Of a stretch of 64,000 nt of DNA, positions 1 to 64,000 are shown piece after piece. Under the pieces are notes generated by a model that worked only from the letters and a program-made list of their open reading frames with translations, had not been told where the DNA came from and searched no databases. The stretch is from contig JAKSXM010000147.1 of assembly GCA_022575985.1 (NCBI GenBank), positions 20,866,001-20,930,000 on the forward strand, in the 5' to 3' direction. How positions within the stretch are numbered: the stretch's first letter is position 1; the number at the start of each line of letters is the position of its first letter. The DNA is from Anagrus nilaparvatae. Lineage: Eukaryota; Arthropoda; Insecta; Hymenoptera; Mymaridae. The position numbers were made by a program, and so were the translations under genes.

Positions 1-433
1 TTTTTTTTTGCAATGCAAATCGAATGTTGGAACGGCTCGTGCTGTTTTCACCTGGTGATCATTTGATCATTTGTGGAAGTAATCTTATTTTATAAGAATC
101 ACTGTGATCTTGGCCAATAGCTAGGAATGGCCTATGAGAATCCTGTTAATACGACGGGTAAAATATCATATTATGTCAGCAGACATCAGATCTGTAGGAC
201 TCGCAACGGTCCCCCCCTTGTGTCTTGCACCCAGGGTGAGGATTGCTGCGGGTCTGAATCCCCGGTCCTATTATCTTACCACTTTTTCCCATTTTATTAC
301 AGGTACACTAATTACAATAGTTATTTACAGGTTTTTTCTTTTTTCCAGGTTATCACATCGCACAGAGGGTACCCTTACCCGCATTCATTTAAGGGCGCTT
401 AGTCCAGTGACACGGGCTATTTAATTAACAAAT
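1..433. other. Leader of the first ORF, no gene
   Basis: No convincing coding sequence is visible. The stretch from about 207 to 275 is C-rich and much less AT-rich than its surroundings, then pyrimidine-rich sequence runs up to the next ORF. It may be the 5' untranslated part of the retroelement whose ORF starts at 434; that is inference from position only. Confidence 0.3.
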
Positions 434-1450
434 ATGCAAAATGATAAAACTGATATACCTCAGGCTGATAAGTCACTTGTTCAAGAAGTGTCGAATTCAG
501 CTGTCAGTTCCGATCGGGTGAAAGCCCCGGTGGCTGGCACCGGCCCCATGGATTCTGAGGGGGGCCAACAATTTTGCAAGGAGGCGGATTTAACATCATC
601 TTCCGCCCAGAGGGGATCACGTAACGAACTTCAAGCCATAGTTATGCTTGAACATATTCAGCACCCACCTCCTGCACCAGGTACAGGGAATACTGAAAAA
701 CCAAGCTATGCAGACAACCTCAAATATCTGCAGAGCTTAGCATATGGCACTGGTGGTTTTGACACGGACCAGACCTTTGATGAAGCAGTGGTCGAAAAAC
801 CCAATGCCTTCCTTCATCACATTTCTGTTCTGAAGGACGCTGTACAGGCTTTGGAAAAACACCACAAGGAAATGACGGAAGCTTATCGCAGCATGTCAAA
901 TCACTGTACAACAAAACAAAAAAATTGCGGCATGCCAATTAAAAATGGAGTAAACCTCTTCGGCAATGTGCTCATTCAACTTGAGCTAATAACGAAGAGA
1001 CTGCATGCAGAAACGCAAGATATTGAGTCTGCTCTTAAAAAAGCAGAACATAAACAGCAGGCAAAGAGAGTCCGATCGTCTTCCTCTGAGGAGAACTCTC
1101 CAGAGTCAAGACAAGATAGGAAAAGGATCCACAAGAAGAATCTCAGCAACTCTGGGGTGGAGCAGCAGAACAACGCGGAGCTCCAGGAAGAAGAAGAAAG
1201 AAGGAAAATGCTGCTTCAAGAAAACCAGAGGAAGGAGCAAGAGCAAAGGAATAAGGAGAAAGTGCGACTGGAACAGGAGGAAAAAGAGCGACGTAAAAAA
1301 GATAAACTGATCCAGGAGCAAAAGAAGAAGGCAAGTCTGCTAGAATTATACCAAAAGCAGAAGCTGCAACAGAAAAAAGGGAAATCGCCACCAGAAGTAT
1401 TTTCTTTCAAACACTCCATGGCTGATGCAAGATTCACAAATTTCCCTTAA
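434..1450 (+). CDS. Gag-like ORF1 of a non-LTR retrotransposon, probable
   Basis: An intact 338-residue ORF. The first 90 residues are Ser/Gly/Pro-rich. Residues about 130-200 form a helical segment that follows the same pattern (leader, helix, coiled coil) as the ORF1 N-terminus of the R1 element at 48.2-48.6 kb, although I see no clear identity. Residues about 205-320 are extremely charged (runs such as EEEERRK and KERRKKDK) and are predicted to be a long coiled coil or single alpha-helix. No CCHC knuckle, RRM or nuclease motif is present, and no reverse transcriptase follows. The stop codon is followed at once by a run of A. It is therefore either the 5' part of a LINE ORF1 or a retroposed or host coiled-coil gene. 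The start is the first Met of the open frame. Function unknown beyond this. Confidence 0.4.
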   Translation: MQNDKTDIPQADKSLVQEVSNSAVSSDRVKAPVAGTGPMDSEGGQQFCKEADLTSSSAQRGSRNELQAIVMLEHIQHPPPAPGTGNTEKPSYADNLKYLQSLAYGTGGFDTDQTFDEAVVEKPNAFLHHISVLKDAVQALEKHHKEMTEAYRSMSNHCTTKQKNCGMPIKNGVNLFGNVLIQLELITKRLHAETQDIESALKKAEHKQQAKRVRSSSSEENSPESRQDRKRIHKKNLSNSGVEQQNNAELQEEEERRKMLLQENQRKEQEQRNKEKVRLEQEEKERRKKDKLIQEQKKKASLLELYQKQKLQQKKGKSPPEVFSFKHSMADARFTNFP

Positions 1451-1640
1451 AAAAAAAAATATAAAAACCTTCTGCCACACGTGGGCCGAAGTATGTGCCA
1501 TACGTCGTGGAGACGTGTACCAATGGACATATGCTATACGTGCGCCACACCTCGGCAGAGCGTTTTTCCGAACGTTGCCCGAACTTCGGCCCATACTTTG
1601 CTGGCACAGTTCAAAAGTGAGCGGGGTATTTAAGAATTCT
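1451..1640. repeat. GC-rich segment with inverted repeat
   Basis: After the A-run there is a short island of much higher GC content. GGGCCGAAGT at 1483-1492 is repeated inverted as ACTTCGGCCC at 1583-1592, and GTGCCA/TGGCAC blocks lie beside both copies, so the transcript could fold into a ~110-nt hairpin. It resembles a small MITE or a structured 3' UTR. I cannot place it in a family. Confidence 0.35.
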
Positions 1641-2711
1641 TAAAAGTTAAAGAAATAAAAATATTTTTTTTATAGAATTTAAAATCATCGATATTACCAT
1701 ACACATTGCCGTATATGTTTGTAAATATTTAAACTTCAGGTTATTTACATAGTTTTAATTTAATTATTTAATATTAAAGCCTTCCCGTGTCATAATTTTT
1801 ATATTTTTTCAAATCTTTAATGTATTGCTTCCAAAAAGTTAATGCTGTAAGAAGAGTAAAATAACGTTTATTTAAGTAAAAAATTTTTATCTTTTAATAA
1901 TTTTCCTATTTTATTAAGCTGTTTCATTATTTTCTTTAACCTTCAAGAGACCTTAATATACGTCGTTAAATTTTTACATTCTTAACTTGCAACTTAACGA
2001 TAAATATGGTATAAATTTTTGCTTATTTGAGAGTTAAATATAAAAGAAATTCTCATTTTATCTAGAATTTTTTTGAAGTTTACTTCTTTCTTGTAATGGT
2101 ACACATCTCCTTTATTTTTCTACGAGGAGTTAAAATTTAAAAAATCGTCATGATAAAATCGTCATGTTAAAATCGTCATGTAAAATCGTCATGATGAAAA
2201 CGTATGGAGATTAGAAAGTCAGAATAGTGAGTTATCCCCACTTGCCGGTAAATCCGAACGTCAGCGAGGGCGCTCGGATGATTCCGGTAATAAATTTTCT
2301 TTCATTGCCGGCAGACCCCGAGCATAATCGTGGGTATTCGGAAAGATTAGAAAGATATACATTGTTGATCATAAGTACGCTCGGATGATTTCGGTGTTAA
2401 ATTTTGTAGTGATTTAAAATAAATCAATTGCAGAGTTTTTAACATTTTTATTTCTAAATTTTACTTTTATAAATTGTTTTAGAAAGAAGTAAACTTCAAC
2501 CCTTTTGTCCCTAGACAAACTGTCCGTTTTTTTCCAAATAAGTTTGTTTCTATGTGTATAAATCCTGGAATTTAAAGAGTCATTTAGATAAGTAAGGTAT
2601 CATGGGGTAAATATATTATTAATAGCTCAATTTCTCATTGTCAATAAATAAAAAAATATACTCTCTTTTAATTTTGTAATAAAGTTCTTTTAAAATATAG
2701 AAATAACTTAA
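1641..2711. other. AT-rich gene-free stretch
   Basis: No coding signal. It holds a short tandem array (listed separately) and two similar blocks near 2270 and 2380 built on GCTCGGATGATT-C-CGGT, probably remnants of an older repeat. Confidence 0.5.
2141..2194 (+). repeat. Short tandem repeat, AAAATCGTCATG unit
   Basis: Four imperfect copies of a 13-15 bp unit, AAAATCGTCATG plus one to three bases, lie head to tail. This is a young microsatellite-like expansion with no evident function. Confidence 0.8.
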
Positions 2712-3446
2712 GGTAGGGTGCTACTTGGATCGCCCGCGGTGTCAAGCAAAATCCGCAAATTAGTTTACAGGAAAACTGGGATTTAATAAATCCCAGTTTC
2801 AAGGAAAATTGGGATATAATAAATTAACTAATAAAGTATGTAAAAAAATTTTTTTAAATTAATTTTAATAATTTTTTATGTGTTTAAATTTTATTTGAAG
2901 TTTCGCCGGAAAGAGCCGATGATACTAAACTTTGGCAGTTTAGCCGATGATACTAAAGTTTTGCAGCACCTAAAAAAAAAAAAAATAAAAATATAATTAA
3001 TATGAGTATGGTTATCGCGTGAACTAAAATTTTTAATTTTGGCCACAAAAAAAAAAGTTGTAAAGATTTTAAAAAAAATTTCGAAAAAAAAAAATCACTT
3101 TTTTTTTTAAATCTTTATAACTTTTTTTTTTGCCAAAATTAAAAATTTTAGTTCACGCGATAACCATACTCATATTAATTATATTTTTATTTTTTTTTTT
3201 TTTAGGTGCTGCCAAACTTTATTTATCAATGGTATCATCGGCTCTTTCCGGCGAAAATTCTTGAACTTCAAATGAAATTTAAACACATAAAAAATTATAA
3301 AAATTAATTAAACAAAATTTTTTTACATACTTTATTAGTTAATTTATTATATCCCAAAAAATTTTTCCATTATCTCTTCCCGTTTTCCTGTAAACTAATT
3401 TGCGGATTTTGCTTGACACCACGGGCGATCCAAGTAGCACCCTACC
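2712..3446. mobile_element. Palindromic TTAA-flanked MITE (735 bp)
   Basis: The first bases (GGTAGGGTGCTACTTGG...) are repeated inverted at the far end, and the two halves pair along most of their length around a centre near 3085. TTAA stands immediately outside each end (2708-2711 and 3447-3450), the target duplication typical of piggyBac-type insertion. It contains no ORF, so it is a non-autonomous foldback MITE. The arms have diverged: there are mismatches, and a duplicated 'tcccagttt' patch occurs in the left arm only. Confidence 0.85.
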
Positions 3447-3450
3447 TTAA

Positions 3451-5835
3451 ATAAATAAGAATGAAAATAAAAAAAGAATATACAAATAAATCAATCATAT
3501 TCGTCATAAGCGTATAGCCAAGTTAGATGGTGAATTGACTTATTTTTGTAGGTGAATAAGTCAAGAATTTATTGTAAGGAAATTAAAATTTAATACACCT
3601 TATGATTCTGAACCTAAAATTTTAGTGTACTAATTATTGTTGCTATTTTTATGTGAAGGTAATAAATAATTATTAAAACAATAAATAATAATTCAAGTAA
3701 TAATTATTCACTATAGCGATTGTTTACTAAACTGGCTTCAGTCATTTGGTTTATACACCAGTATTCAAATAATTTATAAGAATCGTAATTACAGTTTTAA
3801 TAATTACAGACTGATTTTCAACCGTGATTTAAAATTTACTTTAAAATGATTTTATTTTAAAATTAGTTCTTTTTCTTTAAAGATTTAATATTTTTCAGAA
3901 TGGGGATGGTCAGGCTGGTGAAAAAATAAAAAGATCAAATGGGTAAGCATATAATTATAATATTAATAGTAAAGATTGTTTGTAAAAAGTAAGTCATATG
4001 CTCTTTTTCATTTTTAAAATTGTGCAGTAATATGTTGTCAATGCGATCTCTTTGATCATGAATACATTCGGTCAGTTAGATGTGGTAATGTTACCCCTTA
4101 GTATTCTCAACTGTTTACCATTTAGGATACTCTCAGCTCTACTTTTCTTAGTGAATGTACATGATAAAGATTCTCTCATTGTTCGATTATTATTAGTAGC
4201 TTGTTATCTTCCTAATGGTTAGTTTTTTAATTTGCGCTGATTAATTATTCGAAAAAATATTCTGTACTCATAATCTCTTTTAGGCTAATGCTGCAATATA
4301 AGAGACAAAATCGCTGTAAAAATTGACTCTCAAAATCATATTTTTGGCATCGGCTCAAAAACTATATAATCAAATAAACGCAACTTTTTTACACTTAATC
4401 AGACATATTATAACACCAAATTTTTATTATTCATAGAAACTCTTATTTTTTTACTATAATGTGCATATTTTACACAGAAAATGGTCTAAGCGTAGTGTAT
4501 AAAACAAGACGTCTGAAGTACGCACATGTGCATGTATTCAAGAGTGGACCTAATTTTGGACATTGTTGAAAAACTTTGCTCCCCGGGTTTTTTTGTAAAT
4601 TTTTGGTCATAAAAATTCCCTAGCTCTAAGATTTTTGCTTTTGCTTTGCAAAACACGTTTTTATAAATACTATATTTTAACTAAAAATAATTAAGTTCAT
4701 ACGCATTCATATTTTAAATTTTTTAATATAAAAAAGAGCAACATAAATAAGGTTAGGTATGCTGTATCCTTCCATGTTGCATATAAACAATACTATTTTA
4801 GTTCCTTTTTTTATTAATTTTGATTTTGAACCAAATTTATAGTTACTTTTCGTAAACCTGTCACCGTGTTTTTAAAAAAATAATAAATAAATAATAATTC
4901 CAAAGCGCTATATTTATAATACTCTTTTTAGGTACATAAAAGATAACCGTATTTTCATTATTATTAAATTATCTTAATAAATTATTTAGTTTAAAATTTT
5001 TGCTATCTTAGCAATGTCTATAAACTTTTCTTAAATTTTGAATATTGAAAAATTTCCAAAAACAATAACAGTAAGAATAAACACTGACAACGGCGCCATA
5101 TTTAACTTGATTCTTTATAGTCTCTATATGTGTGTCTCTCTTCTCCATGCGGAGTAACTGTATAAATTAATGTGCGCATTTTCTCGCGCAAGTAGAGGCT
5201 CCGTTTTACGTTTGGAGTACGTGCGCTGTTTACCGCCGTTTCACTTTACGTAGTTGTATTCTACGGGCAAAAAAGCTACCAGGGCTATAAACCAGTAAAA
5301 GTTTATAATTGGTTAATAGGTCGCTCCTATTTTAATTAAATTAAGCTCACTTCATGACTAAATAACTTTATAATTTTATTTCATCTTAATTAATTATATG
5401 ATGCGGTCTGGCGTTCCCCCCTACTTAAATTTTGCATTACAGATGGAAAACTATAAGTATAGAGTAAAGAAAGAAAATTTAGACTACTATTTTCATCAAC
5501 TTTACATAGCTATCCTATCTCTAAAGAGAATATAGATTAGCTAATATATTGAAAAAGTGGAAAACAAATGAAAAATTATGAAAGAATATAATTTACATTT
5601 GACTACCACCACTATCCTATCTTTAAACTAGAAGATGGGTTTGACGAGTTAAGGTCAAGAAGGGTCATACTAAATTAATAAAAAATATTTATCAATTTGA
5701 AAAAGTATTTCCTGATAAGTCTTGAAAATCGACATTACTGTTAGTAGAACCATTAGTGGATTCTCAAGGTAAAAATTGGTATCAGCACTACAAAATAAAA
5801 TTCAACCAATATATAAATTATTACATTTCCAATAG
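3451..5835. other. Gene-free AT-rich stretch
   Basis: No ORF of note, no inverted or tandem structure and no recognisable element. A patch at about 5085-5290 is less AT-rich but lacks coding character. Confidence 0.5.
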
Positions 5836-6106
5836 GGACCTTGCATAAAATTTAAAAAGCTTACTTTAGAAGTTTATAATTAATGAAAACTTTTGAATAA
5901 AACAGTTTATTTTTTCATTGCCATTTTGCAGAAATAATTATTTAAAAATTAATGTTAAATTCAAATGAAAATCACGTGATATGACGTCATTAGATTAATA
6001 GTGTCAGCGCCACGAGTGGTTAGTTCTTTAACTTCTTAGTAAACATAACTTTCTGCTGCTCACATTGTTTATATTATTTTACTCGTAAAAAATCAAATAA
6101 TAAATA

Positions 6107-7765
6107 ATGGATTCATTTGCAGACAAAATTGATTTGCAAAAATTAAAAAAATTAAATTATAAAAATTGCATAGTCCCCAGTTGCAAAAATAGAACTATAG
6201 TTACACCTACAAAGGAATTTTTGCGTGTGCCAGAAAATGAACTTTAAAGAAAAGCATGGTGTGATTCTATTGGAATTTGTACAAGAAATTGAGATTATCT
6301 TGTTATTATTGTGAAGACCATTTTGATTTGAAAGCAGATTTAGCAAACTATACGGAATATAAGTTAACGGGATGTCGTAAAAGACTTAAGGATAATGTAG
6401 TTCTGCGTTACTTTTAAAATATTACAATGAGAAATGCAGTTATGGATTCTGTGAGTTCGGAGTCTTTCATGCAAGTTGCAGATAAAACTGCTTTTGAGGA
6501 AGATTTTTCCTTACAGTTCAATGAAAATAAGTCTATCAATAATGTGTTAAACAAATATGTTCAAACTAATATCTTTACTGAAGATAAAGTTACTGAAACA
6601 GATAAATTAGTAACTGCAAATAAATACAGTGAAACTAAAATGTCAAAAAAAAGTGTTAAGCAACAGTTAAGTACCTAAAAAAGATGTTTCTTGCGATATA
6701 ATTGCTTCTATTGTTGCTTCTTTTAAAAAACTAAATTTAGAAAAAAATTAATCTACTGATATGTTCAATTCAACAACTGAAAGTTATTCTAGTGAAATCT
6801 TAGATAGTTTTAGTGGAAAAGATAGTAAAGCAACGACATCCACAGCCACTAACACTGATGAACATGTTTTTCAAAATATACTTTTTAAAGAATCAGTTTA
6901 CAATACTTATACAACAATTTTGATAGAAAATTATTCATTTATTTTTATAGGCATTTATCAAAATCTTTTGTTTGAAATTAAAATATTAAATCTATTATCA
7001 AATATTCCAGAAAAAAATATTTACCTAACACTAAAAAAATTAAAATTAGACCTTCCTTTCAGTGTATTAGCTTGTGAATTTTGGTGGTCTGAGTCTCAAG
7101 CAAGCAGAGTATTTCATGATACATTACCTACTTTAGCCAGTTTTATGAAAAAATTGATATTTTTTCCTGGCGATAAACAAATTAACAAATTTTACTTAAT
7201 TTGCCAATAGCTTTTAGGTATAGATATAAAAAAATAGAATTCCTGCTTGATTGTTTTGAAAATCAGATAGAGTAGCCTTCAGATGCTTTTTATCAAGCTC
7301 TTACCTGGTCTAATTACAAACATTGCAATACAGCAAAATATTTAATTGCTGTCACTCCTGATGGATTAATGATATTTATTTCTGTAGGTTATGGAAAAAG
7401 AACTGTTGATGTAAAGATTGTTAAAAATTGCGGATTAATGGATTAAAAACCTGAGGATTCATTTATGTTAGCAGATAGAGGCTTTAAAGAACTTGAATCA
7501 CTTTTAATTTAAAAAAAACTGTAAAATTATTGGTCCACCAAGTGTAATAGGAGGCCAAAAAAGTACAAAAAATGAAGTGAAGTTAACAAAGCAAATAGCT
7601 GCATTTAGAATTCACGTAGAAAGAGCAATTGAACGGATAAGTAATTTCAGATTTTTAGATTAGCATGCATGTGTTAATAAAGATTTAATTCGATACTTAA
7701 ATGATGCAGTTGTTGTGGTATCAGGAATAGTTAACTTGCAAGGTGCCATAATTAAACAATATTGA
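6107..7765 (+). pseudogene. THAP-domain DDE transposase, broken
   Basis: The N-terminus is a THAP zinc finger: CIVPSC, then a Trp (KAWCDS), then a frame-shifted CYYCEDHF, giving the C2CH ligand set, ending in LRYF. The middle is a Ser/Thr-rich linker with an intact stretch at 6761-7210. The C-terminal half carries the DDE_Tnp_4 (IS5/HARBI-like) fold: a Leu-Asp-Cys-Phe-Glu segment near 7240, the second Asp in LADRGF near 7470 and the Glu in HVERAIERI near 7620. Stops and frameshifts occur at about 6244, 6290, 6676, 7208, 7270, 7445 and 7510, so no full protein can be made. It would have cut and joined its own element in the nucleus. Confidence 0.8.
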
Positions 7766-8102
7766 AATTATTTATTTCTGTAGTAAATTAAAATCATGTT
7801 TGTAAAAATACATAGTTCTTTAATATGTAAATCAATAGAATATTTAATGATATTTTACTTTAAAATCTTTTTATCTTTTATTTTAATAAAGTTAATTATT
7901 ATTCATTAGTAAAGTAAAATTTATTTTATGAAATAAAAGAATATAATTTCACATAAACAGTTTATTTATTTTTTAATTTTATATTTTACAAAATTTATGA
8001 TTGTGCAATATAGTATAAAATATATCAAAAAAAAAAAACTGAATTGGCTTAAAGATATCTAAATGAACTGATATTATTTAATAAATAAAATGCATGTAAT
8101 TT
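7766..8102. other. Gap between the convergent transposon genes
   Basis: Very AT-rich 3' flank shared by the two convergent ISL2EU genes. It contains AATAAA-like sequences on both strands and nothing else that I can see. Confidence 0.4.
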
Positions 8103-9180
8103 TTATACAATCATTAACTTTATAAATGTAGATTTTTTCCAGTAATCTTTAGCTTTCTCAAGGATACACTTTAAAAAATTTTGATCATAAAAGTCTTTTA
8201 TAATAATAACTTCTTTTGATTTCTCAAAATCCGGATTAGCGATACAAAAGTAACCAAATTTATTTTTTTGCAAATAGCATTTGTAACTGAATTTGGGCTC
8301 TGTATTTAACTTGAATAGATTTGCTTTTGTAGTATCGCTGTATATTTTCTTCAGAAATGGGACATTTTACTTCAAAAACTTCTAAATCATCAAAACCACC
8401 TGGCGATGCCCCAAACATTGGATATTCACCATTTAACAAAATTCCTTATTTTTTAATCTTCGTTTTAAATTTCTTTTCAACTTCTTTTAAAACAAGTCCT
8501 TCATTTCTTTTACCTGTTTCAATAGCAAAATTAGTCATCTTATTATGTCCTAAAATACTTTCACATAAAGAGTCATCATCCACTTGACACTGAGACGCTT
8601 CATAAATTTTTGAAGCCATAATGCGACCATATCTCATTTCAAACCATAATTTACATTCGCTTTGATCTACAGCGCTTTCAAAAATTTTGTTACAAAGATC
8701 AAAGTGCAGAAAATTTTTACAATATATAAGCAAATGCTTTATAAACACTTCGGTTGCCAGGGTGCGAAGTTACCAGAAAGTGCATGGATGCCTTTTGATA
8801 ATAGCTTATATTGAAAAATTGAATTAAATGACTATTTAGAATATCATTTTTAAAATCATAATTAGTAATAATCATTTCGAAAAATTTGTCCATTACAGAC
8901 TAACTTTGATTTATATCAATGTTTTTTTTATGGCTATTTTTTTTGCTTTTAGAAAATGATTTTGTGTATTCTTCAATTGTCAAATATTTTATATTTGATC
9001 CAATTCTAGACATTTAGGTTTTCCCCAGTATAAAGCAACTACTGTTGGAGATGGTTCTTCATTTCTTCTATACAACCATGCAACAAAAGCAACCGAATGT
9101 TTACACCCACCTAATGAAGCAGTGCAGCTTGCAAATTCAGCTTTTACAATATTTTGTTCTTCTTCATTTATAATAATCTA
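8103..9180 (-). pseudogene. SWIM/YqaJ-type nuclease of ISL2EU, broken
   Basis: Read on the - strand from 9180 downward, the protein starts with a SWIM-like zinc finger (CTASLGGCKHSVAF near 9120) and a Trp-rich block ending in YWGKPKCLE. The middle open stretch (8748-8446) holds the YqaJ signature ECKLWFEMRYGRI and the following helix. The C-terminus has VEFEVKCPIS-like and KFGYFCIANPDFE segments, frame-shifted. This matches the lambda-exonuclease-like YqaJ partner protein of ISL2EU elements in arthropods. Several frameshifts and stops, plus the G-rich minisatellite just upstream of its start, show that it is dead. Confidence 0.75.
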
Positions 9181-9244
9181 CAGTTCATAATTTTTTTTTG
9201 TGAACAGATTTCTGCATTAACTTTACAAATATTAACATGGAACA

Positions 9245-9476
9245 TGTTTATAGGGAGGGGGTACTTCAGAACTTGAAAATTAGGGGGGGGGTCAAATTTG
9301 TCCTTTTTAAGGGGGGTGGTCAAATATGTCCTATTTAAGGGGGGTGGTAAAATTTGTCCTATTTAAGGGGGCTATGTCAAATATGTCCTATTTAAGGGGG
9401 GTATGTCAAATATGTCCTATTTAAGAGGGGTGGTCAAATATGTCCTATTTAAGGGGGTGGTCAAATTTGTTTATGA
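9245..9476 (+). repeat. G-rich minisatellite, ~30-bp unit
   Basis: About seven head-to-tail copies of a unit like ggGGTCAAATATGTCCTATTTAA-ggg, each with five to nine consecutive Gs. The leading block (acatggaacatgtttataggg-aggg) recurs near 50320 and 50515 with the same downstream G-rich/GTCAAA pattern, so the minisatellite sits inside a dispersed repeat. Confidence 0.9.
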
Positions 9477-9746
9477 ATACGAAATTATAACCTAAAAGAT
9501 GCTCACTCTAAAAGCAACCCCAAAAATCTTGTATGATAATATCGTTATTTACTTTACCACATTAATCATGTGACGTCATACCACGTAAATCCTCATTTCA
9601 ATACACATTAAATCTTTATAAATTTTAATTTAAATTAAAAAATAATAAGTAGTTAATTTTAAAAAAATTATTGTGGAAATATTACTTAATATGTGTATAG
9701 CATCTAAATATAAAAAAAAGATTAAATTTATTGTAATGCAAGGTCC

Positions 9747-10179
9747 TTATTATCAGAATAATACATAAGTTAATTATATAATTTATGTTTTTTTTTTTTT
9801 TTTATCAAAAAAGTTTTTGTCAAAGAAGTTTTAATTTAAAATTATTCTTACCAAGTATACTAACTAATAATCAAAGAGAGAGTGTAAGTAGTAAAGAAAA
9901 AGTTATAAAATAAATCTTTTATATTTATCAAAAATTTAGTTTAAATATGCTTGTTTTTTATTAATGTACTAGGAGGCTCCGCCTACTGCGCGCTCTGCGC
10001 GCCAATCCCCGCATAGCGCGAAGTGTAGTGAAAAGGCCCTTGTTTAGAATTCGAAATTTAAAGACAACTAATTAGAAAGAATAAAATTTTAGGCTTATTT
10101 GTTAATCATTTTTTTTTTTAAATTTAAATAATTTAACTTTGCTGTCACAATAATTTATTTTAAATGCATTTATCTCCTA
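9747..10179. other. Gene-free spacer with a GC-rich patch
   Basis: AT-rich except at 9970-10045, where GGCTCCGCC and GCGCGC-type words cluster (CTGCGCGCTCTGCGCGCC). This looks like a small fragment of another repeat. No coding potential. Confidence 0.4.
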
Positions 10180-10947
10180 AACCTTGAAAAATGGAGTGTG
10201 AATAATTGCATTCCCTTAAACATAGAAAAATGTAAGGTACTTCGAATTTCCAGATCTAAAAATCCTGTTGTTTTTAATTATTATCTCCACAATATTGATA
10301 TTGATGGTGTAAATTCATTTAAAGATTTGGGAGTTATATTTAATGACACATTTAATTTTGATGATCATATTAACTATGCAATATCTAAAGCTAAAAAATC
10401 TTTAGGCTGGCTGAAAAGGAGAACTAGTAAATTCAGAAACATACGTACTTTAACTGTTCTTTATAATTCTTATGTTTTTCCACATCTATCGTATGCTTCT
10501 GGAATCTGGTCTCCTTACACATCCAAGTCGTCGTATAAAATAGAACAAGTACAACATCTTTTTATTAAATATTTGTGTAAAAAATCGAACATACCGATGA
10601 ATTATTTTGATCATGACTATCACAGGCCCTCGGTGCGTTTTAATATTCATACTATTGAATCGCATCATAGGGTTCAAGATATGGTATTTACTCACAAGAT
10701 ATTGCATGGTTTAATCAAATGTCCACTACTTAGAGGCAAATTTAGTTTTCGAAGTATTCCCTATTCATTTCGCGAATCTAGAAGCTTGGTTGAACACCTT
10801 TCTCGCAATGACTATACTTACTTCTCTGTTATTAACCGCTGTAAAAGACTTTGGAATACTATTCCCATCAATATCCAATCAATCACGAATCCTTATACTT
10901 TTAAATTTAAAATCAAATCATTACTTCTAAAATATTATAGTTAGTTT
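10180..10947 (+). pseudogene. 5'-truncated LINE reverse transcriptase, C-terminal part
   Basis: An open frame of about 250 residues matching the end of a Jockey/CR1/I-type LINE ORF2. A WS-N-C-P-LN-EKCKVL segment begins it, then VNSFKDLGVIF, HINYAISKAKKSLGWLKR, LYNSYVFPHLSYASGIW and IEQVQHLFIKYL: the post-palm connection and thumb that follow the YADD catalytic box. The catalytic residues themselves are missing, because the copy is cut off at about 10180 as usual for incomplete reverse transcription. The apparent start at 10198 is not biological. The frame is intact to its stop, so the insertion is fairly young. Clade assignment is uncertain. Confidence 0.8.
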
Positions 10948-11790
10948 ATTTTGTTACTCTTATTTTGCAAACTTATTTGTTACTTATTGTAATTGGAAAA
11001 TTTTTTTTAATTATTATCTAGTCAAAATAATTTAATTAATTATTAAAATAATATATTTTTATATTCTAAAAAATTGATATTTATATTTTGTTATTTATGT
11101 ATTGGCCTATAGAGGCTGTAAATGTATTAATTAAATTAAATGTATTTATATGAAATCTATTGTTAACTTTTACTAATTATTTCTTATCTTTTATAAAAAA
11201 CGAATAAAATAATTTTTCTATTTTTTAAAATTTTTAAAAAGCATCTATACCTGCATCTCTTAATATTTTTTTGCCTTTCGTTAATTCTTCTAAACTTAGT
11301 ATTCCATCAGATATATATCAAAATATATTTATATTGAATGTTTTGTATTTATCAATTAATTATATTAAGTTAATAATTTTTTAAGCTTTTTTAATAATTT
11401 TATTTTTACCTGTTTTTCTTAATTCACCTATTATTTATTAATGTTTACCTTCATCATAATTTATATCTGATGCATTATTAGTATATACATCTATTTTATA
11501 TCTTTTGTCAGTTATTGAAGAGTATTAAGAGTATTAAGAGTATTAACTTTTATTTTCATTAATTGGGACAAATTTTTTAACAAATTTGTTAACCCTTTTA
11601 TTTCTAAAAATATAATTTATTGATAATAATAAATTTTTTTAATAATATATTTATTTCATTTGTATTTTATTCAAATAGTTTATATTTCTTACTTTCGTAG
11701 TAAAAACTTTAATAACTTTCTTGTAATTTAAGGTTGAATCAGGTGGATAGAAACAGCATTTTTCGGGTAAAAATTTCTGGAGATCGAAAC
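10948..11790. other. LINE 3' tail and AT-rich spacer
   Basis: The first ~200 bp are presumably the 3' UTR of the preceding LINE (CCTATAGAGGCTGTAAATG followed by AT-rich repeats). The rest is AT-rich with an AAGAGTATT triplication near 11520 and no gene. Confidence 0.45.
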
Positions 11791-12295
11791 TTCTGGAATG
11801 TTTAGTATTTTTAGCCATTGATCATGTTATGTGTCCCTTGAAATTTCATTAATTTTTGAGGTACTTAATTAATCAAGACTTTTTTATAAATAATCTAATT
11901 TTAAAAATCTTTGAATATAATATTTAGGAAATTATTTAGCATCGATTCACTAAAAAAAATCTCAATTTTTAACAATAATGTGAAATATATTTCAAGTTTT
12001 TTGATTTTTGGCCTAACCTAAATTTTTCAAAAAATTAATTTATTCGCGGCGAAACGTAGAAAATCAAATTTTTTTTTAGTGAATCGATGCTAAATAATGT
12101 CCTAAATATTATATTCAAAGATTTTAAAAATCAGATTATTTATAAAAAAGTCTTGATTAATTAAGTACCACAAAAATTAATGAAATTTTAAGCGCTAATA
12201 TCTCCGTCAGTAGTCAATAAATTTTCAAAATTATTTTTTTAATTTTAAGGGACACATAACATGATCAATAGCTTAAAATATTAAACATTCCAGAA
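11791..12295. mobile_element. Palindromic foldback repeat (~505 bp)
   Basis: TTCTGGAATG at 11791 is matched by CATTCCAGAA ending at 12295, and long blocks inside pair in inverted order, for example GATCATGTTATGTGTCCCTT with its complement near 12250, and the GAATCGATGCTAAATAAT block near 12080 with its partner near 11935. The right arm carries an extra ~55 bp near 12190-12240. No ORF. A non-autonomous hairpin element; I see no clear target duplication. Confidence 0.75.
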
Positions 12296-12570
12296 ATTCT
12301 TATCCAAATTAACAAATTAAAAAAGATTGCAAGTGTAAATAAAATAAACTTAAAATTAATTTTCTCTTGATATTATATATTTAATACAATGGCAGCGGCG
12401 GAATCGTCTAAACACAAAGCTAAATAGATGAAATAGATATTATACGCTACACAATATGAATTAATTTATTATTTTAATAATTATTAATATTTTCTCTTAT
12501 TTAGTTGAGTTTTATTTGAGTTTTAGTGATAGAGACACAGAGATAAATTTAGAAGTTCCCGATAGTAATG

Positions 12571-12680
12571 TGGCCGAATGTACCATGCCCAAATGAACCA
12601 TGCCCAACTTGGGTTGCTCAAATGACCCATGCCTAAATGTACCATGCCCAAATTCACCATGCCCAAGTGACCCATGTCAG
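12571..12680 (+). repeat. Degenerate tandem repeat, ACCATGCCCAAATG unit
   Basis: About six to seven degenerate copies of a ~16-bp unit with the core ACC(C)ATGCCCAA. A minisatellite with no coding frame that stays open through all units. Confidence 0.8.
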
Positions 12681-14368
12681 CGGCGGCAGCGTTTAGAATT
12701 TTATATTATAGAGAGATTAAGAAAAAAGACTACAATACTTTAAATATCTTGAGAGCTACTGATAAATATAAATGCGCATAAGTTGATAATTTAGTTTAAT
12801 GCTATGTTATTTTAAGATTAAAAATTATAAGATGTTATTAATTTTGGATTTATTTTAAATAAGTGAAATTAATTTAATTATTTTTTTTATATTTCCTCTT
12901 AATAATTGAAACTTGTTGTACTAATTTAATGTCTTTAAAGGGAGATAAAATTGCGCGCCAATTCCAAGCAAAAATCACACATTTGAAATTCCACTATTTT
13001 TAATTTTTTGGAATTGATTTTTATTATTTAATTTTTTTCTTATAAGTCCATAATAATTTTTTTAAACAACAGCACAGAAAGTGAAAAAATATTATTTTGT
13101 TTTAATGAAAAAATCCCAAAGTGTGCACTTGGTTTTTTAAAAATTTTTTGTGTAAGCACATACGAGCATTTCTACAGTAATTATGATGCTTCATTTTTTT
13201 TCTAAATTTTATTGTTATGCACGCTGCTAAATATGATTTTTTTTTCAACGTTTAGACTATTAAAAGATAAAAAAAAATGGGTTCCATCATTTTAAGCCTT
13301 GTCCCACCCATTTTTATTAAATTTATAATTCAAATTAGAAATAAACTGATTAAAAATTATCAAAAAGTGAATTAAGTTAAAAAAAAAAAACTATATCAGT
13401 GTTGGTGTTGTTTACCAAAAAATTTTTTGTACATGATGTGGCTAAATTATATATCTTAATAATTAAAAAGAAGTGACATTTATATAATTAGCAAGAAATT
13501 CAGTGAATTGTATTTAAAAAAAAAAAAACATTGTTAAAAATAAAACAAAATTTTTGTCAAAAAAATAAATCAAATATTTTCTGAAAAGCAATTCATCAAA
13601 AAAGGACGTTTCAATTAAATAAAATAATCGTCGAAAGGAAAAAGAAAGCCGCCATTAATGACGTCATCGTCTTCTTCACCATCTTTCTCGTCATTTTGTC
13701 GTTGAAAGGGGAGGTAAATCTTTTGATTCGGAGTCGACAGAACAACACGAGAAGACACGATCCTACGTTTTAAAATTTTTCCAAGCGTCGTTCCTGCGCA
13801 TTTCATCAAATTTTCACAATGGCAGTTCGAACTTTTTTCTGGTGATGTCGCCTTCAAGAATCAACAAGTTACATGTGCTTTTCAAACTTCGCCATTTAAA
13901 TGATGAGAACGGAGTCATCGATTCTGCACATTAACTTAGGTCATATCTTTTTTTTTTTATAATTTTATTTTATAAATTCAAATCAAAATCTTTTTAAATA
14001 ATTTTTTAAAATATCATTCAATTAAAATTAAATTAATTTAAATAAATCTTATTGATTTTGTTGATGTTATTTTTTGACATAGATTCCACTATTCTTGCTA
14101 AATAATATATAAATTGCTAATTAATAAATAAATTAAATTCTAAATATTAAATTTTTTAAATTTAGCAATCATAAAAACAAAAAAAAAACAACAAAGAAAG
14201 CCTATGGTATAGACATAAATAGAGTGTCTTTTGCTCATTTATTTATATAAAAGGGCAAAATTTTTTATAAAAAATATACATGGTATTTGTATACTAATTA
14301 TATTATTTCTATATATGTTTATAATTTTTTGTATTTTTGTCTATTTGAAATACTTAATTGTCTTATAG

Positions 14369-14371
<3 letters not shown>

Positions 14372-14407
<36 letters not shown>
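14372..14407 (+). repeat. (CT)n microsatellite
   Basis: An uninterrupted CT dinucleotide run of about 18 repeats. Confidence 0.95.
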
Positions 14408-14410
<3 letters not shown>

Positions 14411-14713
14411 GTTTAAGTAAATACTTTAAATTTTTTTTTTTTTTGAATTTATAATTAATTTAAACTTAAAATCAATTAAATTTTAAAATAATAAAATCTT
14501 TAAAATAAATTAAAATAAATCAATCATTAATTTAAATTAAAATTAATTTTTTGAAATCTAAAATCAATCTTTTTCTTTATTATTATCATTGTAATCTTTT
14601 ATTAATTATTTGGACGTTCCTATGGTACTCTTATCATATGGAAGCTGCTTCTTCACAATTCTTTCACAACAAACAAATATCATTTGTTAAAATTTAATTT
14701 TAAAACTTAAAAA

Positions 14714-16551
14714 TATATATATGAGTAATTCTTAGTGAAACTTTACTAATGGAAAGGTAAAAGTCAGGGATTTGAAAAAAACTAATTGGGTTGCGTTTGG
14801 TATACGTTCATATGATACCATACCAAATTTTAAGGTTTTAGGTTCAAAGGGTAAAAAATGGCGTCTATTTTTCGGTCTTATATGGTTTTTAAAAAGAATC
14901 ATTTTTAAAAATGACAATTTTCGATTTCATTTTTTCTACGCTCTGAATAAAGCTAAAAAATGGTTTTCTTGACTATGTCTTATGTAAAATTTCCCGCTGA
15001 ATCTGAATCTGCCACCAGTTTTTCAAAAAAACGCCAAGGAAAACTGGAAAATTGGAAAAACTAAGAAAACTCATTTTTTTCCAAACGCAGATTTTTCATA
15101 CAGTCGTAACTTTTTTTTTTTCCTAACCAGTCTTAAAATTTTTGTATTTGTATGTATTTTTTAATAAAAAAAAAATTTTAGCGAGTATTTGCCTTTTAAA
15201 TACTTAAAAATCCATTTCAATATTTCCCATTTTCACGAAATTTTTCATTTTCAATTTTCCGGATTTCCTTGTCACCTAATGAAAATTTTGACAAAATTTT
15301 CGGATTCCTCGAGAAATTTTACTAAAGACCCCCTTTTTTGAAAAGTTATAGATGTTTCCATAACGCTATAGAAATAAAAGAAATAGCAAAATACTGAATA
15401 ACTACAAAATACGACAATGTTATAAAATAGGGTTTTTTCGTAATCTTTAATTCAAAGCTGCAACCTCGACAGTTAACCAAAATACTTCCAATTAGTCTCA
15501 TTTTTTTCGTATAAATATCACCTTTCAATTCTCGTACACCGAAATTTTTTTTAATTAATTCTCTCATGACGATAGTCAATAAACCAAACGCCTATTCTTA
15601 CCCCAAAATGACCAATTTTTAACACATTCGCTGCGACAGGTCACGTGACTTCATTTAAAATACATAGGATCATGGGCGCATTTCGCCCATGCCGCAGCGA
15701 ATGTGTTAAATTGCTGCCAAAATTCTAATTTTTTATAGAAATGAGTTCTGTAGGCCTTGAAAATTTTCTACAAGCACTAAGTTTCCAAAAAATTTTTACT
15801 CGTCTTTTTTCATTAAACATTTTCAAAGATATCCCATTTTTAAAGATAAAGAATAAAATTAACTTTTTTTCAAAACCCTAAAAATGGGACTCTGACTTTA
15901 AATTATCATATCTGCGAAACAAATAACTATAAAAAAACGAGTAAAAATTTTTTGGAAACTTAGTGCTTGCAGAAAATTTTCAAGGTCTGCAGAACCCATT
16001 TCTATCAAAAATTAGAATTTTTGCAGCAATTTAAAAATTGGTCATTTTGGGGTAAGAATAGGCGTTTGGTTTATTGACTATCGTCATGAGAGAATTAATT
16101 AAAAAAAATTTCGGTGTACGAGAATTGAAAGGTGATATTTATACGAAAAAAATGAGACCAATTGGAAGTATTTTGGTTAACTGTCGAGGTTGCAGCTTTG
16201 AATTAAAGATTACGAAAAAACCCTATTTTATAACATTGTCGTATTTTGTAGTTATTCAGTATTTTGCTATTTCTTTTATTTCTATAGCGTTATGGAAACA
16301 TCTAAAACTTTTCAAAAAAGGGGGTCTTTAGTAAAATTTCTCGAGGAATCCGAAAATTTTGTCAAAATTTTCATTAGGTGACAAGGAAATCCGGAAAATT
16401 GAAAATGAAAAATTTCGTGAAAATGGGAAATATTGAAATGGATTTTTAAGTATTTAAAAGGCAAATACTCGCTAAAATTTTTTTTTTATTAAAAAATACA
16501 TACAAATACAAAAATTTTAAGACTGGTTAGGAAAAAAAAAAGTTACGACTG
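14714..16551. mobile_element. Long foldback element, left arm, loop and part of right arm
   Basis: The left arm (14714 to about 15803) is the near-perfect inverse of 15932-16551 followed, after the 19.5-kb LTR element, by 36056-36443. The loop is about 15804-15931. Both arms carry the same spurious small ORF (15346-15579 on -, 16074-16331 on +), which is a consequence of the inversion. The pairing across more than 1 kb with few mismatches implies either a recent origin or ongoing correction. No transposase is present, so it is a non-autonomous foldback element or an inverted duplication. The two arms differ by an 83-bp MITE present in the left arm only. Confidence 0.9.
15623..15705. mobile_element. 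83-bp TTAA-flanked MITE
   Basis: The 13-bp terminal inverted repeats CACATTCGCTGCG flank a core with a GGGCG-cattt-CGCCC hairpin. TTAA lies directly outside both ends (15619-15622, 15706-15709). The matching place in the right arm of the foldback has a single TTAA and no insert, giving a direct empty-site control. Piggybac-type mobilisation is inferred from the TTAA duplication. Confidence 0.92.
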
Positions 16552-16794
16552 TGTTACGAAATTTTTGATTATAGTTTTTATTAATTTAAATATTTAAGAT
16601 GAGTTATTGACTTTATTGGGAAATTCTGTTTTAAGTTTAATTTTGATATTAAATTTCAAATATTCGTAACTTAAATCGATTTAATTATTTTGCCTACTTT
16701 AGTGCTCGTAACTAATGCAGTTACTCGCACACGGGAAGGCTTATTCTTTATTAAATTAGCAAATCTAACTAGAATATATGTAATTGTATTTATA

Positions 16795-16835
<41 letters not shown>

Positions 16836-17596
16836 GTGATAGGAAAGTATATAGGAAAGATTAGTGGTATAGAATAGAGGATAGAAATAAAGAATACTAT
16901 TTTGAATTTACTAAAATAACTCTTTGAAACAAAGTTATTTATTGATAGATACAAATGTAGAAACTTAATAAACTTATTATAAAAATAACTAATATAATAA
17001 TATAAATATACTTATTATTCATAACTAACCGTTTAAACTAGTTAGTTTCTGAATTCCAATTTAAAACGCAATGCTTTTTAATTAATAACTTTTTTGACAC
17101 TTAGTAAAAATACAGGTATATTTTAACGAAACGTGATAATGACCTGCGGTTAAAATTCCAAAGACAATTGAGAGAGTTTTGACATTTTTGGCTACTATTT
17201 ATATGATTGACTGATCGACGTGTTAATCTTAATTCGTCATGAAAGAGGGGTGCCCCTTGATTAGCAATCTTGTGGCGTCTCTTTTTGTCCTTTCTTAATA
17301 ATCAATTCTTGGACTTGTAATAAGGCCAAATTAATTAGCACCTATATTTATTTTATATCCGTTGATAAAACCATGAGACATAAAATTTGTTACTCATCTA
17401 ATGCGTTAAGCAGAGTGTTTAACGCTTTTGCGTTAATTCTATATTGAGCGCCTTTCTCTTTAGTATTTAAATCTAAAATGCGTTCAGGAAAGCTTTATCG
17501 CATTTGCGTTAACAGTGCCTTTTATCGCATTTGCGTTAACAGTGTCTGTTAACGCCTTTTCATATTTCACTGCTGTTACTTTATCTCGCTCTAACA
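16552..17596 (-). repeat. 3' LTR of the giant element
   Basis: About 1,045 bp, starting TGTTACG and ending TAACA on the + strand. It contains a (TA)n run near 16796-16834 and three copies of the CGCATTTGCG-type motif near 17418-17540. Compared with the right LTR I see one substitution (near 17489 versus 35948) and a 2-bp length difference in the (TA)n run. Confidence 0.96.
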
Positions 17597-17607
17597 CTCC
17601 TCTCCTT
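17597..17607 (-). promoter_or_regulatory. Polypurine tract for plus-strand priming
   Basis: On the sense (-) strand the bases AAGGAGAGGAG directly precede the 3' LTR, exactly where a retroelement polypurine tract is expected. Position and composition make this assignment firm. Confidence 0.85.
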
Positions 17608-18488
17608 ATGAAAAAAAACTCGAATAGAGTTTTTTGAAACTTGTTTACAAGTCAATCAAAATTAATTGCCAAAAATTTTGCCAAAAACAAAACAAAAAAA
17701 TTAAATTTAAAAAAATTTTTATTTTAATTACTCGACCGAATATCTGTATTTAAACTTTTGCATCTTTTAATTTATTATTATGAACCAAATCATAATTTTC
17801 AAAAAAATTCTCTATAGTTTGCTCATTTGATCTAGTTATTTTTTATTACAATATTTTAAATTTTTATTAAATTTTTACTACTCTTTTTAATTATTGGCTC
17901 GATACAATCTAGGTTTTTCTATTTGTTTTACTGTTTTAACGTTAATTTGTTTACAACAAAGCCTTTTATAAACTTAAACTTACATATATTTAAATTAACC
18001 GGAAGCGAGATTAAAATTGGAATACTCAAAAAATTTTTAAAAATGGTAAAATTATCCAATTTTACTCTTTCTTCCTATATTCTCCTTCCCTTAGAAAAAA
18101 AAATGCTGTAAGCATTTTTTCAAGAAAAAGAAAAAAAATAAATTATTTCTTCACCAAAAAAAAAATTTTATTTTATCTAACAGATATTCTAATTTATTTA
18201 CTTTTCTTTTTCGTTTGTACTATTATGTACTTAAAGCGAGATGACCACCACTCATGTTGTCTCACTTTTATATCTTATGTTATAATTACTTTTACTATTG
18301 TCTACCGGTTATGACATTATTGTTTATTTTTCTATAAACACGTGTACATCGATGCTACATTTTAATAAGTGTGTTTAGAGTACATTTTTTTGTTTCATCT
18401 ATTATATTGTGTTAAAACAAGTTTTTTACAATTTTTCATTTTTAAATTAGTGCATTATTTAGTCAGTGTATTATTATTAATATTCATT
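17608..18488. other. Non-coding stretch upstream of the antisense gene
   Basis: AT-rich with no supported ORF. It must hold the promoter and 5' UTR of the + strand gene that starts at 18489. An AAAGCGAGATGACCACCACT block near 18234 is the only notably less AT-rich patch. Confidence 0.5.
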
Positions 18489-20668
18489 ATGAATTATCTG
18501 GTAAGTTGAAATTATTTTAATTACATTTTATAACTTATTTTGACTTGTGATAAAAAAATTTTGTTTAAGTTAATTAGTTATTGCATTTAAAAAAAAATTG
18601 TTACAATTATTATTAAAATTTATATTTTTGTGCTTTATTTAACTGAATATTTTGAATAAAAGGGTATTGTTATTTTATATTCGGTTTCTACGAATGTACT
18701 ATTATGCGTTAACTGTACGTGTTACCGCATTTGCGTTTCATATACCGGTTAACGCAAAATTCATATAATTCTATCTTTAATTTATATAAAAAAAATTCTT
18801 TTAATTTTTGTTCTTGAATAATCCTTTGACTCAAAATAATCAGTTATTAACAAAATTAGCTTACTTTTTTTTTTTTTTTTTTTATTTTAACTTATTTGTT
18901 TGATTAAATATTAAAAAAATGCATTAATCATGTTTGTTATTACATTTGTGTTTAGTACTCATTTTGAATATTAAGCGTTAACGCTGCTTTTATCACAAAT
19001 GCGTTTCTATCTCAGTTTATCGCATTTTTACAATACTTAAAACTATATAAGGAAAATTTTAACTTAAAAAATTTTGTTTTTCATAGGGATCTGCGACTTT
19101 GTTTTCCAATGATGAATTGAAGAGGATCCCTGGTTTGGGTTTAGGTGAATTACCTAATTTTTTTATTCGGAAACAGGCTACTTTGCAATACGAGTCTTGC
19201 ATCTTGGTGAGTTACTTTTATTGCTGCTTATAAAAACTTATTTTATTATATTTAATTATAAGAACGATTTCATACTTTATTTCATAATTTTTCATTTTAG
19301 TTCGAAGATGCGATGACCCCACTTCCTGCTGATGACAATTTTACTCGTATGTCTGCTTATCTGGCTGATGTAGATCACCAAGCTTTCTGTAAGGAGAAGT
19401 TTGATGGTAATCCATCCCGTTATTGGCGAATGCCAGCTCATCCTTCCATTAGCGAAGAGTTTCTGACCCAACTGGACGAATCCTCTACTTTCACTGTTCC
19501 TGAAGGAAAAGACCCTTTGACTTTTATTCAATCATTACGTGATCAAGACTTAGTTTCTGGGCGTTTTTGGTATAACGTCCATAATCAGGACCTTCCTTAT
19601 AATGACGAGTTCCTGAATTTTGCTGCCATACATTGTTTTGCGGATACTCTTCCAGCATTTTTGAAAGTAAACCTGTTAGGTAACTGAGAATTATTTAAAA
19701 TGATATTTGTATTCACTTATTAAAACGTTATATTTTTGTTTATTTTATTTATAGGGGTAAACTCATCTGCTTGGAGTTTCCATGGCCCAAAATCCTTTTT
19801 TATGCACCGAACTGAACTTGGTCAGTTCCCTTCTGTTCACCTTTTGACTGATGGTGATTTCCTGCTTTGGACAGTGCTTCCTAAAACCTCGGTGCAAAAA
19901 CTCCTAACCGTTTGGCCCGACTTGAAGGTAAAATCTGGTCTTTGCAACGAAGAAGGATGTAAGGACGGTAACCTATGAAATTTTTGCAATTGTGACCTCG
20001 CTTGCCTCCATACACCAGGTTTCTTCCCTAGCAAGGCTTTTCTTACCACCCACCAAATTCCATCCTATGATTTTATCCAACGCCGCGGTCAGATGGTATT
20101 TGTTGGGCCGGGCGTAGGATATGCATATTACAGTCCTGGTTTTTCTGTGGTCGAGTCCCGTTGTTTGTTGCCCCTTGTTTTGGCACTTCATTCTGTCAAA
20201 AAGTTTGTATGCTACTGTCCTCTTGGTGTAGGAGGTAGGCAACCTCTAATAGTAGACTTGCCTGACTATTCTTACCAAGTAGATTTTAATGTTACTTGCG
20301 CTGAAAATCTTTGCCCTACCCCTAATTTAGGTTCCTTAGTTGCCTTAAAAAAACATAAACATGAAGTTCATAGGCCCTTTGCATGTCCAGACTGCCCTGT
20401 TAACCCTATTTCCGCCGCCCATCTCCTTACCCATCAGGAAACGGTGCATGGTAAGGGCAAAAAAATTAAGTGTGAACCATGCCAAAAGGAATATACCCGC
20501 AAAACCCTAGCTCGTCATCTTACGTGTGATCGCCATAAAGCAGCTTATCAGCAATGGCTGATTGCCAATCCTCTTCCACCTAATGATGCTCCTGAGGCCA
20601 ATGGTTCACCTGATGAAAATGATGCATCTGCGAGTACTTCTCATAAGCGATTACGCACACAAGATTAA
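18489..20668 (+). CDS. JmjC-like protein with C2H2 zinc fingers (antisense, intron-containing)
   Basis: Exons on +: 18489-18500, 19087-19206, 19301-19679 and 19755-20668. The introns have clean GTAAGT/GTGAGT/GTAACT donors and pyrimidine-TAG acceptors, and the frame stays open across them. A TGA at 19976 is avoided if 19968-20018 (GTAACC...CCAG, 51 nt, a multiple of three) is also an intron; otherwise it is a nonsense mutation. Predicted length is about 457 residues. Residues about 140-290 align by eye with a KDM5-type JmjC core: the SGRFWYN segment, then F-x2-R-T-E near 189-191 where an iron-binding H-x-E is expected, then G-x4-W-x2-LP, then GQMVFVGPGVGYAYYSPGF. Both His positions appear replaced (Arg and Tyr), so it is probably not a demethylase. 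Three C2H2 fingers follow (one C-x4-C-x13-H-x4-H, one classical C-x2-C-x12-H-x4-H, one C-x2-C-x11-H-x5-H), then a basic KRLR tail. A nuclear DNA- or chromatin-binding role is inferred. The gene runs opposite to gag-pol. Confidence 0.7.
18711..19030 (+). promoter_or_regulatory. Cluster of CGCATTTGCG-type motifs in intron 1
   Basis: Variants of TTATCGCATTTGCGTTAA: ATGCGTTAACTG at 18714, TTACCGCATTTGCGTTTC at 18722-18739, GCGTTAACGC at 18974, TTATCACAAATGCGTTT at 18989 and TTTATCGCATTTTTA at 19016. They stand out against sequence that is otherwise nearly free of CG. The same words occur in both LTRs and upstream of env. Function (enhancer, promoter, silencer or insulator binding site) is inferred. 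Confidence 0.6.
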
Positions 20669-21053
20669 AAAAAAAATTATGTAAATTTTATTATAATTTT
20701 ATATATATAAGAAAATTTTTCTAATTCTATTTTTATTTCTTTTTATTTTTGTATTAAAAAAATTATATATAAAAAAAAATGTTTAACTAATTTTATTGCA
20801 TCCTGCCTTTCCTTTATTTCCAAAAAAAATTATTTACTTTAACACTTGCTCTGCATTCTGTTTCTGCTCTCTTTTATTTTTTGTTACATATTTCTTTTTT
20901 TTTTTAATTAACAAAATACCTGTTTTATTATCTTTTGAAAGTACACCAAAAAATTTTGACTCATTCTTAGACGTGTCTACTAGATTTTGTTAGTTGCCTT
21001 TTGACTGCGTTACTGTTCATTAAAAAAATTTTGTTTTTATTTTTAACTTCATA
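20669..21053. other. Spacer between the two antisense genes
   Basis: AT-rich, with T-runs and no supported ORF. It serves as 3' flank of the zinc-finger gene and promoter/5' UTR of the small acidic gene. Confidence 0.5.
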
Positions 21054-21230
21054 ATGAATCGTGAATTTTTCTTAAATAATCATCCTGGAGCGAATATCAC
21101 CCAGATTACTGATCAACAGTCGTTAAATCATGTGGTAAGTTACTATTTTTCTATTTTTAATTCAAATTAAGTAAGTTAATAATAAAAAAAAATTTTATGT
21201 ATTTTATTATTGTATATATTTATTATTAAT

Positions 21231-21266
<36 letters not shown>

Positions 21267-21484
21267 TTTAGTGGAATTATGGTCGTATTAGGGCCCATTT
21301 TGATGGCGCTAATCCATTTACTTGGGTTTTGCGGCAGTTAGACTTGTATTCTGGACCAGACGACGATTGGTGGTGGGATGAGCTCTGGAACAGAGAAATT
21401 CTCTGGGAGATGGGTTTTCATCATTGGACGCCCCCTGCTCCTGAGCCTGACTATCCTGAAGATGAAATGAACCAAGTGGAATAA
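21054..21484 (+). CDS. 97-aa acidic Trp-rich protein (two exons, antisense)
   Basis: Exon 1 is 21054-21134 (27 codons, ATG to CATGTG), with donor GTAAGT at 21135. Exon 2 is 21272-21484, after a very long T tract and TTTAG. The joined frame is open, with base composition much richer in GC than the intron and flanks, which supports coding. Exon 2 has clustered Trp residues (DDDWWWDELW, then LWEMGFHHW) and an acidic, Pro-rich tail (PEPDYPEDE). No signal peptide, membrane segment or zinc site. AATAAA lies about 55 bp downstream (near 21538), and the gene converges on the - strand 229-aa ORF. I do not recognise the family. A small acidic protein-interaction factor is possible. Confidence 0.65.
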
Positions 21485-21661
21485 AGCTTTTAAAAAAAAT
21501 TTTATTTTTATTTTTGTTGCTGTTTGTGTACTATTGTAATAAAAAGAAATTTTTATTTTCTTTCTGACTAAATTTTGTTATTATTTATTTTGTTTTTCTC
21601 TAACCTTGAACTCTTATTAGTTAGTACCTTAAAATCTAGTTTACTAATAATTTTAATAGCC

Positions 21662-22351
21662 CTAAAAGTGTATAAAATATTCCTTTGCTCTTATCAATTC
21701 TCTATGAACTCCATATTGCTTATAACACTTAAAACAATCTTTAATTTTCTTAGGAGACCATAAAACTGCCTTACAGCTGAGACATCCAGGATACCTATAC
21801 TTCCACACCATTCCATGACTAATTGAATGTAGTTTCCAATTTAGTAATTTCATATTTAATATTTTCCTGCATGGTTCACATAAGAACTTATTTGTGCCTT
21901 CTATTATGTATCCTTGTTTTTCAAAGTTTTTTATACAATAAAAGAATTCTTGTTGTTTTGAGTTTTTTGATAAAGGTATGTCCCAAACATATCTTTCTAA
22001 TAATTCTCTTGTAACCCATTTTGCTTTCTCCGTTTTAAAACCTGTTATTATCCTTTTTTCTATTATTACGTCTATTTCCTCAATTGCATCTGTAATAGCT
22101 GTTAAAATTTTAAAAGGTTTTTTACTTTTACACAATAATAGTGTTAAGACCTTTGTCGGTGTAGAAAAAATTTCATAATTCCCTGAAACTAGTAACTCAT
22201 TTAGTTCTTTAAGCAAACCTTTTTTTGATATTTTTTCTAGAGATTTTATTAACTTCCTTATCTTACGAGGATAATCTTTCTTCTTATCCCTATAGATGGA
22301 GCATAGCCCTGGCATTGCTTCTTTAAACAGCTGTAAGTCGAATATTGCCAT
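21662..22351 (-). CDS. Unknown 229-aa Cys-containing accessory protein
   Basis: I start it at the ATG at 22351 rather than further upstream because a consensus 3' splice acceptor (ATTCTTTGCAG, ending at 22370) lies just before it, as for the two envelope genes upstream. The N-terminal half is basic and helical (DKKKDYPRKIRKLIK, then alternating Lys/Leu/Ile). The C-terminal half has CEPC, CLSC and CFKC pairs with His nearby, a likely zinc-binding module. There is no signal peptide or membrane segment, so it should be cytoplasmic or nuclear. It is the last sense-strand gene of the giant element. No family recognised; an accessory or regulatory protein made from a spliced mRNA is my inference. 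Confidence 0.65.
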   Translation of the reverse strand: MAIFDLQLFKEAMPGLCSIYRDKKKDYPRKIRKLIKSLEKISKKGLLKELNELLVSGNYEIFSTPTKVLTLLLCKSKKPFKILTAITDAIEEIDVIIEKRIITGFKTEKAKWVTRELLERYVWDIPLSKNSKQQEFFYCIKNFEKQGYIIEGTNKFLCEPCRKILNMKLLNWKLHSISHGMVWKYRYPGCLSCKAVLWSPKKIKDCFKCYKQYGVHRELIRAKEYFIHF

Positions 22352-22470
22352 TTCAAAAAAAAAATTTTCCTGCAAAGAATATTTTATACAATGTATACCA
22401 TTTTTACTCAATTATCTATTATCTTAACTACTATAAACTTAATTAATAATATTTATTATATTTTATTTCT

Positions 22471-23883
22471 TTATTCTGATAAATTCATGCAGGCTTCTAG
22501 TTCTATTGGCCTATATGTTTTATTTCTACCTACTACTTTGATTATTAAAATTGACATATTAATGATGGTTAATGCAAATGTGATGACTAATACAGTTTCA
22601 AACTTATGTTCTTCTAGCGTTGTTCTCCATGATTTCTTCACTACTGGTTTCATGGTTGGTATTGTTACTTTTTGAGTTGTAGTGATAAATCTGGCCACAT
22701 CTTTAATATACAAACTTCCTGTAGGAATAATTATTTTTGGATCTTCATTTCCGTTACCCTTGTAAATATTATTACCTATAGTCATTTCACAAGATGATGG
22801 CAATTTAACCAATCCAAATCCTGAAAGTCTTTTTACTTGATTGTAACCATTGCATTTTATTTTTGCTTTTGTTTCTTCTATCATAGAATACAGTATGCCT
22901 CCTTGAACTACTTCTAATTTTGATTCGTTACTGTATCCTTCTTCTCTAGGACAGGACATCTTGTTTCTTAGGAGCAGCTCAGCCTCACAATTGACGTCTA
23001 AACTGATTATAGGTGTCATTTTCAAATATATGTTGTTTGACCTACATTCAATATTTTTATTTTTTTCTCGTTCTGATAAATAAAATGTTCTGTGACCTGA
23101 CCTATCTATTCCTATATAATCATTATTATTTAAAACTTTTGTATAAATATTATTATTATGGCCTATATTGGTGAATGATGGTAACCTATGAAGTTTGTAT
23201 AACGAATATTCGTCCTTCTGTATCGTTGGAACATTTATCATAAATGCTAAAGTCCTATTGTTCAATTTGATTACTTTGAAATCAACTATGTAGTTGCATT
23301 GATCCACTGGTAACAGTTCTTCATTAAAAACATTGTTTAAGTGTTTTTTTATACTAACCCAGTCTATGCTGTTAAAAAATTCTTTTGGGGTTTCTTGATT
23401 GGCTATGGATGTCATGGTTTTTGCCAAAAAATCAAACTCTTTAGCTATTTCGAGAGTGTCTTCTAAAGTTATATTTGCCCCTTGTAATTCTGCATGAACA
23501 TTTTTGAATTTTCTCTGTGCCTTGTTGACAAAGAATAAAGCTCTTGGGTTTTCTGTTAGTTTCATTTGTGTTTCACTTAGTAGTTTGCTGAAAACGTAAT
23601 TTTCTTCTGTCTCTATTTTTGTCATTGCTTCTCTGTATTTAGAACTCGTTAAAATAAGTTCGCTAACGTTGGCTTTCACTTGCTTTAGATATTGCAAGAA
23701 TACTTCATCAACCATTTTCCTATCTATTAACGTAAAAATAATAAGTGGATCATTAATTACTTTTACTTTACCCATTCTTTCAAATATAATTCCTGCATTA
23801 TTTCCAATTGTTAGTACTGTGGGTCTATTATTTGACCCATCTACTGCATATAGTAAAAACATAAGACCTAGTAGTAACTGCAT
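22471..23883 (-). CDS. env: Baculovirus-F/errantivirus-type envelope protein (470 aa)
   Basis: Features in order: a hydrophobic signal peptide (residues 1-15), a conserved N-terminal block with GIIFERMGKVKVI as seen at the start of F/errantivirus Env proteins, a long helical middle with coiled-coil character, a Cys-rich region (about 270-390) with KIKCNGYN and GFGLVKLPSSC motifs typical of the Baculo_F family, and a C-terminal transmembrane helix (near 435-455) with a short tail. I see no clear RXXR furin site. An acceptor (TTTCTTTAAG, ending at 23891) lies seven bases before the ATG, consistent with a spliced env mRNA. The family mediates membrane fusion. The ORF is intact. It lies about 210 bp downstream of a second, unrelated glycoprotein gene. 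Confidence 0.8.
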   Translation of the reverse strand: MQLLLGLMFLLYAVDGSNNRPTVLTIGNNAGIIFERMGKVKVINDPLIIFTLIDRKMVDEVFLQYLKQVKANVSELILTSSKYREAMTKIETEENYVFSKLLSETQMKLTENPRALFFVNKAQRKFKNVHAELQGANITLEDTLEIAKEFDFLAKTMTSIANQETPKEFFNSIDWVSIKKHLNNVFNEELLPVDQCNYIVDFKVIKLNNRTLAFMINVPTIQKDEYSLYKLHRLPSFTNIGHNNNIYTKVLNNNDYIGIDRSGHRTFYLSEREKNKNIECRSNNIYLKMTPIISLDVNCEAELLLRNKMSCPREEGYSNESKLEVVQGGILYSMIEETKAKIKCNGYNQVKRLSGFGLVKLPSSCEMTIGNNIYKGNGNEDPKIIIPTGSLYIKDVARFITTTQKVTIPTMKPVVKKSWRTTLEEHKFETVLVITFALTIINMSILIIKVVGRNKTYRPIELEACMNLSE

Positions 23884-24096
23884 GTTTCACCTTAAAGAAA
23901 TAAAAAAAATAAAGATTATTTTAACTTAATTATTTTATCAATAATTTTTGAGATTTTATTTTATGCTTATTCTATAAAACCATTACCAATAAATTTAGAC
24001 CATTATACCAAGAAATTTTACCCAGGAAAAGAAAAGTTTATAGTATAAGAAGTATCAAAACAAAATAAATTTTATGCTTTATATCAATTTTTATTT

Positions 24097-26106
24097 TCAA
24101 TTTCTCCTCTCTCTTTCGATATCTTGATTATTTTCTTGCCCTCCTATAGTTAAACCTAACAGTGGATACATCGGTGTATAATTACTGGCTTCTACTTGTA
24201 ACGTAGGTGCCGTTGGTTCTGCTTCTGTAAGATGCTCATTCACTTCAGTAGGTACTTGATCTCTTTCATCCCGAATTCCTTGTCCTAAATGAATTAACAA
24301 TTGTGTGACTGAATCCCAGATTGCTCCTATCAAATAAAGTGATATCCCATATATGTTATATAATGTAATAGTGTGGATTATAGTATCTGCACAAAACTTT
24401 ATTAGCCTGGCTACCATTATTAATCCTAATATACCTGCTGAAGCCGTCCCAAAGGACATAAATCTTCCCCAAAAATGCTCCCAAGTAGTTTGAATGATTT
24501 TTTTGATGGATTCTGCATCAAAAAGAAAAGATGGGTTAATTTTATCACCTGTGATATTATGTCCCATCATTCCTCTTGCCACACTGTTTAAAACCGCCGA
24601 TTTTTCTAATGGAAATCGCATATATTCTTTTAAACTTTTCAACTGTTCTGGAGTGTAAATCCCTGCTTCAGCTAAGTTTTTGGGATCTACATACTTCCAA
24701 GTTTCCTGTGTTCCTGGCTGTAATACTTGTGGTTTCTTGCCCTCTGAAATTCCAGGAGAGAATTTGTACCACATTTCTCCTAAAAAGAACATACTTGGAA
24801 CTAGACTACTGCATTCTACTGATGTACCAGTTTTTGTTAGAATGTGTGTCCTTGGTGCCATAAAATATTCTTCTCCATCTTTATATACCGGAAGCTCTTG
24901 ATAACACGATGTAGTTTTTCTATATTTTACCGGGACGCTGATGCACTTAATAATATTCACACTTTCTCCTGCGACTAATCCTATAAAACCAGGGCCACCT
25001 GTCACTTGGTAAGCGAAATTTGCTGGATCCAGTAAGGCCAAATTTAAAGCATTTGCTATTATTTTTCTCTCCAAGTTGCATTTCTGTAAAGTAACGTCAT
25101 GATATAAATTTTTTAATTGCATTTTATAATGTTTTTCTACGTATAAAAATTTAGAATTCATATAAGCCATTAAATCCAAATTTTCCGGTGAAGTAGATTC
25201 TTGAACTTCTAAATATTCTGGATTTTCCATCTCTACAATAAAAATCCTTGGGTCATCTGTTCTTATGAATTCGTTTGAACAAGCTGAAAATTTTCCTTTA
25301 GCAGTAAAAGCAAACATTATTGATGATTCTAAGGCATATACGGGATTTTCAATTTTCTGTGGGTCGATAATTTTATCCACTGGACCTGCATATAATTTTG
25401 AATACTTTTCTGTGCACCTGTCCCTTGGAGCTGCATTCCAAAAAGCAAATTCCCCATATAAATCTATACATTGTTCTGAATTTAATTTACATTTTACACC
25501 AGTATTTAGTATAACATTATTGTTGTCAATGTCCACTGTGGCTTGATAATCTTCTATAGTTACCTTTATCCAACCATCTACAATAACTTCATTCCAAGTT
25601 CCATAAGGGTCTGAATAATATCCATTTATGCAGCTAGCACCTTTGTCCCCTCTATGACCTGCTAGTTGGACTGGCATAGATCTTGAACTATTTGGATTCA
25701 GATTTGGTACTAAAATTTGATTTCTGAAATGAAAACTTAACGTATTATGCATTGTATCACATTGCATTCTAGTTACATGCTCAATGTAAGATACTTTTCC
25801 ACCCTCTACACCAGTAATTCTCGTTCTTTTGTACCAGGCAGCATCACAATAAGCAATTTCTCTAGTAACCTCTACTTTGCAAATTCTTACTTGTACTTTT
25901 GCATAATCATTAAGTTGAACTAGCGCTACTTTAGTTTTTTCTATCTGCACTTTGGGATTCATAGCTACATGACATTCTCCTATGTCTATTAATGAGAATG
26001 TTGAAATGTTGTTGTATTGTTGAGCACAATCAAAGGCTATTATTGATTTTTCAGCTCCCCATATACTTGAAATTAAAGTTGCTACCAAAAATACGATCAA
26101 ACTCAT
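24097..26106 (-). CDS. Second envelope: mononega/chuvirus-G-like glycoprotein (669 aa)
   Basis: Begins with a signal peptide (residues 1-17) followed by the FDC-x6-NISTFSLIDIGEC block that I associate with chuvirus-like glycoproteins and their copies in arthropod retroelements. Many Cys residues and several N-x-S/T sites lie in the ectodomain. Near residues 560-620 are two hydrophobic stretches (ASAGILGLIMVARLI and ISLYLIGAIW), the membrane anchor region, and the tail is acidic and Pro/Thr-rich. The ATG follows directly after a strong acceptor (TTTTGTTTTCAG). It is 310 bp downstream of pol, the normal env position. The class (class III-like fusion protein) is inferred from the N-terminal signature alone. 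It is not similar to the F-like envelope next to it. The ORF is intact. Confidence 0.65.
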   Translation of the reverse strand: MSLIVFLVATLISSIWGAEKSIIAFDCAQQYNNISTFSLIDIGECHVAMNPKVQIEKTKVALVQLNDYAKVQVRICKVEVTREIAYCDAAWYKRTRITGVEGGKVSYIEHVTRMQCDTMHNTLSFHFRNQILVPNLNPNSSRSMPVQLAGHRGDKGASCINGYYSDPYGTWNEVIVDGWIKVTIEDYQATVDIDNNNVILNTGVKCKLNSEQCIDLYGEFAFWNAAPRDRCTEKYSKLYAGPVDKIIDPQKIENPVYALESSIMFAFTAKGKFSACSNEFIRTDDPRIFIVEMENPEYLEVQESTSPENLDLMAYMNSKFLYVEKHYKMQLKNLYHDVTLQKCNLERKIIANALNLALLDPANFAYQVTGGPGFIGLVAGESVNIIKCISVPVKYRKTTSCYQELPVYKDGEEYFMAPRTHILTKTGTSVECSSLVPSMFFLGEMWYKFSPGISEGKKPQVLQPGTQETWKYVDPKNLAEAGIYTPEQLKSLKEYMRFPLEKSAVLNSVARGMMGHNITGDKINPSFLFDAESIKKIIQTTWEHFWGRFMSFGTASAGILGLIMVARLIKFCADTIIHTITLYNIYGISLYLIGAIWDSVTQLLIHLGQGIRDERDQVPTEVNEHLTEAEPTAPTLQVEASNYTPMYPLLGLTIGGQENNQDIERERRN

Positions 26107-26149
26107 CTGAAAACAAAATAAACTTATTTTAAAATTATGCGTTTTTATA

Positions 26150-26356
26150 CCTTATAACGCAAAAGCGTGAATTGTCTAAGTTAGCGCATTTTGTATAGTA
26201 CTTTCATTTTTACTTTGCGTTAAAAGACTACTTTAACGCAAATGCGATAACTGCTTGAGTTAACGCTTTTGGTATCTTACTTTTAATTTCTTATTTTGTG
26301 TTAACGACTAGACTTAACGCAATTGCGCTAACTGTCTTAATATCGCATTTCATTAA
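26150..26356 (-). promoter_or_regulatory. CGCATTTGCG-type motif cluster between pol and env
   Basis: On + the gap reads TAACGCAAAAGCG (26154), GTTAGCGCATTTTG (26180), TTAACGCAAATGCGATAA (26233-26250), TTAACGCTTTTG (26260), TTAACGCAATTGCGCTAA (26314-26331) and TATCGCATTTCATTAA (26341). The 26233 copy is an exact 18-bp complement of the motif repeated in the LTRs. It lies upstream of the G-like env, in what would be intron sequence of its spliced mRNA. Confidence 0.65.
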
Positions 26357-26416
26357 CTCTATTAAAATTTACCAACTTATTTTATAAACTATATTTATAA
26401 TTCCACTCTCTTTTTA

Positions 26417-29400
26417 TTATCCTTCTAGTGCAAACTTAGGTTTTATATACGAATGCTGTAACCTATTTCCATTTACTACGCTAAATTTATTTTTACCAGT
26501 TTTTATTTTTACATTTCCATTTTTATAATTATTGATTACAGCATATGGCCCTTTATACTGATCCTTTAACTTACGTATTTTACCTCCTTGCAATAAGAAA
26601 ACACTTTCACCAATCTTGAAAATATGCTCTAACAAGTTTTGATCATAGCGCTCTTTCGATTTTTCTTTGGCTTTTATTACATTTTCTTTTGCAATTTTTT
26701 GTACCTTGTTCAAAGTTGTTATTAGATTAGTTAAATATGCATCTACAGTGTTTTCATTTTCGATTGGTTCCTTGATTTCAGAAGGTGTTCTTGCTAAACG
26801 TCCAAACATTAATTCAAAAGGAGTCGCTTTTGTGGATTCGTGCACCATGGAATTGTAGGAAAAAGTTGCCAATTCTACATAATCATCCCAGTCATCCTCA
26901 TTGTTATTTACAAATACTTTTAAGAACTGACCAAGGGTATGATGCATCCGTTCCACAGGATTTGACCTTGGTGTATATGCACACGTTCTTATTTGCTTGA
27001 TTTTGAACTGCTTAGCTACTGCTGCGAATAGTTTTGACATAAAGTTTGCACCCCTGTCTGAAACCAAGGTCTGCGGAGCCCCAAAAACGGTTATATATCT
27101 CTTCACAAATGCATCGGCTACCGTACTAGCTTGTGAATCAGGCAATGGTACTGCAACACTGTATTTAATCAATGTATCCTGCATAGTAAAAATAACGGTA
27201 TTTAATTTTTTTGTTGTAGTTAAAGGTCCTACTATATCGATACTCAATTTCTGCCCTGCTTGTGTAGGAGTGTCGGTAATCTGCATTTTATTTTTAACTT
27301 TTCGCCTTACCAATTTCTTTAATTGACAGGTTAAACACTGCCTGATATAGTCTTGTATTTCATCCCTCATATTTTCCCAGCTGTATTTGGTTCTTAGACG
27401 TTTGTAAGTTTTCAAAAATGCACGATGACCAGAGACTAAGGTGTCATGAGCGTCCTTAATTAATGCCTCTCTTTCTGATGGATGTGGCACTCTTACCTCT
27501 CCTAAACAAACTATGATTTTTGTATCTTCATTGCCTTGTAGAGTTTTCTTCAATTTTCTGAGAACTTCAAGCCATTCTATAAAATTAATTCTGTTCGACT
27601 TAGCTATGCTGAATGACTTGATTCCATATTCCTTTAACAGAGTTTTTAAATTATTAAACAATTTTGACATATTTTCACTTACCTCTGTCATAGAAATAGG
27701 ATCACTTTCTCTAATAGGTAGTAAAATATGATACCTACTACCTATTTTAATAACTTTTGGTTCACCAATTATTAAATTTAAATTTATCGGTATTTTATTT
27801 AAGGCATCAAGCTCTAAAGCGCCAGTACAAACAGGTTTACCGGAAGATGTTACGAAGTAGGCCCAGTTGTCCTTTCGCATGAAAATTTTGTCCCTATTAT
27901 AGACAAAATTATCCGCTTTCACCAACTCCCTAAAATTATTTAATTCCGTAGTATTTAAGTCAGCATTTGCAAATGGCAAATCTTCCAATACTTCGGGATT
28001 ATTTAATTCTTCTCCTACTACTTCAGAATTGAAATCGAAAGTGTTATTTAAAATTTCACTGATACCTGCTTCTCCTTCCTCTCTGTTTTCACTTTTGCTT
28101 TCAGCTTGGTTCTCTCTTTCTTTTACTTGTTTTTCTCTTTTCTTTCTTCTACTAGGCATTAATGCTTCGATTGCCTCTTGATATTTCAAACTTTGTGCCC
28201 CTCTTCTAGTCTGCATTCTAGTTCTAAGTGTTAGTAAACGCTTTTTCTTAGGTTGCCGTATTTCTTCTTCCTGAAAAGTATAAATACGAGATACTCTTAC
28301 CGGTACAGCTTCGAAATACAACACTGGATTTCTTGAAAGTGCATCCGCGTTAACATTACTTGCTCCGTCTTTAAAAATGAACTCGTATTCGTAGTCTGCT
28401 ATTCTTAGTCTCCAACGTGCTACTCGTGAGTTAGGATCTTTCTTTGACTGCATAAAACTTAAAGCTCTATGATCACTTACTAAATAAAATTTCTTACCAT
28501 ATAAATAAGGTCTAAAATATTCCACACCCCATACGACAGCGAGTGCTTCTTGGTCTGTTACTGAGTATTTTTGCTCCGCTTCATTTAAAACTCTTGAAGC
28601 ACAAGCTACTGGCAAATCTTTACCTATTTCACCTTGAGAAAGTACTGCACCTAAAGCCACTCCGCTTGCATCCGTTGTAAGGACAAATTCGCGGCTAAAA
28701 TCCGGATATTGCAGAATTGGAGCTTCACATAATTTTCTTTTCAATATTTCAAATGCTTCTTGAGCCTTATCACTCCAAATGAACTCTTGATCCTTTTTAA
28801 GCAATGATGTAAGTGGTTTAGCAATTTTAGCGAACTGTGGTATATGTCTCCTGTAATAAGATGTTATTCCTAAAAATTGTTTAACATTTTTAGGCGTAGC
28901 TGGTACTGGAAACTTTTCAACTGCTTCAAGCTTCTTTGGATTTGGTTTTACTCCATCCTTGGAAATGACATGACCTAAATAGGTTACTTCAGTTTGTAAA
29001 AAGAAACATTTTTCTGGCTGCAATTTTAGATTGGCTTCCCTTAAGCGTCTCATTACTTCTTTTATTAATTCTAACAGCTTTTCTAAAGTCTTGGCATGTA
29101 TTAGGAAATCATCAATATATGCTATTACTCCTTCCAAATCTCTAAATAGCATTTGGATCAGCCGCATAAAACTACTTGGACTATTCTTTGCACCGAATGG
29201 TACCCTAGTGTACTCATATAGTCCATACATGGTGGCAAATGCAGTTTTATGCCTGTCCTTTTTGTGGATTAGGATTTGATGAAAACCAGAACTCAAATCG
29301 AGCGAACAGAAGTACTTTGAGCCATTTATGCTGTCCAGAAGGTCCAATAAATTTGGTAAAGGGTACTGGTCAGAGATAGTTTTATCATTTAGTCGCCTCA

Positions 29401-31042
29401 AATCCAAAACTAAACGATGTTTTACTATCCCCTGGCTGTTTGGTTTCTTCGGTACTAACATTATTGGATGGCTATACGATGAATGTGATGGTGTAATTAT
29501 ACCTTCTGCCAAAAGCTTATTTAATTGTTCTTTTAACTCTTCTGCTAAAAAAGGTGAAATTCTATACATTCTAGAAGTAATTGGTACCTCATCAACAGTA
29601 AAAATTCTATGTTGAAAAACGTTTGTAAACGAAAGAGGTTCCCCTGGTATATGAAATACATCTGCATTTTCTTCCAGAATTTTCTCAACAATTTTCTTAT
29701 CCTCATCATTTAAATGGCCTAAATTTGATAATTCCTTCACCTTATCGACTCTTTGTTCAGGCGTTAGCTCCATATACAGGATCCTTTCATTATTATTTAA
29801 TTCTTTTCTAACTTCATTTATTAAATCTTTGATCTGTTTTAAAAATTGCATATTATTTGATAAATTATCCATTTCAATAATAGTATTTAAATTATCAAAT
29901 GGCTCAATAAATTCATATAGCTTACAATGGTTGACCTCATTTATTATATTGTTAATAATTGCCATAAAATCATTTTTATATTTTACCTTTTTAGTAAACA
30001 GTGATTCGTTTACTAACCCTTCTAGTATATTGAGATGCTCTATACATAATTCCTCTTCTTTCTCAGTTTCTCTTTCATTTATACTTTCACTATCGCTTCC
30101 TTTTTTACTTTCTGTCCTTCTTGTTCTCAAACTGTTTTGTGACTTGCCTGAACGGTCTGCCTGTTGCCAGTTTTCATGCCTAGAACTTTTTTTATTATAA
30201 AACTTTAACTGTATTTCATGAAATTTTGTCTTATTGCTTACAAGACTTTTACTTTCAACTGTATTTACGTTATTTACTACATTATTTTTATTCAAAACAG
30301 TTTTACTATTATTTACTTGATACATAGTAAAATAAATTATCCACCACATTACAAAATTTAATAATTTTACTATTATTACAAAATTAATTACAATAAAATT
30401 CACACACTCTAAAATTTCTGCAGTATTGTTGTACACATCTGTAGTTTTTTTATCGACCACTACAAGATCCCTGTTTGAAAAACTTTTCAACAGAGGCTTT
30501 TTATTTATAACTTCATCTGCAGTTTTCTCTTCTACTGCAGGAGCCCCTTCTGAAAAATTTTTCATCAAAGGCCTTTTATTTATAATCTCATCTGCAGTTT
30601 TCTCCACTACTGCAGGAGCTCTACCCGAAAATTCTTCCACCAAAGGCTTTTCATTTATAAACTCATCTGCAGTTTTCTCTACTACAGGAGCCTTTTTGGA
30701 AAAATTTTCTAAACTGGTTTTTCTATTTAATGCCACTTCTGCAGTTTTCTCCGCTACTGCAGGATCCATGTTTGAAAATTCCTCCAACAAAGGCCTTTTA
30801 TTTAAAAACTCATCTGCAGTTTTCTCTACTACAGGAGCCTTATTGGAAAAATTTTCTAACCTGGTTTTACTACTTAATGCCACTTCTGCAGTTTTCTCCG
30901 CTACTGCAGGATCCATGTTTGAAAATTCCTCCAACAAAGGCCTTTTATTTATAAACTCATCTGCAGTTTTCTCTACTACAGGAGCCTTATTGGAAAAATT
31001 TTCTTTCATGGGTTCATTATTTTGCAATTTGCTTGCTTTACT
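26417..31042 (-). CDS. pol: Pol: RT, RNase H and integrase, with an N-terminal repeat and membrane segment
   Basis: The open frame is in a different phase from pro and overlaps its stop by a few bases, so it is probably expressed by frameshift; a non-AUG position at 31027 gives 1,536 residues. Residues 1-190 are eight tandem 24-25-residue units (consensus FSN-x2-P-V-EKTADE). Residues about 203-233 are a strongly hydrophobic, Trp-containing stretch. Then come a charged linker, RT with LDLSSGFHQI and the catalytic YIDD near residue 635, RNase H with TDASG near 784, and integrase with the HHCC zinc finger near 1192-1225 and the catalytic Asp (SIDIVGP, ~1262), Asp (SDRGANF, ~1323) and Glu (NPVERMH, ~1357). 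All catalytic motifs are present. Ty3/gypsy type. The repeats and hydrophobic segment are not usual parts of Pol. Confidence 0.95.
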   Translation of the reverse strand, partial: SKASKLQNNEPMKENFSNKAPVVEKTADEFINKRPLLEEFSNMDPAVAEKTAEVALSSKTRLENFSNKAPVVEKTADEFLNKRPLLEEFSNMDPAVAEKTAEVALNRKTSLENFSKKAPVVEKTADEFINEKPLVEEFSGRAPAVVEKTADEIINKRPLMKNFSEGAPAVEEKTADEVINKKPLLKSFSNRDLVVVDKKTTDVYNNTAEILECVNFIVINFVIIVKLLNFVMWWIIYFTMYQVNNSKTVLNKNNVVNNVNTVESKSLVSNKTKFHEIQLKFYNKKSSRHENWQQADRSGKSQNSLRTRRTESKKGSDSESINERETEKEEELCIEHLNILEGLVNESLFTKKVKYKNDFMAIINNIINEVNHCKLYEFIEPFDNLNTIIEMDNLSNNMQFLKQIKDLINEVRKELNNNERILYMELTPEQRVDKVKELSNLGHLNDEDKKIVEKILEENADVFHIPGEPLSFTNVFQHRIFTVDEVPITSRMYRISPFLAEELKEQLNKLLAEGIITPSHSSYSHPIMLVPKKPNSQGIVKHRLVLDLRRLNDKTISDQYPLPNLLDLLDSINGSKYFCSLDLSSGFHQILIHKKDRHKTAFATMYGLYEYTRVPFGAKNSPSSFMRLIQMLFRDLEGVIAYIDDFLIHAKTLEKLLELIKEVMRRLREANLKLQPEKCFFLQTEVTYLGHVISKDGVKPNPKKLEAVEKFPVPATPKNVKQFLGITSYYRRHIPQFAKIAKPLTSLLKKDQEFIWSDKAQEAFEILKRKLCEAPILQYPDFSREFVLTTDASGVALGAVLSQGEIGKDLPVACASRVLNEAEQKYSVTDQEALAVVWGVEYFRPYLYGKKFYLVSDHRALSFMQSKKDPNSRVARWRLRIADYEYEFIFKDGASNVNADALSRNPVLYFEAVPVRVSRIYTFQEEEIRQPKKKRLLTLRTRMQTRRGAQSLKYQEAIEALMPSRRKKREKQVKERENQAESKSENREEGEAGISEILNNTFDFNSEVVGEELNNPEVLEDLPFANADLNTTELNNFRELVKADNFVYNRDKIFMRKDNWAYFVTSSGKPVCTGALELDALNKIPINLNLIIGEPKVIKIGSRYHILLPIRESDPISMTEVSENMSKLFNNLKTLLKEYGIKSFSIAKSNRINFIEWLEVLRKLKKTLQGNEDTKIIVCLGEVRVPHPSEREALIKDAHDTLVSGHRAFLKTYKRLRTKYSWENMRDEIQDYIRQCLTCQLKKLVRRKVKNKMQITDTPTQAGQKLSIDIVGPLTTTKKLNTVIFTMQDTLIKYSVAVPLPDSQASTVADAFVKRYITVFGAPQTLVSDRGANFMSKLFAAVAKQFKIKQIRTCAYTPRSNPVERMHHTLGQFLKVFVNNNEDDWDDYVELATFSYNSMVHESTKATPFELMFGRLARTPSEIKEPIENENTVDAYLTNLITTLNKVQKIAKENVIKAKEKSKERYDQNLLEHIFKIGESVFLLQGGKIRKLKDQYKGPYAVINNYKNGNVKIKTGKNKFSVVNGNRLQHSYIKPKFALEG
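30480..31020 (-). repeat. Tandem ~73-bp coding repeats in the Pol N-terminus
   Basis: Eight units of 24-25 codons encode the FSN-x2-P-V-EKTADE peptide. The first four form a duplicated two-unit block that is almost identical at the DNA level (30690-30780 versus 30820-30930), so it expanded recently. All units keep the frame. Confidence 0.9.
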
Positions 31043-31733
31043 TTAATAATTTATTTGCACCTTTTAATGCTACTATAATTTTTTTCTTTAAACTATTGTC
31101 CCTACTTATTACTTGCCTAGCTGTTTTAACTTTTTTGCTATTCTTTTTATTTTTAATTTTTACTTTTAGAGTAGGAGATTTTTTTCTTTTAATCTGTTCT
31201 CCCACTCTTACTACCTGAGTTATACAATCGTTCTTGTCTTCTCTGGCCTTTATCACCACCTCTTCTGATGTAAATTTTAATACCTCGTTGTTTGACTGGA
31301 AGGGGTATTTTTGTCCTTGAAGCACTAAACAGCGTTCATCAAAATATAGTCTCGCTTTGTTGCCTTCTAAAAACTTATTTCCTATCAGCCCTGTTTCTTG
31401 AATTGGAAAATTATTTTCTACAACATGAAATTTTGTTAAAATTCCGCAAATTTTTATTTCTATACTTCCCAATGACTTGACTGCAGGGTCTGAAATTCCA
31501 ATTAGCTTAACTATTTCATTTTTACAAATTTTTACCTTATCTGGCACTGCTTTTTGCTTCAATAGATTTGCGCTGGCTCCTGAATCCAAGAGGTAGTCAA
31601 TTTCTTTACCTAGGCTGGCAGAAGATAAGACGACTGTTGGCGCGTTGCTATTTCGACTTAGATGGATTGTGTGTTCGACGTACTGGGAGCCTCCCGATTT
31701 GCGCCCATCGGTTGGCTGCTGCCGTTTCCCTAA
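31038..31733 (-). CDS. pro: Retroviral-type aspartic protease
   Basis: An open frame of 231 codons in the -1 phase relative to the zinc-knuckle frame of gag. The active-site motif LLDSGASANLL lies about 50 residues in (near 31590), and the second conserved turn GLIGNKFL is near 31410, matching a single-domain retropepsin. The C-terminus is Lys-rich. No Met is needed if it is made by frameshifting from gag; the first ATG-like position is not a credible start because it lies at the active site. It cleaves the Gag-Pol polyprotein. The frame overlaps pol by a few bases. Confidence 0.85.
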   Translation of the reverse strand, partial: LGKRQQPTDGRKSGGSQYVEHTIHLSRNSNAPTVVLSSASLGKEIDYLLDSGASANLLKQKAVPDKVKICKNEIVKLIGISDPAVKSLGSIEIKICGILTKFHVVENNFPIQETGLIGNKFLEGNKARLYFDERCLVLQGQKYPFQSNNEVLKFTSEEVVIKAREDKNDCITQVVRVGEQIKRKKSPTLKVKIKNKKNSKKVKTARQVISRDNSLKKKIIVALKGANKLLK

Positions 31734-31945
31734 TTATTTTCCTCTGCCCTTCTTGTATCGGCAGTCCTTGATCTGCAAAAACGAGCTGTATGTCCTTTTC
31801 TCTTACAGTTATGGCACTCCATTTGCTGACGCTTAACTATCCACTCCGGTTTGTTCGGATTACCAGGATTAGTCCAACAATTTTCCTTGACATGACCATT
31901 CTTAGAACAATGGCTGCACTTTAATTGCCCTCTATTTTCTTTTTA
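31730..31945 (-). pseudogene. gag: Gag C-terminal zinc knuckles behind an in-frame stop
   Basis: Downstream of the TAA at 31943-31945 the same frame continues for about 70 codons with two CCHC knuckles, CSHCSKNGHVKENC and CHNCKRKGHTARFC, ending at a TAG (31730-31732). These are nucleocapsid modules that bind genomic RNA. Either the TAA is a lesion of this copy or it is a programmed readthrough stop; one copy cannot decide. Confidence 0.8.
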
Positions 31946-33111
31946 GTTTGCTTGTTGTTTTCTTCCCTCTACGAATTTTGGCAACTCAGGGCAGAGAAGC
32001 GTCGTGTGGTCTTGTCTAAGGCATAAAAAACAATAATTATTATTTGGAGTGGTATGTGTACTTACAACGTTTATTTGCTCAGTTTTCGACGTTTTTGTTT
32101 CTTCGTATGAGCACGATTCCCTCTCTACCACTATTGCTTCGTTGAGAGTATCTGCAAAGGTAGCATAGGGCATTAACCTTGTTCTTATCTCCGTTCTCAT
32201 GCCTTTCAAAAAGAACCTAAGCATGTCTCTGTCTAACATGGCGTCTTCCAATGGCCTCCCCTCCAATACCGCCGCCTTTTTTATTTTTCTTCCCAGCTCT
32301 TTTATTTTGTTGGCAAATAATACGACTTTCTCTTTCTCCCCTTGTCGTACCTTCGCTAAATCCCCTCCTAGCTCGTGCGACGTTTTGGGATTTCCAAAGG
32401 AGAATTCTACAAAGTCAATGACCTCTTGTATGGAGCGGAAATTGTGTCCAATAGCTGCCTTCGCTGCTTCTCCTTTTAGCCTTAAAAGAATTAACGGTGC
32501 TACCTCGCTTTCGTTTTCTGGGGGTATCATACCTTTCGCCCTGCCACACCCGATTACGAAATTTTCCACCTCTTCTTGCGAACCGGTGAATTCTAGAATC
32601 GTGTTGATTGTGTCTTTTATCGAGAATGGCCTTATCTTTGATAATGATGAATTTTGTGAATAAGATGCCCCCGTAAATTCATTTGCCTGATACGTATTTC
32701 TCCTAAAACAATTACCCTCGTGATTAACACCACACCTTCTGCATACTTCCGGTCTAATTTGCTCAGCCGTGTGATACATTGTAGAATACGGTGTGTAATG
32801 GTTAGCTGCTATTGGTGCTGCCCTATAATTGGTACTGCTGGCCAAACCTGTAAAATTATTGTTTATTGTTTGCTGACCCAATTCCTGGATGTGCGCTGTG
32901 ACTCCCATAGTTGTTGGAGGTATTTCAGTTGCGTCTGGCTGTAAAATAAATTTTTTTGTACTTTTTATACTTGGATTTATTGGAGTCACTAAACTCTCTC
33001 TGCCCTCTAGTAAACATAAAGTATATTCTGCAGCTAATTCTTCTAGGACTAACTCTGGGCCTAAACTACTGTTAAATAATTCAATTAGTATTCTTAAGGT
33101 CTCAGCATCCC
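31943..33111 (-). pseudogene. gag: Gag, downstream part after the MITE
   Basis: Continues the frame of the upstream gag piece on the other side of the MITE. It holds a CRRCGVNHEGNC cluster, a capsid-like helical domain (EKEKVVLFANKIKELG, then LRFFLKGMRTEIRTRLMP) and a CCHC knuckle CFLCLRQDHTTLLC near the end. The part from about 32989 down is an uninterrupted frame of 348 residues. Gag forms the particle shell. It is separated from its own N-terminus by 1.2 kb of MITE, so no normal Gag can be made from this copy unless the MITE is spliced or excised. Confidence 0.85.
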
Positions 33112-33115
33112 TTAA

Positions 33116-34329
33116 GGGTCGTTTTACCTAAATATGTCGATATTTTAGCTGATTTTCAAGGTAGGATTGTGAAATAACGGATAGAGATATTTGAATCAAA
33201 TTTTTTTTATTGTTTAGAAATATATTAATAATTAAAAAAAAAAATTTTTTTTTGTTTTTTGTGACGTCATTTTTGCGTAAGAGAGGTGTATTTGCGTCTC
33301 TGAAAAAAAATAATCCAAAGTTATGTACAGGATATCTTGACTTAGGATAATCTAAAATATACACAAAAAAAATTGGTAAGACTTAGAACCCGTAATTTCG
33401 GGATGACGTCGAGTTTTTTCAAAAAAATTAATTAGGAACAAAATGGCGGCTACACAAAGTTAAAATGAAAAAAAAAGCCTATAATTTTTGGGCAAAAGCA
33501 GCTGTAAAAATTTTTTGAGATCATAAAAAAAAAAAAACTCGACGTCATCCCGAAATTAGTGCATTTATTAAGTTGCTTAGTAAGTTTAAAGTAAATCGGT
33601 GCAGAAGTTATCGCGCAATCGTGTACATGGTTTTCAAAGACGTTGTTTCGAGTAAAACGACTTTGAAGTTTTGGAATAATTTTTTCGGTACTTTTAGTTA
33701 TTAAATTATTAATTTTTTTTTTTTTATTACGTAAAGGAACTTACAAAAAATATATTAGACCAAAAAAATTAAAATCGGTTGAGTAGTTTTAGAGAAATCT
33801 TAATTAGAAGGTGTAAAAACATAGTTTTCTAAATAAGAATAAAAATTTTTTTTTCGTAGAAATTTAGCAAAACATTTTTTTTTTGTATATTTAAGTATAC
33901 TTATAAGTTATTAGTGATTTTGAGGCCATAAAGTTATCCTTCCGGTTTTCATACTGAACCTGTAGCTGATTTTACCTCTACTGCTGGGCCGATTTGCTAT
34001 TTTTTACCATTTTGGCACGGCTAAATTTGGCGTCATAAACAATCGCGAATATTAGCTAAATTTGCTCATAATTTCTATCAGTGACCGGTTCCGACATAAT
34101 TTCTAACTATTTAACAATAGTTAGAAGATATGTAAGATAATAATAGAGCCATACCGTTAAATTTTATCAAAAGTACGTTTGACGGTGCGCGCAAAACAGG
34201 CCAAAAAATATACTTAGGGGGGAGGATTTAAAAATAAATTTTTTTTACATACTCTTGAGACATATATAAAGTAATTAACAGAAAAAAAAAAAATTCGATT
34301 ATCAAAAAAAAGTTTAGGTAAAACGACCC
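33116..34329. mobile_element. 1.2-kb TTAA-flanked MITE inserted in gag
   Basis: The 17-bp terminal inverted repeats GGGTCGTTTTACCTAAA bound 1,214 bp without a credible gene. TTAA is duplicated outside both ends (33112-33115, 34330-34333). Removing the insert and one TTAA keeps the gag frame, which proves the insertion. Piggybac-type mobilisation is inferred from the target site. Its interior contains two inverted GACGTCGAG-type blocks near 33402 and 33540. Confidence 0.95.
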
Positions 34330-34333
34330 TTAA

Positions 34334-34909
34334 TGCTTTGTCCAGTACGTCCTTGTTGTTATGTGGTAGATATGTCTGCAGCTGTGTAGCAGCTGGTAAT
34401 AACTCTGTTTCCACATCTGTGTCCAATAACCTGTAAGCTAAATACCTTAATAAATCTTTTACAGATGGTCTTGGCTTGGATTCTGGGTAACTGCAATGAC
34501 GCCTTAAAACGTCGTAAATCCTGCTGTCAAAATAAACTTTTAGTGAGGAATCTTGGCTACTTGTACCTGTTATTATATCAATAATTTCTGCAGGATGTAT
34601 GTTACTTGCTCTTAATTCCTGAATCATACTTGCCAATGTGGCGTCTTTTATTACTTCATCTAATACCTCTTTATCGAATCGGTTTTCTAATGCTTCAATT
34701 AATTCTTGCCTTTGCTCAATTGTCGATGTAGGTTCCTTGTTTTTAGTTTCATTATAATGTTTTTTGTACCATTCTAAAACTTCCTCTATTGTTGTGTCTA
34801 CACTTATTTCAATAAAGTCTTTCGCATATTTACATAGTATATTATATGCTTTCTTTGCATTAACGTCTTTTTCTACCAATTTCTCGGCTAATACTCTTAA
34901 AAGACTCAT
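34334..34909 (-). pseudogene. gag: Gag, N-terminal part, cut by the MITE
   Basis: ATG at 34909 begins about 190 residues of a helical, charged protein (for example KKAYNILCKYAKDFIE and IEQRQELIEALENRF) that runs into the MITE at 34330; the frame then reads about 40 spurious residues of MITE sequence before a stop. It lies about 80 bp downstream of the primer-binding site, the expected gag start. I see no known domain in this part; it would be the matrix-like end of Gag. Confidence 0.85.
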
Positions 34910-34990
34910 TTTGTTGAGAAGAAAATAAGAAAGATAGAAAGAAATAGAAAATTTAAATTGTAGAATAATTTGCTTTTTTAATAAAAAATT

Positions 34991-35008
34991 CCCTAAGACG
35001 AGCCCCCA
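34991..35008 (-). promoter_or_regulatory. Primer-binding site, tRNA-Pro-like
   Basis: On the sense strand the bases TGGGGGCTCGTCTTAGGG begin four bases after the 5' LTR ends. The first 12 match the known tRNA-Pro primer-binding site of murine-leukaemia-type viruses. Position and sequence both fit minus-strand priming. Confidence 0.85.
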
Positions 35009-35012
35009 CTTT

Positions 35013-35255
35013 TGTTACGAAATTTTTGATTATAGTTTTTATTAATTTAAATATTTAAGATGAGTTATTGACTTTATTGGGAAATTCTGTTTTAAGTTTA
35101 ATTTTGATATTAAATTTCAAATATTCGTAACTTAAATCGATTTAATTATTTTGCCTACTTTAGTGCTCGTAACTAATGCAGTTACTCGCACACGGGAAGG
35201 CTTATTCTTTATTAAATTAGCAAATCTAACTAGAATATATGTAATTGTATTTATA

Positions 35256-35294
<39 letters not shown>

Positions 35295-36055
35295 GTGATA
35301 GGAAAGTATATAGGAAAGATTAGTGGTATAGAATAGAGGATAGAAATAAAGAATACTATTTTGAATTTACTAAAATAACTCTTTGAAACAAAGTTATTTA
35401 TTGATAGATACAAATGTAGAAACTTAATAAACTTATTATAAAAATAACTAATATAATAATATAAATATACTTATTATTCATAACTAACCGTTTAAACTAG
35501 TTAGTTTCTGAATTCCAATTTAAAACGCAATGCTTTTTAATTAATAACTTTTTTGACACTTAGTAAAAATACAGGTATATTTTAACGAAACGTGATAATG
35601 ACCTGCGGTTAAAATTCCAAAGACAATTGAGAGAGTTTTGACATTTTTGGCTACTATTTATATGATTGACTGATCGACGTGTTAATCTTAATTCGTCATG
35701 AAAGAGGGGTGCCCCTTGATTAGCAATCTTGTGGCGTCTCTTTTTGTCCTTTCTTAATAATCAATTCTTGGACTTGTAATAAGGCCAAATTAATTAGCAC
35801 CTATATTTATTTTATATCCGTTGATAAAACCATGAGACATAAAATTTGTTACTCATCTAATGCGTTAAGCAGAGTGTTTAACGCTTTTGCGTTAATTCTA
35901 TATTGAGCGCCTTTCTCTTTAGTATTTAAATCTAAAATGCGTTCAGGCAAGCTTTATCGCATTTGCGTTAACAGTGCCTTTTATCGCATTTGCGTTAACA
36001 GTGTCTGTTAACGCCTTTTCATATTTCACTGCTGTTACTTTATCTCGCTCTAACA
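35013..36055 (-). repeat. 5' LTR of the giant element
   Basis: About 1,043 bp and nearly identical to 16552-17596. It carries TTATCGCATTTGCGTTAA twice (35954-35971, 35981-35998). It should hold the promoter for the - strand genomic RNA. Confidence 0.96.
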
Positions 36056-36443
36056 ACTGTATGAAAAATCTGCGTTTGGAAAAAAATGAGTTTTCTTAGT
36101 TTTTCCAATTTTTCAGTTTTCCTTGGCGTTTTTTTGAAAAACTGGTGGCAGATTCGGATTCAGCGGGAAATTTTACATAAGACATAGTCAAGAAAACCAT
36201 TTTTTAGTTTTATTCAGAGCGTAGAAAAAATGAAATCGAAAATTGTCATTTTTAAAAATGATTTTTTTTTAAAACCATATAAGACCGAAAAATAGCCGCC
36301 ATTTTGTACCCTTTGAACCTAAAACCTTAAAATTTGGTATGGTATCATATGAACGTATACCAAACGCAACCCAATTAGTTTTTTTCACATCCCTGACTTT
36401 TACCTTTCCATTAGTAAAGTTTCACTAAGAATTACTCATATAT
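36056..36443. mobile_element. Foldback element, outer end of the right arm
   Basis: Inverse of 14714-15106, continuing exactly from 16551 once the LTR element is removed (with one ACTG copy). The outer boundary is where pairing stops, at ATTACTCATATATA. Confidence 0.9.
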
Positions 36444-36658
36444 AAATTTATAAATTTTATATAAACTACTGTGCATTTGATTATTATTTTTTTTTCTATT
36501 GTAAATAATTTTTTCTAGTGTAGATAATTTTCAATTCTGGTCTAATTGGTTCCTCATAGAGGGACCTTTGTGATAGGTGAAATTTTGATTTTCGATATTT
36601 TGGCATATAAGCACGTTTTGAGACCTCAGGAAGCTAAAAACCCGTTTTTTAAAAAAAG

Positions 36659-36729
36659 TCTGTGTGTGGGTGTGTGTGTGTGTGTTTGTTTGTATGTATG
36701 TATGTATGTATGTATGTATGTATGTATGT
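36659..36729 (+). repeat. (TG)n/(ATGT)n microsatellite
   Basis: A GT dinucleotide run followed by about ten ATGT tetranucleotides. Confidence 0.95.
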
Positions 36730-36835
36730 CGCACTGTAACCGGTGATATTTCACAGCCAACACGACATTAAGACCTAATTTTTTTTTTTAAATTTTTTTC
36801 ACCAAAAAAGCTCGAGGTACTTTTTTTTTTTTTAA

Positions 36836-38460
36836 TTTGGATGTAATACCTCATTTATTTCCACGAAAGTACTTATATTTGAAAGTATGATTTTTACTCG
36901 ATATCTCGAATCTGATACTTAATTTTTTGAAAATTTTTTTCCCAAAATTTTTTTCACAAAAAAATACAAAAAATACAAATTTTTTTTTTCTTTTTGGACG
37001 TAGTACCTAATTTATTTCCACGGAAGTACTAGTTTTAAGAACCTCTATAAAAGTAATTTTTTGGACCTGATACTTAATTTTTTGAAAATTTTTTTCTCAA
37101 AATTTTTGCCGCCAAAAAATATAAAAAATGCCAATTTTTTTTTTTTTTAGGATGTAGTACTTAATATTTTTCTACGAAAGTACGAATATTTAGAATTATC
37201 GTTTTTAAATGATAATTTCATGTGATACGTAATTTTTCGATATTTTTTTTTTTTTCAAAATTTTTTTAATAAAAAAATTAAAAAAATACAATAATTTTTT
37301 TTCTTTTTGGACGTAATACCTAATTTATTTCTAGGAATGTTCTAATATCCAGAATCATCGTTTTTAAAGGATTTCTCAATTTGATATGTAATTTTTCGAA
37401 ATTTTTTTTTTCAAAATTTTTTGTATAAAAAGATTAAAAAAACACAATAATTTTTTTTCTTTTTGGACGTAGTACTTAATTTATTTCTATGAAAGTACTA
37501 ATATCCAGAATTATGGTTTTAAAGGATTTCTCCATCTTATATGTAATTTTTCGAAATTTTTTTTTTCAAAATTTTTTGTAAAAAAAAATTAAAAAAACAT
37601 AATAATTTTTTTTCTTTTTGGACTTAGTACTTAATTTATTTCTATGAAAGTACTAATATCTAGAATTATCGTTTTAATAGATTATTTTTTGTCCATGATG
37701 ATTTACTCAATAAATTCCATAATTTACAAACTTGTTCTATTATTATTTTTTCTTTTGTTGTTAAAAATTCGAAAATTATTATTAAGCATTCTTCTGGTAT
37801 TATGAAATTAACATCTGAATAATAATATATAAAATTAAAATAATTATTGTTTTTAATAATGACTTGGTCTAATTAGTATCTAAAAACACGAATTCACAAA
37901 TGTTTTTTGAAACACAAGCCTGCACTATTCACGCGTTAGGAAACTGGAAAATTATTAGCTTTTTTTTAAATTAAAAAGAAATAAAAAAGAAAATTTTTTT
38001 TCTTTTTGGACTTAGTACTTAATTTATTTATATGAAAGTACTAATATCCAGAATTATGGTTTTAAAGGATTTCTCTATCTGATATGTAAATTTTTTTTTT
38101 CAAAATTTTTTGTATAAAAAAATTAAAAAAACATAATAACTTTTTTCTCTTTGGATGTAGTACTTAATTTATTTCTATGAAAGTACTAATATCTAGAAAT
38201 ATCGTTTTCAAAGGAATTCTCCATCTGATACGTAATTTTTGTAAATTTTTTTTTTTCAAAATTTTTTGTATAAAGAAATTAAAAAACACAATAATTCTTT
38301 TTCTTTTTGGACGTAGTACTTAATTTATTTCTATGAAAGTACTAATATCTAGAATTATTGTTTTTAAAGGATTTTTTCCATCTGATACGTATTTTTTCAA
38401 ATTTTTTTTTTGAATATTTTTCATATAAAAAAATTAAAAAAACATCATTTTTATTAGATA
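36836..38460 (+). repeat. ~150-bp satellite, nine units
   Basis: The block TTGGACGTAGTACTTAATTTATTTC followed by ATGAAAGTACTAATATC recurs at about 36836, 36993, 37139, 37303, 37463, 37618, 38006, 38151 and 38306, with spacing of 145-165 bp. Units in the right half are more alike than those in the left. About 230 bp of unrelated sequence (37690-37970) separates units 6 and 7. Confidence 0.85.
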
Positions 38461-38718
38461 AAATAGACCATTATAAATATATTGCTATTGTTGATGAGGA
38501 ACCATAGTGCCAATCACTTGGCAGCTTTTTTTTTTATTGTAGATAATTTTTCTGTAATTTGTATATTCTTTTATAATTTATAAATGTCATTTATTTATTT
38601 TAATTGTCAATATCATTTCTTTCTTTTATAATTAATTTTAATTACCTTTAATATTTTAATTAATTAATTTAAATAATTTTAAGTTGCACATTGGTTAAGT
38701 TATTAATAATTAAGAGCC

Positions 38719-40204
38719 ATGGTCTCCATCATATTTGAACAAAACACCCTAATACTTAAAATAAAAAATGCTTATGAATCATTTGATAAGGATCCCCAAA
38801 AAAGCGTAGCTTCTTGTAGAGTGATGATGACTGGGCTAATTAAAAATTGGCAAAGGTTTGAAGGTAATCACCATCAAATCTTTGCCTCTAAAGACTTAGA
38901 TTCATTAATGAAAGAACAGCCGTATTTTACTGATAAAGTTTTTGATCAATTAGATGAACAACATCTTGTAAATTTAACATTATTTCAAACTTACTTAGAC
39001 AGTCATGCCTCCTCTGAAGATCGTGACCGTGAACAAACCCAAAGCAATATTGTAGTCCATCAACAGTCTAAGGACTTAGAGCGTTTGCCGCGTCTCGATC
39101 TTCCTGATTTTAGTGGAGATTATAGGGAATGGGAGTCTTTTCGCGACATTTTTCATTCGTCTGTAGTCTCAAAACCCAAAATCCCTAACATTACTAAATT
39201 GCGTCACCTTAGAGCCCATTTAAAAGGCGATGCTGCTGACTTAGTTAGAAGTTATGCATTAACTGAGGATAATTTTCTAATCGTTTGGAATGAATTAACT
39301 GATAGATTCGAAAATAAAAAGCGCTTAGTAAATGCTCATGTCGCAGTAATTTACAATATACCCCCTATGACTAAAACTAGTGCAGTAGAATTAAAAAAAA
39401 TTTTAGTTAGTCTTACTACTCCTCTTTCTGCATTAAAGGTTTTAGGTCGGCCTGTCGATTCGTGGGATGATCTGTTAATCTTCCACATTCTATCTTTATT
39501 TGATAACGAGACTAAAAGACAGTGGGAATTGTACTTGTGCAATGTATCCTTGTCTGCTCGTTCCACTCATGTTGACTAATCAAAATTCATCCCTTTCTAT
39601 TGATAATAATAAAGAGAATCAAGTCTTAACAAATTTTACTTCTAGTCCTCCAACTTTAAATTTATTAATTCATTTTATGGAATCCCATATTGACATATTG
39701 GAATCTATTGAGGAAAACAATTATGTAGTAAATCAAGGTAGTAGTCCAAATAATTCAAATAACTTTAAAAATTTTAATGTTGCTACTCAGCCCCAAATAA
39801 AGACATTCCACACTCAATTAAAGTCTAATAATAATAATAATAATTCTAAATTAGAATGTCTTATGTGCAAAGCCAATCATAAATTACAAAACTGCAACAG
39901 TTACAAGCAGTTAACCCCTGCCAAAAGATATGAGTTCATAAAGTCAATATCAAGGTGTTGTAATTGTCTAGGCATCCATCTCTTTTTTAATTGTCCATCC
40001 AAAGAACTTTGCAGTGTTTGTAAGAAAAAACATCACACATCTTTACATGATGATAATTATGTGAACAAATTTCAAAAACCTCAAGATTCTGATACGGCCA
40101 ATAATAATTCCGATCAATTTTCTGAAAATGTTAACTTAAATTCCCCTCAAAATTCCAATCAGAACTCAAGTGCCAGTTCTAGTCAAAGTTTTGAATCAGC
40201 TTAG
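38719..40204 (+). pseudogene. gag: BEL/Pao-type gag remnant
   Basis: The first frame (38719-39579) contains the DUF1759-type capsid core LPRLDLPDFSGDYREWESF, LRAHLKGDAADLV and the RQWELYL end, all hallmarks of BEL/Pao Gag. A frameshift near 39540-39590 moves the rest to another phase, where a LTNFTSSPPTLNLL segment and three Cys/His knuckles follow (CLMCKANHKLQNC, CCNCLGIHLFFNC, CSVCKKKHHTSLH). The frame ends at 40204 after a Ser/Asn/Gln-rich tail. No protease, RT or integrase follows, and I find no flanking LTRs, so only the gag portion remains. Confidence 0.85.
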
Positions 40205-41180
40205 ACCCCTCAGCTGCCTTCAGGTAACTTGTCTTTTTGTTTGTGATGAGCCTGAGTCCTCACTTCCCTCTTAACTTCTTAATCCGGATAAGCAAGAGTG
40301 CGAAACTCAGTTGTAGGCTCCCATTCAAAATTAAATTTAAAAAAAAAAAGTCTTAAAGGTCTTAATTTAAATCACGTATGTAACTTATCTATTTTTTGAT
40401 ATTTCTTGACCAAAACTCAAAATCCGTATTCTAATATTAGATAGGAGAGTGGTAGAAATCAATTTCTTAATTGTCGTTTCATAAAATTATAATTTTCCAT
40501 CTACAATGTAAAATTAAGTGGGGAGGGACGCCAAACCGCAGTACGTTAAATTTGTCTAATATTGTCAGATGTTATAAAAATTGTAATCCCTTGACCTTAA
40601 CAACACCATGGCATTGTGTCTTAAATATTATTAACCTTTGCAAGAATGAAATAATTCACAGATGAACTAATTGAAAAATGAGGTTAGTGACATTGTTTTG
40701 GCGATCGACGAAACAATGCCTCCAAGTAAATGGTCTTTAGGTCAAAATAATTAAAATATTTAAAGAGCCTGATCTGACAAGGATCTTTAAGGTCAGAATC
40801 TGCACTTCTGTGTTAAGAAGTCCTATTCAGGAGTTAGTGTTGTTAAGCACAAGTGATGAAGTAGCCTGAATAATTCTTTTATTGTAGGTTCCATTACTTG
40901 TGTTTGATAGCACTATCTTTTGTCTAATTTATTTTGTAAATATTTAACTTATTTTGTATATATGTGTAATTTTGTATATTTTTTGTATACCCGTACGCAA
41001 AAATCTTATCAATAATTTGATCAAAAGTTGTAACAAAATTTTGATACAACTTTTGATCAAACTTTGATAGGATTTGTATAAAAAATTCACGAAAGTTGTC
41101 TGAAGATAATTAACCACCAGGTATTTAAAAAAAAATAATAAGATCCCAGGATGAAAATGAACCATGCAGGTAGAAGCGGA
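40205..41180. other. Gene-free stretch after the BEL gag
   Basis: No gene. Near 41000-41060 TTTTGATCAAA words occur in inverted order. From about 41105 the sequence (AATTAACCACCAGG...GATACCCAGGGGG) is the inverse of sequence near 60870-60990, so it belongs to a dispersed repeat. Confidence 0.5.
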
Positions 41181-41580
41181 TACCCAGGGGGTATAATTTT
41201 CAATTTTTTGACCCAGCGTATTTTCCGATTTTCCAAGATGGCGGACAATAAAAATTAAAAATAATAAGTTTTAACTTTACAAAGGGGTTATTGAGGGTGA
41301 GAAAAATGAATCAAGGGTGGAAAATATTCCATTTTTCGACCCAACGTATTTTCCGATTTTCCAAGATGGCGGACAATAAAATTTAAAAATAATGACTTTT
41401 AACTTTACAAGGGGGTTTTTGAGGGTGAGAAAAATGAATTTAGGACGGAAAATATTAAATTTTTCGACCCAACGTATTTCCCGATTTTCCAAGATGGCGG
41501 ACCATAAAATTTTAAAATATCAACTTTTAACTTCTCAAGGGGGTTTTTGAGGGTGAGAAAAATGAATTTTAGGTTGAAAA
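41181..41580 (+). repeat. 128-bp tandem repeat, three copies
   Basis: CCAAGATGGCGGAC occurs at 41233, 41361 and 41489, exactly 128 bp apart, within units that also carry GACCCAACGTATTTTCCGAT and GAGGGTGAGAAAAATGAAT. The same unit, diverged, occurs at 57215-57310 and inverted at 60560-60860. Confidence 0.9.
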
Positions 41581-42004
41581 TTGTTTACCCTCAAGCATTT
41601 TTAAGTTTTTTAAGTTATTGAAATATATACTATGATAAAGAACATTTGTACATTGAATATGTGTTTTGACGGTTTTTAAATGAAAATAATTTTACACATT
41701 ACTTATATAAAACATTTATTAATTAATAAGAATTTTTTTTATACTATTTTTAATATTAATGGTACTAATTTGGAACGTTTGTTAAATGCGTTTGTCCTCT
41801 TAGATTTAAATACACGCATATTGAATCTATTGAACTAGTTTCTATAGTAGATTTATTTTGATTAATTGCATTAACTTTGTAATTTACATGAGATCCACGA
41901 GGAGTACATTGAACAGTCTTACATAAAATAAACTCTTTTTCATTTGCCTTATCATTTTTTTATTAAAGATGTAACATACCAAATGCATAGCGCCTATAGA
42001 AAGT

Positions 42005-42048
<44 letters not shown>

Positions 42049-42486
42049 GCGCGGTAAACATATATACAGGTATCATGTCAGGAGCCGGTCATGATCTTTA
42101 GATAAATACAAACACGGAACGAAAATGTCTAAGGAACGTTGCCACTTTTAATATTCAAATGTTTAAACAAACTATGTAGGTGGGAGCAGTTTCCAGGCAA
42201 CAAATAATCATCATTGAATGAAAATAAAATTATCATGATAAATTATTCAATTCAAAATTATTATAAATTATTCAATTCATAAATTATTCAACTCCACCAC
42301 TCCCTTCCTAACTTCTGCGAGCCTATTTCGAGACCGTTTACACATTACTTCAGGACAGATTCAAGGCCATTTAGTTCTAGTCGTGAACTCCATCTTTTGA
42401 CTTGCGTCCGACTCGCCAGTCGGTTAAGGACTCCATCATTCCATCTGATTAAAATTCCGTATTTTGTGCTGTCATCTTCAATAAAA
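41581..42486. other. Gene-free stretch with (GA)n
   Basis: No gene seen. A (GA)n microsatellite lies at 42007-42044, and a less AT-rich patch at 42300-42430 has no coding frame. Confidence 0.5.
42007..42044 (+). repeat. (GA)n microsatellite
   Basis: About 17 GA dinucleotides in a row with minor breaks at the start. Confidence 0.95.
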
Positions 42487-44089
42487 TATATGGGTCGATA
42501 TTCCTCAAGTGTATGTATACCTAATTCTTGGGTCTTCTAAACGGTCCCAAAATATTTTTCCCTCAAAGTACTATCGAAAATAAGTTCCCTCCCCAATTTT
42601 TAGCCTCCTAGGTCTTCTCCTTGATTTTTTACAGCCAAATAACTTTTTTTTGTGCTTTTTATTTTTTTTAATTTTAAGAGCGCAAAAATTACTAAAAATT
42701 GTCTCAGACTCTTATTTTATTGCAAAAAAAGTTTTCCTCATAAGCCCGGATAGGAAATTTCCCTGGCTATTTGATTCCGTGGTTCAAAATTTTATTTGAG
42801 ATGCGCGAGAAATCGAGTAAATACATTACAACTTCTAGCATTCATAACTCCCCAGCAGACAAACCAATTTTACTTTTGAAATACTCAAAATTTTTGTCTT
42901 CATGTACACTTTTTATGGTAAAATTTTTGTTTTGTTTTTTGGCTCCCTTAAAAATCTAGAGCAAAAAAACTGATTCCAAAATTTTCACTTTTTAAAAATT
43001 TTAAATTTCCCGCCAAGTCACGTGACCAATCAAAAATCTGACCAAAAATTCGGATTCCGCGGGAAATTTTACATGAGTACACCAATTTTTGTGTATTTTC
43101 AAAATTTCGTATCAATTTTACGAATTTTTAAATTTTTCCCCAAAATACTTGAAATTTCAAAAAAAATTCATTTATCAAAAAAAGGTTGTTTTATTGATTT
43201 TTTCACACTTTTAATCATTTAAAATTTAACTAAATCAAGAAATATAAACTTTTTTGATACAATATAAGTCAATTAATCTTAAATTTTAAAATTTTAATCA
43301 TATTAAAAGTTTTTTTTTTCATTTTAATGAATTTTAAATTATTAGAAGTGTGAAAAAATCAATAAAACAACCTTTTTTTGATAAATGAATTTTTTTTGAA
43401 ATTTGAATTTTGAAATTTCAAGTATTTTGGGGAAAAATTTAAAAATTCGTAAAATTGATACGAAATTTTGAAAATACACAAAAATTAGTATACTCATGTA
43501 AAATTTCCAGCGGTATCCGAATTTTCGGTCAGATTTTTGATTGGTCACGTGACTTGGCGGGAAATTTAAAATTTTAAAAAAGGGAAAATTTTGGAATCAG
43601 TTTTTTTGCTCTAGATTTTTAAGGGAGCCAAAAAACAAAACAAAAATTTTACCATAAAAAGTGTACATAAAGAAAAAAATTTTGAATATTTCAAAAGTAA
43701 AATTGGTTTGTCTGCTGGGGAGTTATGAATGCTAGAAGTTGTAACGTATTTACTCGATTTCTCGCGCATGCGCATCTTGAATAAAATTTTAAACCACGGA
43801 ATCGGATAGCCAGGGAAATTTCCTGTCCGGGCTTATAAAGAAAACTTTTTTTGCAATAAAATAAGAGTCTGAGACAATTTTTAGTAATTTTTGCGCTCTT
43901 AAAATTAAAAAAAATAAAAAGCACAAAAAAAAGTAATTTGGCTGTAAAAAATCAAGGAGAAGACCTAGGAGGCTTAAAATTGGGGAGGTAACTTATTTTC
44001 GATAGTACTTTGAGGGAAAAATATTTTGGGACCGATTTGAAGACCCAAGAATTAGGTTTACATACACTTGAGGAATATCGACCCATATG
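42487..44089. mobile_element. Second long foldback element (~1.6 kb)
   Basis: Arms 42487-43222 and about 43337-44089 are inverse copies with few mismatches. The outer ends pair through ATATGGGTCGATATTCC and its complement, and the loop is about 43223-43336. As in the first foldback, the arms give mirror-image spurious ORFs (43022-43222 on +, 43342-43548 on -). The sequence is unrelated to the 14.7-kb foldback except that both carry CGG/GGGAAATTT(T)ACAT(A/G)A-type blocks. Non-autonomous; no target duplication seen. Confidence 0.85.
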
Positions 44090-44269
44090 TTAGTTGAAAT
44101 ATGTTAATTGAAGTCATTTCCTATTATCGTAAAAAAAGAAGGTAATAAATAAATATATAAATATCTAAATAATTAAATAAATAAATAATTAAGGTATTAA
44201 AAGTAAGTGCAGGAATGATTGTATGTTAGTGGTATACTTGCAGTCATCTGGATAACCGCGGTACGTCTC

Positions 44270-47212
44270 AATATTATCCTATACCTTGGACTTCAGATTT
44301 TTTGGTGCGGAGTATGTACTCCACATACTGGCTGATTTCGGACCATACTTCTTCATTTCGAAGCATCAGGCCAACCACATTCTCAAGTGTGATTTGACAG
44401 ATGTTAGCTTCTAATTGAAACTTTTTAGCAGCCCACCTATCGCATTTGAAGAATGTGTGTTCCGGCGTGTCGTCTTTGCCAGGACAGTATATACACTAAG
44501 CACTATTCATCTTCTGGATCCGAAAGAGGTAGGAGCAAAAAACTCTTTGTCCGCTTAGGAATTAGGTCAAAAAATAATTATTGTCCCCATGCTCTCTATT
44601 TATCCAAGGTGATATCTCTCCAATCAATCTCTTGGTCCATTTGCTCTCCGTGTATTTGGTCCAACGTTTCTGCCATTTGCTAAGGCTGATCTGGCGCGAA
44701 GTAGCCTTTGAATCGAATGCCTTCGCTCTCTTTGTTCAGATAGATATACTATCTCTCAAGAGCCAGCAGATCTATATGGATTACCCCGGCGATAACTAGA
44801 GCTGCCTCCAAGGACATTGTGTAATAGGCGCAGGAGATTCGCAGGGCTCCTTGCCTCTGGACGCTCGTAAGCTTAGACGCATAACTGACCTTAAATTTAC
44901 GACCAGCCCATACTTCTGCACCATATAGAAGTATTGAGTGGGTGACCGACATGTAAATGCGCTTTCCAGTCTTAGGTCCACATGTAATTCTCATGAGCCT
45001 GCTTAGCGCAGCAGTGAGCCTGGCAGCCTTCTCCGTGCTTCTCAAAATCTATGCCTTAAACGTCAGCTTCATGTCCAGCAGCACTCCCAAGTACTTTAAG
45101 TAATCCTTCGTTTCTATCCTAACCTCCCCAATACATATTGGGATGATGGTCTCATCCTTGGTTACGGGTGAATAGGACAATCTCAGTTTCTCCTTCGCAA
45201 GATTTAGACCGTGGTCTTCCATCCATTAGTTGCCGTAGTCCGTGCATTGCCTGGTTAAGTTTCTCCTCGGCAGTTTGTACATCTTTTGCCTGGATAACTA
45301 GAACCAGATCGTCAGCATACCCGACGGTAGAAGTATCCTCCGGCATTGGGAGCCTAAGTACCTGATCGTACATGATGTTCCATAGATCCGGACCGAGGAC
45401 CGATCCTTGGACTGCTACTGCAGTTACTCTCCTCAATCTTGTTCCTTGCGCAGTTTCAAATATTATTTCTCGATCGCTCAGGTAACTTCTGATGATTCTT
45501 TGCAGATATTTTGGCACCTTCCTTAGCCCCTCCATAAAGTCACTCCACCTTGCTGAATTAAAGGCATTCTTTACATCTAAGGTCACTAGTAGCGTGATTT
45601 TCCTATAGTAGTGATTGCCTGTATGTTCATTCTTAATGACACGGGTGATGCTGCTTATGGCATCGATAGTTAACTTCCCCCGTCGGAACCCGTATTGTTG
45701 GGGAGAAAGGTCTCCTGCAGTTTCTACAGCCCTCAGTATCCATGCTTGCAGCATCTTTTCGTTATTTTTTCCGACTGTGTCCAGTTATCCTAGAGGACGC
45801 TAATAGTTTGGCAGCGTAGGGTCCCCTTTACCTTGCTGATTAGGAATATTCTGGCTCTTTTTCAGAGTTTTCTGAAGACGCCCGCTCGTGCACAGGTATT
45901 GTACATGCACAGAATAAGCTGTGGACACTCGTGTACGGCTATTTTCAGAATCTCAGTGATTATTCCATCAGGCCCAGGTGCCTTTCCATTTTTGAGCGAG
46001 GCTACTGCTGTTACAAGCTCCTCCACGGTAAATTCGGGGATATCCTCCTCGTCATCCTCCTCTAAGTCATCCTCTTTCTCCCTCTCAGGGTGGGTAGAAA
46101 AAAGTCCGTTAACTATACGAGTAACCTCCTCTTCGTTCATAATGCCACTTACGGAAAGAGCGCCAATTCTCTTGGTGACTATTTTGTAACCAAGACCCCA
46201 TGGGTCATTGTCCATCTCATTACATAAAGCTATCTCGCATGCTCTCTTGCTTTTCCTAACAGCCAGTCTCAGGCTTTTCTTAGCCTGCTTATGCTCTGCC
46301 ATAAACTCAGCAGCGTCCGTTCTGGTCCTAGCATGTGTGGCTCTTCTTCTTGTCGTTAAGCTCGCACTTCTTAGACGGGCTATTTCAGCGTTCCACTAGT
46401 AGGCTGGTGGTCTATCTTCGCAGGTTTCTTTTTCGGGCATGGCTTTGTTACATGCCTTTTCCAAAAAAGTCATGATTTCATTGACTAATATCTCTGCGTC
46501 GTCAATATTTCCTGGCCTTATTGCTTTTCCCAGAATAGCAGTCTCTCCTCTTTTAAGCATGTTCACAAATATTTCGCGGTTTAGCCGCATGATGTTCCAT
46601 CCACAACATTTCCGTGCTTCGTCTCTTCGTATCTGTCGACATTTGTCATGCACCTTAAAAGAGATATATTGGTGGTCACTCGCTGAGAAGTCCTCCAGAA
46701 CTTGCCAATCTATAATTCTAGCAGATAAATCTTCTGATGCTAGGGATATATCCGGGATGGTCTGTTTGTAGCTCGGTCTTCTGAAAGTTGTAGTCTTACC
46801 TCCATTTAGCACCGCTAAGTTGAGCCTGGCACACAGGTCAAGTATATCCTCTTCTCTGTCATCCGTTTCCGGCATACCCCACTGGGGAGCCCTTGAGTTG
46901 AAATCGCCTCCTATGACAATTTCGCCGGTCATGTACCTTACTGCATCTTCCAGACTGTTAAAATTGGTCAGAGTGTCCTCTCTGGACTCAATTGGTGTCA
47001 AAAGCTCTGCCGGAGCCATTCTCTTGTACAAGTATCTTCCTTGGATTTACTGCCAAAATAGCTGCTTTCCCCAGGTCATCCGTAAACCAGTTCTGGGAGC
47101 GTGATCCAGCCCACTGTTTACTTATAAGGAGAAGGTCCACAGACTTCTCTCTAGCAAATTGAAACATCAGGTTTCCTGCTAAGGGGCTTGTGTGCACATA
47201 ACCTTGTGGCAC
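44270..47212 (-). pseudogene. R1-type ORF2: endonuclease and reverse transcriptase, broken
   Basis: Endonuclease: an N-terminal piece PLAGNLMFQFAREK (47160), then GGDFNSRAPQWG (46900) and SDHQYISF (46670), which are the catalytic Asp/Asn and His boxes of the APE family. RT: NGKAPGPDGI (45970), YGFRRGKLTIDA (45690), LDVKNAFNSA (45560), the GSVLGP box (45400) and the catalytic GYADDLVL (45320). Thumb: 45045-44749. The C-terminal zinc motif CIYCPGKDDTPEHTFFKC lies near 44490-44440 and the frame ends near 44270. Frame breaks occur at about 46990, 46390, 45860, 45760, 45150 and 45050. Non-functional. Confidence 0.85.
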
Positions 47213-47239
47213 TTTTAAAATTATTTGGCTTGCTAGAGT

Positions 47240-48637
47240 CTGCGCCGCTCCTTAATTTTACAAGAGCCCTCCGCTTTGCTTTTCCAAGGTCGTGTTTTAA
47301 CTCCTTCCCTTATAGACCGAGGTCCAAGCATAGCATGTACCTTGCATTTGCTGCGCAGTCAGTTGCTTTGTGGTCTTCTCCTCCGCATTTATAACATTTC
47401 GCTCTCCTGTCGTATCCGTTACATTTTGTGGCTATATAACCAAAACGCAGGCATTTAAAACAGCGGGTTAATGGGGTTCTTAAATTTACCCTGCAGTTCA
47501 TCCACCCAATTTTAATACGCTTCTTGTTGACCAGTTTAAAGGCGGATCTTTCATCAAGGTCAACGTATGCAACTCTTTACTCTCTTGCATTGCTCTTAGA
47601 GATAGTCACCTTAACTATCTCCGCGTCTTCTTCTTTGCCTTCGATGACATTTAGAATGTTTATCGGCTAGTTGAGGCAATCCAAGTCGAGTATTTGGATG
47701 ACTCTTTTAGAAGCAAGGTCTCTAACTTCGACCTGTGCACCCAGTACTTTTCTTACTTCTTGTGAGAAAGAACCTATTTTGTCACTAGGTTCTTTCAGCT
47801 CGACCAGGACATCGCCCGTCTTCGTCTTTTGCACCGATCATATTTTGGCACCGAAATCTTCTGGTTGGACCTGAGATATTATAGCTCCTAGGACTTCAGC
47901 GTATGTTCTACCCGTAGGCAGTTTAACAGTTACAGCTCGGTCCCGTTTTTTAGGGATTGTCTTCTTTTTCGTGGCTGCAGAAAGCTTATTGTTTTCACCC
48001 TGCCCTCGCTTAGCTTCTTTTTTCCTCTTTCTTCTCTTCTTCTTTTTGTTTACAGCCGTTTGAAAGGGTTCTTTATTACGGTCCGTATCATATCATATTT
48101 TAGGGAGACTTTCCTATAGTAGTTCTCTTAGCATCTTCCTTTTCTGATCCTGAATATTAAACGCTTTCACTTCGTGTTCTTTTTTTAAGCACCGAGCCTG
48201 TTATATGTTTTTTTAAATAGGTGCTCAATTCCACTCTTTTCATTAGATAACTGATCTCTAATGGCTTTGAGAGCAGTAACTTTGACTTTCATATCACTTA
48301 CACCTTTCTTAACGAAAACAACAGTGTCTATGTTTATCTGCTTATAAGTCATGTGGTGTATTATCTCGATTAATTTGTCTTCCATTGAGTTGAGGATGTT
48401 TTTGACGACATCATGGTTTTCATCCATGCGTTGTAGACGTCTAGCCAGTTCGGTCTTCTCGTAGAGCAATTGAACTGCCTCAGCATTGTCATCTTTTCCT
48501 CCTAAATTCACTTTATTGCCTTTACATACATTTAAGTTAGACATTTTAGAATATATTAAACTTCGTCGCTCCATGTGCAAAGGTCTCCTTCGACCCCTTA
48601 CATTCTGGGCAGCTGGCATGCAGACTGGTTGCATCAC
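47240..48637 (-). pseudogene. R1-type ORF1 (Gag-like), broken
   Basis: The N-terminal part (48637-48185) is open, with a helical region and a likely Met at 48543. A Lys/Arg-rich stretch and TGRTYAEVLGAI follow, then an ALR-type fold region with two stops, then WMNCRVNLRTPLTRCFKC and zinc knuckles (CFKCLRFGYIATKC, CYKCGGEDHKATDC) at 47450-47350. This layout is diagnostic for R1-clade ORF1. Several stops and frameshifts; not functional. Confidence 0.8.
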
Positions 48638-49370
48638 AGAGGATATAACTTACGGCATGCACTTGCACCACCTTGCTCCTCTCATTCCTCCGCGAAAAAA
48701 GCATAATTCACTTCCGAAATATAAATTTGGAATCCGCCAGTAACTTGGGCACATACCGACAACATCGCCAAGCATTTAATGATGGGCTCCGACTGCAGAG
48801 AACCCCACCTTCCGTCTTGCGTCAGCAGAAGCCAAATATAATTCAGATAGTTCGCGCAGCCAGACAGCTCGCTTCCCCATCTAGGATCCTCTTTTGACAC
48901 TTACGGTTCGCGCCGCACGGCATACTGTCCATACCGTGCATGAGTGTAGACAAACACATTTGGCTGTGTTTGTAAACACACATGTCCCGCATGTGCAGAC
49001 ACACGGCGGAGGCTTTTAGAGTTTCCTCAAACTCAGCTAGGGTTCCTTGGGTTTTCCAAGTCCATCCAGAAAGGCCGAAGACTTCCTGGCTCCGAGGCTT
49101 ACCTTCACACATTACTTAAACTAGAAAATAAAATAACAAGCTTGAGTCGTAGTTTAGTGGGACTCGCTACTAACTATTAACCGGCTGCGTCGCTGTGCTC
49201 GAGGTGGAAATCTCTCATGGTAAGAGCCAATACATAAGGTCTAAGTAGGCCCCGTATGTGGCTTAATTCGCACTTAAGCTTGAAGAAAACCTTGGAGCCC
49301 CTTTTGGTGTGTCGTTTCCTCAGATATACTAATGGATAGCAATCTGCAGCACTCTTACTAAGAATGCAAA

Positions 49371-49550
49371 GAGGAAAAGCAAGGCATTAGCCCGATTTAT
49401 AGGGCAGCCTCATTTATTCCAGAGAGCCATAAGCTGTCTGCAGCATACTCAATAACAGTGTATTAGGTTCAGCAGTATGCGTGTCCCACAGAGAAAAGCA
49501 AGGCATGGGACCAGTTTATAGGGCAGCCTCATTTGTTCCAGAAAAATATT
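49371..49550 (-). repeat. Duplicated ~55-bp block in the R1 5' region
   Basis: A block GA(G)GAAAAGCAAGGCAT...TTTATAGGGCAGCCTCATTT-TTCCAG occurs at 49371 and again at 49491. Such repeats near LINE 5' ends often carry promoter activity; here that is inference. Confidence 0.7.
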
Positions 49551-49835
49551 TTAGGATAAGATAATTAATTAAAAAACATTACAATTAAATACCCCTTTAT
49601 TATCAATAAAATGCACAATAATCATTAAATGTAAATTAAAAGTATTTAATAAAATAATTAAGATAATTAAAAATAGACGTAACGGTTAAAATGCATTTTA
49701 TTGATAAAAAAAGGATATTTATTCATTTAAACTGTAAATAGGAATTAATTATACATAAAAAAAATGATTAATGTATAAAATATAATATATAAAAATAATT
49801 AAAAATAATTAAATTTCGCACCAAATGCAAAAATC
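49551..49835. other. AT-rich spacer
   Basis: No gene and no recognisable element. Confidence 0.4.
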
Positions 49836-50040
49836 CTTCCAGAAACTTCTAGAACAAATTTTTATGTAAAAATCCCAAACATGTGTATTTGTGACTCGTA
49901 TAAAGGTATATAAGATAGAGCTTGCCTACATCACGTAACACTTGTTTGGGATTCTTCGAAAAGCTAAGTTCGCAAAAACGGTCCTCTTTGTATAAGCATA
50001 CTCAATAAATCTATACATTGATCAAATAAATTAATGTTGT
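49836..50040 (+). repeat. Possible solo LTR fragment
   Basis: Contains, in the right order and spacing, a TATA-like box (GGTATATAAG, 49905), a GC-richer transcribed segment and AATAAA (50004), as in the promoter, R and polyadenylation parts of an LTR. I see no second copy, clear TG/CA ends or target duplication, so this is tentative. Confidence 0.3.
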
Positions 50041-51600
50041 TATTTATGCTAAGGAATCCTAAAACATTCATTAGCTTCGTAAGGTGCAGAAGTGCACCGA
50101 CCACATTTTAGAGGTGCAACCTCGACTTTATTTTTAGAAATCTGCTATTCAAGGGCTCGACACCCTTGTTCCAAAGAGATATTAGGCGGGTAGGAATTAT
50201 AATGCTCGAAAGTAGGAGAAATATATTCAATAATTTTGGACTACCCTTGTGGTAGCACACAAAGACTACTTCTTAGGTTATAGGAACGGGAGGGTTATCG
50301 TATCATTTTAAAATGGAATATGTTTATAGGCAGGGTACTCCAAGCATGTTATTTGAGGGGGAGGTCAAATGGGCCATATAAGGTGAAATGTCATTAGAAT
50401 AATTTCAATTTAGGGACTTAAAATATTTTTGATTTAGGGACATAGAATAATCCTAATTTAAGGACTAAGGCCACTTCTTAGGTTACGTAGATGTAAGGCT
50501 TAGCGTATCATTTTAACATGGAACTTGTTTATAGACAGGGAGGTACTTTAAGTATGTCATTTGGGGTGGGTCAAAAGTGCCATATTTAAGGGAAGGTCAA
50601 ATAGACTTAGGATAATTTTAATGTAGGGACTACGAATACTCTTAGCTTAGAGATATTAAGTAATCTTAGAATAATATATTTAAACATTTTCCATGTTCGT
50701 TGGTAGTAAGTTCACAAACCAGTTATAAGTTTTTTGTATTAGTGCTCACTTTTTTAGGTCATGTGAGTATAAGGCTTGACGTATTGTTTTTTTTAAATAA
50801 AGACTATTTCCTTAGGTTTTGTGCGTATAAGGCTTGACTTTTTTTTTATAATAGATTTTAGGTAGTACTTGTGTTGTATTTTTTTTAATAGAAACTTTTT
50901 TTGGCTTATATTAGTGTATAGTTTAGGATATAGTTTTTAAATAAACTCTTCAGATTATGTGGGTTTATGGCTTATGTTGGTATAAATCTTGACCTAAAAA
51001 ATTGAATATTTTCCAACTAATATTTGTTTTTCTTGCCATCAAGTACCCTCTGGTAGTGGTGAAATATTATTTTATTATTTTTTTTAATTTGCTTGGAAAA
51101 TTTGAAAATATTTATGATGAAAAATTGGTAATTACCCATCTAAAATTCGTAAATTTTAACATCAAAAAACCTTTTACTGTTTATATAAAGTTATATTTCT
51201 AGTTTTTAGCTATTTTTACCCAAGTTTAAAGTCAATGTTTTCAATATAAAATTACGGAGTACAATGTATTTCATAAGCAAAACTATGATAAAAAATACTA
51301 TGACTAGTTTTCAAAACTGTAGGTGGTCTAGTTGCAATTTGGCAGCTCTTTTTCCATTTTTGACTTTTTTAGCATTCTAAGCCAGCTATTTCTCTTTTAT
51401 TTTTTGAACTTGCTAAATAAGCCTGAAAAATATTTTCTTTACGAAGATAGATAGTAAAATTTTCCGCCTGATCTGAATCTAGTCATATTTTTAGGTCATA
51501 TTTTTAGCTATTTTTCAAAAAATTTAGAAAAAATCGGAAAATATACGACTTTTTTAAATAATAGATTTCTCAAAAAGCGACACATTCTTTAATTTTGTTT
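50041..51600. other. Gene-free stretch with dispersed G-rich repeat copies
   Basis: At about 50316 and 50517 the block ACATGGAA(C)(A/T)TGTTTATAG-CAGG-GTACT precedes GTCAAAT/GGGCCATAT-type sequence, the same family as the 9245 minisatellite. The words CTTAGGTTA-GT and TAAGGCTTG recur several times to 50980, so this is a decayed, partly tandem repeat. No gene. Confidence 0.5.
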
Positions 51601-51649
51601 TTTGTTTTTAAATATCATCGGACCCCTCCTTACAAAATACTATTCAACA

Positions 51650-53061
51650 TTCTCACATTGAATACGCTTTACCTGAAGACTTAATATCAGCTCACTCATC
51701 TCCAATGCCTGTTGACCCTCACACTGAGAAAAATGATACCTCACAACAAAAAACCTCAAAAATTCAGTATGTTCCTAAGCCATTATTATTAGTCAAAGAC
51801 CCAAATAATGTTTCAATTCTTAAACTCCATGACGTTTTCAACTTTATCTCCTGGCGTGAAGATTATAGTCGCTTAAGCAATATCCAACTAATTCAACAAC
51901 AAGACTCAGTAAATTTCTATCACGTCATCAAAGTCCAAGGAGCAATTATTCAATCTCAAGAAAAGAAAATCAAAGATCTTTCCAGAAAACTACATAAAAT
52001 GGATCTCTCTACTGACCTCATAATTTCTGGACTTGAAGTTACTGATAACACTGATTTGAAACGTATGGTCGTCACCCTAGCAAATTTTCTCTAAGTCAAC
52101 ATGAAAGTTCAAGACATAAGGAAAGCCATATTGGTAAAGAATCTAAATACATCTCTTGTCCAAATCTCCTTTTATTCTTCAGCACATAGCCTCCAGTTAC
52201 TGGACAGCAAAAGAGCCTTCGGCAGATTAATAAACTCTATAAAAGTTTCTATAACTTTTCTCTATCTAATAGCCAAATTTTCATAAATAAATACCTCAAG
52301 ACCTTTATAAATTGCTGATATCTGCTAGACAAGCTCGAAATACACATGGATTTTTCAAAGTATGGCACAAGAATGAAAAGATATTCATCCAAGCTAATCA
52401 GCAACACATGGCATTAGTTATAAATAATCAAAATAAGCTTCAAGATCTACTAAACTCCTTTCCGGCAAATTTCACTCAGCATGGGCCTCAACCATCACCA
52501 AACCAACATCAAAATCAATTTCAAGATTTTCAACCTCTGCATCAACCGTTTTATCCACCTACAAACCATCAACCTCAGCACCAGTCACCCTACAGGTATC
52601 TTTCTTCTCAACAATCACAGCAACAAACTACTCAGCGGGCACGTATATCAAATAAAGCTAAAAATAATTTCCAGGCTTCTCGTGACCCACGCCAGTCCTA
52701 ATTCCTTCGTCCTCCACCTCCCAAAACTTTTGACCAAACACGTTCCCATATACCTTCTATTCTAGATCCTCATTTCTCAGTTCCTCCACGACAAACTCAA
52801 TTTCACCCTTCCGCCCCGCCTGTCTCCACAATGCACTCATCTTTTACTAATATCATACCCAGCATTTCTCACCCCTCTAACCCCAGTGGTTCATATCAAA
52901 ATGTAACTTTCCAGCCCCCTGTTAACCAAGAACCTCCCCCCCGCCACCCCACCCTCTCCCCTACATCCCAATACATCAGCTCCCAAATTCAACGAATTGA
53001 GGATTCAATCAATAATTTCCCCCTAACACAACTAAACGACAAAGGAAACACCAGGAAGTAA
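51650..53061 (+). pseudogene. LINE ORF1-like (Gag) region, broken
   Basis: 51705-52094 encodes a 129-residue helical segment with QSQEKKIKDLSRKLHKMD. After a frame change there is ARQARNTHGFFKVWHKNEKIF (52325), the end of an esterase/RRM-type LINE ORF1 domain, followed by a Gln/Pro/His-rich tail to 53061 that is interrupted by several frame changes. It would have been an RNA-binding chaperone. Confidence 0.6.
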
Positions 53062-53079
53062 TCTAGCTGCTAGGTCAGC

Positions 53080-55490
53080 CGCCTCTCTCCCAGCCTCCGA
53101 TCCCCATTCTACAAATTCAAATTCTCTTAAAATCAGCCATTTTAACGCCATCTCCCTCTGCAAGTCCATGAGAATGGACTTCTGTAGAACAGAGCTTCTC
53201 CCTTTCTCGTTTGAAATCATAACTGTCTCCGAAACCTTTTTTTCATCCAGCTTTCACAGACTCAATGGCCGAAATCAAGGGCTACTCACTCGTAAGAAAC
53301 GATAGACAAGGAAGAAGCTCTGGAGGAGTTGCTCTATACATAAAATCCAATCTTTTCTACAAAATTCTATCCGCCAGTAAAGACACAGGTGTAGATTAAC
53401 TTCCAGAGTACCTGATCTGTGAGGTCTCCTTTTTAAACACACAGATCATGGTCGCTGTAGTTTATAGACCCCCTTATCATCTTCTATCATAAAACATGGA
53501 CTTCTTAGACAATATCTTGTCCTTTTCTTTAAATTACAGTAGTAAAATCATCCTAGGAGATTTCAATGTAAATAGATTAATTTTCAACGCCAATCAACTT
53601 TGCTCTTTGATTTTCTCATCCACAACAATTTATTTCTCATTCTCCATGGCGAAACCCATCACGTGATCATTAGGTCAATAAATGATCACCGACGAGAATG
53701 AAAAAATTCTCTTGTTTGACAAAAAACTATTTATAAACAATCATTACCTCAGCCACCCTATCTTTTTGAAATATCAAATCCATCAACCCAGAGGAATTTA
53801 CCATCCGCCATCGCCAGTTTGATTGGTCTTTTGCTTTCAGAAGTCTGGATATTGACAACATCTGGGACACCACTACTAAAAACATTACCTCCTTTCTCGA
53901 CTCAACAGCTTCCTTCTAAACCTATAAAATCACCAAAAAATCACTCCGATAGTTAACCCCCGAACTAAAACATGAATCTCGGCATTTAGACTACCTCTAT
54001 CGTAGATACAAAAGTAAACGCATTCAGTCTCGCCTCAACGCCTACCGGTATCTTTGAGACTCTCTGAATGAAAAAGTAAATTTTTTTTCAAATAAATTGT
54101 CCACAAATAATCCCCCAGCCATAATTTGGAGTGAACTAGAACACTTAGGTCTCACCAGCCATCTCAACACCTCGACTCTCCACAAATAAACACTATAGCT
54201 ACTTTCTGTCCACTCAAAACACTGCCCCCTTCCCTCACTCAACAAATCCACCAACAGACTTAAGCCGCCCCCCTTTCAATTTCTCAAAAATTACTTTAGA
54301 TAATTTAAATTTGGACTTCAAGCAATTTTCAACCAAGTACAAAGGCCCAGATGACATTTCCTTAGAAGCATTAAAACTCTGTCTTCCTGCATTATCTAAA
54401 ATTTTTCTTTCCTTATTTAATAAATCAATTATTTTAAACAAATTTCCGACCGCCTGGAAGTACAGCCACATCATACCAGTAAACAAAACATCAAATTCTC
54501 TTTCGTGATTATTGCCCCATCTCACTATTATCTATATTATCAAAAATTTTCGAGAAAATCCTACATAACAACTTTCACAATATCTAGCCCAACATAAAAT
54601 CCTTGACTGTTTTCAATCTGGCTTCTAAAAAATACACAGCACTCATGCCTTATTAACGACCCTTGCTGACGATATCTGCAGAAGTTATCACGATGGAAAC
54701 CTCATCATCTTATTAATGTTGGACCTCTCAAAGGATAGAGTTTCTCATGAACTTCTGTTGGCAAAATTAACAAGCATTGGTTTATCCAAAAATACAGTAG
54801 ATTGGTTCACAAGTTACCTCTAAAAAAAAACACAGGATGTTTACATTAATAAAACTACCTTTTATTTTAGTGGGATTCATATTACCATTTCAAAATCCGT
54901 AAAACACCTTGGTCTTTTCTTTGATTCAAATATGAGCTGGAACACCCAAATCAACCATATGATCAAATCCCTAAACTATGTACTCTACACATTGAGATTT
55001 TTCAAAAACTTTATCTCCCCTTTTCTCTGTAGATGCTAAGTCACTTCTTTAATTTTTCCCTTCTTTGACTATCTCATCTTCCCAGTGGGTAAGCTTCTAG
55101 GGTAACAATACGATCGGCTTCAAAACTCCGCCGCAGTCAGATACTTATCTGATATTAAATTCCCAAATAGGACCTCCCCTGCTAGACTGGAATTAGGTTA
55201 GCTTAACGTGAGGCTACGCAAAAAATATGTAGGCACAGTTCATATATACAATGTCCTAAACACCCAGATACCTACATACCTGAAGGAAAAAATTAATATC
55301 TACATCCCTACAAGAGACCTTTGAACTCATTTACGACCCCAACTTTCATCCCTATAGGGTGTAAACATCCAAAAGCCCTCCAATACAACAATTCCTCTCT
55401 AGTATATATGCTAAACTTTTGAAACACCCTCCCTTAATATATCCGCCTTGCTTCCTCTTTAGACACTTTCAAATAAAATATTTACATTCA
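53080..55490 (+). pseudogene. LINE ORF2 endonuclease and RT, broken
   Basis: The endonuclease start is visible as NSLKISHFNA near 53120 and FSFEIITVSETFF near 53210, then SGGVALYIKSN near 53320. RT pieces: KYKGPDDISLEALKLCLPALSKIF (open at 54311-54508), then LSILSKIFEKIL (54525), DCFQSGF (54600) and MLDLSKDRVSHELL (54720), and after an internal deletion across the YADD box, KSVKHLGLFFDSNMSW (54890) and a thumb region to about 55400. Many stops. Non-functional. Confidence 0.7.
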
Positions 55491-55935
55491 TCTTTTACAA
55501 CAAGACTCCTCCACCCCCTTCCCAAAGCATTTTCTCACAGCACCACATAACTTCCAAAACTCCCCCCTCCCCCCGTCCCTGTTTTGATTACTTCCTATTT
55601 TCTATCTCCTGTCTTCCTTTTCACTTTTCTAATTTTCTTACTTCCTAATACCTGTAAGCTAAGCCCAAATAAAATGCACCAAATTTTTTCTAGTTAATAA
55701 TCAAAAAACCCAAGTCCAAACATCCAAAGAGCTCTTAAATTTATCTAGCTATAATTTTTATCAAATATTTTTAGATTATTAATGTTTTCTTTTTTATTTT
55801 TTATTTTTAATTTGTTAAATATTATATAAATTCCTTTTTTTAATTTTTTTATAAATTTTATATATAAATTATTTTAAATAAAGTGCCCGCACAATTAAAT
55901 GTTGCATAAATAAAATAAAGAATCAATCAATCAAA

Positions 55936-56871
55936 AAATATGCTCTCCCATATATTTTATATTCTTAAAATCAAACAAATAAATACATTAAAAAATAACG
56001 AAATTTAATTACATGTTTATAATTTTAATTATATATCCCGCTGATTCAAATTATAAGATTTGGATTAATTATGAAGTATACATAAATATAAAAACTATTT
56101 AAAAAAAAATTTGCTTTATTACGCCTGTACAATAGAAGAATACAAATTTACAAGTGTCCATCATATACTAACATATACTATTTTATTTAATTATACGCTG
56201 AACTGTTTTACTGCATTTTAGTAGATGAATAGGGACGGTTACTTCTAAAATAGTTTATTTTCTTGTAATAGAACCTATGACTCTCAACACGAATTCTAAC
56301 CTTAGATAATTTCCTGGTGTCTACTAACTCAAACGTCGCTGCTTCTATTTGTAGGATATTTGTTTTTCTTATTTCTTATAAATCTAGCTCAGTCTCTTTT
56401 AAACTCTAGTATAAAGATGTAGTTTCCCCCAGGGTACCTCCAGGACAAAGTAGTTGTCTCACTATCCGGCTAAGTCCCTGGGTTACGGCGTACATACCGT
56501 CATAGCAACTAGTAAGAAAAAAACTTACGTGACAGGATCATGGAAATCCAGAATCGGCGGCTGGTGAGGATCCGCAAGCTGCAGCAATACATTGGTGGGA
56601 AACTTGTCCTCCATAGAGTCAAATGCTACAAGTAATTTATCATGATCTATGAAATTCAATCATTTTTGGATTATTTGTGGGTAGTATATTCCACAAATAA
56701 AATTCACGTTTTCAGATTCATTAAAAGTAAAATATAAAAAAATTTATGTTTCAATCTCTTTGAATAATTCTTGTACACCAAAATCGATATTTTATAAATG
56801 CCGTAATATTTTTAGATTATATTTATTTTTTTATATGGAATTAATAATAAGGTATTTTCTCGGACAATGAT
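55936..56871. other. Gene-free stretch
   Basis: AT-rich. A patch at 56400-56610 is less AT-rich (GGCGGCTGGTGAGGATCCGC near 56550) but no frame stays open. I see nothing else. Confidence 0.4.
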
Positions 56872-57159
56872 ATGGAGACCCCTTACAGATCATACCACTT
56901 ACTGATATTTCTGATTAACAAACTTCAAAGGATACATCCGAAAGAAGAAGGATTTTATTTCTTACGCTGGTGTAACGTCTGTGATTTACCAGTTCTTATT
57001 GACGAATATGCTGATCACAACATGGAAATTAACCAATCAGAACAAGAAATTCTGATTGATGAAGATATCCCAGATGAAAGCGTTCAACTTGAAAAAAGTG
57101 AAAATTTTAGCATATCAGATGATGAAAAATATATATCAGAAGCCAAAACGTATAATTAA
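56872..57159 (+). CDS. Hypothetical acidic ORF (95 aa)
   Basis: An open frame with an N-terminal part (RWCNVCDLPVLIDEY) and an acidic C-terminus (EILIDEDIPDESVQLEKSE). It may be a fragment of a transposase-associated protein or an exon. No domain recognised and no promoter or partner visible. Confidence 0.25.
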   Translation: METPYRSYHLLIFLINKLQRIHPKEEGFYFLRWCNVCDLPVLIDEYADHNMEINQSEQEILIDEDIPDESVQLEKSENFSISDDEKYISEAKTYN

Positions 57160-57425
57160 TATGAATTAAGTGATCTATGCAGTGAGTTGTGACGAAAGAT
57201 TTTTAGGTCAAGAAAAACAAACTTTCAGTGGAAAATATTAAATTTCTCGACCCAAAATATTTTCCGTTTTTCCAAGATTGTGGACCGAAAAACTTAAAAA
57301 AATAACTTTCAGCTTGCTGATCAAGGTTGATGATCAAGCTTAATGATTTTTGTATAAATATGTATATATAGATAAAGTTGTATATGTCGTAGCCCTATAG
57401 GATAATCGGGTTTATAGGCTACTAG

Positions 57426-58344
57426 CAAAAGTTGGAGGGGGGGCTCCGCCCCCCCTGTATTGCATTTACTACTTATGTTGCTTAAGAAAATCATGTTTCA
57501 CTGCAAATTTATAATTATGCAAACTCATTAAGAGTTTTCAGAGAAGCCTAGTTCTGTCTCCAATAAAGTTATAATTATTAGTTACAGAAAAATATTTAAA
57601 ATTGTATTGGAAAGACTATTTCTAATCCCGAAGATAATTTCTTTCTTATAGAATCGACGTGTTTCTCCCGCATCAACAAAATCTAGCCTTTTAGTATTAA
57701 TATCTCGTGTACTATTTTGGTATACTATAGACTTAGAGACTTTAAGACCTATTATGAATCATGTTAGACAGCTTTGTGTTATTAACTGGAATTGCAATTT
57801 TTTCGGTATTTTTTGATCTAGTGAATTTAAGGCCTCATAATAAAAAATTATCAAATAATTTTCAGGGGGGCCTCTTTATAGTCCTAATAGTTTGTTGCGT
57901 AAACAATATAAATTGCAAATAATACAGTCATTTTTAAAGAAACAATCGTGAGTTTGACTTCTGGATACACAAAATCTAGTTTTTCAGAGGGCCCTAATTT
58001 TTCGTTAATGATAATAACGATTAACTAATTTAAAAAAAAATTAATTTTTGATACAACAATCATGTTTTTGTTTTCTGAATAGTAAAGAATCTATAAAATT
58101 TCTTGAATTTTTCTCTAGTTTTCAGTTTTTTTAGTTTTTTTTTAAAATTTAATAAAAATTTTTTTCTTGGAAATTCAGTTTTTTCAACAGAAAAATTTTT
58201 TGTCGTTATCAATCGAAATGAAACCTAGCCTATGTTTTGACCCGTCATTTTTGCCGTCCTTTCCCGTAAATCCCGCGTCTCTAACTTTTATCGCGTTCTA
58301 GTTTATCCATTTCGGACAAACATACAAAATTAAAGATTTATATA
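57426..58344. other. Unpaired gene-free segment in the left arm
   Basis: Contains a GGGGGGGCTCCGCCCCCCC palindrome-like run at 57436-57456 and otherwise AT-rich sequence with no gene. It has no counterpart in the right arm. Confidence 0.5.
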
Positions 58345-58917
58345 TATATATATATATGATAGGATAGGATAAGCTGGCCCGTAGAGTAAAAATGCTCGAG
58401 CAAAATGCTCGAGACATATTTCGCTATGAAGCTGCGCGCTCCAGTTTTATAGCCTATAGGCCGGCTTTTAACGTATAAAGCTGAAAGATGTCAACTTCAT
58501 AGACAAATATCAAAGTTTCGAGACTCTTGTTTAAATAATATAAATTTACCAATATTATGTCATGAATTGTTTATATTTATCTTATAGCTTTATTTACATT
58601 ATTAAATTCTATCAATTATTATAATAAATATAATAATAATAATAATTTTTTTTAATTTTATATTTGACAAATATCGAGGGGTGCTAGTTAAAAGTCGCTA
58701 TGTATCTTTTTTCACAAACGAAAACCCCGATATCTTACTATGTATGCAACGTATATTATGTCGGTGCCTTCCTTAGAAAAAAAAACAATATAGCGATGTT
58801 TAAATAGGACGCGGCGATATTGTAAATAATTTTAGTTTATCGCTTTTCCTTGAACGTGAATGTTGTTTAATATCATATAATTCTAAATTTATTTTAATCA
58901 ACTTTTTTATTATTAAT

Positions 58918-60025
58918 ATGGAAAAATTAAATAGTGAAATACAAGAAGTTAGCGTTGATCGTGTTGTATTTAATAAAAAAATTAATGATTTTTACTCTAC
59001 ATTCAAGGACGACCTCGCCATCCTCAGAGTCAGGTAGTAAATAAAAAATATTTGCTTAAAAAATAAGTAGACTTCTATGTTTATTTTTTATTTTTTCTAC
59101 TTAGGGGTCAATCGAAAGATCTAATGGTGATATATAAAATATGCTATGAGCCTGGATGATAGATAATAATTCTAAATATTGGAGTCTTGGTTGCTATATT
59201 GTACAGGTAAAATATTTTTATTTTATTTAAATATTTTATTTAAATTTCAAAAACAAAAATTCTATTTTATTTTAATATTTATAGTGGCAAAAGAATACGT
59301 CACTTAACCGAGTAATAAATCGTGCTCCTTACGAGGCTGTGTTAGGAACTATCAGATGTGGATTAGAAAGTACCAATTTGCCCCAAGAAATTTTAAAATC
59401 TATTGAGACCGAAGATGATTTAGAAACGGCTCTGGAAGAGTACAATATAGCTCAAATTGAAGAAAGTGTCTCAGAGAAGCAAATTATTTGTATTACCTGT
59501 GGATCAAAATCTTCTGAAAGTACATGTCAATTATGCAACAGACAACAGAAATTAACAGAAATTCGCAATGATTGTTTTAAGCGTTAAAAAATTCAAGCAG
59601 AAAAAATGATTAATTTTTCCGATCAAAATTTTCCATCCCTTAAAATTGGAGACAATGTCACCTTACGAGTCCCTCCTGTAGATCGTTGACCATTAGATTT
59701 ATCGAATATAAAGGGTTTAGTCATAGATTTCCAAAATGGAGTCTATCAAATAGGAACAAAAGACGGAAAGATCAAAGAATGGTTTCCACGAACAGAAATA
59801 CAATCATGCGAAATTGCAATTATTTAATTAAACGAAGTTCCGGAAGTTATATTAACTTTACGTGAAGCTGCTGCAAAGCAATTTCTAACAGGTGGGCAAG
59901 GGTTCAAGAAATGTAAGTGTAAGCCAGCTAAAAATCAGTGCCGAACAAAAAGGTGTGCCTGTTTCAAGGAAAACTTATTATGCAATTCTCGCTGCCTCAA
60001 CAGTTTATCATGCTGTAATAAATAA
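58918..60025 (+). pseudogene. KRBA2-like (Ginger-type) integrase remnant lacking its core
   Basis: The N-terminal exon (58918-59035, ending AG before a GTAGTA donor) encodes the start typical of KRAB-A-domain-containing-2-like proteins (MEKLNSEIQEV, KINDFYSTFKDD). The HHCC and DDE integrase core is missing. The frame resumes near 59285 with the integrase C-terminal piece NRAPYEAVLG-x-I-x-GL, a C-x2-C...C-x2-C site (ICITCG, CQLCN), RVPPVDR and GLVIDFQNGVYQIGTKDG, and the final Cys-rich GGQGFKKCKC...CKC-like block (59895-60025). Stops at about 59585, 59688 and 59825 and a frameshift near 59900. KRBA2-like genes derive from Ginger DNA transposons. This copy has no catalytic part. Confidence 0.75.
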
Positions 60026-60670
60026 AAAAATATTAGATAATAATGTTGACAAAATTTGTGTAGTTATCAATTTATTTTATTGTTACTAATTTTAAAGAAA
60101 ATAAAGATAATCTAAAATTATTTAAAATATTAGTATATTTTGTCAAATATAAAATTATAAAAATTTATTATTATTATTATATTTATTATAATAATTGATA
60201 GAATTTAATACTGTAAATAAAGCTATAAGATAAATATAAACAATTCATGACATAATATTGGTAAATTTATATTATTGAAACAAGAGTCTCGAAACTTTGA
60301 TATTTGTCTATGAAGCTGACATCTTTCAGCTTTATACGCTAAAAGCCGGCCTATAGGCTATAAAACTGGAGCTCGCAGCTGCATAGCAAAATATGTCTCA
60401 AGCATTTTGCTCGAGCATTTTTACTCTATGGGCCGGCTTATAGCCTATAAAACCGATTATCCTATGGGGCTACGACATATACAACTTTATCTACATATAC
60501 ATATTTACACAACAAACATTAAGCTTGATCATCAACCTTGATCAGCAAGCTGAAAGTTATTTTTTTAAGTTTTTCGGTCCACAATCTTGGAAAAACGGAA
60601 AATATTTTGGGTCGAGAAATTTAATATTTTCCACTGAAAGTTTGTTTTTCTTGCCCTAAAAAACCCCTTT

Positions 60671-61080
60671 TAAAGCTAAAAGATCATTTTTTAAGTTTTT
60701 GTTTCGCCATTTTGAAAAACGGATAATATTTTGGGTTGAAAAATAAATATTTTCCACCGCAAATTCATTTCCCTTGCTCTAAAAAACCTCCTTGCAAGCA
60801 AAAAATTTATTTCTTTCAGTTTTTTGGTTTGCCATCTTTGAAAATTCGTAAAGTATTTTGAGTTGAAAAATTATAAATTATACCCCCAGGGTATCCACTT
60901 CTACCTGGAAGGCTCATTTTCATCCTGAGGGTCTTACATTAACCTTTTTTTCCTTAAAATACCTTGTGGTTAACCATCTGGTAACCATATTTCAAAAACT
61001 TGCCGAAAATTGTTAAAATAAGAATGTGTGCAGCGCCCTATTTTTATGCGGTTACTGCTACATCGAACCCACTGGGACTA
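60671..61080 (-). repeat. Diverged copies of the 128-bp repeat and flank
   Basis: Inverse-oriented relatives of the 41.1-41.6 kb repeat: ACCCCCAGGGTATCCACTTCTACC at 60878 corresponds to 41169-41191, preceded by three degenerate units with AAAAC-GA(T/A)AATATTTTGGGT near 60590, 60715 and 60840. No gene. Confidence 0.75.
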
Positions 61081-61357
61081 AACAGCTTCTTTTTTAATAT
61101 AAAGCTGTAAGATAAATATAAACAATTCATGATAAAATATTGGTAAATTAATATTATTTAAAATTAAGAGTCTCGAAATTTTCATATTTGTCTATGAAGC
61201 TGACATCTTTCAGCTTTATACGCTAAAAGCCGGCTTATAGGCTATAAAACTGGAGCGCCCCGCTTCATAGCAAAATAGGCTTGCTCGAGCATTATTACTC
61301 TATGGGCCGGCTTAAAGCCTATAAAACTGACTATCCTATGGGGCTACGACATATACA
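61081..61357. mobile_element. Partial third copy of the inverted-repeat arm
   Basis: Nearly the same as 60220-60485 in the same orientation (AAGAGTCTCGAAA, AAGCCGGCTTATAGGCTATAAAACTGGAGC, CCTATGGGGCTACGACATATACA), and it stops abruptly at the start of the 175-bp direct repeat. Confidence 0.85.
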
Positions 61358-63318
61358 TGTTGGTGAGCTCCCCCCTTAATTTTATACGTGTATTCTCGCC
61401 GAGCCTCAGTGCTCCGCTAGATCGCAAGCTAGCAATAGCTCTTTAATAAAGTTACCAATTATTCAATTAATTAGTGCGATCCATATTATTAATTAACACC
61501 TTTACCATTACCATCCTATCCATCATTAAACATTTGGCATCCCGGATTCAGAACCTACAAAAATTATTAACAGATAATAAGTATCAAGTGTTTGCAAATT
61601 TTTTTTTTTTAACGGAGAAACATGTGCTTGTAAAACGAGTTCAAGATGGAGGATGTAGCCAATTTTAAAAAAGATGAAGCTAAAATTATTAAAGATGTGG
61701 TGTTGTTAAATGTTATTTTATTATAACAGACGGAGCACAAAAATCAACTTTGTTGATTCAAATTAATTTTTAATTTTTATTAAAAAAGTTCAGATAATTT
61801 AATAACTTGCTATTGTGTATTGTGAAAGAACTGTGCTGTTTAAATTTTTTGTTAATAATTATAAGAAAGTGAGGTTTTACAAATTAATTACTCATCAAAA
61901 TTAAAAAGAAATGCAAGTTTTTTCATACAAACTTTTAAGAAAAAGAGATTTTCATGAGGAAATATAACAAAAAATTCATATTGTGACGTCAGTGCTGGGA
62001 GAAAAAAGAGAATTTGGCGCGAGACCTTGGCTTCTTCATCACATGCATCAACATCGTTACCAGGGTGGCGCGCGCAGTTCTTTCTAATTCTCCGTCGTTC
62101 AACCGCCATTATACAAGAAGCGCTTTCAATATGCATGAAAAAGAGAGGAAGATAACGGTAAAGCATCATCGAGCCACGCACACGAACGACGCCTAATTTC
62201 TCAGTGAAGAAGACCACATCATCTATTAAATTTTGTCGGCTGCTTGCTACATAAAAGATGAGTTTTATTTATATGTTTACTAAAATGTACTTTTTTAAAT
62301 TTTTGTATTTTTAATTCTAATTAATGATACTTTTAAAACTTGTCATTATTTTTAAAGTATCCTTTCTGAAATTCATCAATTATATTAAATGAATCTTTTT
62401 TATGTTTCATATTTAGTATAATATATTATTTAAAATTAAAAGTAACTGCAAAATATTAAATATCTTTTTTTATCTTGCTTAAAATTATTGTATTTTAAAA
62501 ATAATAAGTATACTAAGGAGTAGGGAGCTAGTGTGTGTGTGAGTAAATTTTGTCTATTGTTTATAAATTAAAAAAAAAAAAAAAACCTATAAAATTCAAA
62601 ATCTTTTTGAAACTCAAGATCAGTCATTTTAACATTTAAATGCCAAACTTTTAAAAATTAATATTTATTATATTATTGCAAATTCATCGTTTTTATAATT
62701 TCATATTGCTAATTTTATATTTTTATTTTTATACTCTAGTCAATTTAAAATTATTTATTAATTGTAATTAATGTATATAGTGTTAAGTGTATTTATTATT
62801 GAATTGTAATATTTATTATATTGTTTAAATTAATTTTTTTACAAAAAAAATATTGCTAAAATTTATATTATATATTTTAAATAGTTTTTATAGCTTCAAA
62901 TTTAAAATTTATTCATTCTTTAACCATCAGGCTTTATATGTTTAGCTTCAATATTTTATATATAGTAGCCACTTAGCATTGTATTAAAATTAGATTATTT
63001 ATTGTCATCTGTTCACCACAATTACCTATTTGGTTAATTTTTATGCAATTATTAATTTTAGTATCTTATTTTTACAATTTAGTAATAAATTGTGGTGGGT
63101 GGAATGTTGTGTAAATATGTATATGTAGATAAAGTTGTATATATGTTGGTGAGCTCCCCCCTTAATTTTATACGTGTATTCTCGCCGAGCCTCAGTGCTC
63201 CGCTAGATCGCAAGCTAGCAATAGCTATTTAATAAAGTTATCAGTTATTCAATTAATTAGTGCGATCCATATTATTAATTAACACCTTTACCATTACCAT
63301 CCTATTCATCATTAAATA
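61358..63318 (+). mobile_element. Candidate TRIM-like element with 175-bp terminal direct repeats
   Basis: Direct repeats 61358-61532 and 63144-63318 differ at about five positions. Each starts TGTTGGTGAGCTCC and contains AATAAA in its middle part. The first is followed after two bases by TGGCATCCCGGATTC, which looks like a primer-binding site. The 1.6-kb interior has no gag or pol; the 109-residue frame at 61888-62217 on - has no recognised domain. I see no target duplication and no purine tract, so these could instead be two separate copies of a short repeat. Confidence 0.45.
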
Positions 63319-63330
63319 ATGCCAAGATTG

Positions 63331-63485
63331 TTTCCCAATTTTGTAGATCAAGCTTGCTAATCAAGTTTTCTGATCAAGCTTGATGATTAAGAAAGTTTCC
63401 CAATTTTGTAGATCAAACTTGCTGATCTTGACTTTTCCATAATTTTGTAGATCAAACTTGTTGACCAAGCTTGCTGATAAAGATT
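63331..63485 (+). repeat. TTTTGTAGATCAA(A/G)CTTGCTGAT repeat cluster
   Basis: Three imperfect ~60-bp units with CCAATTTTGTAGATCAA-CTTG followed by GATCAAGCTTG-type words. They are related to GATCAAGCTT sequences at the arm ends near 57335 and 60530. Confidence 0.7.
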
Positions 63486-64000
63486 TTTTCAGCATTATAT
63501 AATTAGCGAAATATTTTCGCTTGCAGTAACTGTTTTTTTTAGTGTGCAATTTTTAAGGATTAAGAACCACTTTATAAAACGGCTTTTTACAAAATTTGTT
63601 AAATAATGTGCATGTTTTCAATAAATAAATTGTTCATCGGATGGGGTATTTAAAAAAGTTTGTCTTGGCAGGGGGGGATGAAAAAGTTACGTTTTTAGGG
63701 GAGGGGGGTGAAATGGACTAATATTTTTGATTTAGGGAATTAGAATAACTTGAAACAAATGATCAGAACTACAGTCAATAGCTAAAAATGAAGTGCGGAT
63801 GTATGTTAAAAGACCAAATATAGATAAGAAAGTAATATTACAGATTCAAGATGAATCTTAAAAGTAAAGGTAGAAAAAGATGGTAGTGTTAAATGCAAAG
63901 CAAAATTAGAAGTAGGAGGTTTCAAAGACAAAAATCATTACCATTTGCAAGAAACTTAAGCTCCTATTTCAAGGTTAGCATTAATAAGAGCAGTTTTAGT
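63486..64000. other. Right end of the window, no gene
   Basis: A G-rich patch (GGCAGGGGGGGATG near 63668 and GGGGAGGGGGGTGAAATGGAC near 63699) resembles the 9245/50320 repeat family. No ORF of note reaches the window end. Confidence 0.4.

Follow-up and report, generated by a model that had tools for sequence, protein, structure and literature searches.

A Ty3/gypsy provirus of Anagrus nilaparvatae with two unrelated envelope genes and an antisense module that may regulate the element

How does a gypsy-type polymerase come to lie beside five additional genes on two strands, and what might the antisense genes among them do for the element that carries them? The question is raised by a locus in the window, i.e., the 64,000 nucleotides of Anagrus nilaparvatae DNA that were analysed. 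The whole 19.5-kb unit at 16552..36055 is confirmed as a single Ty3/gypsy provirus with its sense strand on the minus strand (Table 1). One LTR element had been proposed by the initial annotation on the basis of its LTRs, ACTG target-site duplication (TSD), primer-binding site, polypurine tract and pol, and all of these were recovered. The two LTRs are identical at 1042 of 1045 aligned positions, the differences being a single substitution and a gap of 2 nt within a stretch of TA repeats. LTRs of the TG..CA type with a 4-bp TSD are present in the three copies of which both ends were read (ACTG, ATTC and TAAT, respectively). The primer-binding site is presumably a match to tRNA-Pro, and its first 8 nt are found in 3/3 other copies read at that place.

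Gag, pro and pol follow each other in order, as annotated, with the reverse transcriptase (RT), RNase H and integrase domains of pol identified by Pfam; the best match of pol among solved structures is Ty3 (E=1.2e-106). The gag gene, however, is split by an insert of about 1.2 kb, which is missing in C333, the sole other copy where this place was read. The two intron-containing genes on the opposite strand, here called gA and gB, are likewise present, but gA of the window copy is broken by a stop in exon 4. At 11 other places read, that codon is not a stop, by which a reading as an intron or as a recoded codon was rejected. With gag interrupted and a stop codon in gA, the window copy is defective.

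Table 1. Features of the provirus, in positions of the window.
Feature	Position	Strand	Remarks
TSD ACTG, left copy	16548..16551		
3′ LTR	16552..17596	-	6 GCGTTAA sites near the U3 end, 17403-17555
Polypurine tract AAGGAGAGGAG	17597..17607	-	adjoins 3′ LTR
gA exon 1	18489..18500	+	predicted start, 4 codons
gA intron 1 half-sites	18706..18984		four GCGTTAA; one weak palindrome only, 18722, 3 mismatches
gA exon 2	19087..19206	+	
gA exon 3	19301..19679	+	
gA exon 4	19755..20668	+	encodes the JmjC core (PF02373) together with three C2H2 fingers; window copy has a premature stop near 19976
gB exon 1	21054..21134	+	
gB exon 2	21272..21484	+	older copies have a second intron here, precisely absent in window copy
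ORF3, 249 aa	21662..22411	-	conserved across families
env2, 470 aa	22471..23883	-	baculovirus-F/errantivirus-type Env
env1, 669 aa	24097..26106	-	Jingchuvirales/Monjiviricetes-type fusion glycoprotein
pol-env1 spacer	26154..26331		contains three palindromes with 1-2 mismatches
pol (RT, RNase H, integrase)	26417..31027	-	N end with about seven 25-aa repeats
Aspartic protease	31038..31589	-	PF00077, 19.4 bits, just below cut-off 20.7
gag	31943..34909 (31943 end approximate)	-	split by insert 33112-34333
Insert, ~1.2 kb	33112..34333		later than element; perfect 21-nt terminal inverted repeats, TTAA ends
Primer-binding site TGGGGGCTCGTC	34997..35008	-	4 nt inside 5′ LTR
5′ LTR	35013..36055	-	
TSD ACTG, right copy	36056..36059		

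Two different envelope-like genes and a third sense-strand ORF, also announced from the sequence, were both found. The env1 product is a full-length match to the Monjiviricetes fusion glycoprotein family PF24664 (E=1.3e-189; residues 7-633 on model positions 5-633 of 653), and the product of env2, which lies downstream of pol, matches Baculo_F, PF12259 (E=5.8e-10; 38.8 bits, cut-off 24.1). The two Env proteins of the element are of separate, unrelated origins. Among PDB entries, env1 gave a chance nanobody match only and env2 reached an E of 0.018 to a 'fusion protein'. No known Pfam family was assigned to ORF3, and its dN/dS against L014 is 2.38 on 11 changes, which counts against the case for selection. 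Scans of IMG/VR with pol, env1 and gA returned no relatives, and single-sequence AlphaFold models had a pLDDT of 41 for ORF3 and 39 for gA exon 4b.

Near-identical env2 genes (97-100%) occur at 7 other places in the same genome. The order and strands of env2, ORF3, gB and gA are kept in all 7 of these near copies, with gA of L011 incomplete in the stretch read and a long gap inside gB of L015, and env1 lies upstream of env2 in 9/9 other copies read there. In the stretches read at their 5′ ends, a whole LTR was recovered for two near copies, the outer edge only for two and a truncated LTR for one; for the remaining two, 2.7 kb were covered and no LTR was found. The two with both ends have their own TSDs (ATTC and TAAT) and LTR pairs that are about 99% and 100% identical. 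Diverged families, with an env2 identity of 60-70%, have the same gene plan with the antisense genes at the same position. As the plan is common to the near copies and the diverged families, with own LTRs and TSDs in two copies, the sequences support an inherited gene set rather than nested debris. The earlier proposal that the assembly moved as one unit, and not as a pile of insertions, is borne out by the near copies.

An antisense gA/JmjC match lies at most 9 kb downstream of env2 in 20 of 37 env2 matches, and none was detected near 16 of the 37 by the searches used. In one env2 match, the JmjC match lies on the same strand as env2. No gB exon-2 match was obtained in L017 and L019 and no gA match in L016, L019, L022 and L023. 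Two features go beyond the initial annotation. Judged by the sequences, copies swap gA with one another as a cassette, and there are derivatives without env genes in which gA is retained. The latter are C62 and C47, which came from the gA search, have no env2 match nearby and consist of pol and gA without env genes; C47 additionally has all of gB. Copies without the accessory block had been named beforehand as the observation that would speak against a single unit; these two places, which lack the env part of it and have kept pol and gA, fulfil that expectation in part.

The JmjC similarity of gA is close to the threshold in the window copy (24.4 bits for a 104-aa piece and 22.8 for a 229-aa piece, cut-off 24) and in L014 (25.3 bits), and all six unbroken exon-4 members match at E<=1, the best at 4.5e-06. 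In the window's lineage, both His positions of the iron-binding HxD/E...H ligands are replaced, by Arg and Tyr, and only the Glu is kept (6/6 members). Because two of the three ligands are replaced, the JmjC part of this lineage is probably not an active demethylase. All three ligands are kept in 11/11 other JmjC places, hand-picked from 109 matches. The twelve C/H ligands of the fingers are invariant; fingers 2-3 match solved zinc-finger chains (best E=3.7e-11), and the Pfam C2H2 models are weak on gA (zf-C2H2 in 2/6 members, best E=0.014). The dN/dS between gA types 1 and 2 is 0.13-0.15 at a dS of 1.1-1.3, which indicates that gA is under purifying selection; between very young copies it exceeds 1 (1.73 on 7 changes for L009, 2.67 on 10 changes for L011). 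The splice sites are conserved, the acceptor AG before exon 2 being missing in one of 8 loci, and the exon-1 pattern is present in four of the 9 copies examined. Chance ORFs were rejected on the grounds of selection and splice sites. For gB, a small acidic protein, the precise absence of intron 2 in young copies suggests that a spliced antisense RNA was formed.

Candidate regulatory sites are provided by GCGTTAA half-sites. They form clusters in the LTR, in the first intron of gA and in the spacer between pol and env1, and are frequently paired as the 18-bp palindrome TTAACGC-N4-GCGTTAA. The window has 23 half-sites against 7.2 expected, and 21 of the 23 lie inside the element (15 without the second LTR). 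At spacing 4 there are 9 palindromes with at most 2 mismatches (6 counting one LTR), and at six other spacings tried there are none; intron 1 of the window copy has half-sites and no good palindromes. In diverged families, GCGTTTA takes the place of GCGTTAA in the first intron of gA and in the spacer between pol and env1, which are the two places common to both sets; further sites lie between gB and ORF3. No LTR cluster was seen in the LTR part of the diverged families L018, L020 and L021, so control via the LTR is not general. Contact residues of the fingers differ between the GCGTTAA and the GCGTTTA sets; gA types 1 and 2 have a common motif yet differ at some contact positions. C342c (L023) has a weak motif count (4 GCGTTTA), and C39 has neither motif in the pol-env1 spacer and a mixture in the LTR-to-gA region (5 GCGTTAA and 1 GCGTTTA).

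Possibly, the 3′ third of the element holds an antisense regulatory module consisting of gB and gA, the latter with its JmjC part and three C2H2 fingers. gA would be transcribed from the opposite strand and then spliced, and the antisense orientation would ensure that splicing of the genomic RNA does not remove the introns of gA and gB. The fingers would bind GCGTTAA-type sites in the first intron of gA itself and upstream of env1, to which the U3 of the LTR is added in the family of the window. At these sites, the JmjC part would change the chromatin and let the element promoters escape or tune silencing. Transcription of gA and gB, DNA binding, the chromatin effect with its direction, and anti-silencing are predictions from sequence comparison. 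That this errantivirus-like Ty3/gypsy element with two Envs works in such a way has, in our estimate, an even chance. A more general reading is that animal endogenous retroviruses encode an antisense, sequence-specific JmjC-zinc-finger chromatin regulator, one that is likely active as a histone demethylase in sister families and is a pseudo-demethylase here, which co-evolves with palindromic sites, is traded as a cassette and counters host silencing, beside two unrelated Envs; this reading is tentative and falls somewhat short of an even chance.

The opposite strand and the introns could also mean that the plus-strand genes belong to the host, or to another transposon, and came to lie in a single gypsy copy by insertion, and the two places with gA but without env genes would agree with such a passenger. 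This is very improbable, as the genes occupy the same position in the near copies and diverged families, the block has no long terminal repeats, with short A/T-rich matches only in its flanks, and gypsy pol still adjoins the antisense genes at both env-less places. Nested insertion of the plus-strand block was therefore refuted. A different matter is the direction in which gA acts. As a repressor or latency factor on the same sites, it would dampen the element, so that copies limit themselves or exclude rivals. The degenerate iron site agrees with this, as do the sites in gA's own intron, present in both family sets as autoregulation predicts, and the cassette exchange, which looks like diversifying pressure. 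The retention of gA in env-less derivatives and the JmjC relatives with intact ligands in the same architecture nevertheless fit activation or anti-silencing better, and we consider a repressor unlikely.

It is also conceivable that a host transcription factor or gB occupies the sites, with gA acting elsewhere, e.g., on host chromatin generally. No simple code relates the finger contact residues cleanly to the base change and the LTR cluster is not common to the diverged families, both of which favor another binder. Between families, however, the motif differs in the same way in the first intron of gA and in the spacer between pol and env1, and an unchanging host factor would not bring about such a switch; for exon 2 of gB, Pfam gave no match. 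Another binder is considered unlikely. ORF3 could be the site binder as well. Binding by gA itself remains the preferred reading. The switch of sites is reminiscent of a DNA-binding protein that is encoded by the element and co-evolves with its targets, such as VANC of the plant VANDAL elements.

In the available part of PMC5735166, VANC binding is shown to family-specific short motifs clustered in non-coding parts, including its own introns, and motif and protein change together; here, too, a family-specific motif is clustered in the non-coding DNA of the element. VANDAL is, however, a plant DNA transposon and not a retroelement, VANC is not termed a JmjC or zinc-finger protein in that part (PMC5735166), and binding by gA is predicted from sequence. 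The element has gag-pro-pol, TG..CA LTRs, a 4-bp TSD, a Baculo_F-type env after pol and a Ty3-like pol in common with insect errantiviruses and other env-carrying Ty3/gypsy elements (Metaviridae), from which it differs by the chuvirus-type second env, ORF3, the antisense JmjC-finger gene, gB and the clustered palindromic sites. A Jingchuvirales-type glycoprotein as the env of an LTR retroelement recalls 'Anakin', reportedly described by Dezordi in 2020 (PMC7642597) as a BEL/Pao element with a Chuviridae glycoprotein, whereas the present element is Ty3/gypsy. The capture by 'Anakin' is cited in PMC10084718, where clear evidence that Gypsy elements have done the same is reported to be lacking. 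Type III fusion glycoproteins are mentioned in mosquito gypsy elements in PMC13172572, so an env of this type has some precedent in gypsy elements; the initial annotation knew of no described insect Ty3/gypsy element with this gene set.

Antisense ORFs between pol and the 3′ LTR, conserved within families and without clear similarity to known proteins, are described for the plant LTR retrotransposons Grande, RIRE2 and Retand in PMC7264820. Here, JmjC and C2H2 domains, introns, clustered sites and two env genes are found in contrast. Retroviral antisense transcription is the subject of PMC5237517. In the retrovirus HTLV-1, the regulatory gene HBZ is antisense and spliced and lies near the 3′ LTR; its placement is like that of gA, but the protein types are unrelated. 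In fission-yeast Epe1 a Tyr replaces an iron-binding His, and to our knowledge the protein has no C2H2 fingers. Epe1 and gA are both JmjC proteins with an atypical iron site. Epe1, which opposes heterochromatin (PMC7613290), is a host gene outside elements. No paper joining JmjC, LTR retrotransposon and env was found in the openly licensed literature.

The silencing of animal retroelements relies on chromatin marks based on piRNA and H3K9. Sequence-specific counter-measures that are encoded by the elements themselves are, as far as we know, mainly known from plants. Counter-silencing could be put to a direct test in animals, provided that gA acts in the way suggested: the protein and the short site are defined, and there are natural families in which both have changed. 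The stable pairing of two Envs and the env-less derivatives that keep the antisense genes bear on the switching of retroelements between infectious and intracellular life. Single palindromes with a spacing other than 4 occur in L010, L017, L018, L023, L036, L037 and L039, and one of the GCGTTTA type is present in the window.

The LTRs of the window's 19.5-kb Ty3/gypsy element are identical at 1042 of 1045 positions, with ACTG as target site duplication. The gag-pro-pol order is intact, pol encodes RT, RNase H and integrase, and Ty3 is the nearest solved structure to it. At its start, the pol open frame has about seven tandem repeats of 75 nt (25 aa; 30459-31004). The types of env1 and env2 point to an arthropod host. 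Besides these two genes, the sense strand carries ORF3, for which no convincing match to any known family in Pfam was found. Two intron-containing genes, gA and gB, lie on the opposite strand.

Features of the Ty3/gypsy element in the window
Feature	Position	Strand	Remarks
LTR element	16552-36055	minus	single unit, one provirus
PBS	4 nt inside 5' LTR	minus	
Purine tract	AAGGAGAGGAG	minus	
env1	24097-26106	minus	PF24664, nearly whole length, E=1.3e-189
env2	22471-23883	minus	Baculo_F, E=5.8e-10
gA exons	18489-18500, 19087-19206, 19301-19679, 19755-20668	plus	
gB exons	21054-21134, 21272-21484	plus	small acidic, Trp-rich protein

The genome (488.7 Mb in 393 contigs, with the window at C342:20866001-20930000) contains env2 DNA at 37 places or more, eight matching at 97-100% (including the window) and 29 at 66-76%. 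In all seven other near-identical copies (L009-L015), env2, ORF3, gB and gA have the same order and strands, except that gA is incomplete in L011 and a long gap lies within gB of L015. Upstream of env2, env1 is present in the nine copies read there (five near, four diverged). Within the 10 kb fetched per near copy, the 3' LTR is at its expected place in five of seven. At the 5' end, read over 2.7 kb in all seven, the LTR is whole in C196a (one deletion; TSD ATTC, LTR pair about 99% identical) and C243 (TSD TAAT, LTRs identical at 1027/1027); in two others the stretch shows only its outer edge, in C333 a truncated LTR and in two no LTR. The gA search additionally yielded two places with no env2 match nearby, C62 and C47. 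Both lack env1 and env2, and the antisense genes follow pol. In C47 gB is complete and ORF3 is missing; C62 has gB exon 1 and just the ORF3 end. Both are env-less derivatives of the window lineage that retained pol and gA.

Several copies are damaged. A 1.2-kb insert, which has TTAA termini and perfect inverted ends of 21 nt, splits the window gag; C333 lacks it at the corresponding place. Exon 4 of the window gA has a premature stop, found at that codon in none of 11 other places read. Stops or frame breaks also occur in gA of L009, L013 and L015 and in env1 of L032, L035 and L036, env2 has frame breaks in L013 and L014, and L034 gives no match for residues 1-71 of env1.

gA combines a JmjC core with three C2H2 fingers, both in exon 4. 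A 104-aa piece of the window exon scores 24.4 bits against the JmjC cut-off of 24, and a 229-aa piece 22.8 bits, below it; all six unbroken exon-4 members of other copies match (best E=4.5e-06). The 12 finger ligands are invariant in these six members. Pfam C2H2 models match weakly, and fingers 2-3 match the sequences of solved zinc-finger chains (E=3.7e-11). The first gA exon is a prediction only, its pattern being seen in four of nine copies examined.

At least 109 matches to PF02373 (JmjC) exceed the cut-off in this genome, with 150 of 201 candidates scored and some matches being two pieces of one gene; none were found in a control set of 14 genomes. By score, the top five resemble ordinary host genes. 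An opposite-strand gA/JmjC match lies within 9 kb downstream of 20 of the 37 env2 hits (one element counted twice), and one hit has a JmjC match on the same strand. For the other 16, these searches gave no gA/JmjC match within range, and at least one of them (C1:13.09M, L018) encodes gA by protein comparison. All 11 further JmjC places read, hand-chosen from the 109, retain the iron ligands HxE...H. In all six members of the window lineage only the Glu is conserved: Arg stands in place of the first His, with a His one residue before it, and Tyr in place of the last. Judged from sequence, the JmjC part of this lineage is probably not an active demethylase. In C35, a member with intact ligands, the genes read are JmjC together with a gB-like piece (68% over 38 aa) and, on the opposite strand, genes resembling env2 (25%) and env1 (50%); the plan is therefore old.

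JmjC open frames are greatly expanded in this genome (e.g., L046-L048, L051, L052), and comprise gA-like exons of about 295 aa and a longer class (457-590 aa as read, some cut by the stretch) that has several C2H2 fingers at the C end. The 5 kb beside one frame of the longer class (C218) gave no match to the window gB, ORF3, env2, env1 or pol, so it may be part of an element of a different type.

The motif GCGTTAA occurs 23 times in the 64 kb versus 7.2 expected, a number reached in none of 100 shuffles. The element holds 21 of these (15 with one LTR counted): each LTR has six, gA intron 1 and the pol-env1 spacer have four apiece, and pol has one. Nine sites read TTAACGC-N4-GCGTTAA with at most two mismatches (three in each LTR and another three in the spacer), and at spacings of 2, 3, 5, 6, 8 and 9 the window has no such palindromes. 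With up to three mismatches there are 11 palindromes versus 2.98 expected, 10 of them inside the element; gA intron 1 has a single weak palindrome besides its half-sites. The 18 bp would suit a gA dimer, as they make up two 9-bp half-sites and three C2H2 fingers cover 9 bp.

Diverged families carry GCGTTTA. The LTR-to-gA region of L018, L020 and L021 has no GCGTTAA and 9, 8 and 8 GCGTTTA, all at the gA 5' region, and that of L023 has four GCGTTTA. The former three have another cluster in the gB-ORF3 interval and lack one in the LTR part; the LTR cluster is thus limited to the window family and some relatives. In the pol-env1 spacers, GCGTTTA numbers 13, 6 and 17 in L036, L038 and L039, without GCGTTAA, and GCGTTAA numbers four each in L031, L032, L033 and L035, without GCGTTTA; the L037 spacer has neither. 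GCGTTTA-type palindromes, partly arrayed at 27-bp steps, number eight in L020 (0.59 expected) and seven in L039 (0.21 expected). The finger contact positions of the GCGTTAA and GCGTTTA sets differ, chiefly in finger 2 (A-H-T/I vs S-N-A). gA types 1 and 2, both with GCGTTAA, are also unlike at some contact positions.

Between these two types dS is 1.1-1.3 and dN only 0.16-0.18 (dN/dS 0.13-0.15; four pairs, L010, L012, L013, L015). For env2 between families, dN/dS is 0.08-0.23 in six comparisons, dS not being computable in two more. Among very young copies dN/dS sometimes exceeds 1 and is not informative. The gA exon-3 acceptor is AG in 10/10 loci, the exon-2 donor GT in 8/8 and the exon-2 acceptor AG in 7/8. 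gB intron 2 (GT..AG) is present in six older loci (L015, L016, L018, L020, L021, L023) and precisely missing in the window and six young copies (L009-L014). This pattern is most simply explained by reverse transcription of a spliced antisense RNA and its recombination into the element, which would be indirect evidence for transcription and splicing of gB. Outside 18.8-20.7 kb, L012 and L013 match the window at 98-100%; within this interval, which comprises the intron 1 end and gA exons 2-4, identity drops to 69-82%. L017 is the reverse case: its env2 falls in another family (70% identity to the window, 77-78% to L020/L021), and its gA exon 4 shares 95% with that of the window. Template switching during reverse transcription likely exchanged these gA cassettes.

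The best reading is that gA would bind GCGTTAA-type sites and alter chromatin at element promoters, to which the JmjC part of the window lineage may contribute by recruitment; the effect would be either anti-silencing or self-repression. Such action on the own element's sites would parallel that of the plant VANC proteins; PMC5735166 describes VANDAL motifs that lie in non-coding sequence, VANC introns among it, and that change with the protein. Every single ingredient of the window element has precedent. Individual passages describe chuvirus env captured by BEL/Pao (as cited in PMC10084718), gypsy with type III env (PMC13172572), plant gypsy elements with antisense ORFs (PMC7264820) and rotifer elements with extra ORF3s (PMC5408684). 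In the openly licensed literature, no report was found of JmjC within an env-bearing LTR element.

The host site of the provirus is one arm, the right one, of another element (14701-16541 and 36056-36459) with inverted repeats of about 0.9 kb, in which a 511-nt part is 100% complementary; 14701-15107 and 36053-36459 are 97% complementary. Directly outside the provirus lies a 155-bp satellite-like array (36824-38445). Further retroelement remains were recognized by eye at 38719-40204 and 44749-47031, with gag-like open frames containing zinc knuckle-like motifs and minus-strand LINE-like RT/endonuclease frames.
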